Below the pieces are notes generated by a model. It searched no databases. It was not told the origin of the DNA and saw only the letters and a list, made by a program, of their open reading frames with translations. Shown piece by piece: positions 1 to 64,000 of a stretch of 64,000 nt of DNA (the first letter of the stretch is position 1; each line of letters starts with the position of its first letter). Both the position numbers and the translations under genes were made by a program. Origin of the DNA: Pyropia yezoensis (taxonomy: Eukaryota; Rhodophyta; Bangiophyceae; Bangiales; Bangiaceae); the NCBI GenBank assembly GCA_009829735.1, contig CM020620.1, positions 2,173,447 through 2,237,446 on the forward strand. Direction: 5' to 3'.

Positions 1-1402
1 GCTCCGCCGCCGAGAATAGGTGTAGCTTAGAAGTCTTTTTCCTCTGGGTCAGCCGGTTCCTTGCACAGGAGACACAAGCCTCTAAATGTCTGTGGACGTC
101 ACTTGCCATGGTTTCCAAGTAGTAGTGTCGCCGCATCGAGGCATACATCCGGTTGATGCCGGGGTATCTGGACTGGGAAGACGAATTTTCCAGGCGGAGA
201 ATGTCAGCTCGTAGACTTCGGGGTACGTAGACTTGAGATGCCCAATCGAAGGGTGACACCCGTATCAGGAGTCCATCCGTGGACTCGGAGAAGCGACTAT
301 TCCGGTTCAGGTCCATCTGGTGGCTGTGCTCTAAGCAATGAGGATCCGTTATCTGTGCCGCCAGCATCCTGTGAAGAGTTACCGGTTGGTGAGCTTCAGG
401 GGTCTCATTTAAGGGAGCATGTCAGCCACGTCCGCCATGCGGGAGGATGAAACCGGGTATTTTCTCCGGGATAGGGCCTGTGTCGGCTGCAGGAGTCTCC
501 AACCGGGACATGGTGTCGGCGCAGTGGTGCTCCCCCCCTGCTCTGGTGCACACCTTTTACATGAATTCCGAGAGGCGTAGACGCAACCGGGCGATCCTTC
601 CTTGGCTGCTGTCTATGCTTAGCAGCCATCTTAAGCTGGCGTGGTCCGTCCGGATGAGGAACTCTTGTCCTTCCAGATAGGGGCGTAACATGAAGCAAGC
701 CCAGACGACAGCCAAGCATTCGCGCTCCGTTGTGGAATAGTTCTTCTCGTCTGGAGTCAGGACGCGACTGCAGTAGCCTTTCGGGAGGAAGTGCCCATCA
801 GGTTATTGCTGAAGTAAAGAGCACCCTACCTGGACGCCACAGGCGCGAGTCTCTAGAACAAACTGGCCCTCCCGCCTGGGTAGCGCCAGTACTGGAGTCG
901 TGGTCAGGCGCTTCTTGAGCTCCTCGAAGGCAGCTGTCTGCTTCTCATCGAACACCGGGAGTTGTGCGGGGAGCTTCTTGCTGGTGAGCTTGGTCAACAG
1001 CCTGGCAATAAGGGCACAGTTCCGTACAAACCGACGGTAGACGTTGCACATACCCAGAAACCTCTTGAGTTCCGTCTGGGTGTTAGGTTGCCGGGCTTGC
1101 CGAAGGGCATTGATATTCTTCTCGTCGACCCGAACCCCCCCCGGGCTCAGCACGTGCCCCAGGTACTCCACCTTCGTCTCAAACAGGTGGCACTCCTCGG
1201 CCTTCAGGGTAACTCCAGCCTTGGACAGGAGAGCCAGGACCTTTCGAAGGTGCTCTAAGTGTTCCGCCAGGGTCTTGGAGAAGACGGTGATATCGTCCAA
1301 GTAAGCCAGACATGTCCGCCATCTTAGTCCCGACAGAATGTGATGCGAATGGCTCTCTGGAAGGTAGCCGGAGCATTGGTGAGACCAAAAGGAAGACGTT
1401 TG
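1..1402 (-). pseudogene. Family C Ty3/gypsy pol fragment: RT end, RNase H, integrase zinc finger
   Basis: Read on the minus strand, this gives the reverse transcriptase tail (TFQRAI, then a DDITVFSKT block), the connection and RNase H domains (TERECLAVVWACF, IRTDH, DTMSRLETP) and, at 1-240, an integrase HHCC zinc finger (RRHYYLETM, then CVSCARNRL). It is broken by stops after LLQQ and after RLSEFM, by another stop further on, and by a frame change around 1330. The same stops occur in the plus-strand copy at 26247-27416, of which this is a reverse-complement copy: coordinates of matching bases sum to 27657. The fragment runs off the left edge, so it continues beyond the window. Similarity ends abruptly near 1402. 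The function is ancestral only; no intact protein can be made. Confidence 0.9.
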
Positions 1403-1840
1403 TCAAGTGGGGGCCAGGGATGCTACAGGAACAATCTGCTCACAGATTCTTCGCGCTTTTAGGGCGTACTCGCCCACGTGACTATCCGAGAAAGGGTCAT
1501 GCTAGGCCGTTGATAAGCCAATACGCATCTTCTTGCAACGCAGAAGAAGCTAATCCATTGAAGGGCTATGGAACCTCGGTTAGTCCGTTAACTACGACAT
1601 TTCGGGCCACCCAAGAACGCGAGTTACGGTCACACCGATTGTCATCGTACTATCAAATGCTTTGTTATTCGAGCATAAAGTTCACTGAAGTGGCAAGCAA
1701 GGTGTCACGAAATGTAATCTTGTGCTCCAAAAGCCAATACGTGGTGAAGCATCCCTGGCCTGGACTTGACGCCGACCCGGGATGGCGACCAGAGGGCACC
1801 AGGTGGCAGGACACGCCCGCCGTGAGGCGATGGTTGGCGG
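1403..1840. other. Unassigned spacer
   Basis: About 440 bases of moderate GC with no recognisable coding region, terminal repeat or structural RNA. It lies between the broken C pol copy and the direct repeats. The open frame that covers it has no family features and runs into the repeat. Confidence 0.5.
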
Positions 1841-2408
1841 CCGTGGCCCGTGCCCGGCACTGGGATGCGGTGGACTACGCTACCCACACGTGGGAGAGGA
1901 ATATCTGATGGGATTTTGCATATTTGTGAGGGACTTGATTTGAGAGAATTTGAGTGTGAGATTAGTGAGTGGGAATAGAATATGTAGTGATAGTGGCCCC
2001 CGACCTGACGAGGTTAGACTCGGGTCGGGGCCACTCGGGGGTATGGGGGGGGGCTACCTGGCCAACGAGCCGAGGCATCCCGACTCTTGCACCCGCGGCC
2101 CAGTCGGCAAAACATCCAGAGCGGCCGGCGCAGGAGGACCTCCGAGCTGCGGCCACGCCGGCAGCGGTGTCGCCGTGGCCCGTGCCCGGCACTGGGATGC
2201 GGTGGACTACGCTACCCACACGTGAGAGAGGGATATCTGATGGGATTTTGCATATTTGTGAGGGACTTGATTTGAGAGAATTTGAGTGTAAGATTAGTGA
2301 GTGGGAATAGAATATGTAGTGATAGTGGCCCCCGACCGGACGAGGTTAGACTCGGGTCGGGGCCACTCGGGGGTATGGGGGGGGGCTACCTGGCCAACGA
2401 GCCGAGGC
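1841..2408. repeat. Pair of 236-bp direct repeats (1841-2076 and 2173-2408), period 332
   Basis: Two near-identical 236-bp copies are separated by 96 bp of unrelated sequence. Each copy carries an AT-rich block (ATATCTGATGGGATTTTGC onward), an imperfect GC-rich inverted repeat (GGCCCCCGACC against GGGTCGGGGCC), and a G8 run. The units differ at a handful of bases. They do not match the A, B or C terminal repeats in the window. They could be LTRs of a very short element, a solo satellite dimer, or part of the family C 5' LTR. The sequence does not decide between these. Confidence 0.85.
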
Positions 2409-2650
2409 TCCCCCAGATGCACGTTAAGAGGGACAGCGAGGCGCCCTTGGCCCGCGCCCTCAGGGAAAAAGACAACTGCGCGTTTGCTTTCCTCTTCCCC
2501 GTGTGCACTACCGTGCGTATCTGTTCGCTCTGCGAGCAGGCACGTGAGGCAACAGGCATACCACTCTCGTAGTTCCCCTTTCTGTGTTACCTGTCCCTTT
2601 CCCCCGAGGGATACTGACACATGTCTGAGAGGATCGAGTTTTAGACCACA
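2409..2650 (+). repeat. Probable 3' end of the family C 5' LTR
   Basis: The sequence ending GACCACA at 2650 sits four bases before a primer binding site that also follows the A and B LTRs, so this must be the end of the 5' LTR of element C. The LTR start cannot be fixed because no second copy was found near 44.8 kb. The end CCACA resembles the GCCACA and GCTACA ends of the B and A LTRs. Confidence 0.5.
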
Positions 2651-2654
2651 TATT

Positions 2655-2673
2655 TGGTGGAGCAGCAGGGGAT
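2655..2673 (+). other. Primer binding site of element C
   Basis: TGGTGGAGCAGCAGGGGA is complementary to a tRNA 3' end whose acceptor strand would end CTGCTCC-A-CCA. The same 18 bases follow the 5' LTRs of A1, A2 and B. The cognate tRNA was not identified. Confidence 0.8.
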
Positions 2674-2859
2674 TGGAGTGCTTGAGAAGAGGCCTTTGGG
2701 AGCAGCGGTTGGGTTGTTCCTGTTCTATCCTCTTCTTTGGTTTGGGAACTATTTGCACCCGCTCACGGGAATCCCGTTCCTGGCTCTCCAACCCCTTTCT
2801 TGAGGTCTGATGATCTTTGGATACGGAGGCAACTGGACTGTGGAAGTCAAGAGACCAAC

Positions 2860-4619
2860 ATGGCTACCTCCCTGGCACGACGGTGCCCGACGGGGTAGAC
2901 CCCGCGTCCCTTGACGCATCCCTGGTCACCGCGGGGGATGGTGCCCAACCCGGCGTTGTCCCTACGGGCGAAGCAGACCTGGGCGCGACACCCGGTAGCG
3001 GGCTGGAGTCTACAGGCGGCCAAGTACCTCCTGCTTCGGTTCCTCCGGCTGTCCCTCCTGTAGGAGCCACCCCGGGGTCAACGGCCCTTGCGTCCGCTCG
3101 CAGCAGACGTCTCCCTCCTTCCGTGTCTACCCCTGAACTTCCAGGGATACCCCCTGGTCTGCTTACTCCTGGACCTACACATGGCAGCTGGATGTATATA
3201 CCGCTTCCTGTGGGCGTTAGCAGTGCCAGAGGCACCGCTGTGACTGGTTCTACGAGTACCCCTGAGACCTCGACTCCTGGGGCCGGTTAAGCTTTTCCTC
3301 CCCTGGCGTCCTATGGGGAGGGAAGCTCCAAGACCTGTAACCGGAGCAGCCGGAGGCGGCGGTGTCGTCGTCGTCACTCTAGCACCAGCGAAACCAGTTC
3401 CTCCAGCTCTGAGGAAGGATACGATTTAGGCGCGACCCCTGGTCACACCCGGCGCAGGCTGGTCGAGTTTGACTTCCCTGCCGACCAAGTGAAAGATGCC
3501 AACCTAAACAAGGTCACGTACTGGGGCAACTACCGGCTGGAGAACCAGGACCAAGGTTACACCCGGAAGATGGCCAAGAAGATGGCATCCCTGAACCGGC
3601 GTATGCAGCCGAGTTTCGGGGGACATCCCAAGTTTCCTGGGAAGAAGCCGGCGCTTATTTTTGCCTTCCTGCGCCGGTTTGTCAATGCATGCAACGATAA
3701 CGATGTGTACGAGGGCAAGGCACTCTTCCTTCTGGTCAACTACATGACCGGAGAAGCGGAACAGCGGCTCGTGCAAGTTCGTCCGGAATCAACCGGACAC
3801 ATCGTCGGGCGTACCGTTGGGAGCTATCCGGAAGCGGTCAACTGGCTCCTGACCAACTACGCGGACGCAGACTCCCTTCGCAAGGCAGTGGTCAAGTTGA
3901 ACCGGGCTATCATGGAACGACAAGAGACTCCAGAGGCCTTCGCCCGCCGTGTCCGGGAGATGAGCGAGGCTTGTGTCAACGTTTACCCGGAGGACAGACT
4001 CAAGATGATCTTCTCGGAGGGGCTTCCTGAATATCTTCAAGTGGATGCTGATAACTACAACCAGGAACACCAAGAGCATACCTTCCAGCAGCTGATGGCT
4101 GACACCCAGGGAACGTACCGGCAGGCCAAGGCACTCCAGGCCCCCATGGTATCGACTCCCACGCCGGTTTCGCGAGTTCGTCGCGGGCCCGACAAGTATA
4201 AGGGAGGTGATAGCCCTGCACCGGTACTCGCAGTTAGCGAGACCTCACCCATGGTGTCAGGAGACAAGTGGGGCGGCTTTGGCTTTAAGGAGCAACCTTC
4301 CTTGGTCGCCCCCAAACAGGTCAAAAGTCAGCGGCTCCGGTCTTGTTGGCTGTGCCAGAAGGAGGACCACGTGTCCTAGCAGTGACCGACCATCCCCAAG
4401 GACCTCCAGGTGAATCTCGAGGGTCAAGGACTGGTGTTTGCGAAGGCAGTCAACCGGGCTGACCGGCGAGCACCCTCCAGCATGGACGAGGCACAGGTAC
4501 CCGCAATCCGGGTGGCAACTTTGCAGAGGATCACGGAGCCTCTGGCCAAGGAAACTCCTACGGACTTTGACCTGGAGACCGAGACCTCCAAGGAATCCTC
4601 GGGTTCGGGAAACGAGTAG
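2860..4619 (+). pseudogene. Family C gag, degenerate
   Basis: The ATG at 2860 opens MATS, like the MAT start of family A gag, but a frame change follows within about 40 bases. From there one frame runs to 4619, broken by TAA at 3288 and by TAG and TGA near 4377-4385. It reads as a Pro/Gly/Thr-rich N-terminal region, a Ser/Arg-rich patch, then a retrotransposon capsid region (FLRRFVNACNDNDV, EAVNWLL, FARRVREMSEAC, MIFSEGLP) that aligns by eye with the B gag (FLRRFTKACDDN, LVNWLL, FAERVRKLNNLC, RFVEGL). A zinc knuckle starts at CWLC and is cut by a stop. The gag ends NE-stop, as in B. Element A1 inserted a few bases after the stop, separating this gag from its pol. Confidence 0.85.
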
Positions 4620-4626
4620 TGCAGGC

Positions 4627-4989
4627 TGTAGCACAATAGGAATCCGTCGCACGTCCACTCTCAGGGAACACTCACCAAGGGGGATCGGCACCAACGTCAC
4701 CGGGAGGCCAAGGTTGTTGTCCTTGGAGCACAAGCCACGGGACCAAGATGGGAGCCCAAATGGGAGGGGTTTGTTGTTCTACCTTGGCCGGCGGTGGATT
4801 CGCCGCCGGCCCCCACGTTATAAACCCTCGGAGACACTACTAACTACCCTCCACCCCAAGATGCAAGTCCCTCTGGTAATACGTAACTTATAGATACCGT
4901 GACCAGTACGAACTATCAAATTGAAAGTTAAGGGTTAGAAGTAGCCCCCCTCATATTAGGGTTACAATACGGCCAACCATATTGCTACA
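4627..4989 (-). repeat. 3' LTR of A1 (363 bp)
   Basis: Begins TGTAGCAATATGG and ends TTGTGCTACA on the minus strand, with 7-bp inverted ends TGTAGCA/TGCTACA. It contains the family's internal palindrome GGCCGGCGG/CCGCCGGCC and the promoter-like TCTATAAG. It is paired with 24397-24760. Confidence 0.95.
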
Positions 4990-5003
4990 TATCCCCCCCT
5001 TAG
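4990..5003 (-). other. Polypurine tract of A1
   Basis: On the minus strand CTAAGGGGGGGATA directly precedes the TG of the 3' LTR. The same tract precedes the A2 3' LTR, and a slightly changed one that of A'. Confidence 0.85.
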
Positions 5004-5579
5004 ATTCGGCCCGTCCTCGGGTCGAGTTGCATTCGGGTTACCGAATGTAAGTGGGTCGCGTGACCGTTTACCAGTCGGGTGGGGCTTTGCGCCCCGTCGC
5101 GACAGACACCCCTTTTCGAGGTTGTCTGAGGGGGGTGCCCCCCTTTGTGTGGTACACACACGATCCGTTTTCCGGACCGTTAAATTCGCGATGCGGGTTC
5201 TGTTCACGACCCCCCTTTCCGAGGGGTGGTGCAAGCGGATCCGCCACCAGGTGTCTGGTGGTAGGGGAGCCCCTCTCGTGTTACCGAGTGAATGGGGGCG
5301 GCCGCTCCCGCTTTTCGCGGGGGCGGTTTCGGGGTGAACCCCTCTTGGTTGCCCCGTACGGGGGTGTGGCCCCGGCCCGCCCAGGTGCCTGGGTGGAGCC
5401 CGTTCGTAGCCTCGTGGGGCGCGGGTCGACCCGCGCGCCTGCGGCGCTTCTCGTGGCCGTTGTGGTCATAAGCGCGGGCGCCCGCGCTTCCCTGGCTCGT
5501 CCGCGCGAGCGTTCCTTGTACCGGGTCGAGCCGGCCTCGGCTTTTCTGCAAGGGGCGCCCCTGCCACCCCGGTTGCACC
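5004..5579 (+). other. Leader of the A1 antisense ORF
   Basis: This 576-bp stretch lies between the polypurine tract and the antisense ORF. It is conserved in A2 and A' at the DNA level. Several G5 and C5 runs occur near 5107-5350. A frame from 5051 is open but starts with GTG and is not kept in A', so it is not annotated as a gene. The TATA-like element at 5466-5472 lies inside. Confidence 0.6.
5466..5472 (+). promoter_or_regulatory. TATA-like element of the A1 antisense ORF
   Basis: TCATAAG followed by a GC palindrome (GCGCGGGCGCCCGCGC), 108 bp before the ATG. In A2 and A' the same place has TTATAAG at 107 bp, so A1 carries a T-to-C change. The conserved spacing supports a core promoter; no transcript data were available. 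Confidence 0.45.
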
Positions 5580-7949
5580 ATGTCGGACCCCCAGGTACCC
5601 GGGGGCGAGGACGACCTCCTGCCTGAAAAGGGGGAAGAGGTGATGGTGGACGACGTTCCCGTCTCCGCCACCGCCGCCGAGTGCTTCCTAGCGAGCTCGT
5701 CGGAGGACGAGGACGACCGGGTGACCGTTCGTGTGGCCCCGGACGGCGCGCCGGGCGGGTTGTCGTCTGTGTGTAGCGGCACGACGGCTCCGTCGGGTGG
5801 CGGACAACCGCGTGCAGCGGTGGCTTCTACCGCTTCTCCTCCGGCGGCCCGGATGGCTTCTGTCGCCGGTACCGCCGTGGCTCTACCTCAAGACGGTGTC
5901 GCCGGCGTGGCGGATGGTGGTGTTGGCACCCCGTCCAGTCCGGCGGGTCAAGACGGCGCGGGTGCCCGCCCGGTTGGTGCGTCCGCTGCGGCGGGTAGCG
6001 GGTCTACCCGTGGTGCCCCCGTGGTACCCACGTCGGGTCCGGGTGGCGGCGATGCTCTGCCCGCGGTGCCGCGGGCGTCTGGTGGTCAAGGTGGGTCTAC
6101 ACCGATGGCTGTGGACTCCGGTAGTTACTCCGGGCGGGCGCCCGTCCTTCTTCTTTCTCCTCGGCCGCGTGCGACTCCGGCGCCTGCCCCTTTTCCGGTG
6201 GGGCATCCCCCGGCGCCCCCGATTCTTCCCGGTCCTGCCCGGGTTGCCCCGTTGGGTGGCGGCGTCGCCGTGGCGGCGGGTCAACCCGCCATGTCGATGT
6301 TCGACTTGGTGGCTCGGGTTCGAGGCCTGACTGTGCAAGAGTCAATGGAGTCCGATGGGCGGATGCGGGTGGACTTCCACCTGCCCCATCCCCGAGGAGA
6401 GTCCTCCCGGCGCGTCAAGGTGGACCCCAGTTGGGAGCGGGAGTTGGTGCGGCTGGTCAACCAGCCGAACGCGGTGCGAGTGGAACACCATTGGATCCTG
6501 AGTCAGCCGGACGACCGGCATGCGCTCCTCTGGCGTACTCGGGTGGGACGGGGTGAGGTCTACCTCGACCCCAACTTCGGGGTATGCGACCTGATTGCTC
6601 CCGCGTTGCCGCGGGAGATTAACTACCCGGCTAGTGCTCGGGGGATTGCGGCGGCGGCGGAGCCGGTTGCGTTTGGGGAGACGGTGGGCAGTACCGGTCG
6701 GTATCCCGACTTCGATTATTACCCGGGGGTATCCCCGTATCTGTCGTTGACGGCTCCCTACCCGCCTATGGCGGGGTTGAAGTCGGCGTCGAGCTGGCGA
6801 CGTAACCATGGTGTCATGGCGGATGCGTTCCGCACGGATATAACGTGTGCGTTGCAGACCGGCAACGGTCGTGCGCCGGTATACACTCCCGTGCGCCCGC
6901 CGCTATGGCAGGAGGGGTGGGAACCTGCCCCTGCTTTCCGATTTGACACCGGCTCCTGTCTCCGATACTTCGGGAGTGTGTTGGCCTCCCGGCCGGTCCA
7001 CCCGTTGCAGGGTACCTTCACCCTTGAGGTTACCCTCGGGCAGGCTTCCTCCTTCTTGCTGTCCGTCCGCCGGCAGGGGCGCCTGTTTCATCTTCCGACG
7101 GGTGTCCTTCGGCACATCGCGCAGTTGGGCGTGGACCTGATAGCTGCCAAGACCGGGTTGGCCCGGGAGTTCGAGGCCCTGCTGGCTGTTCACGATGCCG
7201 TGAACTGGGCTGGGGTGTTGGCCCTTCCCCCGTACCGGGACCCGCAGGCTGGAGCTACCCCCTTGCCTCGTCACTCGTTGCGTGTCCGGCGTACTCAGCC
7301 GGGTGAGCCCAGTTGCCATGGGTGGGCGTCCACCGAGGCTGTTGCTGACCTGGGTATTCCCATGGTTATCCATGACCCTCTTCAGGTCCTTGCCCCGTGG
7401 TTCGGTAACCCGATACCGGCGGCGGTTGGCCGTCGTCCCCGAGAGTGGGGCTCTGCGGGTGGAGAGCGTGAGGTGTCCCGTCGTCGGGCGGAGTCCCGCC
7501 GGGGTTACGGTGGAGCCCCTTCGGTAGGGTCCTACCGAGCCTCGTATCAGGTGCCACCGGCTCCGGTGGTAGCCGTGTCGGCTCCTGTGGCTCCTCTGGC
7601 TGCGCCAGTGTCACCTCCCGCCCCTGTCCTACATGACGGGGGTCCCCGTCTCTGGTATGAGGGCGTTGACGCCCTTGTTGCCCGCGCAATGCGGGAGGGT
7701 CTCTCTGTTAGCTGGGGGGATATCCCCCCAGGTGCTGCGCTGGTTGGGTCAGCGCGTTGCTTCGGTGGTGTGCATGACCGCCTCCAGAAAGCTCTGGAGG
7801 ACGTGGAGGCTGGCCGCAGCACCCTCGTCCAGCTATGCACCGAGGTAACTCGGGTGATTGACCGTCGTGAGATTGCCGACCGGTGGAGCACGGAGGTATA
7901 CGCGCTTACGCGTGAGTGGCCTCCCTCGGGCAGTGGGTCTACCCACTGA
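5580..7949 (+). CDS. Antisense third ORF of family A (789 aa), intact copy
   Basis: This protein is encoded on the strand opposite to gag-pol, between pol and the 3' LTR. It starts MSDPQVPGG in A1, A2 and A'. Order: acidic Ser/Glu/Asp patch (about residues 40-50), long Ala/Pro/Gly/Ser linker (60-235), a conserved globular region (about 238-600) containing GRMRVDFHLPHPRG, HHWILSQPDDRH, YFGSVLAS (about 463) and RRQGRLFHLP (about 496-505), a Pro/Ala/Val linker, and a helical C-terminal segment from about 690 (GGPRLWYEGVDAL onward). The FGSV and R-G-LFHLP block matches the antisense ORF of element B. There is no zinc finger, signal peptide, clear membrane segment or polymerase motif, so an env or capsid role is not supported. 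I do not recognise the family. The same 2370-bp length is kept in A2. A nucleic-acid, regulatory or silencing-related role is speculation. Confidence 0.85.
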   Translation: MSDPQVPGGEDDLLPEKGEEVMVDDVPVSATAAECFLASSSEDEDDRVTVRVAPDGAPGGLSSVCSGTTAPSGGGQPRAAVASTASPPAARMASVAGTAVALPQDGVAGVADGGVGTPSSPAGQDGAGARPVGASAAAGSGSTRGAPVVPTSGPGGGDALPAVPRASGGQGGSTPMAVDSGSYSGRAPVLLLSPRPRATPAPAPFPVGHPPAPPILPGPARVAPLGGGVAVAAGQPAMSMFDLVARVRGLTVQESMESDGRMRVDFHLPHPRGESSRRVKVDPSWERELVRLVNQPNAVRVEHHWILSQPDDRHALLWRTRVGRGEVYLDPNFGVCDLIAPALPREINYPASARGIAAAAEPVAFGETVGSTGRYPDFDYYPGVSPYLSLTAPYPPMAGLKSASSWRRNHGVMADAFRTDITCALQTGNGRAPVYTPVRPPLWQEGWEPAPAFRFDTGSCLRYFGSVLASRPVHPLQGTFTLEVTLGQASSFLLSVRRQGRLFHLPTGVLRHIAQLGVDLIAAKTGLAREFEALLAVHDAVNWAGVLALPPYRDPQAGATPLPRHSLRVRRTQPGEPSCHGWASTEAVADLGIPMVIHDPLQVLAPWFGNPIPAAVGRRPREWGSAGGEREVSRRRAESRRGYGGAPSVGSYRASYQVPPAPVVAVSAPVAPLAAPVSPPAPVLHDGGPRLWYEGVDALVARAMREGLSVSWGDIPPGAALVGSARCFGGVHDRLQKALEDVEAGRSTLVQLCTEVTRVIDRREIADRWSTEVYALTREWPPSGSGSTH

Positions 7950-8427
7950 GGAGTGTTATTGTTTGTACGGGAGAGGGACCCGGTGGGCCTTATGGTAGCC
8001 GGGTAGTAGTGAGTGTAAACTCATCCCCTACGGGGGCATTGCTTGCCTCTGTTTGCTGCCCTGGGGAGTACCCCTTCTGGCTCAGTGGTGCCTTGCCTCC
8101 CGTCCAACTTCTTCCCGTTGGTCCATGCTTGGGGAGGTCATCCTCCCTCACTTTGTGTCTTGGCTTGGGGAGGTCATCCTCCCGTGTAAGCCCCCTAGTT
8201 ACTTCGATATTATCGGAGTTAGCCTTTACCTTTAAGTTAACTTATTAAGGCTCAGGTTTTACTTAGTTACCTAAGCTTGACTCAACTTAGATGCCTAAGC
8301 TTGGTTCGACTTAGAAACCTAAGTCTGATTTGACTTAGAAACCTAAGTCTGCCGTAGCCATGTCACACCCTACTTAGTAGGTATAAGCCTCACCCCCCAA
8401 CAGCCGAAGTCGGTGTCGGTTGGGTTG
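7950..8427. other. Convergent spacer between antisense ORF and pol of A1
   Basis: About 480 bp, AT-richer than the ORFs on each side. It holds a GGGGAGGTCATCCTCCC duplicate near 8131-8184 and four tandem palindromic units at 8261-8356. Both convergent transcripts would have to end in or cross this spacer. Confidence 0.7.
8261..8356. repeat. Four tandem 24-bp palindromic units (A1)
   Basis: Units begin at 8261, 8285, 8309 and 8333. Each contains ACTTAG, three or four bases, then CCTAAG, so each can fold back on itself on either strand. The array recurs at 35041-35130 in A2, and a decayed trace lies just after 27417 in A'. The position between convergent ORFs suggests a two-way 3'-end or termination signal. 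Confidence 0.75.
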
Positions 8428-11400
8428 TTACAGTAGGCGTCGTCGCCTCATGTAAGGCATCAGGAGTTGGCGGGGTATATTTGCCGCCTGTTCCCAGGTG
8501 GGTGAGTCGTATCCGACCCACATAACCTTGACGTACCAGGGTCCTGGTAGGTCCGGGTCGGTGTGTCCGACCACGCTCTCTACTTGGTATAGAATCCCAT
8601 CCGGTCCCACCGGGTCATCTGACCGGTGGGTTGTAAGAGCTTCATGTAGCAACCCAGCCGGTACCGGCTGAGGCTGTTCCGGCTTCGGAGCCGGTGTGAC
8701 ATCATTCACACTGATGCGCTGGATCTCCGTATCGGAGTGTAAGATAACAGAGTGGTCATCTCTGTGGAGAATCTGGTACGGTCCCTTGACCGGTTGCATG
8801 AGCTTGTTCCCCCGGAACTTCTGGTGTCTGATGTAGACCCAGTCACCTGTCATCAGGGTAGCGTTGCGCACCCGTAGTCGGGCGTCGAAGTTCTTCTTGT
8901 ATCGAAGTTGTGTTCTGTCAAGGGCACCCTTGAGCTTAGGAATCATCCACGATAGCTTGGACAACCAAGCTAAGTGGATCCGTTCGGCCGGTCGGCCCTT
9001 CGGTGTATCATACCGAGTGCACCTGCCGGGTGGCAGCGTCAGGTTACCGACGCCCATCGGCATGACCCACTCCAGCGGAGCGATGTTTGTGCTCCGATGT
9101 GGCCTGGCATTGTATGCCAGGGTGAGTACGGATAGAAGCCTGTCCCAAGTGTTCGTGTGCTCTGCCACGTAGCACTGTAGCATCTTGACGATGGTGCGGT
9201 TGAACCGCTCCACCTGCCCGTTTGTTTGCGGGTGGTAGTCGGATGCCCGACGTGGTTCGATACCGAACATGCCCAGGACCTTAGTGCAGAATGCTGACGT
9301 AAGGTTTGCTCCGTTGTCGGAGAGGAGTTGCTTCATGACTCCGTATGCACTGATCCAGTGGTCAACCACTGCGTTCATAATCGTGTATGCCGTATCATTC
9401 GGGATGGCTGCCGCTTGTGACAGCTTGGTGAATCGGTCAGACATGACCAGGATGTACCTGTTCCCTTCTTCCGTTACCGGAAGTGGCCCGAGTATGTCGA
9501 TAGCGACTTGCTCGTTGGGCCCATCGGGTGGGAATAGCTTCATAACAGACGCCTGCCTATGTAGACTCATGCGGTTACGTGCACAGGGGTGGCACCCCCT
9601 TACGTGGTCGACCACGTCGACGGCCATTGCTGGCCAGTAGAAGAACCTTCGCATTGCTGCGAACATACGTGAACCCCCCGGGTGTCCGGCTGTAGGGTTC
9701 TCGTGTTCTCGTTCCATGACGGCTTGCCGGAAGGACACGGGAACCACGACTTGATGTCGTCCATCGGCGGGTGCCCGCCGGTATATGAGTCCGTCTTCGT
9801 TCTCGGAGAAGATGCCGGCCGTACCGGCCAGGAGGTTAGCGCGATGGCGTCTACAGTCATCGTCGTTGGCTTGTGCCTCGCGGAAGTCCGCGAGGGTCAG
9901 TGGGCATGCTCGGTGTGCCATGGTATGGTCAACCATACCTTGGGTAGCGTTACCCACCATGCAGACCGCTACCACCGGGATGTCCTCGTCCACCGGGCGG
10001 GTATCCCCGCTCGGGGTGTCGAGGCGAGAAAATGCGTCTCCGAGATGGTGGGATGACCCAGCCATATACACGGTACGGTAGTCGTGCTCGGCCATTTTTA
10101 GCCTCCATCGGGCTAGCCTCCCATGGCTATCGGAATCCTTGTCACCAAGGTTGAGGAGCCATCGTAGGGGTTCGTGGTCGGACCTCACGATGAACCTGGA
10201 GCCCTCCAGGTATGGACGGAGCAGTTGCACTGCCCATATAACTCCGAGGCATTCACGCTCGGTGGCACTATAGTTACGCTCAGCCGGGTTGAGTGTCCGG
10301 CTGAAGTATCCTGCCGGACGTAGATCCGGGATAACGTTATCGGTACCGATCAACGTCTCTCCCTGTAACAGGGTGCATCCCACTTGTGTATCGCATGCAT
10401 CGACATCGATGACGATGGTACCCCGTCGGTGCGGTAACGCAAGGACGGGTGGGGATAGTAGGGCTCGCTTCAGCGACTCGAATGCCTCCTCTTCGCTAGG
10501 CGAAGGGGTTTGGAGTACCTTGGGCAAGGTACTGCTCGTAAGAACCGTTAACGGTTTAGCAATCCGAGCGAAGTCCTTGACGAACCGTCGGTATACGTTG
10601 CACATTCCCAGGAAGCTCTTGAGCTGCGTCTGGGTGTTAGGGAACCGGGCATCCCGGAGTGCCCGGGTATTGGCTTCGAGTACCCCTAGTTTACCAGGGG
10701 TTATCTGGTGGCCCAGATACTCGACCGTCTGTTGGAAGAAGGCGCACTTCTTCAGACGCAGGGTTACCCCGGCGTCCCTCAAGAGGGTGAGTACCTCGTC
10801 AACGTGTTGCACATGGTCATCCATGTTACTCGAGAAGACGATGACGTCATCGAAGTACACTAGGCAGTTACGCCACTTCACCCCCGACAGTATAATGTCG
10901 ATAGCCCGCTGGAATGTAGCGGGGGCGTTGGACAATCCGAAGAGCATCCTTAGGAACTCGTACACTCCACTGTGACAGACGAATGCCGTCTTGGGGATAT
11001 CCTCGTCCGCCACTGGGACCTGCCAGTATCCGGCATTGCAATGGATGGTGGTAAACACCGTAGCTTCCCCCAGGGAGTCGATGCATTCATCCATCCTTGG
11101 TAAAGGGTATGAGTCTTTCTTGGTAACCAAGTTGAGGCGTCGGTAATCGATGCAAAACCGAGGGGTTTGATCCTTCTTCGGTACGATAACGACTGGGGCA
11201 CCCCACTCCGACATCAAAGGTCGTATCACCTTCGCTTCACTCATCCTCTTCACTTCTCCATCAACGATCTCTCGTTGCATAGGTCCCGCTCGGTGCGGTT
11301 GTGACCGGGCGGGGCGTGCGCCTGGTACCAGGTCAATACGATGTTGGGTTGCCCCAATGGTACCCAAGGCCCCGCCTGTCCACATGACGTCATGCTTTCT

Positions 11401-11527
11401 TAGCATTCGTCGTACCCCTTCGGCTACGGAAGGGGGAAGGTGGTCGAGGTCAGCCTCGGCCAGGGCCTTCAGTGCTTCTTGGTCCTTTGGCGGTATGTCC
11501 GCCGAAGGCGCCGATGGGTCAGGCTTC
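8428..11527 (-). pseudogene. A1 pol, 3' part: RT, RNase H, integrase, chromodomain
   Basis: This continues the pol started at 21979, after removal of element B (the duplicated CCGTC lies at 11528-11532). Read in order: reverse transcriptase (RFCIDYRRLN, HCNAGYWQ, FGLSNAPATF, VYFDDVIVFSS), RNase H (DVDACDTQVG, TERECLGVIWAV, RSDHEPLRWLL, GDAFSR), integrase zinc finger (H...H, CHPCARNRM), catalytic core (AIDILGPLP, LLSDNG, VERFNRT), a GPY module and a C-terminal chromodomain (VMWVGYDSPTWEQ). As in A2, the first RT catalytic aspartate is His (codon 11041-11043 on the minus strand, IHCN where B has LDCN) and the PFGL motif is LFGL. The frame is otherwise open, so the inactivating event is the insertion of B. 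Confidence 0.9.
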
Positions 11528-11532
11528 CCGTC

Positions 11533-12000
11533 TGTGGCAAAAACCACTCGCACACACAGTACCCAAGTTGGGGCGGTGTGCGAGGGCTGCCTCCCGTGTC
11601 GGGGGAACCGGAAGAAGTGCAAGTCGCACACACTCTATCCCTGTTGTGGGGCAATCCCCCCACGGACAAACAAGAAGATGGTGTGTGGTCCAACAGTTTC
11701 TTGGTCGGGACGGGGACGCAGGGCCAAGCCCCGCTGTCCCTCCCCTTATCCCCCCAGGGTCCACTCAGAATCTCGCCACTCAGAATCTCCCACCCCAGCA
11801 CCTGCCCACCGGGCCACACGAAAATTCAAGACGATAAATGCAGAAAACCCTCAAATCCAAGTTGGATTTACTACTAAGCTAACTATCCCGAACTTAGGGA
11901 ATATGGACCCAAATGCAGGGGGAGGAACGGATCAGGCTAGTGGCCTGCCGCCCCTTGCATGGCACGTGTTGCCCCCTACCTGGGGGTCAATACTGCCACA
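11533..12000 (-). repeat. 3' LTR of B (468 bp)
   Basis: On the minus strand it begins TGTGGCAGTATTGACCC and ends TTTTTGCCACA, so TGTGGCA/TGCCACA form inverted ends. The copy at 20445-20912 looks identical base for base. Confidence 0.97.
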
Positions 12001-12016
12001 CTCCCCTCTCCTCAGT
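12001..12016 (-). other. Polypurine tract of B
   Basis: ACTGAGGAGAGGGGAG on the minus strand directly before the TG of the 3' LTR. Confidence 0.75.
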
Positions 12017-12343
12017 TCCGACCGACCCGGTCGGCCCTGTGAGGGGGTGCGTAAACGCACGTCTCGGCGTTGGGGGGGGGACGCGACTTGCTGTCCCCCC
12101 TTGAGTACGTAACGCGGATGTGGAGGCGGTCACGTTGGCCGCCCCTCTCCTCAAGCTTGCCCACTTGGCAGCTTGCTCACCTCGGTTCACACCTCACCAC
12201 CACCACCACTTCTCCTTCACCTTACACGGGGCCACCCCACGCTGGGGAGGCCACCCGTTTACCCACGATCCGAGTCCCCCTCAACTCGAGGCGGGTCTCG
12301 TGCCGCGATAGCCAGGACGTCTCTCCCCAACTTGGGGAGAGCC
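12017..12343 (+). other. Leader of the B antisense ORF
   Basis: About 330 bp between the polypurine tract and the ATG at 12344. The reading frame is open upstream as far as about 12173, but no ATG lies in it there. No clear TATA box was seen. Confidence 0.5.
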
Positions 12344-14287
12344 ATGGCGACTCCGGGAGTGGAGACGGACTCTCTCGATGAGCGTATGGAGGACACCTCC
12401 TACGGTGCAGCGCCTGCCGGGACTTCCGGCGGGGGCTCCGCGATCGCTCCGGGGGGTGGGACTCCCGCGTCACCCGGCTTTGGGTTGACGGCAGGATCTC
12501 CCCCGGAGGCGGGACAAGTTGTCCCGCGTGAGGCCTTGGGGCGGTGGTTTTACCCCGCTTGGCCTCTGTATGAGGAGGGGTTGACTGTTCTTCGCTGTGG
12601 CCGACTCGGCGCAGCGATGGGTCGGGTATGGGACCGCCTACGGGAGAAGTATCCCCGTAGGGTCGGGTTCCCTGCCGGCTTCAGGACGGACCAGTTTGCC
12701 TTCCTGGACGACGAGGAGGTCGAGGACGTGCAGCGGGCCAAGGCCATGGTGGACCGCGGGGGAACTATCCCGGGTCCCGGCGACTTGCCGACCTTCACTT
12801 GGGACGCGGTGGCAACTCGCCCCCCGTACCTTCACGAGGCCGATCCGCACACTCATCACTTTGATGTGCGGATGGAGAAGGACTTCCGGCGAGGTCCCTA
12901 CTTGGTGACCTCGGCTCAACTTGAGTTTCCTCAGCAGTCTGCTGCCAGTAAGGAGCAATACTACCCGAAGAAGCCCGAGTGGTGGCCTCAAGTTGAGGTC
13001 CCCTACGGGTTCCCGGCATTGTTGCCACGGTTGCTTGACCACTTCGGCTCCGTCATGTTGACGGCTGGCCCTGATCATCTGGTGTGGGCCATGTTGGCCA
13101 CCCAGTGGCTCCTCGAGGTCATGTCGACCTGGGTGTCATGTGTTCAGCGGCGGGGGATGCTCTGGCATCTCCCCCTCCGGCTCATCCAGGGTTTGGAACA
13201 GCTCACCCCTCAGCTAGTTGCTGAGGGGTGCTCGTCAGGACAACTCACTCTACTTGAGGAGATGCTCCGCCTCCACAAGTTTATCGAGTGGGAGAGCATT
13301 GAGCACAAGTTGCGCCGCCCCACTCGGGGGCCCAAGGACGATGGCGCACTTCGCCAGTTCGTGTGGGTCGCTCGTGAACTTCACGACGGCCGTGTGGTCC
13401 TACGAGAGGGGTTGGGCATCGGGGACTACCCGTATGCCCCGGGGGTGGATCGTCACACTGCGCCACCCCCGGACAAGCCCATAGTTATGGCTGTGCCCTC
13501 ATATGATGACCATATGACTCAACCTACTGCGGGGGCCCCAAGTCGGGGTCGCAGTTACACCCGGGTACCGCCACCTCGGCGTGCCCCTCCGCTTCCTCCT
13601 GTTCCTTTCCAGCCTCACGGGAACATCCCGATCAGCGTGGCCGTGGAGTCATCCACACCGGTGTCTCCCAACTTGGGGGCCACCCTCCTGACGGTATACC
13701 CCAAGTTGGTGTTACCGCCCACGCCTCTAACCTCAGAGATGATGATCACCACGTTGGTGCGCACCATTTCCTGGTTGGCCGCGTCGACCGCAACCCTCCA
13801 AAGTTCCGAGACTCCTCAACTTGAGGAGCGCGTTCGTACTGCAGTGGCGACCGCGAGTTGCGAGTCGGTGGCGGAGTTTATGACGGCCGAGTTGGCTCGC
13901 ATTGGGGCTATTATGCCCCAGCCAACCCCACTTGGGCGTGGCAAGCGTCGTGCGAGCCGGGCATACTCGCCTCCTCGCCGTCGTCGCCGACACTCGCGGC
14001 GCTCTCCTTCCGTATCGGAAGACGAGTTGTCTTACTCCGTTTCGGAGTCCTCTACCCCGTCGGAGACGGAGTCAGTCCAGCGTCTGCGTCGCAAACTTGC
14101 GCGCAAGACCAGGCAGAAGAGTGGCCACGGTCTGCGCCACTTGCGCGACCGTGAGGGGCGCGACGGTTCCGACTTGGAGCCGCCGCCCCTTCCAACGATT
14201 GGAGACCGTTATCGGCGTTGGTCTCGCCGCTCGCCTCCACGTGAGGGCGAGGGCCGTGGAGTGGGAGAGTCTAGCATGCGTGCCTAG
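12344..14287 (+). CDS. Antisense third ORF of element B (647 aa)
   Basis: Encoded opposite to gag-pol, ending 111 bp from the pol stop. The first ATG, at 12344 (MATPGVETDS), was chosen. Order: acidic and Gly/Pro-rich N-terminus (1-60), conserved region (about 65-370) with RWFYPAWPLYEEGL, FLDDEEVEDVQRA, QYYPKKPEWW, VEVPYGF, HFGSV (about 232) and RRGMLWHLP (about 267-277), a Pro-rich linker, and an Arg/Ser-rich basic tail (RRRRHSRRSPSVSEDE) typical of nuclear or RNA-binding proteins. YYPK plus VEVPYGF recurs in the family C antisense ORF (YYPK, VEIPVGF), and FGSV plus R-G-LWHLP recurs in family A. This conservation in an otherwise young, intact element argues that the protein is made and used. 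The family is not recognised. Confidence 0.85.
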   Translation: MATPGVETDSLDERMEDTSYGAAPAGTSGGGSAIAPGGGTPASPGFGLTAGSPPEAGQVVPREALGRWFYPAWPLYEEGLTVLRCGRLGAAMGRVWDRLREKYPRRVGFPAGFRTDQFAFLDDEEVEDVQRAKAMVDRGGTIPGPGDLPTFTWDAVATRPPYLHEADPHTHHFDVRMEKDFRRGPYLVTSAQLEFPQQSAASKEQYYPKKPEWWPQVEVPYGFPALLPRLLDHFGSVMLTAGPDHLVWAMLATQWLLEVMSTWVSCVQRRGMLWHLPLRLIQGLEQLTPQLVAEGCSSGQLTLLEEMLRLHKFIEWESIEHKLRRPTRGPKDDGALRQFVWVARELHDGRVVLREGLGIGDYPYAPGVDRHTAPPPDKPIVMAVPSYDDHMTQPTAGAPSRGRSYTRVPPPRRAPPLPPVPFQPHGNIPISVAVESSTPVSPNLGATLLTVYPKLVLPPTPLTSEMMITTLVRTISWLAASTATLQSSETPQLEERVRTAVATASCESVAEFMTAELARIGAIMPQPTPLGRGKRRASRAYSPPRRRRRHSRRSPSVSEDELSYSVSESSTPSETESVQRLRRKLARKTRQKSGHGLRHLRDREGRDGSDLEPPPLPTIGDRYRRWSRRSPPREGEGRGVGESSMRA

Positions 14288-14398
14288 TTGGCAGCTGCCT
14301 TTGTTGTGAGAGTGTGAGGGTTAGGGCTGTAGTTAAAAGCCACTCTGCGTACCACTTCGACTTGAAGCACTCTCTTGGCACTGTTGCTCGGCCTTCCC
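14288..14398. terminator. Convergent spacer of B with stem-loop
   Basis: Only 111 bp separate the antisense ORF stop and the pol stop. An inverted repeat CCTTCCCTCA/TGAGGGAGG straddles the pol end near 14393-14414 and could fold in both transcripts. A termination role is inferred from position. Confidence 0.4.
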
Positions 14399-17300
14399 TC
14401 ACGTTGAGGGAGGGCTGTTAGGGTCTATCTCGTTCCGGGCACAGTACGCCCGGACCTTCTCAGCAGGAAGGTCCTCCACATACTCCCACGTATCATCCTT
14501 GGCTTTGTAGCCAAACCAACGCACCCTCAACATGAGGCGGTCAGTATCCTCATCCCAGCCGTGGTCGATGAACTTGTCGAACACGTACTCCTGCGGGCCC
14601 TGTTTGGCTGCAGGCAGCGAGGGCAGGCGCCACGTTTTCAAAGCACGCGCCCAAGCTGGGTCGCCTGCAGGCGGTGGTGCAACTTTGACCACGTCCTGTC
14701 CGTTCACTGTGCGGACCCCATCGTCACTTTCGATGGTGAAGCGCCGCCCATCAGTACGAAGGACCTGGTACGGCCCCTTCGTCTGGAACACCAACTTACC
14801 CCCAGTTGGGGTGTGTGAGTGGACCAATACCCAGTCACCCTGCTCGGGGACATGCTTGGCGTTGCGCACCTTTTTGTCAAAGGTACGCTTGTAGCGCTTT
14901 TGTGCTTTGTCCATCTCAGCCCTGACTTTAGGGATGAGGTTTTCAAGCCTAGCAGCGAACTCCGCCTTACTCTCAGTAGGAGTGGGCGTACTGCCACCAT
15001 CCTCCCTAGTTGGGAGCGGCCGCCGCACGGCAATAGACCGCACGCGACGGGGGGTCACAAAAGCGAGGGGTACTTCCCCGGTAGATGAGTGAACCTGCGA
15101 ATTGTAGGCAGTGGTCAGAATAGAAATGTATTGGTCCCACGTCTTCACGTGCTCACTCACATAATGGCGCAGCTGCCTAACAATAGTTTTGTTGAAGCGC
15201 TCCACCTGCCCATTAGTTTGTGGGTGGTAGGGGGTGGCATAGTTTGCCTTAACCCCCAACATATCCAGCACTCCTTGAAACAGTACAGACGCAAATTGCG
15301 GTCCATTGTCCGATAGTGTACTATCCGGAATGCCATACGCGGCAACCCAGTGATCTAGGAAGGCTGACACGACCGACATGGCCGTGATCTCTGCCAGTGG
15401 GATCGCTCGCGTAAGTTTCGTGAAGCGGTCACAGATGACCAGGAGGTACTGGTTGCCCTCCTCGGTCACTGGCAGTGGCCCAAGGATGTCCATCGCCAAC
15501 GCGGCGAAGGGCTCCTTGGCCGGGAACAATAGCATAGCCGTAGTAGGCCGCCGTTCCATCAGACGGTTCTGTGCACAACTTGTGCAGGCAGCCACCCAAC
15601 TGTAGATGTCCACCACCATGGACGGCCAGTAGTACCTGGTCCTCAGGGTCTGGTATAGTTTACTAGACCCCAGGTGTCCACCCGTGGGAGCGTTATGCTC
15701 CCTCTCAAGGATACTGTCCTTGAGGGATGCGGGGACGACAAGTTGTTCGGTCCCCTGGAATACCCCCCTCCTCATGAGGAGGCCATCGTCTCCCAGGAAG
15801 AACCGCGTCTCCGCCACTGTATCCAGGGTATCCCTCTGCGACTTGCAGAAGGGATCCTCGGCCTGGGCCTTCACTACTTCGTCCAGGGACAGGGGCAAGT
15901 ACTTCTTGTTCCCCGGCGCCTCGGGATTCAACGCCTGACCCGAGCGCGTGACTACCCCCACGATGGGGATGTCCTCATCGACTGGGGTGGTGTCCAGTCC
16001 CTCGGTAGGTACCCGAGAGAGGCCGTCGGCAAGGGCATGTTGCCTGCCAGGTCGGTACTCAATATCAAAGTTGAAGGGTGCAAGTCGCACCCTCCACCGG
16101 TTGAGACGAGTGTTCGTACAGTCCGTCTTGAAGATGAACTGCAACGCGCGGTGGTCACAGCGGATGAGGAACTTCTCACCCTCTAGGTAGTGACGAAGTG
16201 ACGTCACCGCCCATACCACTGCGAGTCCTTCCAACTCGGTGACTCCGTAGTTCTTCTCGGCCGAGTTTAGCCCCTTGCTGAAGTATCCCACCGGCAAGTA
16301 CTCCTTGTCCGGCTGTTGCTGAAGCAACACACAACCAAGTTGGTCGTAGCTAGCGTCCACATCCAGGATGTAGTGGCCTCCCAACCTGGGAATAGCCAGG
16401 ATAGGGGGCTTCAGCAGAAGGTCCCGAAGAGTCTCAAAGGATTCCTGCTCCACCCGACTTGGGGGAGGCAGGTTCTTCGGTAGCGTTGAGCTCACTAACT
16501 CATTCAACGGCTTCGCCACTTTGGCGAAGCCCTTAGTGAAACGTCGGTACACGTTACACATCCCGAGGAAGCTCCTCATCTGGGTCTGGGTCCGGGGGTA
16601 CTGAGCCTTGCGGATGGCCCTCAAGTTTTTCTCGTTGACACTGAGACGCCCCGGACGGACAACATGTCCCAAGTACTCCACCTCTTGAGTGAAGAGGTGG
16701 CACTTACTCGCCTTCAGTGACACTCCGGCGTCAGCAAGTAGCTTGAACACCTGGCCAAGATGGCCAATGTGTTCCTCCGGACTTCGGGAGAACACAATGA
16801 TATCGTCTAGGTACACGAGACAGATCTGCCACCGTACTCCGGCCAGAATCATGTCCATAGCGCGCTGGAAAGTTGCCGGCGCGTTACACAGGCCAAACGG
16901 TAGACGCTTGCACTGGTAGGTACCACAGTGACAGGTAAAGGTAGTTTTATGCCTGTCCTCCGGGGCAATGGGAATTTGCCAGTACCCCGCGTTACAGTCC
17001 AGGGTAGAGAACACGTTTGCCTCCCCCAGAGAGTCCAGACAGTCATCCATCCGAGGTAGGGGATAACTATCCTTCACCGTGCTCTCGTTGAGCTTACGGT
17101 AGTCGATACAGAACCGGGGGGTCCCATCAACTTTGGGGACGATCACCACCGGACTCGCCCACTCGGCGTTGCTGGCCTCGATCACATCGAGGGCCTCCAT
17201 GCGAGCAACTTGCTCCTTAACGAGGGCCCTTGAACGGGGTCCCCCCCTATACGGTTGTTGGCGTATAGGGGGCGCACCGGGTTTCAACTCGATCCGGTGT

Positions 17301-18514
17301 TGGGTAGCTCTCATGAGTCCCAATTGACCATCCCACAACTTGTGATATTGGTCCAAGAGGCGTTCAACTTGAACCCTCAACCTGGGTGGAACACCCTCCA
17401 TGTTTACCTGGGGCCGAGGAGAGGCGGCCGACTTGGCTTGATGCTTCTCCTTTCCGGACTTCGGGTCGCTACTTGCGCCCGCGCTGAGGGTGACCGCTAC
17501 TACCGGTCCCTCGTGTTGGTCGATATAGCCGAACTTGGCCCCCGACTTGAAGAACTTGGGCGACGAGCTCAGGTTCATCACCTGGATCCTCCACGGGACT
17601 CCGGCTTTGGAGTCCATCGTGCCAAGGGCAACATGCACTTGGTGCTTGCGAGCAAGACGGGGGTTAGGGTGCACCAACCCGTTCCCCGCATAATCAGTTA
17701 CAACATCCACGTGCGCCACCGAGTTGGGGGGCAACATGACTTTACGGGCTAAACGCAGAGTAGCAGTAAACCCTTCCCTCACAGAACAAACAGGCTTCGA
17801 CTGTGAAACTGTCACAGGAGCCACAGACTTTCCCTTACCAAGGATGGGGATAGTCTCCCCATTCATCAACTTGACCCAGTACTCAGGGCCACAAATCAAA
17901 GGCACTTGTGTTACGACATAAGGGGTACCCAGAAGCAGGGGTACCGATATATTCTCAACTACCCCATAGGTCACGTCGACCTCATGGGTCCCCAACCGAG
18001 TTGGTAGGGTCACGGCACCAACGATGGGAAGTACCCCACCATTGATATCGATCAGATGGTCAGCTTTAGACTTCCAGCGTTGGAGCCTCATCCCCTTTGG
18101 TAATAGCGACTTGCGTATCAAGGAGGCTCCTGACCCGGTATCAAGTACGATACGGGCACAACAGGCGCGGCCGGGGGCAAGTTGCACCCGTCCAGCCACC
18201 TGGAAGTTCTCACCCGTCAGCACCGCGATGACCCGACGTGGGTTTACGTTCTTGGGAAGTCCCACCCGAGGTGGGCGGACTCCCTTAGGTCGCCGCAGTA
18301 TCCGACACGGTTGGTTCGTCCTCTTGGCCCACTTGGCCGAGGCTGCCGTTGTGAGCTTCGGACGTCCAGCTCCAACGGTCATTCGTTTCCCGCCGACTTG
18401 GCGTCCGAATCTGAGGGCGAAGGGGACGACGACGAGTCCGAGGACGACGTGTCCGCCCCCTCCGTCGAGGGTGTGGCGACCGCCACCACTGGTCGAGACC
18501 CACCCTCGCGGCAT
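14399..18514 (-). CDS. B pol polyprotein (1371 aa)
   Basis: Domains in order: retropepsin-like protease (LDTGSGASLI, residues 124-133), reverse transcriptase (RFCIDYRKLN, TLDCNAGYWQ, PFGLCNAPATF, VYLDDIIVFS), RNase H (LDVDASYDQLG, TELEGLAVVWAV, IRCDHRALQF, DGLSR), integrase with HHCC finger (HNAPTGGHLG, CTSCAQNRL) and DDE core (AMDILGPLP, LSDNGPQFAS, VERFNKT), GPY module (KGPYQVL) and C-terminal chromodomain (YVFDKFIDHGW, VRWFGYKAKDDTWE). All catalytic residues are present. The ATG at 18514 lies inside the end of gag, with a 136-bp overlap in the -1 frame, so pol may be made by -1 frameshifting or from its own ATG. The chromodomain directs integration to modified chromatin in known chromoviruses. 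Confidence 0.95.
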   Translation of the reverse strand: MPRGWVSTSGGGRHTLDGGGGHVVLGLVVVPFALRFGRQVGGKRMTVGAGRPKLTTAASAKWAKRTNQPCRILRRPKGVRPPRVGLPKNVNPRRVIAVLTGENFQVAGRVQLAPGRACCARIVLDTGSGASLIRKSLLPKGMRLQRWKSKADHLIDINGGVLPIVGAVTLPTRLGTHEVDVTYGVVENISVPLLLGTPYVVTQVPLICGPEYWVKLMNGETIPILGKGKSVAPVTVSQSKPVCSVREGFTATLRLARKVMLPPNSVAHVDVVTDYAGNGLVHPNPRLARKHQVHVALGTMDSKAGVPWRIQVMNLSSSPKFFKSGAKFGYIDQHEGPVVAVTLSAGASSDPKSGKEKHQAKSAASPRPQVNMEGVPPRLRVQVERLLDQYHKLWDGQLGLMRATQHRIELKPGAPPIRQQPYRGGPRSRALVKEQVARMEALDVIEASNAEWASPVVIVPKVDGTPRFCIDYRKLNESTVKDSYPLPRMDDCLDSLGEANVFSTLDCNAGYWQIPIAPEDRHKTTFTCHCGTYQCKRLPFGLCNAPATFQRAMDMILAGVRWQICLVYLDDIIVFSRSPEEHIGHLGQVFKLLADAGVSLKASKCHLFTQEVEYLGHVVRPGRLSVNEKNLRAIRKAQYPRTQTQMRSFLGMCNVYRRFTKGFAKVAKPLNELVSSTLPKNLPPPSRVEQESFETLRDLLLKPPILAIPRLGGHYILDVDASYDQLGCVLLQQQPDKEYLPVGYFSKGLNSAEKNYGVTELEGLAVVWAVTSLRHYLEGEKFLIRCDHRALQFIFKTDCTNTRLNRWRVRLAPFNFDIEYRPGRQHALADGLSRVPTEGLDTTPVDEDIPIVGVVTRSGQALNPEAPGNKKYLPLSLDEVVKAQAEDPFCKSQRDTLDTVAETRFFLGDDGLLMRRGVFQGTEQLVVPASLKDSILEREHNAPTGGHLGSSKLYQTLRTRYYWPSMVVDIYSWVAACTSCAQNRLMERRPTTAMLLFPAKEPFAALAMDILGPLPVTEEGNQYLLVICDRFTKLTRAIPLAEITAMSVVSAFLDHWVAAYGIPDSTLSDNGPQFASVLFQGVLDMLGVKANYATPYHPQTNGQVERFNKTIVRQLRHYVSEHVKTWDQYISILTTAYNSQVHSSTGEVPLAFVTPRRVRSIAVRRPLPTREDGGSTPTPTESKAEFAARLENLIPKVRAEMDKAQKRYKRTFDKKVRNAKHVPEQGDWVLVHSHTPTGGKLVFQTKGPYQVLRTDGRRFTIESDDGVRTVNGQDVVKVAPPPAGDPAWARALKTWRLPSLPAAKQGPQEYVFDKFIDHGWDEDTDRLMLRVRWFGYKAKDDTWEYVEDLPAEKVRAYCARNEIDPNSPPST

Positions 18515-20325
18515 GAACGCACTTCGTTCGTAGCCGACTTCTTACTCGCATTCCTAACAAGCTGTTGGATGCGTTTACTCAACTTGGGGCAATCATATGC
18601 CCAGTGACCATCGGAGTTGCAGTTCCAACACCGGTGATCAGTTCCCGGAGGGGTCTTCCCAACTGGGGAAGACGACGAGGTACCTTGGGAAGTTCCCACG
18701 GCAGCTACCACCCTCTCCTTGCGGATTCGGCGTGCCTCTCGCAACTCTCTGGCCTGGCGCGCCTCTTCCCGTTCCTTGGCCAACTCGGCCTGACGCTCCT
18801 GGCGTTGTTCCTCCCGCAACTTGCGGTAGGCCTCGCCTCTGCGGTAGGCGAACCTAGCCAACTCGGCCAGGGTCGCCCGGGCAGTGTTATGCTCCCGGGT
18901 CTCCATCCGGACTGACCAGTGGAGTCCTTCCACAAACCGACTCTTCACCACAGCTTGTGGATGAAGAAACCCACAAAGATTGTTGAGCTTACGGACTCGC
19001 TCCGCAAAGGACAACTCGTCCTCCGCCTCTTCCTGATGGGCTTGCGTAAACTCCTCGACTTGAGAAGCCAACGCCGCTTCATCAACCATGGCCCTCAACA
19101 ACCAGTTGACGAGCTCCAAATAGGACGTCACCTCCCCAGCGCCTCCACTTGAGGAGCTGGGCATGACGGACATAAGTTCTGTCCGCAGGTCTCCCTTCGT
19201 AAACTCCTGTAGCATGTAAAAAGCCATGCCTTCACTTATGGCATTGTCGTCACAGGCTTTTGTGAAACGACGTAGGAACTCAAAGACACGGAGGGGGGGA
19301 GTTCCATCCCACTCCGCTCTGTGCCCAAAAGAATGAAGTGCATTCTTCTTGGCACGGCCCATAGCTCGGGCCTGGTCAGGACCATACGCCACCGACTTGT
19401 TGTGGAGAGCGTAGGTCTCACAGTCAAAGATCCGCTGGTAGACCGGGTTGGCTACCTGAATCTTGGGCGGCACCTCACGTTGAGGGAACAGCCGCTGTGG
19501 CACTGGGGTAAGTCCACCCTCAGTGCCTGTAGTCTGGTACGGCGAGCTTGGTGTAGCCGCCGGCGTTTCCGAGGGGAACTCCCCCGTGAAGGGCGTACGC
19601 CCCACCGCGTATGGTGTGGCTCCCTCGTAGGGAGTCACAGGTGTCGCCCCCAGTTCGGGGCGACCCGAGATAGGCGTGGGGAGGGATTCCCCCTGCGCCT
19701 GTGGGCTCGAAAGCCCCAATCCGGTCTGGACATTCAGGCCATCTGGCAAACTCGCTACAATCTGATTCAGAATAGTATTCGTCATCGTGACCACCAGGTC
19801 CGGCAAAGTCTGCCGCAACACATTGGTCGCCTCCCGACGGACAGTTTCCGCGAGGAGTGGATTGACGACTCCAGTTGAGTCTCGGTCCGCCTCCGGGAGT
19901 CCACCTGAGGGGTAACCACGTTCCTCAGGGGTCTCAACCGGGGGCATGGGCGCGAGCCCATCGCCGACCAACGGAGGTCCGCCGTCCTCCGAAAGCCTAG
20001 TTGGCGATGGCTCCATGCCAAAGTTGGCTCCAACCCGAGTGGAACTCGCGGGGACAGTCCTCACCCCTTGGGACGTTCCCGTTGAGTATACCACGCGGTG
20101 GCCAGACTTCGGCCCACCCACGTCAGAAGTGTCACCCGAGTGAACTCCCGACTGAGTCGGGGTGGCCTGTTGCCCGCCCGCACTTCCAGTCCTGCTGGCT
20201 TGAGGGACCTCTAGTCCCTCTGCGACCCCAGGTAAACCCACCTGTGTCTCACCAGTATTCAAAGGCACTGAAGTACGTGCGTCACCCGCGTACTCCCCGG
20301 ACGACGGGGGGTCCGAGCTAGCCAT
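18379..20325 (-). CDS. B gag (648 aa)
   Basis: Structural protein of the virus-like particle. The ATG at 20325 (MASSDPPSSGEY) was chosen; the longer frame upstream begins with GTG only. Pro/Gly/Thr-rich N-terminal half; capsid region with FLRRFTKACDDN, EFTKGDLRTEL, LELVNWLL and FAERVRKLNNLC; a charged Arg/Glu coiled stretch (EEQRQERQAELAKEREE); then one CCHC zinc knuckle, C-X2-C-X4-H-X4-C (CWNCNSDGHWAYDC, about residues 565-578); Ser/Asp-rich tail ending SAGNE. Its last 136 bp overlap pol. Confidence 0.93.
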   Translation of the reverse strand: MASSDPPSSGEYAGDARTSVPLNTGETQVGLPGVAEGLEVPQASRTGSAGGQQATPTQSGVHSGDTSDVGGPKSGHRVVYSTGTSQGVRTVPASSTRVGANFGMEPSPTRLSEDGGPPLVGDGLAPMPPVETPEERGYPSGGLPEADRDSTGVVNPLLAETVRREATNVLRQTLPDLVVTMTNTILNQIVASLPDGLNVQTGLGLSSPQAQGESLPTPISGRPELGATPVTPYEGATPYAVGRTPFTGEFPSETPAATPSSPYQTTGTEGGLTPVPQRLFPQREVPPKIQVANPVYQRIFDCETYALHNKSVAYGPDQARAMGRAKKNALHSFGHRAEWDGTPPLRVFEFLRRFTKACDDNAISEGMAFYMLQEFTKGDLRTELMSVMPSSSSGGAGEVTSYLELVNWLLRAMVDEAALASQVEEFTQAHQEEAEDELSFAERVRKLNNLCGFLHPQAVVKSRFVEGLHWSVRMETREHNTARATLAELARFAYRRGEAYRKLREEQRQERQAELAKEREEARQARELREARRIRKERVVAAVGTSQGTSSSSPVGKTPPGTDHRCWNCNSDGHWAYDCPKLSKRIQQLVRNASKKSATNEVRSCREGGSRPVVAVATPSTEGADTSSSDSSSSPSPSDSDAKSAGNE

Positions 20326-20423
20326 GTTGGCTAACGATCCGTATGACACGGTCCAAGTCCACCGTTCCTCTGAGACAGAGGGCCCCCTACACCCGGGTGC
20401 ACCCGGAGGTAAAGTTTACCTCT

Positions 20424-20442
20424 GTCCCCTGCTGCTCCACCA
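20424..20442 (-). other. Primer binding site of B
   Basis: On the minus strand TGGTGGAGCAGCAGGGGAC follows the 5' LTR after a 2-base gap. Identical to the site of A1 and A2. Confidence 0.9.
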
Positions 20443-20444
20443 AA

Positions 20445-20912
20445 TGTGGCAAAAACCACTCGCACACACAGTACCCAAGTTGGGGCGGTGTGCGAGGGCT
20501 GCCTCCCGTGTCGGGGGAACCGGAAGAAGTGCAAGTCGCACACACTCTATCCCTGTTGTGGGGCAATCCCCCCACGGACAAACAAGAAGATGGTGTGTGG
20601 TCCAACAGTTTCTTGGTCGGGACGGGGACGCAGGGCCAAGCCCCGCTGTCCCTCCCCTTATCCCCCCAGGGTCCACTCAGAATCTCGCCACTCAGAATCT
20701 CCCACCCCAGCACCTGCCCACCGGGCCACACGAAAATTCAAGACGATAAATGCAGAAAACCCTCAAATCCAAGTTGGATTTACTACTAAGCTAACTATCC
20801 CGAACTTAGGGAATATGGACCCAAATGCAGGGGGAGGAACGGATCAGGCTAGTGGCCTGCCGCCCCTTGCATGGCACGTGTTGCCCCCTACCTGGGGGTC
20901 AATACTGCCACA
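20445..20912 (-). repeat. 5' LTR of B (468 bp)
   Basis: Same sequence as 11533-12000. It is followed on the plus strand by the duplicated CCGTC at 20913-20917. Confidence 0.97.
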
Positions 20913-21979
20913 CCGTCATCGGGTTGCTGTCGCTCGGTGGGCTCGGCGACCGCCAGCACCTCAAGTGGTTCCACTTGACCTTCCTTGTCAGGGGTAAGGA
21001 TATCTCCTTCGTAGAGCTCGGAAATCCCGAGGATAGTTCCCTTCGGGAGGGTGACTGCTTTACGGCGATAGTTCGCCATCACCAGGAGGGACGACCCTCC
21101 TGCTGGGAGGTCTATGAGACCGTTGGCCATGGTCAACCCATGGCGCTTATACGTCCGCAGGTTGGACTTGACTCTGCAGATGCCTGCGATGTCACAGTTA
21201 ACCGGGAGGACTGTCTCCGACAACGGCTCAAAGCGAGTTCGCTTGGCCAACCGAAGTGTCTTCGGCTCGACACTTGCGTACACCTCAGCCACGTTAACGT
21301 GGCTCCCTTGTAGCGTCAGGTCCCTGACGATAGCCGTGTGTCCTCGCTTCGTCCCGTCGGCTTCTTGAAGCTCGACGGTCCTCCGGCCTGGCCGGATTGC
21401 ATCGACGTGAACGTCGATGAAGGTGCACCCCAGTATGCAGGGCACCGATAGGGTCTCACACACCAGGAAGTCGACTTCCGTGGTGAGTTCCCCGATGGTA
21501 ACCCGCAGCGACATCGCTGCGGTCGTACGAATGAGGCGACCATTCGCGTCCTTGATGGTGGGTCCCCGAGTCACTCTGACTCGCGGAAGCCACTTGTCCG
21601 GGAGGGTATCCTTCCGGATAAAGTTGGGTCCAGCCCCTGTATCCAGTACAGGGTAGTACGATCGTGTCGACTGGGGGTCAACTCCCAGTGTGGCTGATAC
21701 CTTGAAGTTCTCCAAGGTAAACAGCACGTGGCCTACACCGATATCCGGTGTAGCTCGGGCATCCTGAACAGGGCCCTTGTCTGCTTCCATGTGACGGGGC
21801 TTCCCGTCCTCTCCTCCCAACCTTAATGGTTGGTCATCAATCCCCTGACGCCGTGTCGTCGGAACCGGATGGTGTACCCGGGGGTTGATGCGGCGTCGGC
21901 TCAACCGCGCTCTCCGTGGGGCTTTCCCCGCGGTACTCCGGGGTGGCTTGCTTGGGTTACCCCAGCGCCCCCCGGTCAT
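20913..21979 (-). pseudogene. A1 pol, 5' part: protease region
   Basis: This starts at the ATG of an ATGA overlap with the gag stop (21976-21979). It contains a basic N-terminus and the aspartic protease motif VLDTGAGPN (residues 112-120). It is cut at about residue 356 by element B, and the reading frame resumes at 11527 on the same strand. In A2 the same region is continuous. Any product from this part alone would end in B LTR sequence and be protease-only. Confidence 0.9.
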
Positions 21980-24171
21980 CCTTCCTCTTGCTCGTTTCCC
22001 GCCCTTGGTAGGGTGCTGTCCGCCGGGACATCCGGCTGAGGAGGTGCCTCCTCGACGGCCAGTACTCCACCTGGAGCTGGCTGCCTACCCGGTGCGGGTC
22101 CGGGTGCTCTGGCGGGATACCCCCCGGTGGATGCCTTGCGTTGCGCCGCTGCCCGCCGAGACTCCTCGGGGATGAGTGGGCAGGAAGACACCCAGTGCTG
22201 GGGATCCCCACACAACATACATCCGGACGTGCCGGTCCCCCCTTGAGTTCGCATCGGGGTAGCCCCGTAGCTGCGGTTGCCTCCCTCGGGCGCCCGAGTG
22301 ACTGCTCCCTGGTAGGCCTGGGGTCCTTGGGTCAACCGGAACATGGACTCCCCCAACCGGTTGGGTCGGCCCGCAATCTGCGGAGGTGCCTCCGTACGTA
22401 CTGCCCATGTAGGCAGGGGCTGGTGGGGGTTACCCGTAACCGGGGCATACCCCGTCGTCCGCACATACGGGACGCGCCGTCCCGCTCCCTCGTTGACCTG
22501 GAACTGGGTCCCAGCCGGGGCGATGTACGCTACCGTACCGTGCTCATCAATCACCGGCGTAGCCGGTAGCAGGAGGTGGCCCTGCTGGTCAACTAGAGGT
22601 TCATCCTCGCCCGTAGGGGTATGTTCGGTCGCCACCAGTACTGGTGCGGCCTTACGTTCCACCTTCTCTTGCCTCGGTACCGGGGTAAGATTGAGCTTGT
22701 TCCCCTCACCCTTGGGCTTTGAGGCCAGAGCACACTCCGGGTGTAGAACCCGGTAGGCGTCCCCTAGGGACTTGCACATGTGCATCAGTCGACTGAAGTT
22801 CGTCCGTGCCGTGTTGGCTCCCCGTGCGGATATCCGCACGTAGTTGGGTACTCCTGCGAACAGGATGGCCCGTAGTTCCCCTTCACCAAGGAGCTTCCCC
22901 AGCTCGTAGTCGAGCTCTTGGATCCGGCGTCCAAACATCTCCTCATCCTCCCAGCTCTGGGCGGTGGCAGTGCGCGGGGCCCGGTAGTGGTCCTCGCACT
23001 TGTCCTCACTGAGGTAACTGCTCAGAAGCTCCTTGAGAATCCAACGGTAATCCATGGGGGTGGCCGCGACCCTCATTCCCGGCATCGGGGATGCCTGGCG
23101 AAGGATGCCTCGCACCCGTTCATCAACAAAGAACGGGAGGATCTCCAGGGCCAGCCCCTCGTTGACGAGGGCCTTGTCCGCGGCTGCCTTGAAACTAGTC
23201 AAGAAGCCGATGACTGCCAACGGGTGTCCGTTCGGCCCCCCGAACATAGGGACTTCCTTCATAAGGGTCTGCATAGAGCGGATCGCTCGGTGCGACGTAT
23301 TACGCATCGATTCCGATACGGTGGTAGATCGGTCTTCCAAACGATAACGTTCCGGATTAAGAACCGACTGGAAGACCTCGTTCACGATCTCCGTGTCAGC
23401 GTCCTGGATATCCAGTCGCTTAGCCAGTTGATGAGCAAACTCATCGGACTCCATCCGCTTCAGTAGGCTCGCAGTGACCTGCGCGGTCATAGCTTCCACC
23501 ACTGAAGATGGTACTTCAGGCGTCGGCACCTCGGGAACCCGAGTTGCCTGGCCTCCTTCGTCGTGGGGATACTGTGAGAGGGTACCCCCTCCCCCAATAA
23601 CCGACTCTCCACCGGCGTAAGTATCCGCCGGGTCGTGTCCGCGGAGTCCGCTTCGGGTGCTCCGAGCGTATCGCTCCGTGTGACTCCGTTCCAACTCTGC
23701 CGACGAGTCGGATCCATACCCCATTGTGTCCGGGGGTTGTCCAGGAGTAGCAACACGGGGGTTGACCCTGGTGGACTCCGAAAGTAGTCCGGCCGGTTCG
23801 AACCGTACCGGTGTGGGAGGAACACGTCGGGGTCCCGTCGTGTGGCGTGTTGACATCAACACTGCCATTGCGTCCTCCGTCCGATCTTGACGGGCGTCGA
23901 GCCCGGAAAACCGGGCCTCGATGCGGCCCAATGACGCCATCAGGGAATCCCCTGGTGAAGGAGGCGGCGGAGTGAGGTCGGTCGATGACCGTTGAGGCGG
24001 ACCCCCACCTCCTGCCGTCCGAGCCGTGCCAAAGGTCGATCCGGCACCGGAAAGCATGGGCGTCTCAATGTTGTCGATCGGGTTCCCGATCCCGGTTCCC
24101 GTTGTCACCTCCGGGGTCGGCGTCGACGTCGATCCGTCATCTTGAACGTTCCCCGTCTCTTGGGTAGCCAT
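21976..24171 (-). CDS. A1 gag (731 aa)
   Basis: Capsid and nucleocapsid precursor. The ATG at 24171 (MATQETGNVQDDG) was chosen; a GTG six bases upstream is in the same frame. Ser/Thr/Pro-rich N-terminal third, capsid region with FLTSFKAAADKALVNEG, RWILKELLSSYLSEDKCE and RIQELDYELGKLLGEGEL, then a CCHC knuckle (CMLCGDPQHWVSSC, about residue 650), ending EQEEG. The TGA overlaps the pol ATG as ATGA. Nearly identical to A2 gag, with scattered substitutions (for example HWVSSC against HCVSSC). Confidence 0.92.
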   Translation of the reverse strand: MATQETGNVQDDGSTSTPTPEVTTGTGIGNPIDNIETPMLSGAGSTFGTARTAGGGGPPQRSSTDLTPPPPSPGDSLMASLGRIEARFSGLDARQDRTEDAMAVLMSTRHTTGPRRVPPTPVRFEPAGLLSESTRVNPRVATPGQPPDTMGYGSDSSAELERSHTERYARSTRSGLRGHDPADTYAGGESVIGGGGTLSQYPHDEGGQATRVPEVPTPEVPSSVVEAMTAQVTASLLKRMESDEFAHQLAKRLDIQDADTEIVNEVFQSVLNPERYRLEDRSTTVSESMRNTSHRAIRSMQTLMKEVPMFGGPNGHPLAVIGFLTSFKAAADKALVNEGLALEILPFFVDERVRGILRQASPMPGMRVAATPMDYRWILKELLSSYLSEDKCEDHYRAPRTATAQSWEDEEMFGRRIQELDYELGKLLGEGELRAILFAGVPNYVRISARGANTARTNFSRLMHMCKSLGDAYRVLHPECALASKPKGEGNKLNLTPVPRQEKVERKAAPVLVATEHTPTGEDEPLVDQQGHLLLPATPVIDEHGTVAYIAPAGTQFQVNEGAGRRVPYVRTTGYAPVTGNPHQPLPTWAVRTEAPPQIAGRPNRLGESMFRLTQGPQAYQGAVTRAPEGGNRSYGATPMRTQGGTGTSGCMLCGDPQHWVSSCPLIPEESRRAAAQRKASTGGYPARAPGPAPGRQPAPGGVLAVEEAPPQPDVPADSTLPRAGNEQEEG

Positions 24172-24376
24172 AGTCACAATCAGTCAACCGACGTAACAAT
24201 CACCACGAATAAGAGAGCGAGGGGGTAGATTGGGGAGAGTAACAGTAGATCACAGTCAAAGGTAAAAACTCAACACAATCGATCAGGTCGCAACACCACG
24301 AGTACAAGAAAAGGACCGGATCCCTATCCGTGTGCCAGGTCCGAAGACGGCGTCACCACAAGGGTGACGGAAACCC

Positions 24377-24395
24377 GTCCCCTGCTGCTCCACCA
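24377..24395 (-). other. Primer binding site of A1
   Basis: TGGTGGAGCAGCAGGGGAC on the minus strand, one base after the 5' LTR. An untranslated leader of about 200 bp (24172-24376) follows, before gag. Confidence 0.9.
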
Positions 24396-24396
24396 A

Positions 24397-24760
24397 TGTA
24401 GCACAATAGGAATCCGTCGCACGTCCACTCTCAGGGAACACTCACCAAGGGGGATCGGCACCAACGTCACCGGGAGGCCAAGGTTGCTGTCCTTGGAGCA
24501 CAAGCCACGGGACCAAGATGGGAGCCCAAATGGGAGGGGTTTTGTTGTTCTACCTTGGCCGGCGGTGGATTCGCCGCCGGCCCCCACGTTACAAACCCTC
24601 GGAGACACTACTAACTACCCTCCACCCCAAGATGCAAGTCCTTCTGGTCATACGTAACTTATAGATACCGTGACCAGTACGAACTATCAAATTAAAAGTT
24701 AAGGGTTAGAAGTAGCCCCCCTAATACTAGGGTTGCAATACGGCCAACCATATTGCTACA
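24397..24760 (-). repeat. 5' LTR of A1 (364 bp)
   Basis: Pairs with 4627-4989, with about 8 substitutions and one indel by eye. The LTR carries TCTATAAG, a plausible start region for the element transcript. Confidence 0.95.
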
Positions 24761-24765
24761 CAGGC

Positions 24766-27416
24766 GCTCTCCCCAAGTGTCTTCCCAAATCTCCGACGGT
24801 AGGGCACTTCTACCCGTTCTCCCCCTGCGTACCAGGAGAATGGACGGCAGTTACCTGCTCAACTGGTAGCCGCCTGGACACCCTGTTTGTTCAAGGGGAC
24901 CTTGCTCTTCCTGCGTAAAGAAAACCTCAAGATTATTGCTCGTATGCGTGTGGGAGATAGCATTCCCCTAGCAGTCACTCCGGTGGTCGATACGGGACCC
25001 GGACCAAGCGTCATCACTGAGACCCTGCTACCTCCGGGCTGGCGCGGACAAGCCTGGAGAGCCCCCATCTAGACCCGGAATGTAGATGCCTCGGGTCAAG
25101 CCTTACGACCGCTTGGCGGCCTTCCTGTCACCATCTTTGTCAACAATGGACCAATGCTTTTTCCCTTTCTCGTAGTCAAGACCCTCTCAGTCCCCCTCAT
25201 CCTAGGCTGGGACTTCCAGAAGCAGCATGTCGAAAGTATCCTACCAGAATAAGAAAAGGTGCAGTTCAACCCTGGGTTTGTGTCACCGGTGCTGGATCAT
25301 GTGGACACCAAGGTTCGTGTAGTCAAGAGCAAGAACGACCGTATCTCACCTTCTACCACGACACTCTTCAAACCAGTACCTCTTCCTCCTCGCTCGGAAA
25401 CCAAGGTTCAAGGGGCCACCCGGACAACGGGTCAATGCCTGATCTGCGGACGTAAGGAGTTTCTGGCGACACACCGGTTATAATTGGCCCACGGACATCA
25501 CAAGAAACTGGAAAGGCACGCCCCATTCTCCGTGCTGGTCGTCAAAGTGAGCCGGAAGCCAATACCTCTCGCCAAGGGCACTCGAGTTGGAACAGGAGAG
25601 CCTTACTGATGGTCTGCCCGTGCCATGAGCAAGGAGGACCTCTTGAACCTGCAACAAGAACTGGCATCCAGCCTATCCGCCCTAGGCGCACCTCCGGAAC
25701 ATGCACAGGCTGTCGGCGTTGCCCAAAAGCCCGAGCAAGAACCACCCAAGATGCCAAACGGCAACCAAGAAAGTGTTCCTCCTGACCAGAAGGAGGCTCT
25801 GCAGAAGCATCTCCAGGAATATCGGCACCAGTGGTCTGGAGAGCTGGGCAAGATGGACGCCACTCTACACCGGATGCAACTTAAGCCAGATGCTACGCCA
25901 GTACACCTGCAACCGTATCGGGCTGGACCACATCGCCGGGATGAGATTGAGAAGCAGGTTAACAAGATGCTCAAGATGGATGTTATCGAGCCCTTAGATG
26001 GCGAGTGGGCCTTCCCGGTGGTGGTCGTCCCGAAACCTGGCGGTCACTTCCGGTTCTGCGTCGACTACACGCGCCTGAACGAGATGACGGTCAAGGATGT
26101 ATACCCAATACCTCGCATGGCCGATTGCATAGGCTTCCTTGGTGAGCCACCCTCCTCTCGACGCCGGATTGTAATGCCGGTTACTGGCAGATCCCTCTGG
26201 CTGACGAGGACAAGGACAAAACTACCTTCAAGTGCCGTATGGGGCTATTCCGGTGCAAATGTCTTCCTTTTTGGCCTTACCAATGCTCCGGCTACCTTCC
26301 AGAGAGCGATTGACATCAGCCTGTCGGGACTAAGATGGCGGACATGTCTGGCTTACTTGGACGATATCACCGTCTTCTCCAAGACCCCGGCGGAACACTT
26401 AGAGCACCTCCGAAAGGTCCTGGCTCTCCTGTCCAAGGCTGGAGTTACCCTGAAGGCCGAGAAGTGCCACCTGTTTGAGACGAAGGTGGAGTACCTGGGG
26501 CACGTGCTGAGCCCGGGGGGGGTTCGGGTCGACGAGAAGAATATCAATGCCCTTCGGCAAGCCCGGCAACCTAACACCCAGACGGAACTCAAGAGGTTTC
26601 TGGGTATGTGCAACGTCTACCGTCGGTTTGTACGGAACTGTGCCCTTATTGCCAGGCTGTTGACCAAGCTCACCAGCAAGAAGCTCCCCGCACAACTCCC
26701 GGTGTTCGATGAGAAGCAGACAGCTGCCTTCGAGGAGCTCAAGAAGCGCCTGACCACGACTCCAGTACTGGCGCTACCCAGGCGGGAGGGCCAGTTTGTT
26801 CTGGAGACTCGCGCCTGTGGCGTCCAGGTAGGGTGCTCTTTACTTCAGCAATAACCTGATGGGCACTTCCTCCCGAAAGGCTACTGCAGTCGCGTCCTGA
26901 CTCCAGACGAGAAGAACTATTCCACAACGGAGCGCGAATGCTTGGCTGTCGTCTGGGCTTGCTTCATGTTACGCCCCTATCTGGAAGGACAAGAGTTCCT
27001 CATCCGGACGGACCACGACAGCTCAAGATGGCTGCTAAGCATGGACAGCAGCCAAGGAAGGATCGCCCGGTGGCGTCTACGCCTCTCGGAATTCATGTAA
27101 AAGGTGTGCACCAGAGCAGGGGGGGAGCACCACTGCGCCGACACCATGTCCCGGTTGGAGACTCCTGCAGCCGACACAGGCCCTATCCCGGAGAAAATAC
27201 CCGGTTTCATCCTCCCGCATGGCGGACGTGGCTGACATGCTCCCTTAAATGAGACCCCTGAAGCTCACCAACCGGTAACTCTTCACCGGATGCTGGAGGC
27301 TTAGCTCAAGGGTCCTCATTGCTTAGAGCACCACCACCAGATGGACCTGAACCGGAATATTTGCTTCTCCGAGTCCACGGATGGACTCTTGACACGGGTA
27401 TCACCCTTTGATGGGG
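24766..27416 (+). pseudogene. Family C pol: protease, RT and RNase H, degenerate
   Basis: This resumes element C after the A1 insertion. The protease active site reads VVDTGPG near 24995. Several stops follow to about 25620, then a long open part with HLQPYRAGP, FRFCVDYTRLNEM, an excursion into a wrong frame between about 26155 and 26265 (the correct frame holds PDCNAGYWQIPLADED, so the first RT aspartate is present here), TNAPATFQRAI, AYLDDITVFSK and EYLGHVLSP. RNase H (TERECLAVVWAC, IRTDH, DTMSRLETP) is broken by stops after LLQQ and RLSEFM. It ends abruptly at 27416, where A' begins; the integrase middle is missing. Confidence 0.9.
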
Positions 27417-27784
27417 CTTAGGTTCACTAAGGCGGAGCGGACTTAGGCAAATTAAGTGGGCACTGACTTTAATAAGTTCTACTGGAAAGAGATGAATAAC
27501 TCCGATAATTTCAAAGTAACCTGAGGCTTACACCAAGGTAAAGCTTCATCCAAGGGGCACGTGACGGACCGAGGAAGGTTGACCTTGACGAGTATTACCA
27601 GACCAGGATGAGTTGGGGGGCCCAAGACGAACCAAGGCAAGCCACTGCTAAGGCAGACGGGGTAATCCCCGAAGGCAGCTATCAGAATCATGCAAACGCC
27701 GCAGCGGCGGATGATTTTATACTCACTACTACCCGGCCACCATAAGGGTCACCGGGTCCCTTTCCCTCATAGTAATCACACTCG
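27417..27784. other. Convergent spacer remnant of A'
   Basis: Aligns with 35041-35450 of A2: a decayed GACTTAGGCAAATTAAGT trace of the palindromic units, then TAACTCCGATAAT and the conserved stretch up to the antisense ORF stop. Confidence 0.65.
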
Positions 27785-28015
27785 TCAGGGGGTACCCCCG
27801 CTGCCCGAAGCAGGCCCCTCACGCGTAGACGCGTACACCTCCATACTCCATCGGTCGGCAATCTCACGACGGTCATCCGCCTGAGTTACCTCATTGCTTA
27901 GCTCCACGAGGGTGCTGCGACCAGCATCCACTTCCTCCAGAGCTAGCTGGAGGCGGTCCAGCACCCCACCGAAGCAGCGAGCGGTACCAACGAGCGCAGC
28001 ACCTGGGGGGATATC
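27785..28015 (-). pseudogene. Antisense ORF of A', C-terminal part
   Basis: The last 77 codons or so of the A' antisense ORF, ending SGSGGTP at the TGA 27785-27787 (A1 and A2 end SGSGSTH). It contains the DRREIADRWS block. It is separated from the rest (38761-40901) by A2; 28011-28015 is the duplicated ATATC. Confidence 0.9.
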
Positions 28016-28379
28016 TGTAGCAATATGGTTGGCCGTATTGTGACCCTAATGTTAGGGGGGCTACTTCTCATCCTTGGCTTTCAAGTTGATAGTCCGTACT
28101 GGTCACGGTATCTATAAGTTACGTATGACCAGAAGGACTTGCATCTTGGGGTGGAGGGTAGTTAGTTGTGTCTCCGAGGGTTTGTAACGTGGGGGCCGGC
28201 GGCGAATCCACCGCCGGCCAAGGTAGAACAACAAAACCCCTCCCATTTGGGCTCCCATCTTGGTCCCGTGGCTTGTGCTCCAAGGACAGCAACCTTGGCC
28301 TCCCGGTGACGTTGGTGCCGATCCCCCTTGGTGAGTGTTCCCTGAGAGTGGACGTGCGACGGATTCCTATTGTGCTACA
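28016..28379 (+). repeat. 5' LTR of A2 (364 bp)
   Basis: TGTAGCA ... TGCTACA ends. TCTATAAGTT at 28111-28120 is a likely TATA region. A GC hairpin GGCCGGCGG/CCGCCGGCC lies near 28196-28221. Confidence 0.96.
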
Positions 28380-28380
28380 T

Positions 28381-28399
28381 TGGTGGAGCAGCAGGGGAC
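28381..28399 (+). other. Primer binding site of A2
   Basis: TGGTGGAGCAGCAGGGGAC, one base after the LTR. The complementary tRNA 3' end would be TCCCCTGCTGCTCCACCA. Confidence 0.92.
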
Positions 28400-28604
28400 G
28401 GGTTTCCGTCACCCTTGTGGTGACGCCGTCTTCGGCCCTGGCACACGGATAGGGATCCGGTCCTTTTCTTGTACTCGTGGTGTTGCGACCTGATCGATTG
28501 TGTTGAGTTTTTACCTTTGACTGTGATCTACTGTTACTCTCCCCAATCTACCCCCTCGCTCTCTTATTCGTGGTGATTGTTACGTCGGTTGACTGATTGT
28601 GACT

Positions 28605-30800
28605 ATGGCTACCCAAGAGACGGGGAACGTTCAAGATGACGGATTGACGTCGACGCCGACCCCGGAGGTGACAACGGGAACCGGGATCGGGAACCCGATC
28701 GACAACATTGAGACGCCCATGCTTTCCGGTGCCGGATCGACCTTTGGCACGGCTCGGACGGCAGGAGGTGGGGGTCCGCCTCAACGGTCATCGACCGACC
28801 TCACTCCGCCGCCTCCTTCACCAGAAGATTCCCTGATGGCGTCATTGGGCCGCATCGAGGCCCGGTTTTCCGGGCTCGACGCCCGTCAAGATCGGACGGA
28901 GGACGCAATGGCAGTGTTGATGTCAACACGCCACACGACGGGACCCCGACGTGTTCCTCCCACACCGGTACGGTTCGAACCGGCCGGACTACTTTCGGAG
29001 TCCACCAGGGTCAACCCCCGTGTTGCTACTCCTGGACAACCCCCGGACACAATGGGGTATGGATCCGACTCGTCGGCAGAGTTGGAACGGAGTCACACGG
29101 AGCGATACGCTCGGAGCACCCGAAGCGGACTCCGCGGACACGACCCGGCGGATACTTACGCCGGTGGAGAGTCGGTTATTGGGGGAGGGGGTACCCTCTC
29201 ACAGTACCCCCCCGACGAAGGAGGCCAGGCAACTCGGGTTCCCGAGGTGCCGACGCCTGAAGTACCATCTTTAGTGGTGGAAGCTATGACCGCGCAGGTC
29301 ACTGCGAGCCTACTGAAGCGGATGGAGTCCGATGAGTTTGCTCATCAACTGGCTAAGCGACTGGATATCCAGGACGCTGACACGGAGATCGTGAACGAAG
29401 TCTTCAGGTCGGTACTGACTCCCGAACGTTATCGTTTGGAGGACCGATCTACCACCGTATCGGAATCGATGCGTAATACGTCGCACCGAGCGATTCGCTC
29501 TATGCAGACCCTTATGAAGGGAGTCCGTGTGTTCGGGGGGCCGAACGGACACCCGTTGGCAGTCATCGGCTTCTTGACTAGTTTCAAGGCAGCCGCGGAC
29601 AAGGCCCTCGTCAACGAGGGGCTGGCCCTGGAGATCCTCCCGTTCTTTGTTGATGAACGGGTGCGAGGCATCCTTCGCCAGGCATCCCCGATGCCGGGAA
29701 TGAGGGTCGCGGCCACCCCCATGGATTACCGTTGGATTCTCAAGGAGCTTCTGAGCAGTTACCTCAGTGAGGACAAGTGCGAGGACCACTACCGGGCCCT
29801 GCGCACTGCCACCGCCCAGAGCTGGGAGGATGAGGAGATGTTTGGACGCCGGATCCAAGAGCTCGACTACGAGCTGGGGAAGCTCCTCGGAGAAGGGGAA
29901 CTACGGGCCATCCTGTCCGCAGGAGTACCCAACTACGTGCGGATATCCGCACGGGGAGCCAACACGGCACGGACGAACTTCAGTCGACTGATGCACATGT
30001 GCAAGTCCCTAGGGGACGCCTACCGGGTTCTACACCCGGAGTGTGCTCTGGCCTCAAAGCCCAAGGGTGAGGGGAACAAGCTCAATCTTACCCCGGTACC
30101 GAGGCAAGAGAAGGTGGAACGTAAGGCCGCACCAGTACTGGTGGCGACCGAACATACCCCTACGGGCGAGGATGAACCTCTAGTTGACCAGCAGGGCCAC
30201 CTCCTGCTACCGGCTACGCCGGTGATTGATGAGCACGGTACGGTAGCGTACATCGCCCCGGCTGGGACCCAGTTCCAGGTCAACGAGGGAGCGGGACGGC
30301 GCGTCCCGTATGTGCGGACGACGGGGTATGCCCCGGTTACGGGTAACCCCCACCAGCCCCTGCCTACATGGGCAGTACGTACGGAGGCACCTCCGCAGAT
30401 TGCGGGCCGACCCAACCGGTTGGGGGAGTCCATGTTCCGGTTGACCCAAGGACCCCAGGCCTACCAGGGAGCAGTCACTCGGGCGCCCGAGGGAGGCAAC
30501 CGCAGCTACGGGGCTACCCCGATGCGAACTCAAGGGGGGACCGGCACGTCCGGATGTATGTTGTGTGGGGATCCCCAGCACTGCGTGTCTTCCTGCCCAC
30601 TCATCCCCGAGGAGTCTCGGCGGGCAGCGGCGCAACGCAAGGCATCCACCGGGGGGTATCCCGCCAGAGCACCCGGACCCGCACCGGGTAGGCAGCCAGC
30701 TCCAGGTGGAGTACTGGCCGTCGAGGAGGCACCTCCTCAGCCGGATGTCCCGGCGGACAGCACCCTACCAAGGGCGGGAAACGAGCAAGAGGAAGGATGA
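28605..30800 (+). CDS. A2 gag (731 aa)
   Basis: Same length and domain order as A1 gag: Thr/Pro-rich N-terminus, capsid region with FLTSFKAAADKALVNEG and RIQELDYELGKLLGEGEL, CCHC knuckle CMLCGDPQHCVSSC at about residue 650, and end EQEEG. The ATG at 28605 was preferred to an in-frame GTG at 28599. The TGA stop (28798 in A1 terms, here 30798-30800) shares bases with the pol ATG (30797-30799) as ATGA, which is unusual for gag-pol and points to termination-reinitiation or a frameshift across the stop. It is followed directly by pol and transcribed from the 5' LTR. Confidence 0.94.
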   Translation: MATQETGNVQDDGLTSTPTPEVTTGTGIGNPIDNIETPMLSGAGSTFGTARTAGGGGPPQRSSTDLTPPPPSPEDSLMASLGRIEARFSGLDARQDRTEDAMAVLMSTRHTTGPRRVPPTPVRFEPAGLLSESTRVNPRVATPGQPPDTMGYGSDSSAELERSHTERYARSTRSGLRGHDPADTYAGGESVIGGGGTLSQYPPDEGGQATRVPEVPTPEVPSLVVEAMTAQVTASLLKRMESDEFAHQLAKRLDIQDADTEIVNEVFRSVLTPERYRLEDRSTTVSESMRNTSHRAIRSMQTLMKGVRVFGGPNGHPLAVIGFLTSFKAAADKALVNEGLALEILPFFVDERVRGILRQASPMPGMRVAATPMDYRWILKELLSSYLSEDKCEDHYRALRTATAQSWEDEEMFGRRIQELDYELGKLLGEGELRAILSAGVPNYVRISARGANTARTNFSRLMHMCKSLGDAYRVLHPECALASKPKGEGNKLNLTPVPRQEKVERKAAPVLVATEHTPTGEDEPLVDQQGHLLLPATPVIDEHGTVAYIAPAGTQFQVNEGAGRRVPYVRTTGYAPVTGNPHQPLPTWAVRTEAPPQIAGRPNRLGESMFRLTQGPQAYQGAVTRAPEGGNRSYGATPMRTQGGTGTSGCMLCGDPQHCVSSCPLIPEESRRAAAQRKASTGGYPARAPGPAPGRQPAPGGVLAVEEAPPQPDVPADSTLPRAGNEQEEG

Positions 30801-33800
30801 CCGGGGGGCGCTGGGGTAACCCAAGCAAGCCACCCCGGAGTACCGCGGGGAAAGCCCCACGGAGAGCGCGGTTGAGCCGACGCCGCATCAACCCCCGGGT
30901 ACACCATCCGGCCCCGACGACACGGCGTCAGGGGATTGATGACCAACCACCAAGGTTGGGAGGAGAGGACGGGAAGCCCCGTCACATGGAAGCAGACAAG
31001 GGCCCTGTTCAGGATGCCCGAGCTACACCGGATATCGGTGTAGGCCACGTGCTGTTTACCTTGGAGAACTTCAAGGTATCAGCCACACTGGGAGTTGACC
31101 CCCAGTCGACACGATCGTACTACCCTGTACTGGATACAGGGGCTGGACCCAACCTTATCCGGAAGGATACCCTCCCGGACAAGTGGCTTCCGCGAGTCAG
31201 AGTGACTCGGGGACCCACCATCAAGGACGCGAATGGTCGCCTCATTCGTACGACCGCAGCGATGTCGCTGCGGGTTACCATCGGGGAACTCACCACGGAA
31301 GTCGACTTCCTGGTGTGTGAGACCCTATCGGTGCCCTGCATACTGGGGTGCACCTTCATCGACGTTCACGTCGATGCAATCCGGCCAGGCCGGAGGACCG
31401 TCGAGCTTCAAGAAGCCGACGGGACGAAGCGAGGACACACGGCTATCGTCAGGGACCTGACGCTACAAGGGAGCCACGTTAACGTGGCTGAGGTGTACGC
31501 AAGTGTCGAGCCGAAGACACTTCGGTTGGCCAAGCGAACTCGCTTTGAGCCGTTGTCGGAGACAGTCCTCCCGGTTAACTGTGACATCGCAGGCATCTGC
31601 AGAGTCAAGTCCAACCTGCGGACGTACAAGCGCCATGGGTTGACCATGGCCAACGGTCTCATAGACCTCCCAGCAGGAGGGTCGTCCCTCCTGGTGATGG
31701 CGAACTATCGCCGTAAAGCAGTCACCCTCCCGAAGGGAACTATCCTCGGGATTGCCGAGCTCTACGAAGGAGATATCCTTACCCCTGACAAGGAAGGTCA
31801 AGTGGAACCACTTGAGGTGCTGGCGGTCGCCGAGCCCACCGAGCGACAGCAACCCGATGACGGGAAGCCTGACCCATCGGCGCCTTCGGCGGACATACCG
31901 CCAAAGGACCAAGAAGCACTGAAGGCCCTGGCCGAGGCTGACCTCGACCACCTTCCCCCTTCCGTAGCCGAAGGGGTACGACGAATGCTAAGAAAGCATG
32001 ACGTCATGTGGACAGGCGGGGCCTTGGGTACCATTGGGGCAACCCATCATCGTATTGACCTGGTACCAGGCGCACGCCCCGCCCGGTCACAACCGCACCG
32101 AGCGGGACCTATGCAACGAGAGATCGTTGATGGAGAAGTGAAGAGGATGAGTGAAGCGAAGGTGATACGACCTTTGATGTCGGAGTGGGGTGCCCCAGTC
32201 GTTATCGTACCGAAGAAGGATCAAACCCCTCGGTTTTGCATCGATTACCGACGCCTCAACTTGGTTACCAAGAAAGACTCATACCCTTTACCAAGGATGG
32301 ATGAATGCATCGACTCCCTGGGGGAAGCTACGGTGTTTACCACCATCCATTGCAATGCCGGATACTGGCAGGTCCCAGTGGCGGACGAGGATATCCCCAA
32401 GACGGCATTCGTCTGTCACAGTGGAGTGTACGAGTTCCTAAGGATGCTCTTCGGATTGTCCAACGCCCCCGCTACATTCCAGCGGGCTATCGACATTATA
32501 CTGTCGGGGGTGAAGTGGCGTAACTGCCTAGTGTACTTCGATGACGTCATCGTCTTCTCGAGTAACATGGATGACCATGTGCAACACGTTGACGAGGTAC
32601 TCACCCTCTTGAGGGACGCCGGGGTAACCCTGCGTCTGAAGAAGTGCGCCTTCTTCCAACAGACGGTTGAGTATCTGGGCCACCAGATAACCCCTGGTAA
32701 ACCAGGGGTACTCGAAGCCAATACCCGGGCACTCCGGGATGCCCGGTTCCCTAACACCCAGACGCAGCTCAAGAGCTTCCTGGGAATGTGCAACGTATAC
32801 CGACGGTTCGTCAAGGACTTCGCTCGGATTGCTAAACCGTTAACGGTTCTTACGAGCAGTACCTTGCCCAAGGTACTCCAAACCCCTTCGCCTAGCGAAG
32901 AGGAGGCATTCGAGTCGCTGAAGCGAGCCCTACTATCCCCACCCGTCCTTGCGTTACCGCACCGACGGAGTACCTTCGTCATCGATGTCGATGCATGCGA
33001 TACACAAGTGGGATGCACCCTGTTACAGGGGGAGACGGTGATCGGTTCCAATAACGTTATCCCGGACCTACGTCCGGTAGGGTACTTCAGCCGGACACTC
33101 AACCCGGCTGAGCGTAACTATAGTGCCACCGAGCGTGAATGCCTCGGAGTTATATGGGCAGTGCAACTGCTCCGTCCATACCTGGAGGGCTCCAGGTTCA
33201 TCGTGAGGTCCGACCACGAACCCCTACGATGGCTCCTCAACCTTGGTGACAAGGATTCCGATAGCCATGGGAGGCTAGCCCGATGGAGGTTGAAGATGGC
33301 CGAGCACGACTACCGCACCGTGTATAAGGCTGGGTCAACCCACCACCTCGGAGACGCGCTGTCTCGACTCGACACCCCGAGCGGGGATACCCGCCCTGTG
33401 GACGAGGACATCCCGGTGGTACCGGTCTTCATGGTGGGTAATGCTACCCAGGGTATGGTTGACCATACCATGGCACACCTTGCGTGCCCATTGACCCTCG
33501 CGGACTTCCGCGAGGCACAAGCCAATGACGACGACTGTAGACGTCATCGCGCTAACCTCCTCGCCGGCACGGCCGGCATCTTCTCCGAGAACGAAGACGG
33601 ACTCATACACCGGCGGGCACCCGCCGATGGACGACATCAAGTCGTGGTTCCCGTGTCCTTCCGGCAAGCCGTCATGGAACGAGAACACGAGAACCCTACA
33701 GCCGGACACCCGGGGGGTTCACGTATGTTCGCAGCAATGCGAAGGTTCTTCTACTGGCCAGCAATGGCCGTCGACGTGGTCGACCACGTAAGGGGGTGCC

Positions 33801-34963
33801 ACCCCTGTGCACGTAACCGCATGAGTCTACATAGGCAGGCGTCTACCATGAAACTGTTCCCACCCGATGGGCCCAACGAGCAAGTCGCTATCGACATACT
33901 CGGGCCACTTCCGGTAACGGAAGAAGGGAACAGGTACATCCTGGTCATGTCTGACCGATTCACTAAGCTGTCACGAGCGGCAGCCATCCCGAATGATACG
34001 CCATATACCATCATAAACGCAGTGGTTGACCACTGGATCAGTGCATACGGAGTCATGAAGCAACTCCTCTCCGACAACGGAGCAAACCTTACGTCAGCAT
34101 TCTGCACTAAGGTCCTGGGCATGTTCGGTATCGAACCCCGTCGGGCATCCGACTACCACCCGCAGTCCAACGGGCAAGTGGAGCGGTTCAACCGCACCAT
34201 CGTTAAGATGCTACAGTGCTACGTGGCCGAGCACACGAACACGTGGGACGGGCTTCTGTCCGTGCTCACCCTGGCATACAATGCCAGGCCACATCGGAGC
34301 ACAAACATCGCCCCACTGGAGTGGGTCATGCCGATGGGCGTCGGTAACCTGACGCTGCCACCCGGCAGGTGCACTCGGTATGATACACCGAAGGGCCGAC
34401 CGGCCGAACGGATCCACTTAGCTTGGTTGGCCAAGCTGTCGTGGATCATACCGAAGCTCAAGGGTGCCCTTGACAGAACACAACTTCGATACAAGAAGAA
34501 CTTCGACGCCCGACTACGGGTGCGCAACGCTACCCTGATGACAGGAGACTGGGTCTACATCAGACACCAGAAGTTCCGGGGGAACAAGCTCATGCAACCG
34601 GTCAAGGGACCGTACCAGATTCTCCACAGAGATGACCACTCTGTTATCTTACACTCCGATACGGAGATCCAACGCATCAGTGTGAATGATGTCACACCGG
34701 CTCCGAAGCCGGAACAGCCTCAGCCGGTACCGGCTGGGTTGCTACATGAAGCTCTTACAACCCACCGGTCAGATGACCCGGTGGGACCGGATGGGATTCC
34801 ATACCAAGTAGAGAGCGTGGTCGGACACACCGACCCGGACCTACCAGGACCCTGGTACGTCAAGGTTATGTGGGTCGGATACGACTCACCCACCTGGGAA
34901 CAGGCGGCAAATATACCCCGCCAACTCCTGATGCCTTACATGAGGCGACGACGCCTACTGTAA
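30797..34963 (+). CDS. A2 pol polyprotein (1388 aa) with altered RT motif A
   Basis: Domains: protease (VLDTGAGPN, 111-119), reverse transcriptase (about 440-600; RFCIDYRRLN, HCNAGYWQ, VYFDDVIVFSS with FDD at 581-583), RNase H (about 725-860; DVDACDTQVG, TERECLGVIWAV, RSDHEPLRWLL, GDALSRL), integrase HHCC finger (EHENPTAGHPG, CHPCARNRM) and DDE core (AIDILGPLP, LLSDNGAN, VERFNRT), GPY module (KGPYQIL) and C-terminal chromodomain (VMWVGYDSPTWEQ). The Asp that begins RT motif A (LDC in B, PDC in C) is His here (IHC, codon 32348-32350), and the usual PFGL is LFGL. By homology to HIV-1 RT D110 this Asp binds catalytic metal, so polymerase activity is doubtful, although the frame is intact. Integrase and RNase H catalytic residues are present. 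Confidence 0.94.
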   Translation: MTGGRWGNPSKPPRSTAGKAPRRARLSRRRINPRVHHPAPTTRRQGIDDQPPRLGGEDGKPRHMEADKGPVQDARATPDIGVGHVLFTLENFKVSATLGVDPQSTRSYYPVLDTGAGPNLIRKDTLPDKWLPRVRVTRGPTIKDANGRLIRTTAAMSLRVTIGELTTEVDFLVCETLSVPCILGCTFIDVHVDAIRPGRRTVELQEADGTKRGHTAIVRDLTLQGSHVNVAEVYASVEPKTLRLAKRTRFEPLSETVLPVNCDIAGICRVKSNLRTYKRHGLTMANGLIDLPAGGSSLLVMANYRRKAVTLPKGTILGIAELYEGDILTPDKEGQVEPLEVLAVAEPTERQQPDDGKPDPSAPSADIPPKDQEALKALAEADLDHLPPSVAEGVRRMLRKHDVMWTGGALGTIGATHHRIDLVPGARPARSQPHRAGPMQREIVDGEVKRMSEAKVIRPLMSEWGAPVVIVPKKDQTPRFCIDYRRLNLVTKKDSYPLPRMDECIDSLGEATVFTTIHCNAGYWQVPVADEDIPKTAFVCHSGVYEFLRMLFGLSNAPATFQRAIDIILSGVKWRNCLVYFDDVIVFSSNMDDHVQHVDEVLTLLRDAGVTLRLKKCAFFQQTVEYLGHQITPGKPGVLEANTRALRDARFPNTQTQLKSFLGMCNVYRRFVKDFARIAKPLTVLTSSTLPKVLQTPSPSEEEAFESLKRALLSPPVLALPHRRSTFVIDVDACDTQVGCTLLQGETVIGSNNVIPDLRPVGYFSRTLNPAERNYSATERECLGVIWAVQLLRPYLEGSRFIVRSDHEPLRWLLNLGDKDSDSHGRLARWRLKMAEHDYRTVYKAGSTHHLGDALSRLDTPSGDTRPVDEDIPVVPVFMVGNATQGMVDHTMAHLACPLTLADFREAQANDDDCRRHRANLLAGTAGIFSENEDGLIHRRAPADGRHQVVVPVSFRQAVMEREHENPTAGHPGGSRMFAAMRRFFYWPAMAVDVVDHVRGCHPCARNRMSLHRQASTMKLFPPDGPNEQVAIDILGPLPVTEEGNRYILVMSDRFTKLSRAAAIPNDTPYTIINAVVDHWISAYGVMKQLLSDNGANLTSAFCTKVLGMFGIEPRRASDYHPQSNGQVERFNRTIVKMLQCYVAEHTNTWDGLLSVLTLAYNARPHRSTNIAPLEWVMPMGVGNLTLPPGRCTRYDTPKGRPAERIHLAWLAKLSWIIPKLKGALDRTQLRYKKNFDARLRVRNATLMTGDWVYIRHQKFRGNKLMQPVKGPYQILHRDDHSVILHSDTEIQRISVNDVTPAPKPEQPQPVPAGLLHEALTTHRSDDPVGPDGIPYQVESVVGHTDPDLPGPWYVKVMWVGYDSPTWEQAANIPRQLLMPYMRRRRLL

Positions 34964-35441
34964 CAACCCAACCGACACCGACTTCGGCTGTTGGGGGGTG
35001 ACGCTTATACCTACTAAGTAGGGTGTGACATGGCTACGGCAGACTTAGGTTCCTAAGTCAAATCAGACTTAGGTTTCTAAGTCGAACCAAGCTTAGGTAA
35101 CTATGTAGAGTCAAGCTTAGGTAACTAAGTAAAACCTGAACCTTAATAAGTTAACTTAAAGGTAAAGGCTAACTCCGATAATATCGAAGTAACTTGGGGG
35201 CCTACACGGAAGGAGGACCTCCCCAAGCCAAGACACAAAGTAAGGGAGGATGACCTCCCCAAGCATGAACCAACCGGAAGAAGTTGGACGGGAGGCAAGG
35301 CACCACTGAGCCAGAAGGGGTACTCCCCAGGGCAGCAAACAGAGGCAAGCAATGCCCCCGTAGGGGATGAGTTTATACTCACTACGACCCGGCTACCAGA
35401 AGGGTTACCGGGGCCCCTCCCCTCACAAACAATAGCACTCC
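34964..35441. other. Convergent spacer of A2
   Basis: About 480 bp between the pol stop and the antisense ORF stop, matching 7950-8427 of A1 in reverse. Contains the tandem palindromes and duplicated GGAGGACCTCCCC/GGATGACCTCCCC blocks near 35213-35263. Confidence 0.7.
35041..35130. repeat. Four tandem 24-bp palindromic units (A2)
   Basis: Units start at 35041, 35065, 35089 and 35113, each with CTTAGG, two or three bases, then CTAAGT (the third unit has CTATGT). Counterpart of 8261-8356. Confidence 0.75.
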
Positions 35442-37811
35442 TCAGTGGGTAGACCCACTGCCCGAGGGAGGCCACTCACGCGTAAGCGCGTATACCTCCG
35501 TGCTCCACCGGTCGGCAATCTCACGACGGTCAATCACCCGAGTTACCTCGGTGCATAGCTGGACGAGGGTGCCGCGGCCAGCCTCCACGTCCTCCAGAGC
35601 TCTCTGGAGGCGGTCAAGCACGCCACCGAAGCAACGCGCTGACCCAACCAGCGCAGCACCTGGGGGGATATCCCCCCAGCTAACAGAGAGACCCTCCCGC
35701 ATTGCGCGGGCAACAAGGGCGTCAACGCCCTCATACCAGAGACGGGGACCCCCGTCATGTAGGGCAGGGGCGGGAGGTGACACTGGCGCAGCCAGAGGAG
35801 CCACAGGAGCCGACACGGCTACCACCGGAGCCGGTGGCACCTGATACGAGGCTCGGTAGGACCCTACCGAAGGGGCTCCACCGTAACCCCGGCGGGACTC
35901 CGCCCGACGACGGGACACCTCACGCTCTCCACCCGCAGAGCCCCACTCTCGGGGACGACGGCCAACCGCCGCCGGTATCGGGTTACCGAACCACGGGGCA
36001 AGAACCTGAAGAGGGTCATGGATAACCATGGGAATACCCAGGTCAGCAACAGCCTCGGTGGACGCCCACCCATGGCAACTGGGCTCACCCGGCTGAGTAC
36101 GCCGGATACGCAACGAGTGACGAGGCAAGGGGGAAGCCCCAGCCTGCGGGTCCCGGTACGGGGGAAGGGCCAACACCCCAGCCCAGTTCACGGCATCGTG
36201 AACAGCCAGCAGGGCCTCGAACTCCCGGGCCAACCCGGTCTTGGCAGCTATCAGGTCCACGCCCAACTGCGCGATGTGCCGACGGACACCCGTCGGAAGA
36301 TGAAACAGGCGCCCCTGCCGGCGGACGGACAGCAAGAAGGAGGAAGCCTGCCCGAGGGTAACCTCAAGGGTGAAGGTACCCTGCAACGGGTGGACCGGCC
36401 GGGAGGCCAACACACTCCCGAAGTATCGGGGACAGGAGCCGGTGTCAAACCGGAAAGCAGGAGCGGGGTCCCACCCCTCCTGCCACAGAGGCGGGCGCAC
36501 GGGAGTGTATACCGGCGCACGACCGTTGCCGGTCTGCAACGCACACGTTATATCGGTGCGGAACGCATCCACCATGACACCATGGTTACGTCACCAGCTC
36601 GACGCCGACTTCAACTCCGCCATGGGCGGGTAGGGAGCCGTCAACGACAGATACGGGGATACCCCCGGGTAATAACCGAAGTCGGGATACCGACCGGTGT
36701 CGCCCACCGTCTCCCCAAACGCAACCGGCTCCGCCGCCGCCGCAATCCCCCGTGCACTAGCCGGGTAGTCAACCTCCCGCGGCAACACGGGAGCAATCAG
36801 GTCGCATACCCCGAAGGCGGGGTCGAGGTAGACCTCACCCCGTCCCACCCGGGTGCGCCAGAGCTGCGCATGCCGGTCGTCCGGCTGACTCAGGATCCAA
36901 TGGTGTTCCACCCGCACCGCGTTCGGCTGGTTGACCAGCCGCACCAACTCCCGCTCCCAACTGGGGTCCACCTTGACGCGCCGGGAGGACTCTCCTCGGG
37001 GATGGGGCAGGTGGAAGTCCACCCGCATCCGCCCATCGGACTCCATTGACTCTTGCAGAGTCAGGCCTCGAACCCGAGCCACCAAGTCGGACATCGACAT
37101 GGCGGGTTGACCCGCCACCACGGCGACGCCGCCACCCAACGGGGCAACCCGGGCAGGACCGGGAAGAATCGGGGGCGCCGGGGGAAGCCCCACCGGCAGA
37201 TGGACCGGTGCCGGAGGTGCACGGGGCCGAGGAGGAAGAAGAAGGGCGGGCACCCGCCCGGAGTAACTACCGGAGTCCACTGCCATCGGTGTAGACGCAC
37301 CTTGACCACCAGACGCCCGCGGCACCGCGGGCAGAGCAACGCCGCCACCCGAGCCCGACGGGGGCACCTCGGGGGCAGCAGGGGTAGACCCGTCACCCGC
37401 AGCCGCGGATGAACCACCCGGGCGGGCACCCGCGCCGTGTTTACCCGCCGTCCCGGTCGGGGTGCCACCATAACCGCCCGACACGCCGGCAACGCCGTCT
37501 TGAGGTTGAGCCGCGCCGGCACCGGCGACAGGAGCCATTCGGGCCGCCGGAGGAGTAGGGGTAGACGCAGCAGCTACCCGCGGTTGCCCGCCACCCGACG
37601 GAGCCGTCGTGCCGCTGCACACGGACGACAAACCGCCCGGAGCACCGTCCGGAGCCACGCGAACGGTCACCCGGTCGCCCTCGTCTTCGGACGAGCTCGC
37701 CAAGAAACACTCGGCGGCAGTGGCAGAGACGGGAACGTCGCCCACCATCACCTCCTCCCCCTCCTCAAGGAGGAGGCCGTCCTCGCCCCCGGGTACCTGG
37801 GGGTCCGACAT
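35442..37811 (-). pseudogene. Antisense third ORF of A2, one nonsense codon
   Basis: Same start (MSDPQVPGG), end (SGSGSTH) and 2370-bp length as the intact A1 copy. A single in-frame TGA at 36591-36593 replaces the CGA (Arg) of A1 in KSASSWRRNHG; the frame is otherwise open on both sides. Residue content matches A1: acidic patch, Ala/Pro/Gly linker, conserved core with YFGSVLAS and RRQGRLFHLP, helical C-terminus. The lesion came from a C-to-T change (a CpG site on this strand), compatible with methylation-driven decay after insertion. Whether a truncated 406-residue product is made is unknown. Confidence 0.88.
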
Positions 37812-38385
37812 GATGACCGGGGTAGCAGGGGCGCCCCGTGCAGAAAAGCCGAGGCCGGCTCGACCCGGTACAAGGAACGCTCGCGCAGGACGAGCGAGGG
37901 AAGCGCGGGTACCCGTGCTTATAACCGCACAGCTCAGCACGAGCGATGCGGCAGCGCGGGACTACCCGCGCCAGCCGAGCTACGGGGGCGCTCCACCCAG
38001 GCACCTGGACCGGAGCCACGCCCCCCCCACACGGGGTAAGCAAGGGGGGTCACCCCCAACCGCCCCCACGCAACGCGGGCAGTTCCCGCCCCCACTCAAT
38101 CGTCCACACGAGAGGGGCCCCCCTACCACCAGGCACCTGGTGGCGGATCCGCTTGCACCACCTCTCGGAAAGGGGGGTCGTGAACAGAACCCGCATCGGG
38201 AATTTAACGGTCCGGAAAACGGATCGTGTGTGTACCACACAAAGGGGGGCACCCCCCTCAGACAACCTCGAAAAGGGGTGTCTGTCGCGACGGGGCGCAA
38301 AGCCCAACCCGACTGGTAAACGGTCACGCGACCCACTTACACTCGGTAACCCGAATGCAACTCGACCCGAGGACGGGCCGAATCT
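37812..38385 (-). other. Leader of the A2 antisense ORF
   Basis: Counterpart of 5004-5579. Contains TTATAAG at 37918-37924 on the minus strand; no convincing gene. Confidence 0.6.
37918..37924 (-). promoter_or_regulatory. TATA-like element of the A2 antisense ORF
   Basis: TTATAAG on the minus strand, 107 bp upstream of the antisense ATG, the same spacing as in A' and A1. Confidence 0.5.
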
Positions 38386-38397
38386 AAGGGGGGGATA
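38386..38397 (+). other. Polypurine tract of A2
   Basis: AAGGGGGGGATA directly before the TG of the 3' LTR. Confidence 0.85.
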
Positions 38398-38760
38398 TGT
38401 AGCAATATGGTTGGCCGTATTGTGACCCTAATATTAGGGGGGCTACTTCTAATCCTTAACTTTCAATTTGATAGTTCGTACTGGTCACGGTATCTATAAG
38501 TTACGTATGACCAGCGGGACTTGCATCTTGGGGTGGAGGGTAGTTAGTAGTGTCTCCGAGGGTTTATAACGTGGGGGCCGGCGGCGAATCCACCGCCGGC
38601 CAAGGTAGAACAACAAACCCCTCCCATTTGGGCTCCCATCTTGGTCCCGTGGCTTGCGCTCCAAGGACAGCAACCTTGGCCTCCCGGTGAAGTTGGTGCC
38701 GATCCCCCTTGGTGAGTGTTCCCTGAGAGTGGACGTGCGACGGATTCCTATTGTGCTACA
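38398..38760 (+). repeat. 3' LTR of A2 (363 bp)
   Basis: Pairs with 28016-28379 and is followed by the duplicated ATATC. Confidence 0.96.
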
Positions 38761-40901
38761 ATATCCCCCCAACTAACAGAGAGACCCTCCCGCAGCTCGC
38801 GTGTAATCAGGGCTTCAACGCCCTCATACCATAGACGGGGACCCCCTTCCGGCATGACAGGGACGGAAGGAGACACAGGCGCGGCCAGAGGAGCCACAGG
38901 AGCCGATACGGCTACCACCGGAGCCGGTGCCGCCCGACACGAGGCACGGTAGGACCTTATGGAAGGGGCTCCACCGTAAGCCCGGCGGGACTCCGCCCGA
39001 CGACGGGACGCCTCACGCTCCTCATCCGTAGAGTCCCACTCTCGGGGACGACGGCCAACCCCCGCCGGTATCGGGTTACCGAACCACGGGGCTATGACCT
39101 GAAGAGGGTTATAGATAACCATGGGAATACCCAGGTCAGGAACAGCCTCGGTGGACGCCCACCGACGGTAACTGGGCTCACCCGGCTGAGTGCGCAGGAT
39201 GCGCAACGAGGGACGAGGCAAGAAGGCAGCCCCAGCCTGTGGATCCCGGTACAGGGATAGGTTCGACACCTCCGCCCAGCTCACTGCATCGTGAACGGCC
39301 AAGAGGGCCTTGAACTCACGGGCCGACCCCGTCTGGACAGCAATGGCGTCAACGTCCAGCTCCCCAATATGCTGACGGACACCCTTCGGAAGATGAAACA
39401 GCCGTCCCTGCCGACGGACGGACAACAGAAAGGAGGAAGCCTGCCCGAGGGTAACCTCGAGGGTGAAGGTCCCCTGCAACGGGTGGACAGGCCGAGAGGC
39501 CAACACACTACCGAAGTATCTGAGGCATGAGCCGGTGTCAAACCGGAATGCCGGGGCGGATTCCCATCCCTCCTGCCATAGAGGCGGACGCACGGGAATG
39601 CACACCGACGCGCGACCGTTACCGGTCTGCAACGCGCACGTCTTATCGGTGCGGAACGCATCCGCCATGACACCGTGGTTACGTCGCCAGCTCGACGCCG
39701 ACTTCAACTCTGCCATGGGCGGGTACGGCGCCGTCAACGTCAGATACGGGGATGCCCCCGGGAATTACTCGAACCCGGGATACCGGCCGGTATCGGGCAC
39801 GGTGTGCCCGAACGCAACAGGGGTCACCGAGGCCGCCACCCTCCGAGCACTAGCCGGGTAGTCAACGTCCCACGGCAACGCAGGAGCAACCAAGTCGCAT
39901 ACCCCGAACGCGAGGTTGAGGAATACGTCACCCCGCCCGATCCGGGTTCGCCAGAGCTGCGCATGCCGGTCGTCCGGCTGACTCAGTATCCAATGATGCT
40001 CCACACGGACAGCGTTCGGCTGATTGACCAGCCGCGCCAACTCCCGCTCCCAACTCGGGTCCAACTTGATGCGACAGGAGGAACCTCCACGGTAGCTCGG
40101 CGGGTGGAAGTCCACCCGCATCCGCCCGGCAGAGTCCATAGGCTCCTGCACGGTAAGGCCTCGAACACGAGCCACCAAGTCGGCAACCGACATGGGGGGG
40201 TGGCCCGCCACAAAAGCGACGCCACCACCCAGCGGGGCACCCCGGGCGGGCCCAGGAAGAATTGGCGGCGCCGGGGGATGCCTCACCGGCAGATGAGCCG
40301 GCGCTGCAGGCGCCGGTGGGCGAGGAGGAAGAAGAAGGGCGGGCGCTCGCCCGGAGTAACATTCGGAGTCCACCGCCATCCGGGAAGACACGTCTTGACT
40401 GATAGTCGCCGGCGGAACCGCGGGAAGTGCATCGTCACCACCCCGGCCCGACGAGGGTACAACGGGGACGCACGGGGTAGACCCTTCAACCGCCCCCGCG
40501 GACGAACCACCAACCGGGCGGGTACCCGCACCATGTTGTCCGGCTGTCCCGGCCGGGGTGCTGCCACGACCATCAGCAGCAGCGGCCGCACCATCTTGAG
40601 GTAGCGCCGCGCCGGCACAGGCGACAGGAGCCATCCGGGCCGCCGGAGGAGTCGGAAGAGGAGCCACCACACGCGGTTTACCGCCCCCCGACGGCGCCGT
40701 CGTGCCGCTGCAAACGGACGACAGTCCGCCCGGCGGGCCCGCCGCCGACACGCGGACGGTCACCCGATCCTCGACGTCCTCCGACGAGCTGGCGAGGAAG
40801 CCCTCGGCCGCGGTGGCAGCGACGGGAACGTCGTCCTGCATCACCTCCTCTTCCTCAAGCAGGAGGTCGTCCGTGCCCCCGGGCACCTGGGGGTCCGACA
40901 T
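38761..40901 (-). pseudogene. Antisense third ORF of A', N-terminal and central part
   Basis: It starts MSDPQVPGG at 40901 and shares the acidic patch, linker and conserved core with A1, but is clearly more diverged than A1 is from A2 (for example FHPPSYRGGSSCRIKLD for FHLPHPRGESSRRVKVD). One in-frame TAA at 39765-39767 stands where A1 has a Tyr codon. A2 is inserted near the C-terminus at the codons for SWGDI; the remainder is 28015-27785. The divergence within an otherwise open frame gives a useful third sample for testing selection on this protein. Confidence 0.88.
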
Positions 40902-41473
40902 GGTGGATCCGGGGTGGCAGGGGCGCCCCGTGCCAAAGAAGCCGCAGCCGGCTCGACCCGGTACGAAGAATGCACACGGACGAGCCAGGGAAGCGCGGGC
41001 GCCCGCGCTTATAACCACACAGCCCGGCACGAGCGATACGGCGACGCGGGACGACCCGCGCCAACCGAGCTACGAGGTCGCTCCACCCAGGCACCTGGGT
41101 CAGGTCCACGCCCCCACATGGAGTAATCAAGGGGGGTCAGCCCACAACCGCCCCCGCGACACGCAGGCAGCCCCCGCCCCCACTCACTCGTCCACACGAG
41201 AGAAGCCCCCCTACCACCAGACGCCTGGTGGCAGATCCGCTTGCACCCCCCCCCGGAGAGGGGGTCGTGACATGAAAACCCGCATTGGGAATTCAACGGT
41301 CCGGAAAACGGATCGTGTGTGTACCACACAAAGGGGGGCAACCCCTCAAACAACCCCAAAAAGGGGTGTCTGCCGCGACAGGGCGCAAAGCCCCACCCGA
41401 CTGGTAAACGGTCGCGCGACCCACTTACATTCGGAAAGCCGAATGCAACTCGACCCGAAGACGGGCCGAATCT
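40902..41473 (-). other. Leader of the A' antisense ORF
   Basis: Counterpart of the A1 and A2 leaders, with TTATAAG at 41008-41014 on the minus strand, 107 bp from the ATG. No gene supported. Confidence 0.6.
41008..41014 (-). promoter_or_regulatory. TATA-like element of the A' antisense ORF
   Basis: TTATAAG followed by a GC palindrome (GCGCGGGCGCCCGCGC), as in A1. Confidence 0.5.
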
Positions 41474-41485
41474 AAGGGTGGGATA
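41474..41485 (+). other. Polypurine tract of A'
   Basis: AAGGGTGGGATA, one change from the A2 tract, directly before the LTR. Confidence 0.8.
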
Positions 41486-41847
41486 TGTAGCAATATGGAT
41501 GACCGTATTGTGACCCTAATATAGGGGGACTACTTCTAACCCTTAACTTTCTAATTGGAAGTCCGTATTGGTCACGGTATCTATAAGTTACGTATGACCA
41601 GCGGGACTTGCATCTTGGGGTGGAAAGTAGTTAGTAGTGTCTCCGCGGGTTTATAACGAGGGGGCCGGCGGCGAATCCACCGCCGGCCATGGTGGAACAA
41701 CAAACCCCTCCCATTTGGGCTTCCATCTTTGTCCCGTGGCTTGCGCTCCAAGGACAGCAACCTTGACCTCCCGGTGACGCTGGTGCCGATCCCCCTTGGT
41801 GAGTGTTCCCTGAGAGTGGACGTGCAGCGGTTCCCTATTGTGCTACA
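41486..41847 (+). repeat. 3' LTR of A' (362 bp)
   Basis: Family A LTR with more substitutions than the other four copies. The next base, 41848, is family C integrase sequence. Confidence 0.93.
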
Positions 41848-42602
41848 TAGCTCCACTTGACTTTGTCACCCCAAGGCGGCTGACCAACTTCTCCCTGGAA
41901 AGAATACCAGACGGTCCTGAGCCTTCCCTAAAGCCGGGCCCCAAGGCAAAGGACAAGTTCCTGGAACAACTGAAGCTCCTTCTCCCACGAGTCAAGGAGT
42001 CAATCGCGAAGACCCGGGAGCGATACAAGCGGGACTATGACAACGGTGTTCGGGAGAAGAACAAGGAACTGGGTGGTGGCGACTGGTTTTTCGTGGACAA
42101 TCACAGCAAGACCCGGGGGAAGCTGGACTCCAAGACGGATGGGCCCTATGAAATCCTGAGCACGGACGGCTGGACGTTCCTTCTAGACGTGGATGGCTCT
42201 CCGTACCAGGTGAGCAGCGACCACGTCACTCGAGCTCCACCGCCACGCAAGCGGGACCTGACCCGGCGCAAGCATGCCGCAGTACCCTGGTTATCCCAAG
42301 AAGAAGGCCGAGAATACGTCTACGACAAGGTTGTAGACCATGCCTGGATGAAGGGACGCCTGTACCTGCGCGTACGCTAGTTCGGGTTCAACCCGGCTGA
42401 TAATACCTGGGAACCCGATAACCGGTTGCCCATTGCTGATGCCTGCGCCTACACGCGGCGGAACGGGATCTACTGCACTCCTGTGGCCAGAGCTGGCAAG
42501 ACCCTGGAGTCGGACTCGGAGGATGACGAGAAGGAAGGGGCTGATCAGGGTTTGCGGGACGAGTCGAGCTCGGCCGCAACGGACGCGGAACAAGAATCAT
42601 AA
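41848..42602 (+). pseudogene. Family C pol end: integrase C-terminus and chromodomain
   Basis: It begins in the integrase tail (IAPLDFVTPRR; compare A IAPLEWVMP and B VPLAFVTPRR), then a basic helix (KTRERYKRDYDN), a GPY module (TDGPYEIL) and a chromodomain (EYVYDKVVDHAW, LYLRVR). A TAG at 42378-42380 replaces the chromodomain Trp found in B (VRWFGY); the frame then continues with FGFNPADNTWEP and an acidic tail to a TAA at 42600-42602. No integrase catalytic core is present. Confidence 0.9.
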
Positions 42603-42762
42603 GAAGAGGGAACGGGTGTATCATGGAAAACAAGCAATACAAGCAAGCACCCGTTCGAGCAACTCTTCTCTTCGTCTCCTCCCGCCTCCCTTCTCCCGTG
42701 ACTCCCACCTTCCTTGCCCTCAATTATTACTCCCGGCGCGCGCGCTGCGCCGCGGGAGCGTC
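42603..42762. other. Convergent spacer of C
   Basis: 160 bp between the pol and antisense ORF stops. Short, with no tandem palindromes visible. Confidence 0.5.
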
Positions 42763-44756
42763 CTACAGCGCCTCTTCAGCAGCACGACGGGACCCAGAGG
42801 ATGACGGGATGACGTAGTAAGGCGGTCGAGACGACTCGACGTACTCCGCCAACGGAACAGCACAAGTGGCCGCCGGATGCTCCCGCTCCTCAAAGTACAC
42901 CCGCCGACGATCCTGGAAACTCGTGAAGGTCCCTGACCAGCGCTGGGCGAAGCCATGCCGGGTCAAGGTCGCAAGAAGCTCACCAACCACCGTACTGTCC
43001 GACATCTGGCCGCTGTCCGCACAAGCAAACACCTGGTCGACCACGTCATTCAAGACGCTAGCATACGTGCCCAACACTAAGGAAGACCCGACGCCCTCAA
43101 CCTGCACCGGAAGTCGGCCCAGCTGATCCTTGATCATGCCCACGTCGTACCGGTCGTACGCCGGGCCACCTTGCGTCAGGTGCCAGTCGGGCACCCGGAA
43201 GCGGGAAAGGCATAGCGTCGGCGCCGGAATCTCAACCCGACCTGAGGACGCCACACCCGGACGGCTAGAACCGATACCGGAAACAGGAGTACCCAACTCA
43301 AGGGTAGGCACCAAACCGCCACCAGCCGTAGAAGTCGCACGAGCAGGAGCGGCCGGAGTAGTAGAAGACCGGATGGTACCGCCAAGAGCAGCGCCAAGAG
43401 CCGCAGCAGGCAAACGCGGTGCCGGAGGAGCCGGAAGCACCGGTGCAGGAAGGGCCTGGCGCGCAAGCGCCGGCGACGGCGAAGGCGAAGCTACCGGTGC
43501 AGCAGGAGTAACCGGAGGAACTTGAACACTTGCAGATGCCCGACCGACCGCCGCAGCCCACCCCGACTCTTGTACCGGCGGACCAGGTGGCAGGAGGTCC
43601 AAGGCGGTCGGCGCAGGAAGACCCCACAGCTGCGGCCACGCCGGCAGCGGCGTTGCCAGCTGCACCTTGGCTTGAGAAGTCTGGTAGACCTCCTGCACCC
43701 AACCCGAACCATCCCGACGCCGACTATTCTGGTCCGTGATCGAGCTCAAGAATGTCCGGTCGTGCACCGGGAGTGGACGCCACAAGTCGATCATCGCCTG
43801 GAAGAGTTCCTTGTACTCCATATCCTGGTTGCAAAAGAAGTCCACGGTCAGCTTCTCGACAATCCAGACCATCATCAGGTCCGAGAGAAGCCAGAGCCGG
43901 TTGGACACCAAGACCTCGTGGAGCCAGTGGTTGGCCGCCAAGACCGTCATCTCGGAAGTGTATATCATGTACGGGATTGAGTGGAAGAAGCCCTTGATCG
44001 ACGCCTGGGTCAGAGCGTCCTGGAATTAGCAGGTGAAGGGGATGCTCGACGGTGCGAACCCGACCGGGATCTCGACTTCATGCTGCTGCGGGATGACCTT
44101 GGGGTAGTACGCCGCCCGGTCGGCCTTCTCCAGCTTCCAGAACTCTTGCTGTACTTCCGGGTCAAGAAGGGCGGCTCCAGAGCGACCATCCCCGGACGGG
44201 GATCACAGGTCAAGTTCCTAGGTCCCTTGAGCGCCTCGTCCCAAACCTTGAGCGCCCGGCGGACGTAATCCTCCTCCTCCGGCCACCGGAGCACGGACGC
44301 AGACCCTCGGCGCTCGGTCAAGGGAAGATCCAGCACCAGCGCAAAGGCGAGGTCCTCGAGGCGGGCAACCCAAGACGAACCGGAAACGCTCTGGGAGCGG
44401 TCTAGAGCCAGGCGCATCTGATCCGCCGTGTACAGGCGCGTCTTGTCCATCTCGGTCAAGACCCCGCGCTGGAGCTCCTTACGCCAGATGGCCAGGCAGT
44501 CCTGCTGGCACCGAACCGCGCTGACGTTCCCGACCACTGTGGAGGAGCGCCGGGCCTCCAGGGGATCGTGACAGAGAAGCATCTCCGGGAGACCCACCGG
44601 GGGGGTCTCGACCGGGCGCGACGCCGGAGCCGGGGGCACTTGATGCGCCTCCTCCGCCGTAACGACCGGCGTCCGCGCCGACACCCGAGGAACCGGAGGC
44701 AGGAGAGGGGCACGATTACCCGAATTCTCCTCCGCAGAGCCCGCCACCGGATTCAC
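42763..44756 (-). pseudogene. Antisense third ORF of element C, degenerate
   Basis: Same place and orientation as in A and B. The frame is open from about 44756 (no convincing ATG; the first codon of the open stretch is GTG). Order: Pro/Ala-rich N-terminus, region with CLAIWRKELQRG and LRWPEEEDYVRRALKVWDEA, then a frame change near 44190. In the second frame it reads AAYYPKVIPQQHEVEIPVGF, which matches B (QYYPK, VEVPYGF), then a TAA at about 44028, then NHWLHEVL, a long Ala/Pro linker and a C-terminal segment with GGPAYDRYDVGM and HGFAQRWSGTF comparable to the A C-terminus (GGPRLWYEGVDAL, IADRWSTEV). Damage is two events, so this copy is dead, but it shows that the ORF predates the split of A, B and C. 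Confidence 0.8.
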
Positions 44757-45797
44757 GGGCCCAATCTGAGCTAGCGATAGTGGTTTAAGGAGGGGTGGAA
44801 ACTATCTTGAGGAGAGAGTTGAGGGGATCAGATGGAGTTTGGTAGGGACGAGGAGGGGCGGGTACGGTGCTGCGAGATGAGCTGACCGATATGGTTTCCG
44901 AGATGGCGGGTCAGTCCTTTTTCAGTGGCCTTCACCCTCTGCCAGCAGCACCCCGCACCTCCTGCCTGCCCCCCCCCCCCCCGCACGCGGCTGCGGCTGC
45001 CCCGAAGTGCGCCGTCATAATGGAACTTCCATTGCTCAGATTCAGCGCCCTGACGCATCTAGACGATTCCAGACCAGCCCGGAAGCTCTCGCGACATCCT
45101 GCAAACTTTATTGGTTGTTGGCTAGGGGGTTATACGCGAGTGGTGGAGGATGCGGCTCGGCGTGGAAGGGGTGGAACGGCGGGTGCCCCGTCTCGGAAGC
45201 CCCCACGGCCCATGCGGGGGATGTTTGTGGTGGGGTGGAAAGCGCCTGGCGTTGGGCCATGTCTGAGGCCCTTTTCCAACAACCGCCTCGTACGCGTCGC
45301 AAGGCGGCAGAGGACAGCGCTCGCACGGTGGGGGGACGAGCAGGCCCCCCGACGGCGGCGGCGCGACTGCCGCTCTCCAGCAGACCGCGGGGGAGTGAGG
45401 TGGGTGTGCGGGTGGGGTGCGGGGTCTCTTGTGTAGGGGGAGTCGAACGCCGTCGTCCGCGGCCAACGACGACGAGCCGTATTGAAGGTTTTTTTTTTTC
45501 TCTTGAAGGACGTCGCCCTGGAGACGGTTGCGTTTCCCCAACCAGCGCATCTGCGATCACGCCAATGGTTGGCTCTCTATTTGTATGTATGTATTTGGTG
45601 CGAGCGCGCTTGTCAGGCCGAGCAGCTGGGGCACTGGCCAAAGTGGACGGTGGTGCCTCACGCCGACGGCGCCCGACGTCGCCCCCGCCTCCGACGGGGC
45701 TTGTGTCGCCGCGGCGGGCGGCGTGGTGCCTAGGCCGTCAGGCTCTCTCTGGGAGGCGACGGTATGTAGCACTTTCGCTGGCAGTGCGGTCGACTGT
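44757..45797. other. Transition from element C to host DNA
   Basis: The C 3' LTR should lie here but was not found: no sequence matching 2409-2650 is visible. Purine-rich runs near 44787-44823 could be the polypurine tract. A C14 run lies near 44971-44984. From about 44,870 the GC rises and the sequence looks like host DNA. Open frames on both strands are low-complexity and not recognised. Confidence 0.5.
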
Positions 45798-45801
45798 CTA
45801 G

Positions 45802-45859
45802 TGTCTATTCTACCTTGCAAAAGCTTCATATGAATCCGTCCAGAGATTCATTTGAAGCT
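45802..45859. repeat. Left terminal repeat and hairpin of the piggyBac-type element
   Basis: The 16-bp terminal repeat, then AGCTTCATATGAATC (45822-45836) and its near-perfect inverse (45845-45859), with an 8-base loop. Confidence 0.88.
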
Positions 45860-46772
45860 CTTCTCGGATCGCCCGATGCAGCACCCATTCATATGAAATC
45901 GGGTATTCTTCCACCTACGAGATCACTCTCTGACGCTTCACGGCGGCCGTGCACCGCGAGCCACTGTTGGCAACAGCTGAACACAATGCGCGTGACCACG
46001 AGACTCTGTCGCCGCATGAAAATTTTTAGGTGCTCGTCGACAGTTGCCCGCAACACCGCCCTGTCAACGCCCCGTCCCAGCAGTGCCACTTCTTCAACAC
46101 GCCCCCCCCACGATCCCGCCGGCTCATCTGCCCGCCCTCTCTGCCACCACTCGATACCGACGGGATCCACCGGTGTGGCGCCATCACGTGACAGTACCCA
46201 CCGAACCAGACCGGTCTGTAGCCAAAGCACGTCGCTCGTATCCTTCTACCGGCCCCCCCCATGCTGGCAGGGGGCCCTTTTCGAGACACAGTCGCTGACC
46301 CACCCTCGCGGCCCATTCGTCCGTTGCCACTGCCACCCCACCCCCCGTCCCTCCCCCTGCCCCGCAACGCCCGGGTCAGCTGGCGGCTCTCCAAACCGCT
46401 GTCCTCACTCAACGTGGACCCCTGCCTGGCGAGATTACACCACGTGCACCGCGCAGTGGCCCCCTCCAACACGCGGTAGCTTCTCGCGCGATCGCTACAT
46501 ACAGGCCCACTATTATACCACAACATGGGAGGCGTGCGCACGACGAGGGAGGTGCCGGTCCCTCCTGCGCGCCCCCCCTTCCACCCGCCTCCATACATCG
46601 TCACACTCCGTCTATGCTGAGAGCGCTCGCCCTCACGAACGTTGGCACTCGCGACGCAGCCACGCGCATCCCATAGGGTCGCCAACAAATTTACCCATGC
46701 GCTGACAGCCCGCCCGACGCGCGACACCTTGGTGCCCGCCCACAGTAGATTCACTTCACCCTCGCCATCCCG
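45860..46772. other. Left non-coding part of the piggyBac-type element
   Basis: About 900 bp between the terminal repeat and the transposase stop. No gene recognised. A second TTCATATGAA motif lies near 45889-45898. Confidence 0.5.
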
Positions 46773-49055
46773 TCACACACTCATCGCATGCGTGCTCCGT
46801 ATGTGGCCTGCGAAGCAAGGTCTGCCGGTGCGCGGGCCACACAGAAACGCCTCCTTGACTCCCGGGGTATCGCGGCAGGTTGAGCAAGCAAGAGAAGTCT
46901 TGTAGGAGCACTCCAGACACTGGCGCTGGGCCAAGTGGTTGGTTGATGGATGCCGCCGCTTGGTTGTGGGTACCAAATGCGTGCCCACCCCGTACGCCAG
47001 GTGCGTCACATCCTCCTCGGGATTGGCAGGCACCGCCCGCTGCCGTGTGCCGGTGACGTCAAAGGTGTTGTCGATGAGCTCGGTCGCGAGTTGCTCGTAG
47101 AACTGAGTCTGCAGGAGTGTCGCGGCAGGCCCTCTTGCGCCATGGTACAGCATCCACGAGTCGACAAGGCAGATGCCCAGCAACGAGTGGTTGACACGCG
47201 TTGACCAGTCGTGTGTGCCCAGCTTCTTCTCAAGCCGCAGATCGTCCTGCCGACAACGGTTGTGCCGGTCAATCTGAGAGCAACAGCCATAGTAGATCTC
47301 TGCCACACGAGGTTGACGAACGATTAGGGACACCCGTTGAGCTCCACCCTCTTCCGTTTCCCGCCACCTCAAGCGCTCGTACGGGGTGCCCGGTTGATTG
47401 CTGGAAGCGGAGGCAATAAAGTACCGCCTCTCGCGATCCACCCATACCACGGCCATCAGGTCCGGCCGGCCGGACTCATCTCGATGGACCATGGTCACTT
47501 GATCCCCTCGACCGCAGAGCTCGCGAGCGGAGAGGAACGCCAGAGGAAACAGCCGATGTGCTGTCTTCACGACGCCGATGAAGCGTAAGCCAGCCGCCTT
47601 CAGAGCCATGGCCGCCCCAACACTTGCGGAATAAGAATCGGCGCACACAATCCGGTCCGTCCCCGACCATGGCTCCACCAACCGCATCATAATGACAGTG
47701 CCGTGGGCTCCGGCACGTTCCTCCTCAGTAAAGCTCGCATGCTGGTCCGCGGAGGTGGTGACCACGTGCAGCCGCAGCATGATCCCGCTCCGGCCGTAGG
47801 CGGCGTCTTGAATCTCACAGCCACTTTCGGGCTTCCGATCGATAGCTACGTAGTTGGGCAAGCCCCGCGATATCCAGTGACCCCCTTGACCGTACCACCG
47901 CGATATCGACTCATCCACGCAGATGGTGTCACCGGGGGTGACATTGGCTGCACGGTGGGCATTGATCGACCGCACGAAGTCGTTGACCAGCCCCCATCGT
48001 CGTTGCTCCGATCCCGGGTCAGGTGCGTCGGCATCTCCCGAGTTGCTTTGACTGAACGCCAGGCACGACCAGAGGGTGTCAAAACGACGGCGCGGCATTC
48101 CCGTGCTGCACCCAAAGGCTGGTGCAGGCAAGTGCTTAGTCCTCGGAGTGGTGGACCACAGCTCGGCACGTGTCCCAAACTCGAAGCGCGTTGAAAGAAG
48201 GAGGATGCCAAAGAACTTTAAAACCTCCCCCGGTGTGGTAGTCGGATGGCCCTTGACCACCAACCTTGCCGAGGTCAAGACCACCATCCGTGTCAGCTGG
48301 TCGGGCGGGAAGACAGCCAGAAAGTAGTCCAGTGGCGAGCGCGTACGCCCGGTGCCGACAGAGTCCCCCCTCTCCGTGATAATCTCGCCGCCAAGCGTGC
48401 GTACGGACCACTGGCCGCGTGCGGCAGGGCCACCGATTGGCTGCAACACGTCAGCAGGCTTTCACTTGAAGCCGTGGGCCACGACGGGTGTTGGCTGCGC
48501 TGTCGTACCCGTCGCGGCGGCGGCAGCTGCGGCGGACAGGGGTGAGGAAGAGAGTGCGGGGAGAGCCCGCTGGCTTGGGGGGTCCGCAGGGGACTCGAGG
48601 GAGGAGGACGCCAGAGGGAGGCCCGCCTGGCTCGGCCGGTCGCACTGAGACTCGCGAGGAGGGAGTGGGAAACGGGGACCACGTGACAGGAGGGGAGCAC
48701 CTGGCCCGGCAGTGGACGCGCCGCCGACTGGCCCATTCACTTGGCTGCCCGCTTCGGCCAAGGTCTCGAGTGGAGAAGGGGTGCCGTCGGCCGAGGGAGC
48801 GTATCCGGTCCGCACGTTCCGCAGCCCAAGGCACTTTTCCACCTCGTACCCGGACATGCGCCAGCGCGCTGTGACCGTCGTCACCAACTGGTTGTTTTCG
48901 TTCTTGTCTCTGCAAAACGCCGTCACGCAACCGTCGACCAACTTGGTAGTTGCAGCACTTCCGTACAGCCGCGCAAACTCAGAGTAGTGCTTGATGTGCA
49001 CGGCCTTGGCGTGGACTGCTGCGCCAATGCTCAATCGGCTGTCCGACTTCCCCAT
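46773..49055 (-). CDS. piggyBac-type transposase (DDE), one in-frame stop near residue 198
   Basis: The ATG at 49055 opens a frame of 197 codons (conserved start, then a Ser/Pro/Ala-rich linker) ending at TGA 48462-48464. The same frame continues for 560 codons with no ATG for the first 50, so the stop is either a lesion, a read-through codon or lies in an intron. The continuation has the piggyBac DDE fold: TICVDESIS, IVCADSYSAS and QIDRHNR give the three catalytic aspartates (179, 271 and 394 counting from 48449), the insertion-domain pattern is typical, and the C-terminus is Cys-rich (CLECSYKT, CSTCRDTPG, LCGPRTGRPCFAGH) as in piggyBac DNA-binding RING-like domains. It acts in the nucleus to cut and rejoin the element ends at 45802 and 49834. 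Confidence 0.88.
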
Positions 49056-49783
49056 GGTTAAAAATCCAGCGCGGGAAGGGAAAAGCGTAGGTCAGCGTAG
49101 GGGGGGGCCAAGAGGTCAGAGGCGGGGGGCGGGCAGGGGAAAGTCCAAAGGGGGCGCTGGGCCGGGCGGGAAACCAGAGGGGTGGCGGGGGGGTCCGGAG
49201 AAGTTCTCAGGGGGGCACTGGGCCGGGGGGGAAGCCAGAGGGGTGGACGCGGGCGGAGAGGTAGGGGTGTTCGCGGAGATGGCGGCAGAAAGGCGGGCCC
49301 CGTCACCAGCTGCTGCCTCCTTGCGCCGCGCAGACGGAGCGGCAAACCAGGAGGGGTCGAGCGCGTGACCGTCCCCCATGCCATGCACCCGCGACGGCAC
49401 GCGACATGTACGTGGCGTCATCCCTCATCCAATGCACCCCGGAGCGCATGCGAGCGTGTGCTGGGGGGGGGGGGTGAGAGCAGATGGGTGGCGAGGTCGC
49501 GCCCTTTTTTCCCGCGCTATGCTCTGAGCGCAAGCGCGCGCGTGCTGCCAGGGAGGCTCAGATGGCGCGCTGGGGCGTCTGGCGCAGAGTCCCGGACGGG
49601 ACTGCGCGGGAGCACAGGAGTGACCTTCTGCGAGACTGGCAGGAAAGTCCGCCTTGCCGTGGAACTACTGAGAGTTTAGGGACCATAATTGGCTCCAAGG
49701 GTAAACAGACAGCGCTGACCACGTTTCTGCAGTCAGAAAACAGACAGGAAGACCCAGTCCACGAGAAAACTGGATTGAAGATG
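49056..49783. other. Right non-coding part of the piggyBac-type element
   Basis: About 730 bp, with G-rich simple sequence at 49097-49260 and a G10 run near 49466-49476. It would hold the transposase promoter. No gene seen. Confidence 0.5.
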
Positions 49784-49834
49784 AGCTTCATATGAATCTA
49801 AAAGATTCAAATGAAGCTCAAGGTAGAATAGACA
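49784..49834. repeat. Right terminal repeat and hairpin of the piggyBac-type element
   Basis: AGCTTCATATGAATC (49784-49798), inverse GATTCAAATGAAGCT (49804-49818), then CAAGGTAGAATAGACA to 49834. Confidence 0.88.
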
Positions 49835-50210
49835 CTAGCCGCGCCTCGTTGTCACGACCGCGCGAGTCCTCGGAGGTCGGCCAACGGGGGTTGGGTGCTG
49901 TGGCGGGGTCAGTCATGCTCTTAATCCCCGACGGATGCAGTCTGGTTTCAAGTTGGGTGGCCTCTCTTGTATGAATGTTGGACCCTTTACTGCACTGACG
50001 CAGAATTGTCATTGAGCGGATCACGGATTGTGGAGGATGCGCCCGCAGCGATCGAACGTTTTCTACGTGGAGGCTCAATTACGCATATAGACTTACTGAT
50101 AGTCGTTCGGAATCGAAAATAGGAACGTTTCAAGTACCGTACAAAGAGTGGGGATCCCGTCACTGGGCGTATACCTATTCCCCGATACCTCCCACTCCGC
50201 CGTCTCTTCC
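49835..50210. other. Intergenic, AT-richer
   Basis: CTAG flank, then about 370 bp of mixed sequence up to the end of the glycosyltransferase gene. No coding region recognised. It would contain the 3' end signal of that gene. Confidence 0.5.
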
Positions 50211-52535
50211 CTAGGCGTCCTCCCCCTGTCCCCCCGCGTCGTCCGTCTTGCCCTCCGCCTTGTCCACCTCCCCCCCCGCGCCCTCCTCCCCCTGTCTCGC
50301 CTCCTCCACTTCCCCGCTCTCATCTCCCTTCCCCTCCCCAGTCACCGCTGCTGCCGCCCGCCGCTGCCGCACCCCCGCCACAGCCGCCCAAACGGCTGGC
50401 ACCACCACATCCTCGGGCACAACAAACGCGAGGGGCGTCCACCGGCGGGCGCGGTAGCGGCAGGGGGGCACGCCGGCGGCGGCGTCAGCCACCTCTTCGG
50501 GGGTGAGCGTGTCGGCCACCCAGGCTACCTCTCGGCCGCCGTCGCCGCCGCCGCCACCGTCGCCGTCGCCACCCTGGCCGCCGTCGTCGTCGTCGCCACC
50601 GCCAGGCGCGGAGTGGCGGCGCCTGCTGGGCAGCCCCGCCGCGTGGCGGACCTCTGTGCACGGGATGTAGGTGAGGGCGGGCCCCGCCAGGGGCACAAAC
50701 CGCCCCGACCACTCGCGGCTGAGCGTCGCACCCGCCGCCGCCCCCCCCCCCGCTGCCGCCGCCGCCGTCGCCGTCGCCGTCGCCGCCGCCGCGGCCGCGC
50801 CGGCGGCGGCGGCCAGGGCCCCATCCCAGCAGCACCGCCACACCTCCACCACCGCCCCGTCCACGGGGAGGAAGAGGGTATTGACCGTGGCCGCCCCGTG
50901 CGCCGCCACGTACACGTCGGCGGCGGCAAAAGCGGCCGCCTGGGCGGCGAGCGACGTGCCACTGGGGGCGGGGAGGGTGGAGAGGGTGACCCCCGGGAGC
51001 GCCGCCAGCGCCGCCACCACCCCCGTGGTGTTGACCCACACCCGCTTGGCCGCGTCGTCCCGGGTGTAGAGGAGCACCCGGATGGGGGGCGGGGGGGCGG
51101 GGGGGGCGGGGGGGGCGCCGCCGCGGTGGCGGCGGCGGCCGACGTGGGTGCCCGCTGCGGCGGCCAAGGCCGGCGGGGGCGGCGGCCGTTGCATGTGCCC
51201 CCCCCGGCGGAGGTGGCCCAGGATGGCGTGCCGCACAAACGCCAGCGACTGCCGCTGCCGCGCCACGTCCCGGGGCTGGAACGTCCACCGCCCCCGCGGC
51301 CCCGCCGTCTGCACCGCCGACCGCATGGCCGCCAGCCGGTAGTACTCGCCGTCCAGCGCGCGCCCCCACACAAACGAAAAGACGCCCCCCGCCCAGCAGT
51401 GGCGGGCGGCGAGCCACCCCTCCCGGTACACCACCCGCTCGGGGGGCACCGCCGCGGCGACGGTGAGGAGGAGAGCGGTGGTGCCCCACGTGGGCGCCCC
51501 GTCGGCGGCGCCGCCGCCGACCGTCCCCGTGGGGGACCCGACGTCGCTCGCGTCGGGGGTAGCCGCCCAAATGTCTTCCAAAACCACCCACACCCGCCCG
51601 TCGTCGTCGTCGTCGTCGCCAGCCCCACCACCAGCCCCACCCCCACCCCCCCCACCACCACCACCACCGCCGCCGCCGTCGCCGCCGCCGCCGTCGCCTC
51701 CTCCCCCACCCCCAGCGGCAGTGGCACCAGAAAGCTCCACCGCCCCCGCGGGGGCTGCCGGGAAGGTCACCCCAGCCCAGCGGGCCCCCCCACACTGGGT
51801 CAGCACCGCCGCCAGCGGCTCCACGTGGTCGGCGAGCGCGTGGAAGGGGTTTCCCCGCCCCCACCGCGCCGGCGGCGGCACGTGCACCGCCCGGCCGGCG
51901 TGGTAGACGGTGGGGGTGGCGGGGCCGCCCCCCCCCGCGGCGCCCCCGTCGGCGGCGCCCCCCCAGCCGGGGCCGCCCACGCAGTGGCGCACCCGCCACT
52001 TGGCAGAGGGGCCCGTGCAGTTGAGGGGGGGGTGGCCGCGGAGGGGGAGGGCGGGGGGGGGGGCCGCCCCACGGAAGAGGCGCGGCACGGGGGTGGGGGG
52101 GCCGGGGGGGTGGCCAGCGGCGGCGGCGGCGGTGGCGGCAGCGGCAGCGGCGGCGGCGGCTGCGGCAAAGGCCCCCCTCCACACCGTCTGGGGCACGGCT
52201 TGCGCCCACGCGGTGCCCGCCGCCGCCTGGGAGAGGAGGGCAATGACCGTGGTGGCGGCAGCAATGGCAGCCAGGGCGGTGAGGAGGGTGGCCACGCGCA
52301 CCTTGGGCGGCCCCCCCCCCGTGGTAGGGCCGCCAGAGGGGCGGGCCGGCTGGCAGGGGGCAGCCTGGTGGGGGCGGGTGGCCGACCAGGGCGCCCACGG
52401 GCGGTGGCGGCGGGGGATCCCCGGCAGGGGCGGCGTCGGCGGCGCGGCACCCGCCGCCCCAGACGAGGAACGGGGGGAGGGGGGGAGGGGGGGGCGGCGG
52501 AGCGGCGGCCGCACCTCCCCATTCTCCTTGTACAT
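50211..52535 (-). CDS. GT61 (DUF563)-type glycosyltransferase, type II membrane protein (774 aa)
   Basis: The ATG at 52535 (MYKENGEVRPP) was chosen: the upstream frame is a translated GTG microsatellite (poly-His) and unlikely to be coding. A Pro/Arg-rich cytosolic N-terminus is followed by one membrane anchor (about residues 80-103, VATLLTALAAIAAATTVIAL), a lumenal stem of Ala/Gly/Pro repeats, and a catalytic region with VWVVLEDIW, CWAGGVFSFVWGRA, RVLLYTRDDAAKR and, near 520-565, the GT61 signature AADVYVAAHGAATVNTLFLP (HGA at about 546-548) followed by VVEVW. Family members transfer GlcNAc or pentoses in the ER/Golgi; the donor and acceptor here cannot be predicted. Long Gly/Ala/Asp runs interrupt the fold and the C-terminus is an acidic low-complexity tail. 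GC at third positions is very high. No intron was needed to keep the frame. Confidence 0.72.
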   Translation of the reverse strand: MYKENGEVRPPLRRPPLPPSPRSSSGAAGAAPPTPPLPGIPRRHRPWAPWSATRPHQAAPCQPARPSGGPTTGGGPPKVRVATLLTALAAIAAATTVIALLSQAAAGTAWAQAVPQTVWRGAFAAAAAAAAAAATAAAAAGHPPGPPTPVPRLFRGAAPPPALPLRGHPPLNCTGPSAKWRVRHCVGGPGWGGAADGGAAGGGGPATPTVYHAGRAVHVPPPARWGRGNPFHALADHVEPLAAVLTQCGGARWAGVTFPAAPAGAVELSGATAAGGGGGGDGGGGDGGGGGGGGGGGGGGAGGGAGDDDDDDGRVWVVLEDIWAATPDASDVGSPTGTVGGGAADGAPTWGTTALLLTVAAAVPPERVVYREGWLAARHCWAGGVFSFVWGRALDGEYYRLAAMRSAVQTAGPRGRWTFQPRDVARQRQSLAFVRHAILGHLRRGGHMQRPPPPPALAAAAGTHVGRRRHRGGAPPAPPAPPPPIRVLLYTRDDAAKRVWVNTTGVVAALAALPGVTLSTLPAPSGTSLAAQAAAFAAADVYVAAHGAATVNTLFLPVDGAVVEVWRCCWDGALAAAAGAAAAAATATATAAAAAGGGAAAGATLSREWSGRFVPLAGPALTYIPCTEVRHAAGLPSRRRHSAPGGGDDDDGGQGGDGDGGGGGDGGREVAWVADTLTPEEVADAAAGVPPCRYRARRWTPLAFVVPEDVVVPAVWAAVAGVRQRRAAAAVTGEGKGDESGEVEEARQGEEGAGGEVDKAEGKTDDAGGQGEDA

Positions 52536-52651
52536 GAGGCGGCACGGCTGCCGCCCCGGCGGGGATGCCGAGAATCGGGTGCCACGACAAGAGGGGAAGA
52601 GGGGTAAAGGGGACGGTGGCACAGCGGGCGGGTGGCGGGCGGCACGCCAGA

Positions 52652-52746
52652 TGTGGTAGTGGTGGTAGTGGTGGTGATGATGATGGTGGTGGTGGTGGTG
52701 GTGGTGGTGGTGCGGGTGGTGGTGGTGGTGTAGTAGTGGTGGTGTG
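52652..52746. repeat. GTG/GAT microsatellite
   Basis: Near-perfect GTG trinucleotide run with GTA and GAT variants, just upstream of the glycosyltransferase start. On the minus strand it would read as poly-His, which misled the longer frame. Confidence 0.9.
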
Positions 52747-55276
52747 GGGGAGGGCGCGACGGATGCGGGGAGGACGATGGATGGCGGGACGTGGAGGGGG
52801 ACGTTCCCGCCCTGGACGCGCCCCCCCCCCCCCCGGGGGAAACTGCCTCGTTTGCGCAGGCGCTCATCCGTCTGCCCCCCGTCTGCCCCCCAACCCCCCC
52901 GCCCATTGCCCCCCCCCAATAGCTACCCCGCCCCGTATTTTTGCCGCAGCGGCTGCCGCAGCGTCGGCGGACGCTGCCTTGGCGGGAAGCCTCCCCGCAC
53001 GCCGTCCATCCATGCGCTGGCGCTGTTGCCCCACGCAGTTCCGGTCGAGAGGGGATGGCGACGGAAGCAGAGGGTTTGGAGGGGTCGGAGGGGTGGGGGG
53101 GGGGGGGGTCGTTGAGGGGCGGCGGGCCAGAGGGGGGGGAGGAGGCAGCGGGCGCACCTCGTCATCGGCTGCTCTCGCGAGCGCTGGGGATATCCCCGTT
53201 GGCCGTGAAGGGCGCGCGTCGGTGGCGCCGGTCGCAACGCTCTTCGTCGCGCTCGGGTCTCTTCTATTGGGTGGAGGATGGGAGGGGGGGGGGGGGGGGG
53301 GGCGCCGGGCCAAGAGCCCCTGCCCACGTAGCCACACACACACACCCAGCGGCGGGCGGGGGCGCAGCAGCAGCCGCCCGCAGCCGGGGCGGGCCAGTCG
53401 CCGCCATCCACCCTGCACCAGCCCCCCGGCCGTGGGGCCGTTGGGGAAGAAGAGCGGGGGGAGAGGGGCAAAGGGAAGGGAAGGCCGCCCCCCCGGGGTA
53501 GGGCGGCTGTCCCGTCCGACTGCAGTCGGGACCATGGTCCTCTCCTTGTGCCGTTGGGCAGACGTGGGGCGGAGTGACGCCCCTTGCACGGCGATGGCAA
53601 CCAAGACAGAAAACGATGACGGTGGCAGCTGGCTCTCTCTCTCTCAGGGTTGCTACCTACCTAATGCTCTTCTCCCAATTCTGACCGACACGTTCACAAG
53701 TCAAGACTGACTGGGTCCAGGTCAAAAACTTCGATATTCCTCATCCGGCTGAGTGGATGGCAGAGATTCAGTGCACCGCTGCTCAGGGATGACTGGCAAC
53801 AGGAGTGTGCCTGCTTCCCCAACGCGCACGGCGAGCGTTGCTGTGGCAGAGCTCGTGAGAGGCCCTTAAAAAATCAAGACCAAGCTGCAAGACCTCCACG
53901 CCCACCGCTGCGCCCGCCACAGCCGCGCCCATGAACAGGACCACAAGCAGAGCACCTCGTCGCCATCTGGCGAGTCGCCGCCGCCGCTGCCACCGCCGCC
54001 ACCCCCACCGCGTCAGGTACTTTCATGGGCAAAGGGCGGCGGCGGTGCCCCCCGCCGCCTGTCCCGCGTAGCGGTCGACGACGGTCACGTGGAGCGAGTC
54101 GTGGAGGGCGGCCAGCTGGGGCGGCGACGGCGCGCCCCGACGCGGTGGCGGTGACGGGGTAAAGAGCGTTTGCGCGGCGGCGGGTACGCCACTGGTGGCT
54201 GGTTCACCGGCGGCAGCAGCAGCCTGTCGGGGGGGGGCACGAACGGGGGCCCCCGTCGGCGGCGGCCACTGCTGCCGCCGCCGCCGCCACGGCCGCCGTC
54301 CCCGTCAGCGTCCTCTGCAGCGTCCGCGTCACACTGGTCGGGGGAGCGCCGGCCGCCAGGCAAGCCCGCCCCAGCGGCGGTATAGCGGGCATCAAGGGCG
54401 TCGGTGGCGTCAACCCCTTCGGGGTTCTCGTCCGAGGCGGCGGTGGCTTCCACTGGTTGCGCGCCGCCCTATTGCGCCGCCCCACCGCCCACCGCGCCCG
54501 ACGCCGCCTTCTCCCGCGGGGGCGCGCCGCCTATGCCCTCGCTGTGGGGACTGCCGGTAGCCGCGGCTGCAGCGACGCCAGCGCCAAGGATGCCATCCAT
54601 GTAGGCGTCAGGGGCGTCACGGGGCAGTGTGCTACCCCGCACACGAGCTGCGGGGTCACCGGCTGCGGATGGCCGCCCCTCGCAACTGGAAAGCGCCACG
54701 TGGTGCTCTGCTCTCAAACACAGAAAAATGTCAACACGGACTGCAAAACTTTCGACGGCTGCAAGCGACACCGTTGTCGTCCCACGCATGGTGACGTGAC
54801 AACCTCTCGTCTGGGAGAGAGGACGCGTTGAGGCAGTCAGGCCTCCTCGCTGGGCAAGCGCGGCACCGCATCCCCCCCACGGGAACGCCCGCGGCAGCGG
54901 CGGCGGCTGTGGCGGCGGCGGCAGCCGTGTCCATCCTCCCAGTGCCCCTCTGCGCAGACTGCATGTGAAAGGGATGCACGTGGCTGTATGTACTGGGAAT
55001 GCCGGAGCGGCCGCCCGCGACAAGGCGGAAAAAAACCACCCAACCGCCCCCGCGCGGCGGCCCGCGTCGCCAGCCGGGGGGAGGGGAGGCTGCTTGGCCA
55101 ACACCAATCCCCAGCGCGTAAAGCTCCCACGCAGCCGGTATGTAGAGGCGATGCCATGTGGACAGCGCGCCGGTTGGGTGCCCGGGAGACCCCCTCCCCC
55201 CCCAAAAACCAACAAAAACAGCAGGGGCAGCCAAGCGAGGGGCGCGCGGCTCAGACCGGGAAACCACAGCACACGG
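52747..55276. other. GC-rich region without a recognised gene
   Basis: About 2.5 kb. Homopolymers: C14 at 52821-52834, G14 at 53095-53108, G19 at 53284-53302. Long frames exist on both strands but are Gly/Arg/Pro/Ala low-complexity and mirror each other, so none is supported. Parts of 54,085-55,276 on the minus strand could hold downstream exons of the membrane protein gene that ends at 55277. I cannot place splice sites. Confidence 0.45.
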
Positions 55277-56508
55277 CTACAATGCTGCAGGTGCTGTCGA
55301 CGCCGCGGGACCAGTGCTGCTTTGCGTGTCGGCGCCATTGACGGGTGGGCAGCACGCCCACCGCCCGTGGCAACGCGGCGCGTCGGCGGCGGCGGCTGGG
55401 ACGACGTCCGCCGCGGGCGGCCGGCCGGCGCACCCCCCTCCCCCAAGTGGCGTCACCGCGCCCTCAACATCCCCGCCCGCAGCAGCGTCGGTGGTGGCAG
55501 GCGAGGCGGCGGACAGCCCCCGCCCCGCCCCCCGCCCCCAGCGGCACCCCCAAACCGCGCGCAGGCACCCACCGGCAGGCCATACTGGCAGGTAGTGGTG
55601 CTTAAAGTGGTCCCAGCTCATGGGGAGCTCGTTGCGGGCAAAGGCTGCTACCCCCACCGACGCGGCCACCACCTCGGCCACCACCGCCACCGACAGTACC
55701 GCCCAGTCACGGGTGCGGACGGTCGCAAACGCAAACGCTACGTTGCGTGGGTCCTCCAGGTCCACGTCCAAGCCCCACCCGTAGAGCGTCGAGACGAGCG
55801 CCCCCGCCATGAGGCACCGGTACACTGCAGCGCTCGCGGCGGTGCGGCTCACATCCCCCGCCGGGCCAGCGTCAGAAAGTGTCGGGGACGGCGGCAACGT
55901 TGCGCTTAGGACGCCACCCAGACTGAAAGAGTTCCCCTCGTCGTGGTGGCCGTCCCCGTCGTCGTGGCCATTGTCATCGACAGACATGAAGGGTGGCATC
56001 GGTGGTGGCGGGGGGAACCAGCGCCACGGCAGCAGCGCCCGGCCTGATATGGTGGCCGCCACCAGCAGCACCGCCAGTGCCCCCACCTTGGCGTACGCGT
56101 CGGGGGAGGCGGCGAAACTGTCGATGGGCGTCGGCTGGCTTGCCACCTGGCAAATGCGCAGGCCGTAAGACTCTACCAGCCGACCGGTACCGACCAAGCT
56201 TCCGACCACAATGTACAGTAGCAGCAGCACGCTGCCCACCAGGCGGGTTGCCCAGTCACGTGGCCGCCGGTGCCAGTCAGAACTGAACTGATTGCCCATG
56301 AACACGCCCGTAGCGCCCCCAAACAGTAGGTTGAGGGACAGCGTGTCATACTCACACTCCCACATGGCTGTGAAGGAGAAGGTTAGGGCACCCACGTCAG
56401 CGGCGCCAGCAGTACCGACCGGTAGGGGGCGCGCCCGCACGACGCGAGGGTTGGGAGGAACTGGAGGCCCAGGAAGACGACCGTCGCGGCCACTCGAGTC
56501 ACGGTCAT
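55277..56508 (-). CDS. Unrecognised multi-pass membrane protein, gene model incomplete
   Basis: A minus-strand frame carries about five or six hydrophobic segments: LTFSFTAMWECEYDTLSL to GGATGVFMG, RLVGSVLLLLYIVVGSLVG, VGALAVLLVAATISGRALL, YRCLMAGALVSTLYGWGL and WAVLSVAVVAEVVAASVGVA, plus a polar His/Asp loop and a motif MSWDHFKHHYLPVW. A further hydrophobic start, MTVTRVAATVVFLGLQFLPT (ATG at 56508), lies just upstream in another frame, so an intron or an indel must join the two near 56390. A good acceptor (CTAAC, then pyrimidines, then CACAG) ends at about 56363, but no donor restores the frame. After HYLPVWPAG the frame becomes low-complexity, suggesting a donor (GTGGGT) there and missing 3' exons. 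Six segments with a WHRRP loop loosely recall PAP2-type phosphatases, but no catalytic motif was found. Function unknown. Confidence 0.5.
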
Positions 56509-56813
56509 GGCGGGGTGTGGTGGCCGGTCTTCGAAAAGGATGGGGGGGAAGACGTGGGGGGGGTGCAGGAGGTGGCGCAGTCTTGGCATGAGGGGGGAGC
56601 GGACGGACGGGCGGACAGGGAGGGGTCAGAGGGAATGGCCGAGAGACCGAGCGTGGCCAGGGCGGGTGGGATCCTCGGATACCGCTGTTAAAAAGCTTTT
56701 CGTGGCATTTTAACAGAATTTTTAAAGATCGACGCGTGAGGAGGATCCTCCGGTTGCGACCACTTCCGCAGCAAACACCAAAACGGCCCACGGCTGCGTC
56801 GGCCGCCAGACTC
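56509..56813. other. Spacer between the membrane protein and POL5-like genes
   Basis: About 300 bp. The part at 56,690-56,740 is AT-rich (TTTTAACAGAATTTTTAAAG) and probably holds the POL5-like 3' end or the start region of the membrane gene, which is transcribed in the same direction. Confidence 0.5.
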
Positions 56814-59800
56814 CTACGCTGCCGTGCGGAGAGGGACGGGGAAGCCCCGCTGCCTACAACAGGCCGCCATTGCCTCCACATCCGCTGGCGTCCACGCCGC
56901 TGCCCCCGGGCCGTTGGCGCCGTCCGTCCCCACCAGGGCCACCGACACAAGGCCCACCACCTCCTTCCAGCGGGCGGCCTTGCCGCCCAGCGGGTCCCGG
57001 CCGTCCCCCCCCCCCTCCTGGCCGCCGCCGACGGCGGCAACGACGGCCATCACCGCGTCGCGGGCGGCGGCCCAGACGTCGGCCCGCACGGCGGTGGCGG
57101 GCGGCGCGGCGGCGAGCCCCCGGCTGAGCTCCCCCACCAGCCCCGCCCGTACGTACGCGCTGGTGCCGCCGTCTGCCACCGCGGCGGCGGCGGCGGCGGC
57201 CAGGCGCGCCGCCACCCCCGCGGGGGCCCCCCGGAGCGCCGCCTCCACCCCCCCACCGAGCCAGCGGCGCCCACGGGAGCGGGTGTAGAGGGCGAGGGCG
57301 GCCAGCGCGGGTGCGGCCGCCACCTCCTCTTCGTACGGCGCCCCGTCGCCGGCCGGCGGCGCGTGCACGTACACGGCAGAGGCCGCCCGAAGGGCGGCGG
57401 CCGCGGCGGTCCGTAGGGCCGCCGACAGGGCCGCCGCGGGCGCAGCGGCCGCGGCGGCCACCACCGCGTCGGCCACCTGGGCGCCCACGGGGGCGCCGCC
57501 AAGGACGCGGCCGAGGACTGCCGGCGTGCGGGTGACGTGCTTGGCCAGCACCTCCCCAGACCGGACCGCCGCGTCGGGCGCCGCGGCCGCTGCCGACACG
57601 AGGCGTGGTGCCAGGGAGAGGAGGCCCGCCGCGGCGGCCGTCACGGCCGCCGACGGCGGGCCGTCTGCACACGTACCGGCACGGACGGTCGTCACGACCC
57701 GCCGGCAGGAGCGGGCGTAGACAGCGACAAGCTCCAGCGCCCGCTGACGGGTGGCTACCGCCGCTCGGCGACGGCGAGCCGCCGCGGCGGGCGCGCCGCG
57801 CTTGGCGGCAAGAAGGGAGATGTAGGCGGCGAGGCTGGCGTCGTAGCGGGCAAGCGTGGCGGGGTCCTCCGAGTCGGGGTCGACGCCGCTGTCGCCCGAC
57901 GACGTGCTCTCGTCATCACTGTCGCTGCCGCTGGCACTGCCCTCCATCGCATCGCCGGCGGCGGCTGCCGTAGGTGATGGCCGCTCAGCTGGGTCAGCCT
58001 CGCCGCTGCTGCCACTGTCATGGTCACTGTCGCTGCCATCATCGTCGTCCTCATCGCTGTCTGTGTCAGCCATGCTGCTGCCGTCAGCGCTTCCGTCTCC
58101 CCCTTCCTCTTCCCCATCCTCCTCCTCATCCGCATTGACAGCTTCCGCGTCAAACGCAGCAAATAGCACGTCGAGAGCGTCGCCGTCGACACCCCCAGCC
58201 ACAACCAGCTCCCGCCAGACCGCGGCCACTGCGTCGCGCAGCGGTGCGGATGGGGTGGCAATCCCAGCAAGCACCACGCGCACAAGGTGGCCCGCGGGTG
58301 ACAGCCCGCCGGTGGCGTCCCCGTCGTGGTCCGAGCCTGTGCCACTGCTCGAGTCGTCGTCGTTGTCGTTGTCGACCATCATGGGCAGCCCCTCGGCCTC
58401 GCCGGCATAGACGGCACCAAGCGCCACGCGCAGAGCAGAGAGGAGGTCAGAGAGATAGGGACCGAGTTCAGCATCCTCTGTGGTGCTGGTCTTGAACATC
58501 CTACTCGCGTCGGCACCGGCGCGTGCATCGCCATCGACGTCGCCGTTGTCGTTCACACCCTCATCGCCGGCGGCACGGTCAGTGCCAAGTAATATCCGGG
58601 CGAGACGCACAACAGATAGCAGCGCTGTGAAGGCGGCGGTCACCGAGGGCGGCATGGCCGGCGAATCGGCCGAGGGCGGAACAGCCAGCAGCCCCGCGCA
58701 CTCAGCCTCCGTCGCCGCCGCCGAAGCAGATGGGCTGCGGCCGCTGTCGTCGTCGTCATCACTGTCTTCGCTGCCCCCGCTGTCATCATCATCGTCCTCG
58801 TCCGCTTCCTCGTCCTCGTCCATATCCTCGTCCGCGTCAGTGCCATCGGCCGAGCCTCCGGGGCCCACCAGCCCCATGTCGTCCTCGGCAGCAGCCAGGC
58901 GAGCGAGTGCCTCGGCAGCAAGCACACCTACCCCCCCCTCCCCGCTTGTCGACAAGAGTCCAAGGAGCTTACGGCCTGCGAGGTCGGCCATGGCGGGCGT
59001 CACAGCGTTGGCTGCGCCCGGTCGGCCGCGGGCAACAATGGACGCCAGCGCAGACACCACCGCCACCGCCCGTCCAGGAACGCCACCGCCGCCGTCGCCG
59101 CAGCCGTCGCCGTCGCCGTCGCCGCCCCCTCCGCCGTCGCTGTCACTGTCCTCCCCGTCCGCCCCCCCGCGGCCGCTGACCCCACCACGGCCGCTGCCAC
59201 CACCCGCCGCGGCCGCCGCCAGCACGTCCAGTGCCGCCGCGTCGGCCGCCGCGCTGCGCCACGACGACCGCAGCACCGCCTCGACGGCGGATACCACCGC
59301 TGCCACGTCAGCTGTGGCAGCCAACGACCGCAGCGCCGCGACGCCCAATGCCCGTCCCACAGCGGGGGTGGCGGTCGCCCACTCGAGCACCGCCGCCGCC
59401 GCGGGTGCGCCCGTGGCGGGTGGCAAGGACGACAGCGCAGCCGCAATGGCGGGGCCCGCCGACCGCCCAGCAGCTGTGACCGCCTCTGACCGCGGCGCCT
59501 TGTCGTCGGCGGCGGGCCGCCGCGACAGGTGGGGGCGACGGCCGCGGCCACCCCCACCGCGGCCCAGGCGGCGGCCACCGCCCCTGTCGCCGCCGCCGCC
59601 GCCGCCAACGGCAGCAACGAGCGCCGTCGCCGCGGCCGGGCTCAGCACCCCCCGCATGGCGACGGCGCGGCCCTTGGCCGACGGCACCGTCGCGGCAAGC
59701 ACCACCCCCACGGGGAGGAGCACCAGCCCAGCCGCGCGCTTGCCCGCCGACCCCCCCGCGCCGAGCAGGCCCCCCGTCACGCCCCGAGCCCAGAGCGCGG

Positions 59801-60813
59801 CGAGCGCCCCCCCCCCCCCGCCGCGACCACCGCCCGCCCCGCCGACTGCCACGCTGCAGCGACCGTCTCAGCCGCCGCCGGGGCGGGAAAAGCCCCCCCC
59901 AGGGGCGCGGCCAGGGCAGAGGTCAGCAGGGCACCCCCCCCCGTGTCCAGGCGGCCGTACAGGCCAGCCAGCCAGCCAGGCGACGGCGCCAGGCCTGCCG
60001 CGTCGAGGGCGGTGGCTAAGACCAAGCCGTCGGCGGCACCAGACCGGGCGGTCGCCCACGCCACCGCCGCGGACGTGGCGGCGGGGCACGCGGCCGCCGC
60101 GTCGCGGCGGCGGGCGGCAGCGGCCACCGCCGCTGCCGACGCAGGCGGATGCGGGGGGGTGCCCAGCAGGGTGGTTGCCACGGCGGCGGCGGCGTCGCCA
60201 AGTCCCCACCGGCCGCCGCCGGTGGTGGCGGTGGCGGCGAGGGCGCTCATGGCCGACGCGAGGGCATCGTCACCCAGCGGGGGCACCCCCCCCCCCCCCC
60301 CCCCCCGGCGGCGCCTCCCCCACCGTCGCCCTCGACGATGGCGCGCACGACGGCGGCGGTCGAAAAGAGGCGGCCGAGGGCGGCCTCCCGCAGGTTGACC
60401 CCCTCCCCCCCCCCCGCCGCGCCCGAGCGGCCTTTGTAGTGGGCGGCGATGGCCGCGACGGCCGCGTCGGGGGAGAGGTCCGCCAGCGGGGTGCCCGCCG
60501 AGGCGGGCGACGCGGCCGCCCGGAGCGCCGCGGTGGTGGCGGCGGCAAAGCCCAGCCGCGCGCACCCCGACGCGGAGGCGGTGCCCTTGACCAGCCGGCG
60601 GAGCGCGTAGGCCACCCCCGCCGCCGACGCGGTCGCCAGGGCGGCGACGAGCGCGGTCGCCGCCGCGGCGCGGTCGGCGGGGGAGGCGGCGGTGAGGGCG
60701 TCAAAGAGGCGGAGGGTGGGGGAGGGGAGGGGCAGGCGGCTGCTCCCAGAGGGGGGAGGCTTGCCGGGGCGGGGGGGGGCAGCCGCCACCGAGGTCACTG
60801 CGCTGGCGGCCAT
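56814..60813 (-). CDS. POL5/MYBBP1A-like nucleolar protein, frame changes at two poly-C runs
   Basis: Three minus-strand frames join end to end. The first, from the ATG at 60813, has the family N-terminus (AYALRRLVKGTASASGCARLGF). A C21 run (60286-60306) shifts into the second (MSALAATATTGGGRWGLGDA onward). A C13 run (59807-59819) shifts into the third (ALAALWARGVTGGLLG onward), which holds ARLAAAE, two very acidic Asp/Glu/Ser stretches (DEDMDEDEEADEDDDD and similar), and the family block LARYDASLAAYISLL followed by RQRALELVAVYARSC. Total is about 1,330 residues, in the family's range. POL5/MYBBP1A proteins are HEAT-repeat-like nucleolar factors in rRNA transcription and ribosome assembly, not active polymerases. 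The frame changes at homopolymers are most simply assembly length errors; slippage or micro-introns are less likely. Confidence 0.75.
59807..59819. repeat. C13 homopolymer inside the POL5-like gene
   Basis: The reading frame changes by one base here. On the coding strand it reads as a Gly run on both sides. Confidence 0.9.
60286..60306. repeat. C21 homopolymer inside the POL5-like gene
   Basis: The longest single-base run in the window. It joins the first and second frames of the gene. Confidence 0.95.
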
Positions 60814-62645
60814 CGTGGGCGGGCGGGGGTGGGAGGGGTGGGATAAAGGGACGGGGAGAGAGACGGGGGAGGTTGGAGGAAGGGTGAGGGGGGAGCGGAT
60901 GAGGGGTGGGGAAGGGGGAAGGGGGAAGGGGGCAGGAGAATGGGGAGAAGAGGCGGCGGCGTTGTACGCACCAGCCAGCCAGTGGGCACACTACGCGCTA
61001 TGGAACACGGCGCAACGCCATGACAAGGCAGGTCGGAGGGTTTGCTACGGCGGAGTCCGGCGACCGTCGTCTACATCGACGGCGGCGGAGCAGATTTTCA
61101 AGCGTGATCCAGGAGAGAATCATGTAGATGTGAGATTGGATAACACGTGGTGTCATTTCTGCGCCGGACCACCGGCTGAGTCGTGGAAGACTGCGGCGAA
61201 ACATGCGGACTACTTACAGCTTGGATTCTGCCATTGGTCGGGCGCGTCAGTCGTTACTTCACCGATGACCAGTCCGTTCTCCCTGCAGCGACCACACTTT
61301 TGTTCCTCCAATGAGTCTTATGGCATGTCCATGTCAGCAAGAGCAAGAACGCGCCTCAGCGCCAACGGAACGCTGCTTCCACTCGCCCCACTCCCGTCGC
61401 GTCGGTCGCGGGACTCGCGCACGCGTCAGAGCAATGTTCTTGTGCTTGCTGCCGCGGGAGTCGCCACTCGGCAGGGACGACAGGAGCTGCTCGTTCTTGC
61501 GCCCCGGCGCTTCAACCCCAACCTCCACCCCCCCCATCCATGGAGCTGTAGTGCTGTCCACCCACCCCGCCCGTCAGGCGCTTGCAGCCCCGTTTGCCAG
61601 TGCCCCCTTCCCCCCCGACCCGGCCGCGGTAGTCATGGCCACCAGCCGCGGCCGGCGCGCCGGGGTGCCGCCCGCGGCGGCGGCACCGTATTGGCCCCTC
61701 TCCTCGACCATGCTGCAGTGGAAACGAAAGAAGGGAGGGGAGGACGGCCGTTGGGTGCTCTCTTCCTAAGACGTCAACATTGCAAGCGCACCCCCCCCCC
61801 CCGTTCGCAAAAGGGCCGCAGAGGGGAAGGCGTTATCGCTCAGACGGATGAAAATAAAACGTAGGATTCCCGAAGGCACACCCACATTCCGCGAACCCCC
61901 CGAGGCCTACCCCCGTCCCAGACGCGCTCATCCTCGGGAGCCCACCGCCATGGTGGGAGGCATCGAGCACTGAGGTTCTCCCATCACCAGTGTGACTATC
62001 GGGGCCCGGCTGCGAGGGCAGTTCTGAACCATTGTGGGGGGGCAACGCCAGACACCTCCCCATGGGAATGAACGGCGGGCCCCACCACAGAGGTCCCGGA
62101 CTGCTGTCGCGCCGGGGGCGACGCCAGCGAACGCTACGAAAGAGGAGTTCAGCGGGGGGGGTTCTGCACGGGTTGGACTCGTCGATGATTGAAATTGACC
62201 AACTGCGCCACGAGGCTCGGATGCTCGCTTGTCGTTTTGGTTATTTTTTCAAACTTGGGTTGGTGGTCACAGAAAGTATTTAAGTATGCATTGGGAGAAG
62301 TTCAATGGTGCGGGAGGCCCACCAAATGGGGCGCAGTTGCCGCGAATGCGTGGATCTCGGCTGACGAGCGACTGTAGTTAATCAAGGGCAAGCCCCCCGC
62401 ACAGCAGACTTGTGTCGGCCGCCCTGCTTGGATCACGGCCAACCAGAACAGCTGCTGAAGCGCACAGCAGATCAACACGCTGTAGCGCTATGGCGCTACA
62501 GCGTTATGGCGCCATACGAGAGCTCGTGCTGACGTGGCCTCACGAAGCCCAGTGGACCCTCCTTACAGAAGCCGACCCGTCCGTGGAGGCCGTGACCGCC
62601 GGTCTGCACGACTTTTGAAAGTCGCCCGAGAGGTGTTGCCCTCTG
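60814..62645. other. Intergenic region, no gene supported
   Basis: 1.8 kb between the divergently transcribed POL5-like and phosphatase genes. G/A-rich (61,730-61,745) and C14 (near 61,789-61,802) tracts; the part at 62,240-62,330 is AT-richer. An inverted pair GTAGCGCTATGGCGCTAC lies at 62,482-62,499. Open frames are not recognisable. It should contain two promoters. Confidence 0.5.
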
Positions 62646-64000
62646 ATGGTGCGCGGACTAAGTCTGGTGTGTCGCTTGCCCGCCCGTTCCCCCCGCCAGT
62701 TGCCCCTGCGGCCGCCGTGCGTCATGTCTCCTCCCGCGACGAAGACGACGGCCTTTGTTGCTGCCGCCGCCGTTTGGCCGCAGGTTGGCTATGGCGGCTG
62801 CCGCTCGCGCCCGCCCGTCGTCCTACCCCGCCGCGCTCGGTGGGCGGACCTCCCCGGCGGGTGGCGCACGGCCCACAGGGCGACCCGCGTTGGCCTGCCG
62901 TCTGCCGCGGGGCGGCATCCGTTGCCGCCGCTGCCGCCACCTGGGGAGCTGCCCACCGCCCGGCCGCCGTCGCCCGCTTGCCGGAAGGACGCGGCTGCGG
63001 CGGCGGCAGAGCCGTCGATCCTGTCTGGGCAGCCGCCGCCGCCAGCTGGGCTGGCGTCGACGCCCACGTCTGTCCGCGCCGGCCAGGTGTGGTACCCCGC
63101 ACCTCGCAGCGGCCGGCTGATTGCTATTGGCGACGTGCACGGGGACGTCTCTGCGCTGGTTGCGGCGCTGCTCGCGGGGGGGCTGCTGACCGAAGATGGC
63201 CACTGGGGCGGGGGCGACGCGGTGCTCGTCCAGACGGGGGACGTGCTGGACCGGTGGGGGGAGGAGCGGGAGGCCCTCTCCCTGCTTTTTCGGCTGCAAG
63301 ACGAGGCGCGCGCGCAGGGGGGGGCTGTCCACTTGCTTGCGGTACGCGCCTTGCGTTTCTGTTTTCAAGTTTTGTCCGTTGGTCTGGTGTGGGGCCGGGG
63401 GGAGTTGCTACAGTGGGCGAAGGTGGAGCTGGGCGTGAAGTGGCAAGAATGGGGTCGTGTGCGACAGCGACTAACCCCCCCGTCCCGCTTGTGGTTTGTT
63501 TTTTGCTTTTCCCTTGGACATACTTGCCGCTACTTCTCGCTTTTACACAGGGGAACCACGAGCTCGAGTGCGTCGCGAGCAATCCCTTGACCTATGCCGG
63601 GCGTGCGCTCAACTTCAAGCAGCCCATGAGCAGTGCGCTGCCCGGGTGGCCCGCCTGGGATGAGGACGGCCTATGGTCAGCCGTTGATGCTCACGCGTCC
63701 TCGTGGCTGACGACGCGGCGGCGGGAGCTGGAGAGGAAGGACGCCATCTGGAGCAGAATGGAGCTGGCTTATATCAGCGGAGAGAGCAAAACTGCCCAGG
63801 AGAAAGCGTACCGGTTGGCCGCCTTCTCCGTCGGCAGCCCGCTGCGGGCACAACTGCTGGAGCGACTGCAGGCCATCATTGTCGTGGGGGACGTGGTGTT
63901 CGTGCACGCCCACGTGAGCGTCGAGATGCTGGACGCCGCGGCGAAGGCCGCCGCCGCCACAGCCGCTGCCGCTGCCGCTGCCATGAATGGGAAGGTCGAC
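62646..64000 (+). CDS. Calcineurin-like (Shewanella-like protein phosphatase type) phosphoesterase, 5' part, one intron
   Basis: Exon 1 is 62646-63341 and exon 2 begins at 63551 and runs off the window. The intron 63342-63550 (209 bp, GTACGC...ACACAG, phase 0) splits the metal-binding block; joining gives LLA-GNHELECVA. Motifs in order: AIGDVHGD (GDxH), VQTGDVLDRWGEE (GDxxDR), GNHE, and FVHAHVS near the end. Presence of a GDVLDR form and the NHE-ALNF region resembles SLP phosphatases of plants, algae and bacteria, which are Mn/Fe serine/threonine or tyrosine phosphatases. The first 130 residues are Arg/Ala/Pro-rich with few acidic residues, like a plastid transit peptide; in plants one SLP is chloroplast-located. 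The C-terminus and the last metal ligands lie outside the window. Confidence 0.82.
63342..63550 (+). other. Intron of the phosphatase gene
   Basis: GT...AG, 209 bp, with a pyrimidine-rich tract (CTTTTCCCTTGG ... CGCTTTTACACAG) before the acceptor. It is the only intron I could place with confidence in the window. Confidence 0.85.

Follow-up and report, generated by a model that had tools for sequence, protein, structure and literature searches.

Open reading frames (ORFs) that lie antisense to gag-pol between pol and the 3' LTR have been described for Grande, RIRE2, Retand, PvRetro13 and the fungal element Boty, according to excerpts of PMC7264820. The Grande antisense protein is nuclear and is expressed from its own promoter (PMC7264820, excerpts), and in Retand the protein TRP28 is encoded antisense to gag-pol in all representative clusters but two, and almost every recently active cluster retains the antisense ORF (PMC11963269, excerpts). 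HTLV, which serves here as an analogy only, likewise has an antisense protein gene, with its promoter inside the 3' LTR (excerpts of PMC7264820 and PMC11963269). Regulatory functions have been suggested for Grande gene23, Retand TRP28 and the HTLV antisense proteins, but for the antisense accessory genes that plant LTR retrotransposons carry, no function has been established (PMC7264820, PMC11963269). For algae, PMC2864245 reports that the green and red algae screened at that time lack Tcn1-like chromoviruses; the word "antisense" does not occur in its text.

Here, we analysed a window of 64,000 nucleotides from the red alga Pyropia yezoensis, in which self-comparison reveals a nest of LTR elements (Table 1), and found that the antisense ORF carried by these elements is a real protein-coding gene under selection. 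Antisense genes at this site are known; this protein family and a red algal host were not found in the open-access literature searched, in which no title or abstract reports an antisense gene of this kind in red algae. The statement in the original prediction that no such gene had been reported from this type of host is consistent with this body of open-access papers. The locus resembles Retand (as excerpted) in its long region between pol and the 3' LTR with an antisense ORF, and tandem repeats are frequent in Retand, a short array being present here in both A1 and A2. It differs from Retand in that PF04195, the TRP28 family, is not found, and in that Retand is a non-chromovirus of flowering plants, whereas the elements studied here give weak chromodomain matches. 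Grande gene23 of maize and RIRE2 of rice can be likened to the present case by position only, that is, by an antisense ORF between pol and the 3' LTR. Boty of Botrytis and Sclerotinia shows the same arrangement outside plants (PMC7264820, excerpts), but its host and element family differ and the likeness is again one of position only.

Table 1. Elements and antisense features of the window (positions are those of the window).
Feature	Position	Strand	Remark
Element A1	4627-24760	-	LTRs 4627-4998 and 24397-24760; 5-bp target duplication CAGGC; interrupted by B
Element B	11533-20912	-	5-bp target duplication CCGTC; inside A1
Element A2	28016-38760	+	5-bp target duplication ATATC; inserted in A'
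A' 3' part	38761-41848		far side of the A2 cut, 27635-28015
A' 3' LTR	41477-41848	+	
C, 3' fragment	from about 41849		adjoins A' LTR
End of C pol (integrase C-terminal part)	41849-42380	+	match to B pol spans 41814-42377
A1 antisense ORF	5580-7949	+	intact, 789 codons
B antisense ORF	12344-14287	+	intact, 647 codons from ATG; stop-free from 12173 or earlier
A2 antisense ORF	37811-35442	-	one in-frame stop at 36591-36593
A' antisense ORF, main part	40901-38761	-	one stop at 39765-39767
A' antisense ORF, tail	28015-27785	-	separated from main part by A2 insertion
C antisense frame	about 44801-42763	-	one frame change and stop at 44026-44028
C antisense frame, pieces	44801-44013, 44202-44029, 44025-42766	-	
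A1 interval, 3' LTR to antisense ATG	4999-5579	+	candidate antisense promoter
Tandem palindrome array	8261-8351	.	between antisense stop and pol stop of A1

The pol genes of A1, A2 and B encode reverse transcriptase, RNase H and integrase in the Ty3/gypsy order (Pfam), and the 20 bases following the 5' LTR, the expected primer binding site, are identical in A and B. The two LTRs of B agree at 469/469 compared bases. The pol end of C aligns with B pol at 37% identity over 185 columns (E 5.6e-32) and with A pol at 33% over 138 columns (E 2.4e-20). All elements had initially been labelled chromoviruses; of this label the Ty3/gypsy domain order stands, but the chromodomain (PF00385) matches at the pol ends of B (23.5 bits) and A2 (14.9 bits) lie below the Pfam cut-off of 25.1, so that the assignment is plausible but not firm. 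The pol end of C gives no PF00385 match. Because no pol of A' was identified in the window, the orientation of A' is taken from its LTR and ORF, which are homologous to those of A; the E pol and the A' 3' end may be either one recombinant element or two fragments that have been joined. Scans of the window against Rfam and for tRNAs gave no matches.

An antisense ORF is found at all five element 3' ends of the window. In A1, A2 and B, where both pol and LTR are seen, it occupies the interval from pol to the 3' LTR and runs antisense to gag-pol; it has the same placement in C, where the pol end is seen, and in A', via homology. An antisense ORF of 650-790 codons had been predicted for each element; hereby, place and strand hold true, but the length does not, as only two of the five (A1 and B) are uninterrupted. 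The longest antisense stop-free runs amount to 825 (A1), 724 (B) and 420 (C) codons, and these were reached in 0/1000 dinucleotide shuffles of each pol-LTR interval, the maxima being 453, 416 and 411 codons, respectively, which leaves only a small margin for C. All other frames over the ORF contain stops, namely 6-24 in A1, A2 and B and 5-24 in the main part of A'. Codon usage is without power to mark the antisense frame, with correlations to gag/pol of 0.50-0.66 in A1 as compared to 0.52-0.80 for a shifted frame.

Selection was quantified as dN/dS by the Nei-Gojobori method, with 95% bootstrap intervals, for the pairs A1/A2, A1/A' and A2/A'. The antisense frame yields ratios of 0.467 (0.32-0.71), 0.376 (0.30-0.47) and 0.336 (0.27-0.42), respectively; a ratio near 1, set beforehand as refuting, is thus not seen over the whole gene in any of the three pairs. 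For the core (residues 235-560) the ratio is 0.277 and 0.267 in the two A' pairs and 0.450 (0.21-1.02) in A1/A2. The linker (residues 561-690), with 0.80, 1.12 and 1.02 in the three pairs, is without constraint, and the C-terminus shows no visible constraint in A1/A2 (1.05, with a wide interval of 0-2.3). Constraint is therefore uneven along the antisense gene. As yardsticks, A1/A2 gives 0.167 for pol and 0.416 for gag, the latter based on few changes. The sense frame that has its third positions in common with the antisense gene also shows lowered ratios (0.51 in A1/A2, 0.46 in A1/A'), because it is the mirror frame of that gene; it contains 19 stops in A1 and 20 in A2. Selection has kept the antisense gene, and the encoded protein is therefore probably useful to the elements.

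To compare the proteins of the three families, pairwise and profile alignments were used, whose E-values refer to single comparisons. The A1 and B proteins share 24% identity over 230 columns (BLASTP E 1e-10; profile E 1.4e-6), B and C align over 145 columns (profile E 6.2e-5), and the cores of A and C over 84 columns (profile E 0.011). All three alignments are co-linear around one block. A and C additionally have a C-terminal segment in common (65 columns, E 0.0066), and the C-terminal part of B matches the C-terminal parts of neither A nor C. Set against the best of 12 column-shuffled decoys, the core scores are 57.5 versus 23.9 (A-B), 44.4 versus 19.0 (B-C) and 29.1 versus 23.0 (A-C), and the A-C C-terminus scores 20.6 versus 17.3 for the best of 30 decoys. 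Reversed-sequence controls are cleared by A-B (control 24.8) and B-C (18.1), and A-C, with 29.1 against 27.9, is barely above its control. Since the A-C score is this close to the reversed control, the link between A and C is drawn mainly from B and from the co-linearity. The motifs quoted in the original prediction are all present as described, i.e. YYPK plus VE(V/I)P-GF in the B and C proteins, FGSV plus R-G-L-(F/W)HLP in A and B, and a C-terminal GGP segment in A and C. Its claim of homology across three families is borne out for A-B and extends to B-C, but is weak for A-C when compared directly. The Gag proteins of A and B share 25% identity over 220 columns and the Pol proteins 39% over 1401 columns. 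The antisense gene has thus diverged like Gag (24% versus 25%), which dates it back to the ancestor shared by A and B; given that the A, B and, more weakly, C proteins are homologous, the gene predates the split of the families.

Protein searches, each of which scored the approximately 8000 candidates with most words in common, identified relatives of the A and C types with uninterrupted frames, in Pyropia vietnamensis and other sources. Among the candidates scored, the A1 core matched six proteins, two of them at about 95% identity; the other four are hypothetical proteins of Pyropia vietnamensis, one of which represents a cluster of 19 member sequences, and show 53-58% identity to A1 across the aligned part of the core. 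With the second half of C as query, two uninterrupted proteins were matched (75% and 61% identity among the candidates scored); one of these, P0010, also spans both sites at which the C frame is broken. For the B protein, one near-identical match (97%) was obtained among the candidates scored. Viral contigs and prokaryote genome contigs gave 4 and 25 pattern matches, respectively, with no true relative among them.

The A1 protein has an acidic N-terminus and segments enriched in Gly, Pro, Ala and Ser; its core is denser and its C-terminus compact. The B protein ends in a basic Arg/Ser-rich tail, which is present in B only and would fit nuclear or nucleic-acid binding. Pfam scans of the antisense proteins returned no family above the cut-off and no recognised DNA- or RNA-binding domain; DUF6214 (3/16 members, E 0.014) and MFS_5 (1/16 members, E 0.29) stayed under the cut-off and are taken as chance. 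Searching the PDB by sequence likewise gave no convincing match to the antisense proteins: one search yielded nothing, and the two matches of another, at E 0.37, fall in the low-complexity N-terminus and are attributed to chance.

Taken as a whole, the reading we favour, though at about even odds, is that the antisense gene is an accessory gene of a red algal Ty3/gypsy lineage which was present before A, B and C split, has been kept by selection, is expressed from its own promoter and encodes a nuclear regulator acting in trans. Of this reading, the coding nature of the ORF, its constraint, its homology and its antisense placement are demonstrated by the data, and the promoter, the nuclear site of action and the regulatory role are inferred. 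Hereby, the gene would be read from a promoter located immediately inward of the 3' LTR, in the direction opposite to the genomic RNA. The N-terminus of its product would be acidic and of low complexity and would be followed by a conserved core of some 300 residues; the A and C products would in addition share a small C-terminal segment. This protein may act in trans, probably in the nucleus, and may regulate transcription, silencing or integration of the element. By analogy, nuclear action and an own promoter would be in line with the Grande antisense protein. In A, the 200 bp beside the LTR rank among the most conserved sequence between A1 and A', with 92-94% identity (150-bp windows), like the LTR, as compared to 79-92% in the ORF, and a TTATAAG-like box (TCATAAG in A1), a single motif match, is located about 110 bp before the antisense ATG. 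Inspection by eye revealed no evident TATA-like box before the antisense ATG of B. Conservation of the 200 bp and the TATA-like box are no more than suggestive of an own promoter; the same 200 bp contain sequences that the genomic RNA requires as well. A narrower form of this reading, in which the gene is an ancestral red algal antisense regulator, independent of the plant TRP28 and fungal cases, with its own promoter and with targets inside the element such as the palindrome array, is put forward more tentatively, as a possibility we would not yet favour.

An unlikely, though the best surviving, alternative is that the gene encodes a particle protein, i.e. a second structural component translated from the antisense mRNA and assembled with Gag. 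That it has diverged between the A and B families at the pace of Gag would suit such a role, as would an A1/A2 dN/dS of 0.47, closer to Gag (0.42) than to Pol (0.17). However, profile comparison of the three gags of the window with the antisense proteins reveals no similarity, and Pfam detects no zinc knuckle in the antisense protein. An envelope role is disfavoured by the absence of any strongly hydrophobic stretch, the peak 19-residue mean hydropathy being 1.54 in A1, B and the second half of C, and an antisense transcript would be an odd source for a bulk protein needed together with Gag.

Two further explanations appear to us improbable, and to the same degree. Genomic RNA should cross the antisense gene and end in the 3' LTR, and with this course sense and antisense RNAs can pair; this convergent arrangement could mean that antisense transcription merely generates dsRNA which tunes or triggers silencing, with the ORF being incidental, as has been discussed for plant elements (PMC7264820, excerpts). 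Such an RNA role leaves the codon-level constraint and the amino-acid conservation across families and species unexplained, but it could coexist with a role of the protein. Alternatively, the protein could be a remote relative of plant TRP28, whose gene would then predate the separation of red algae from plants, or have passed between them. The same place, the same orientation and a similar kind of element speak for this relation (PMC11963269, excerpts), but the antisense proteins gave no PF04195 match in Pfam scans at a threshold of E 10, and the printed TRP28 residue spacing is not matched better than by shuffled sequences, the best match being reached by 34/200 shuffles for A1, 17/200 for P0010, 188/200 for B and 200/200 for both the second half of C and P0006. 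The least credible explanation is that a captured host gene, or the trace of another inserted element, is carried without benefit. The lack of a known domain would allow such an origin, but the occurrence in three families, Gag-like divergence and purifying selection argue against it, as do the P. vietnamensis matches, whose 19-member cluster suggests a repeat family and not a single host gene.

Returning to the reading of an accessory gene with a regulatory product, the A, B and C types together with their Pyropia vietnamensis relatives constitute a testable protein family far from flowering plants, and the elements offer a natural system of convergent transcription in which protein and RNA roles are separable. 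A gene in this place that is conserved across families at Gag-like rates, yet not detectably related to TRP28 in sequence, would indicate that Ty3/gypsy elements have repeatedly profited from an antisense gene at this site. Should the independent origin in red algae be true, antisense accessory genes would represent a solution to which Ty3/gypsy elements have come repeatedly in different kingdoms.

Divergence between A1 and A2, two Ty3/gypsy copies of family A, was compared over 5580-11532 versus 31859-37811 and over 21976-24177 versus 28599-30800. Hereby, dS amounts to 0.019 in gag and 0.064 in pol, while within the antisense gene, the long ORF running opposite to gag-pol, it is 0.206 in the N-terminal part, 0.055 in the core and 0.009 in the linker. 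Judged from this uneven dS along gag, pol and the antisense gene, A1 and A2 appear mosaic, which suggests recombination between copies.

A1 itself is an insertion in a further element, E, whose pol ends where the 3' end of A', the family A element interrupted by A2, begins. A 99-bp piece (2076-2174), located within a duplicated 242-bp stretch (1840-2413), is 81% identical to 43559-43657, part of the antisense frame of C, a 3' fragment of a third family, and is perhaps a remnant of another C-type copy. The right part of the window is GC-rich and holds the Glyco_transf_61 and DNA_pol_phi matches, which probably mark host genes.

Features of the window
Feature	Positions	Strand	Details
Pol fragment	240-1402 (within 1-1402)	-	97% identical to E pol
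E gag-like ORF	2814-4379	+	part of E
A1 palindrome array	8261-8351		four CTTAG-N4-CTAAG, between antisense and pol stops
E pol	25610-27417	+	part of E
A2 palindrome array	35040-35129		three CTTAG-N4-CTAAG, between antisense and pol stops
PiggyBac-type transposase ORF	46773-48461	-	DDE_Tnp_1_7, E 7.2e-36; 562 aa open
Glyco_transf_61 gene	50214-52919	-	E 7.8e-10; probable host gene
DNA_pol_phi gene	56817-59852	-	E 5.8e-9; probable host gene

At the convergent 3' ends of A1 and A2, the arrayed palindromes are spaced mostly by 24 bp. With spacers of 3-6, the window contains eight CTTAG/CTAAG palindromes, the eighth lying at position 27417, by A'; 20 mononucleotide shuffles yielded at most one such site apiece. 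These palindromes may be terminators or protein-binding sites.
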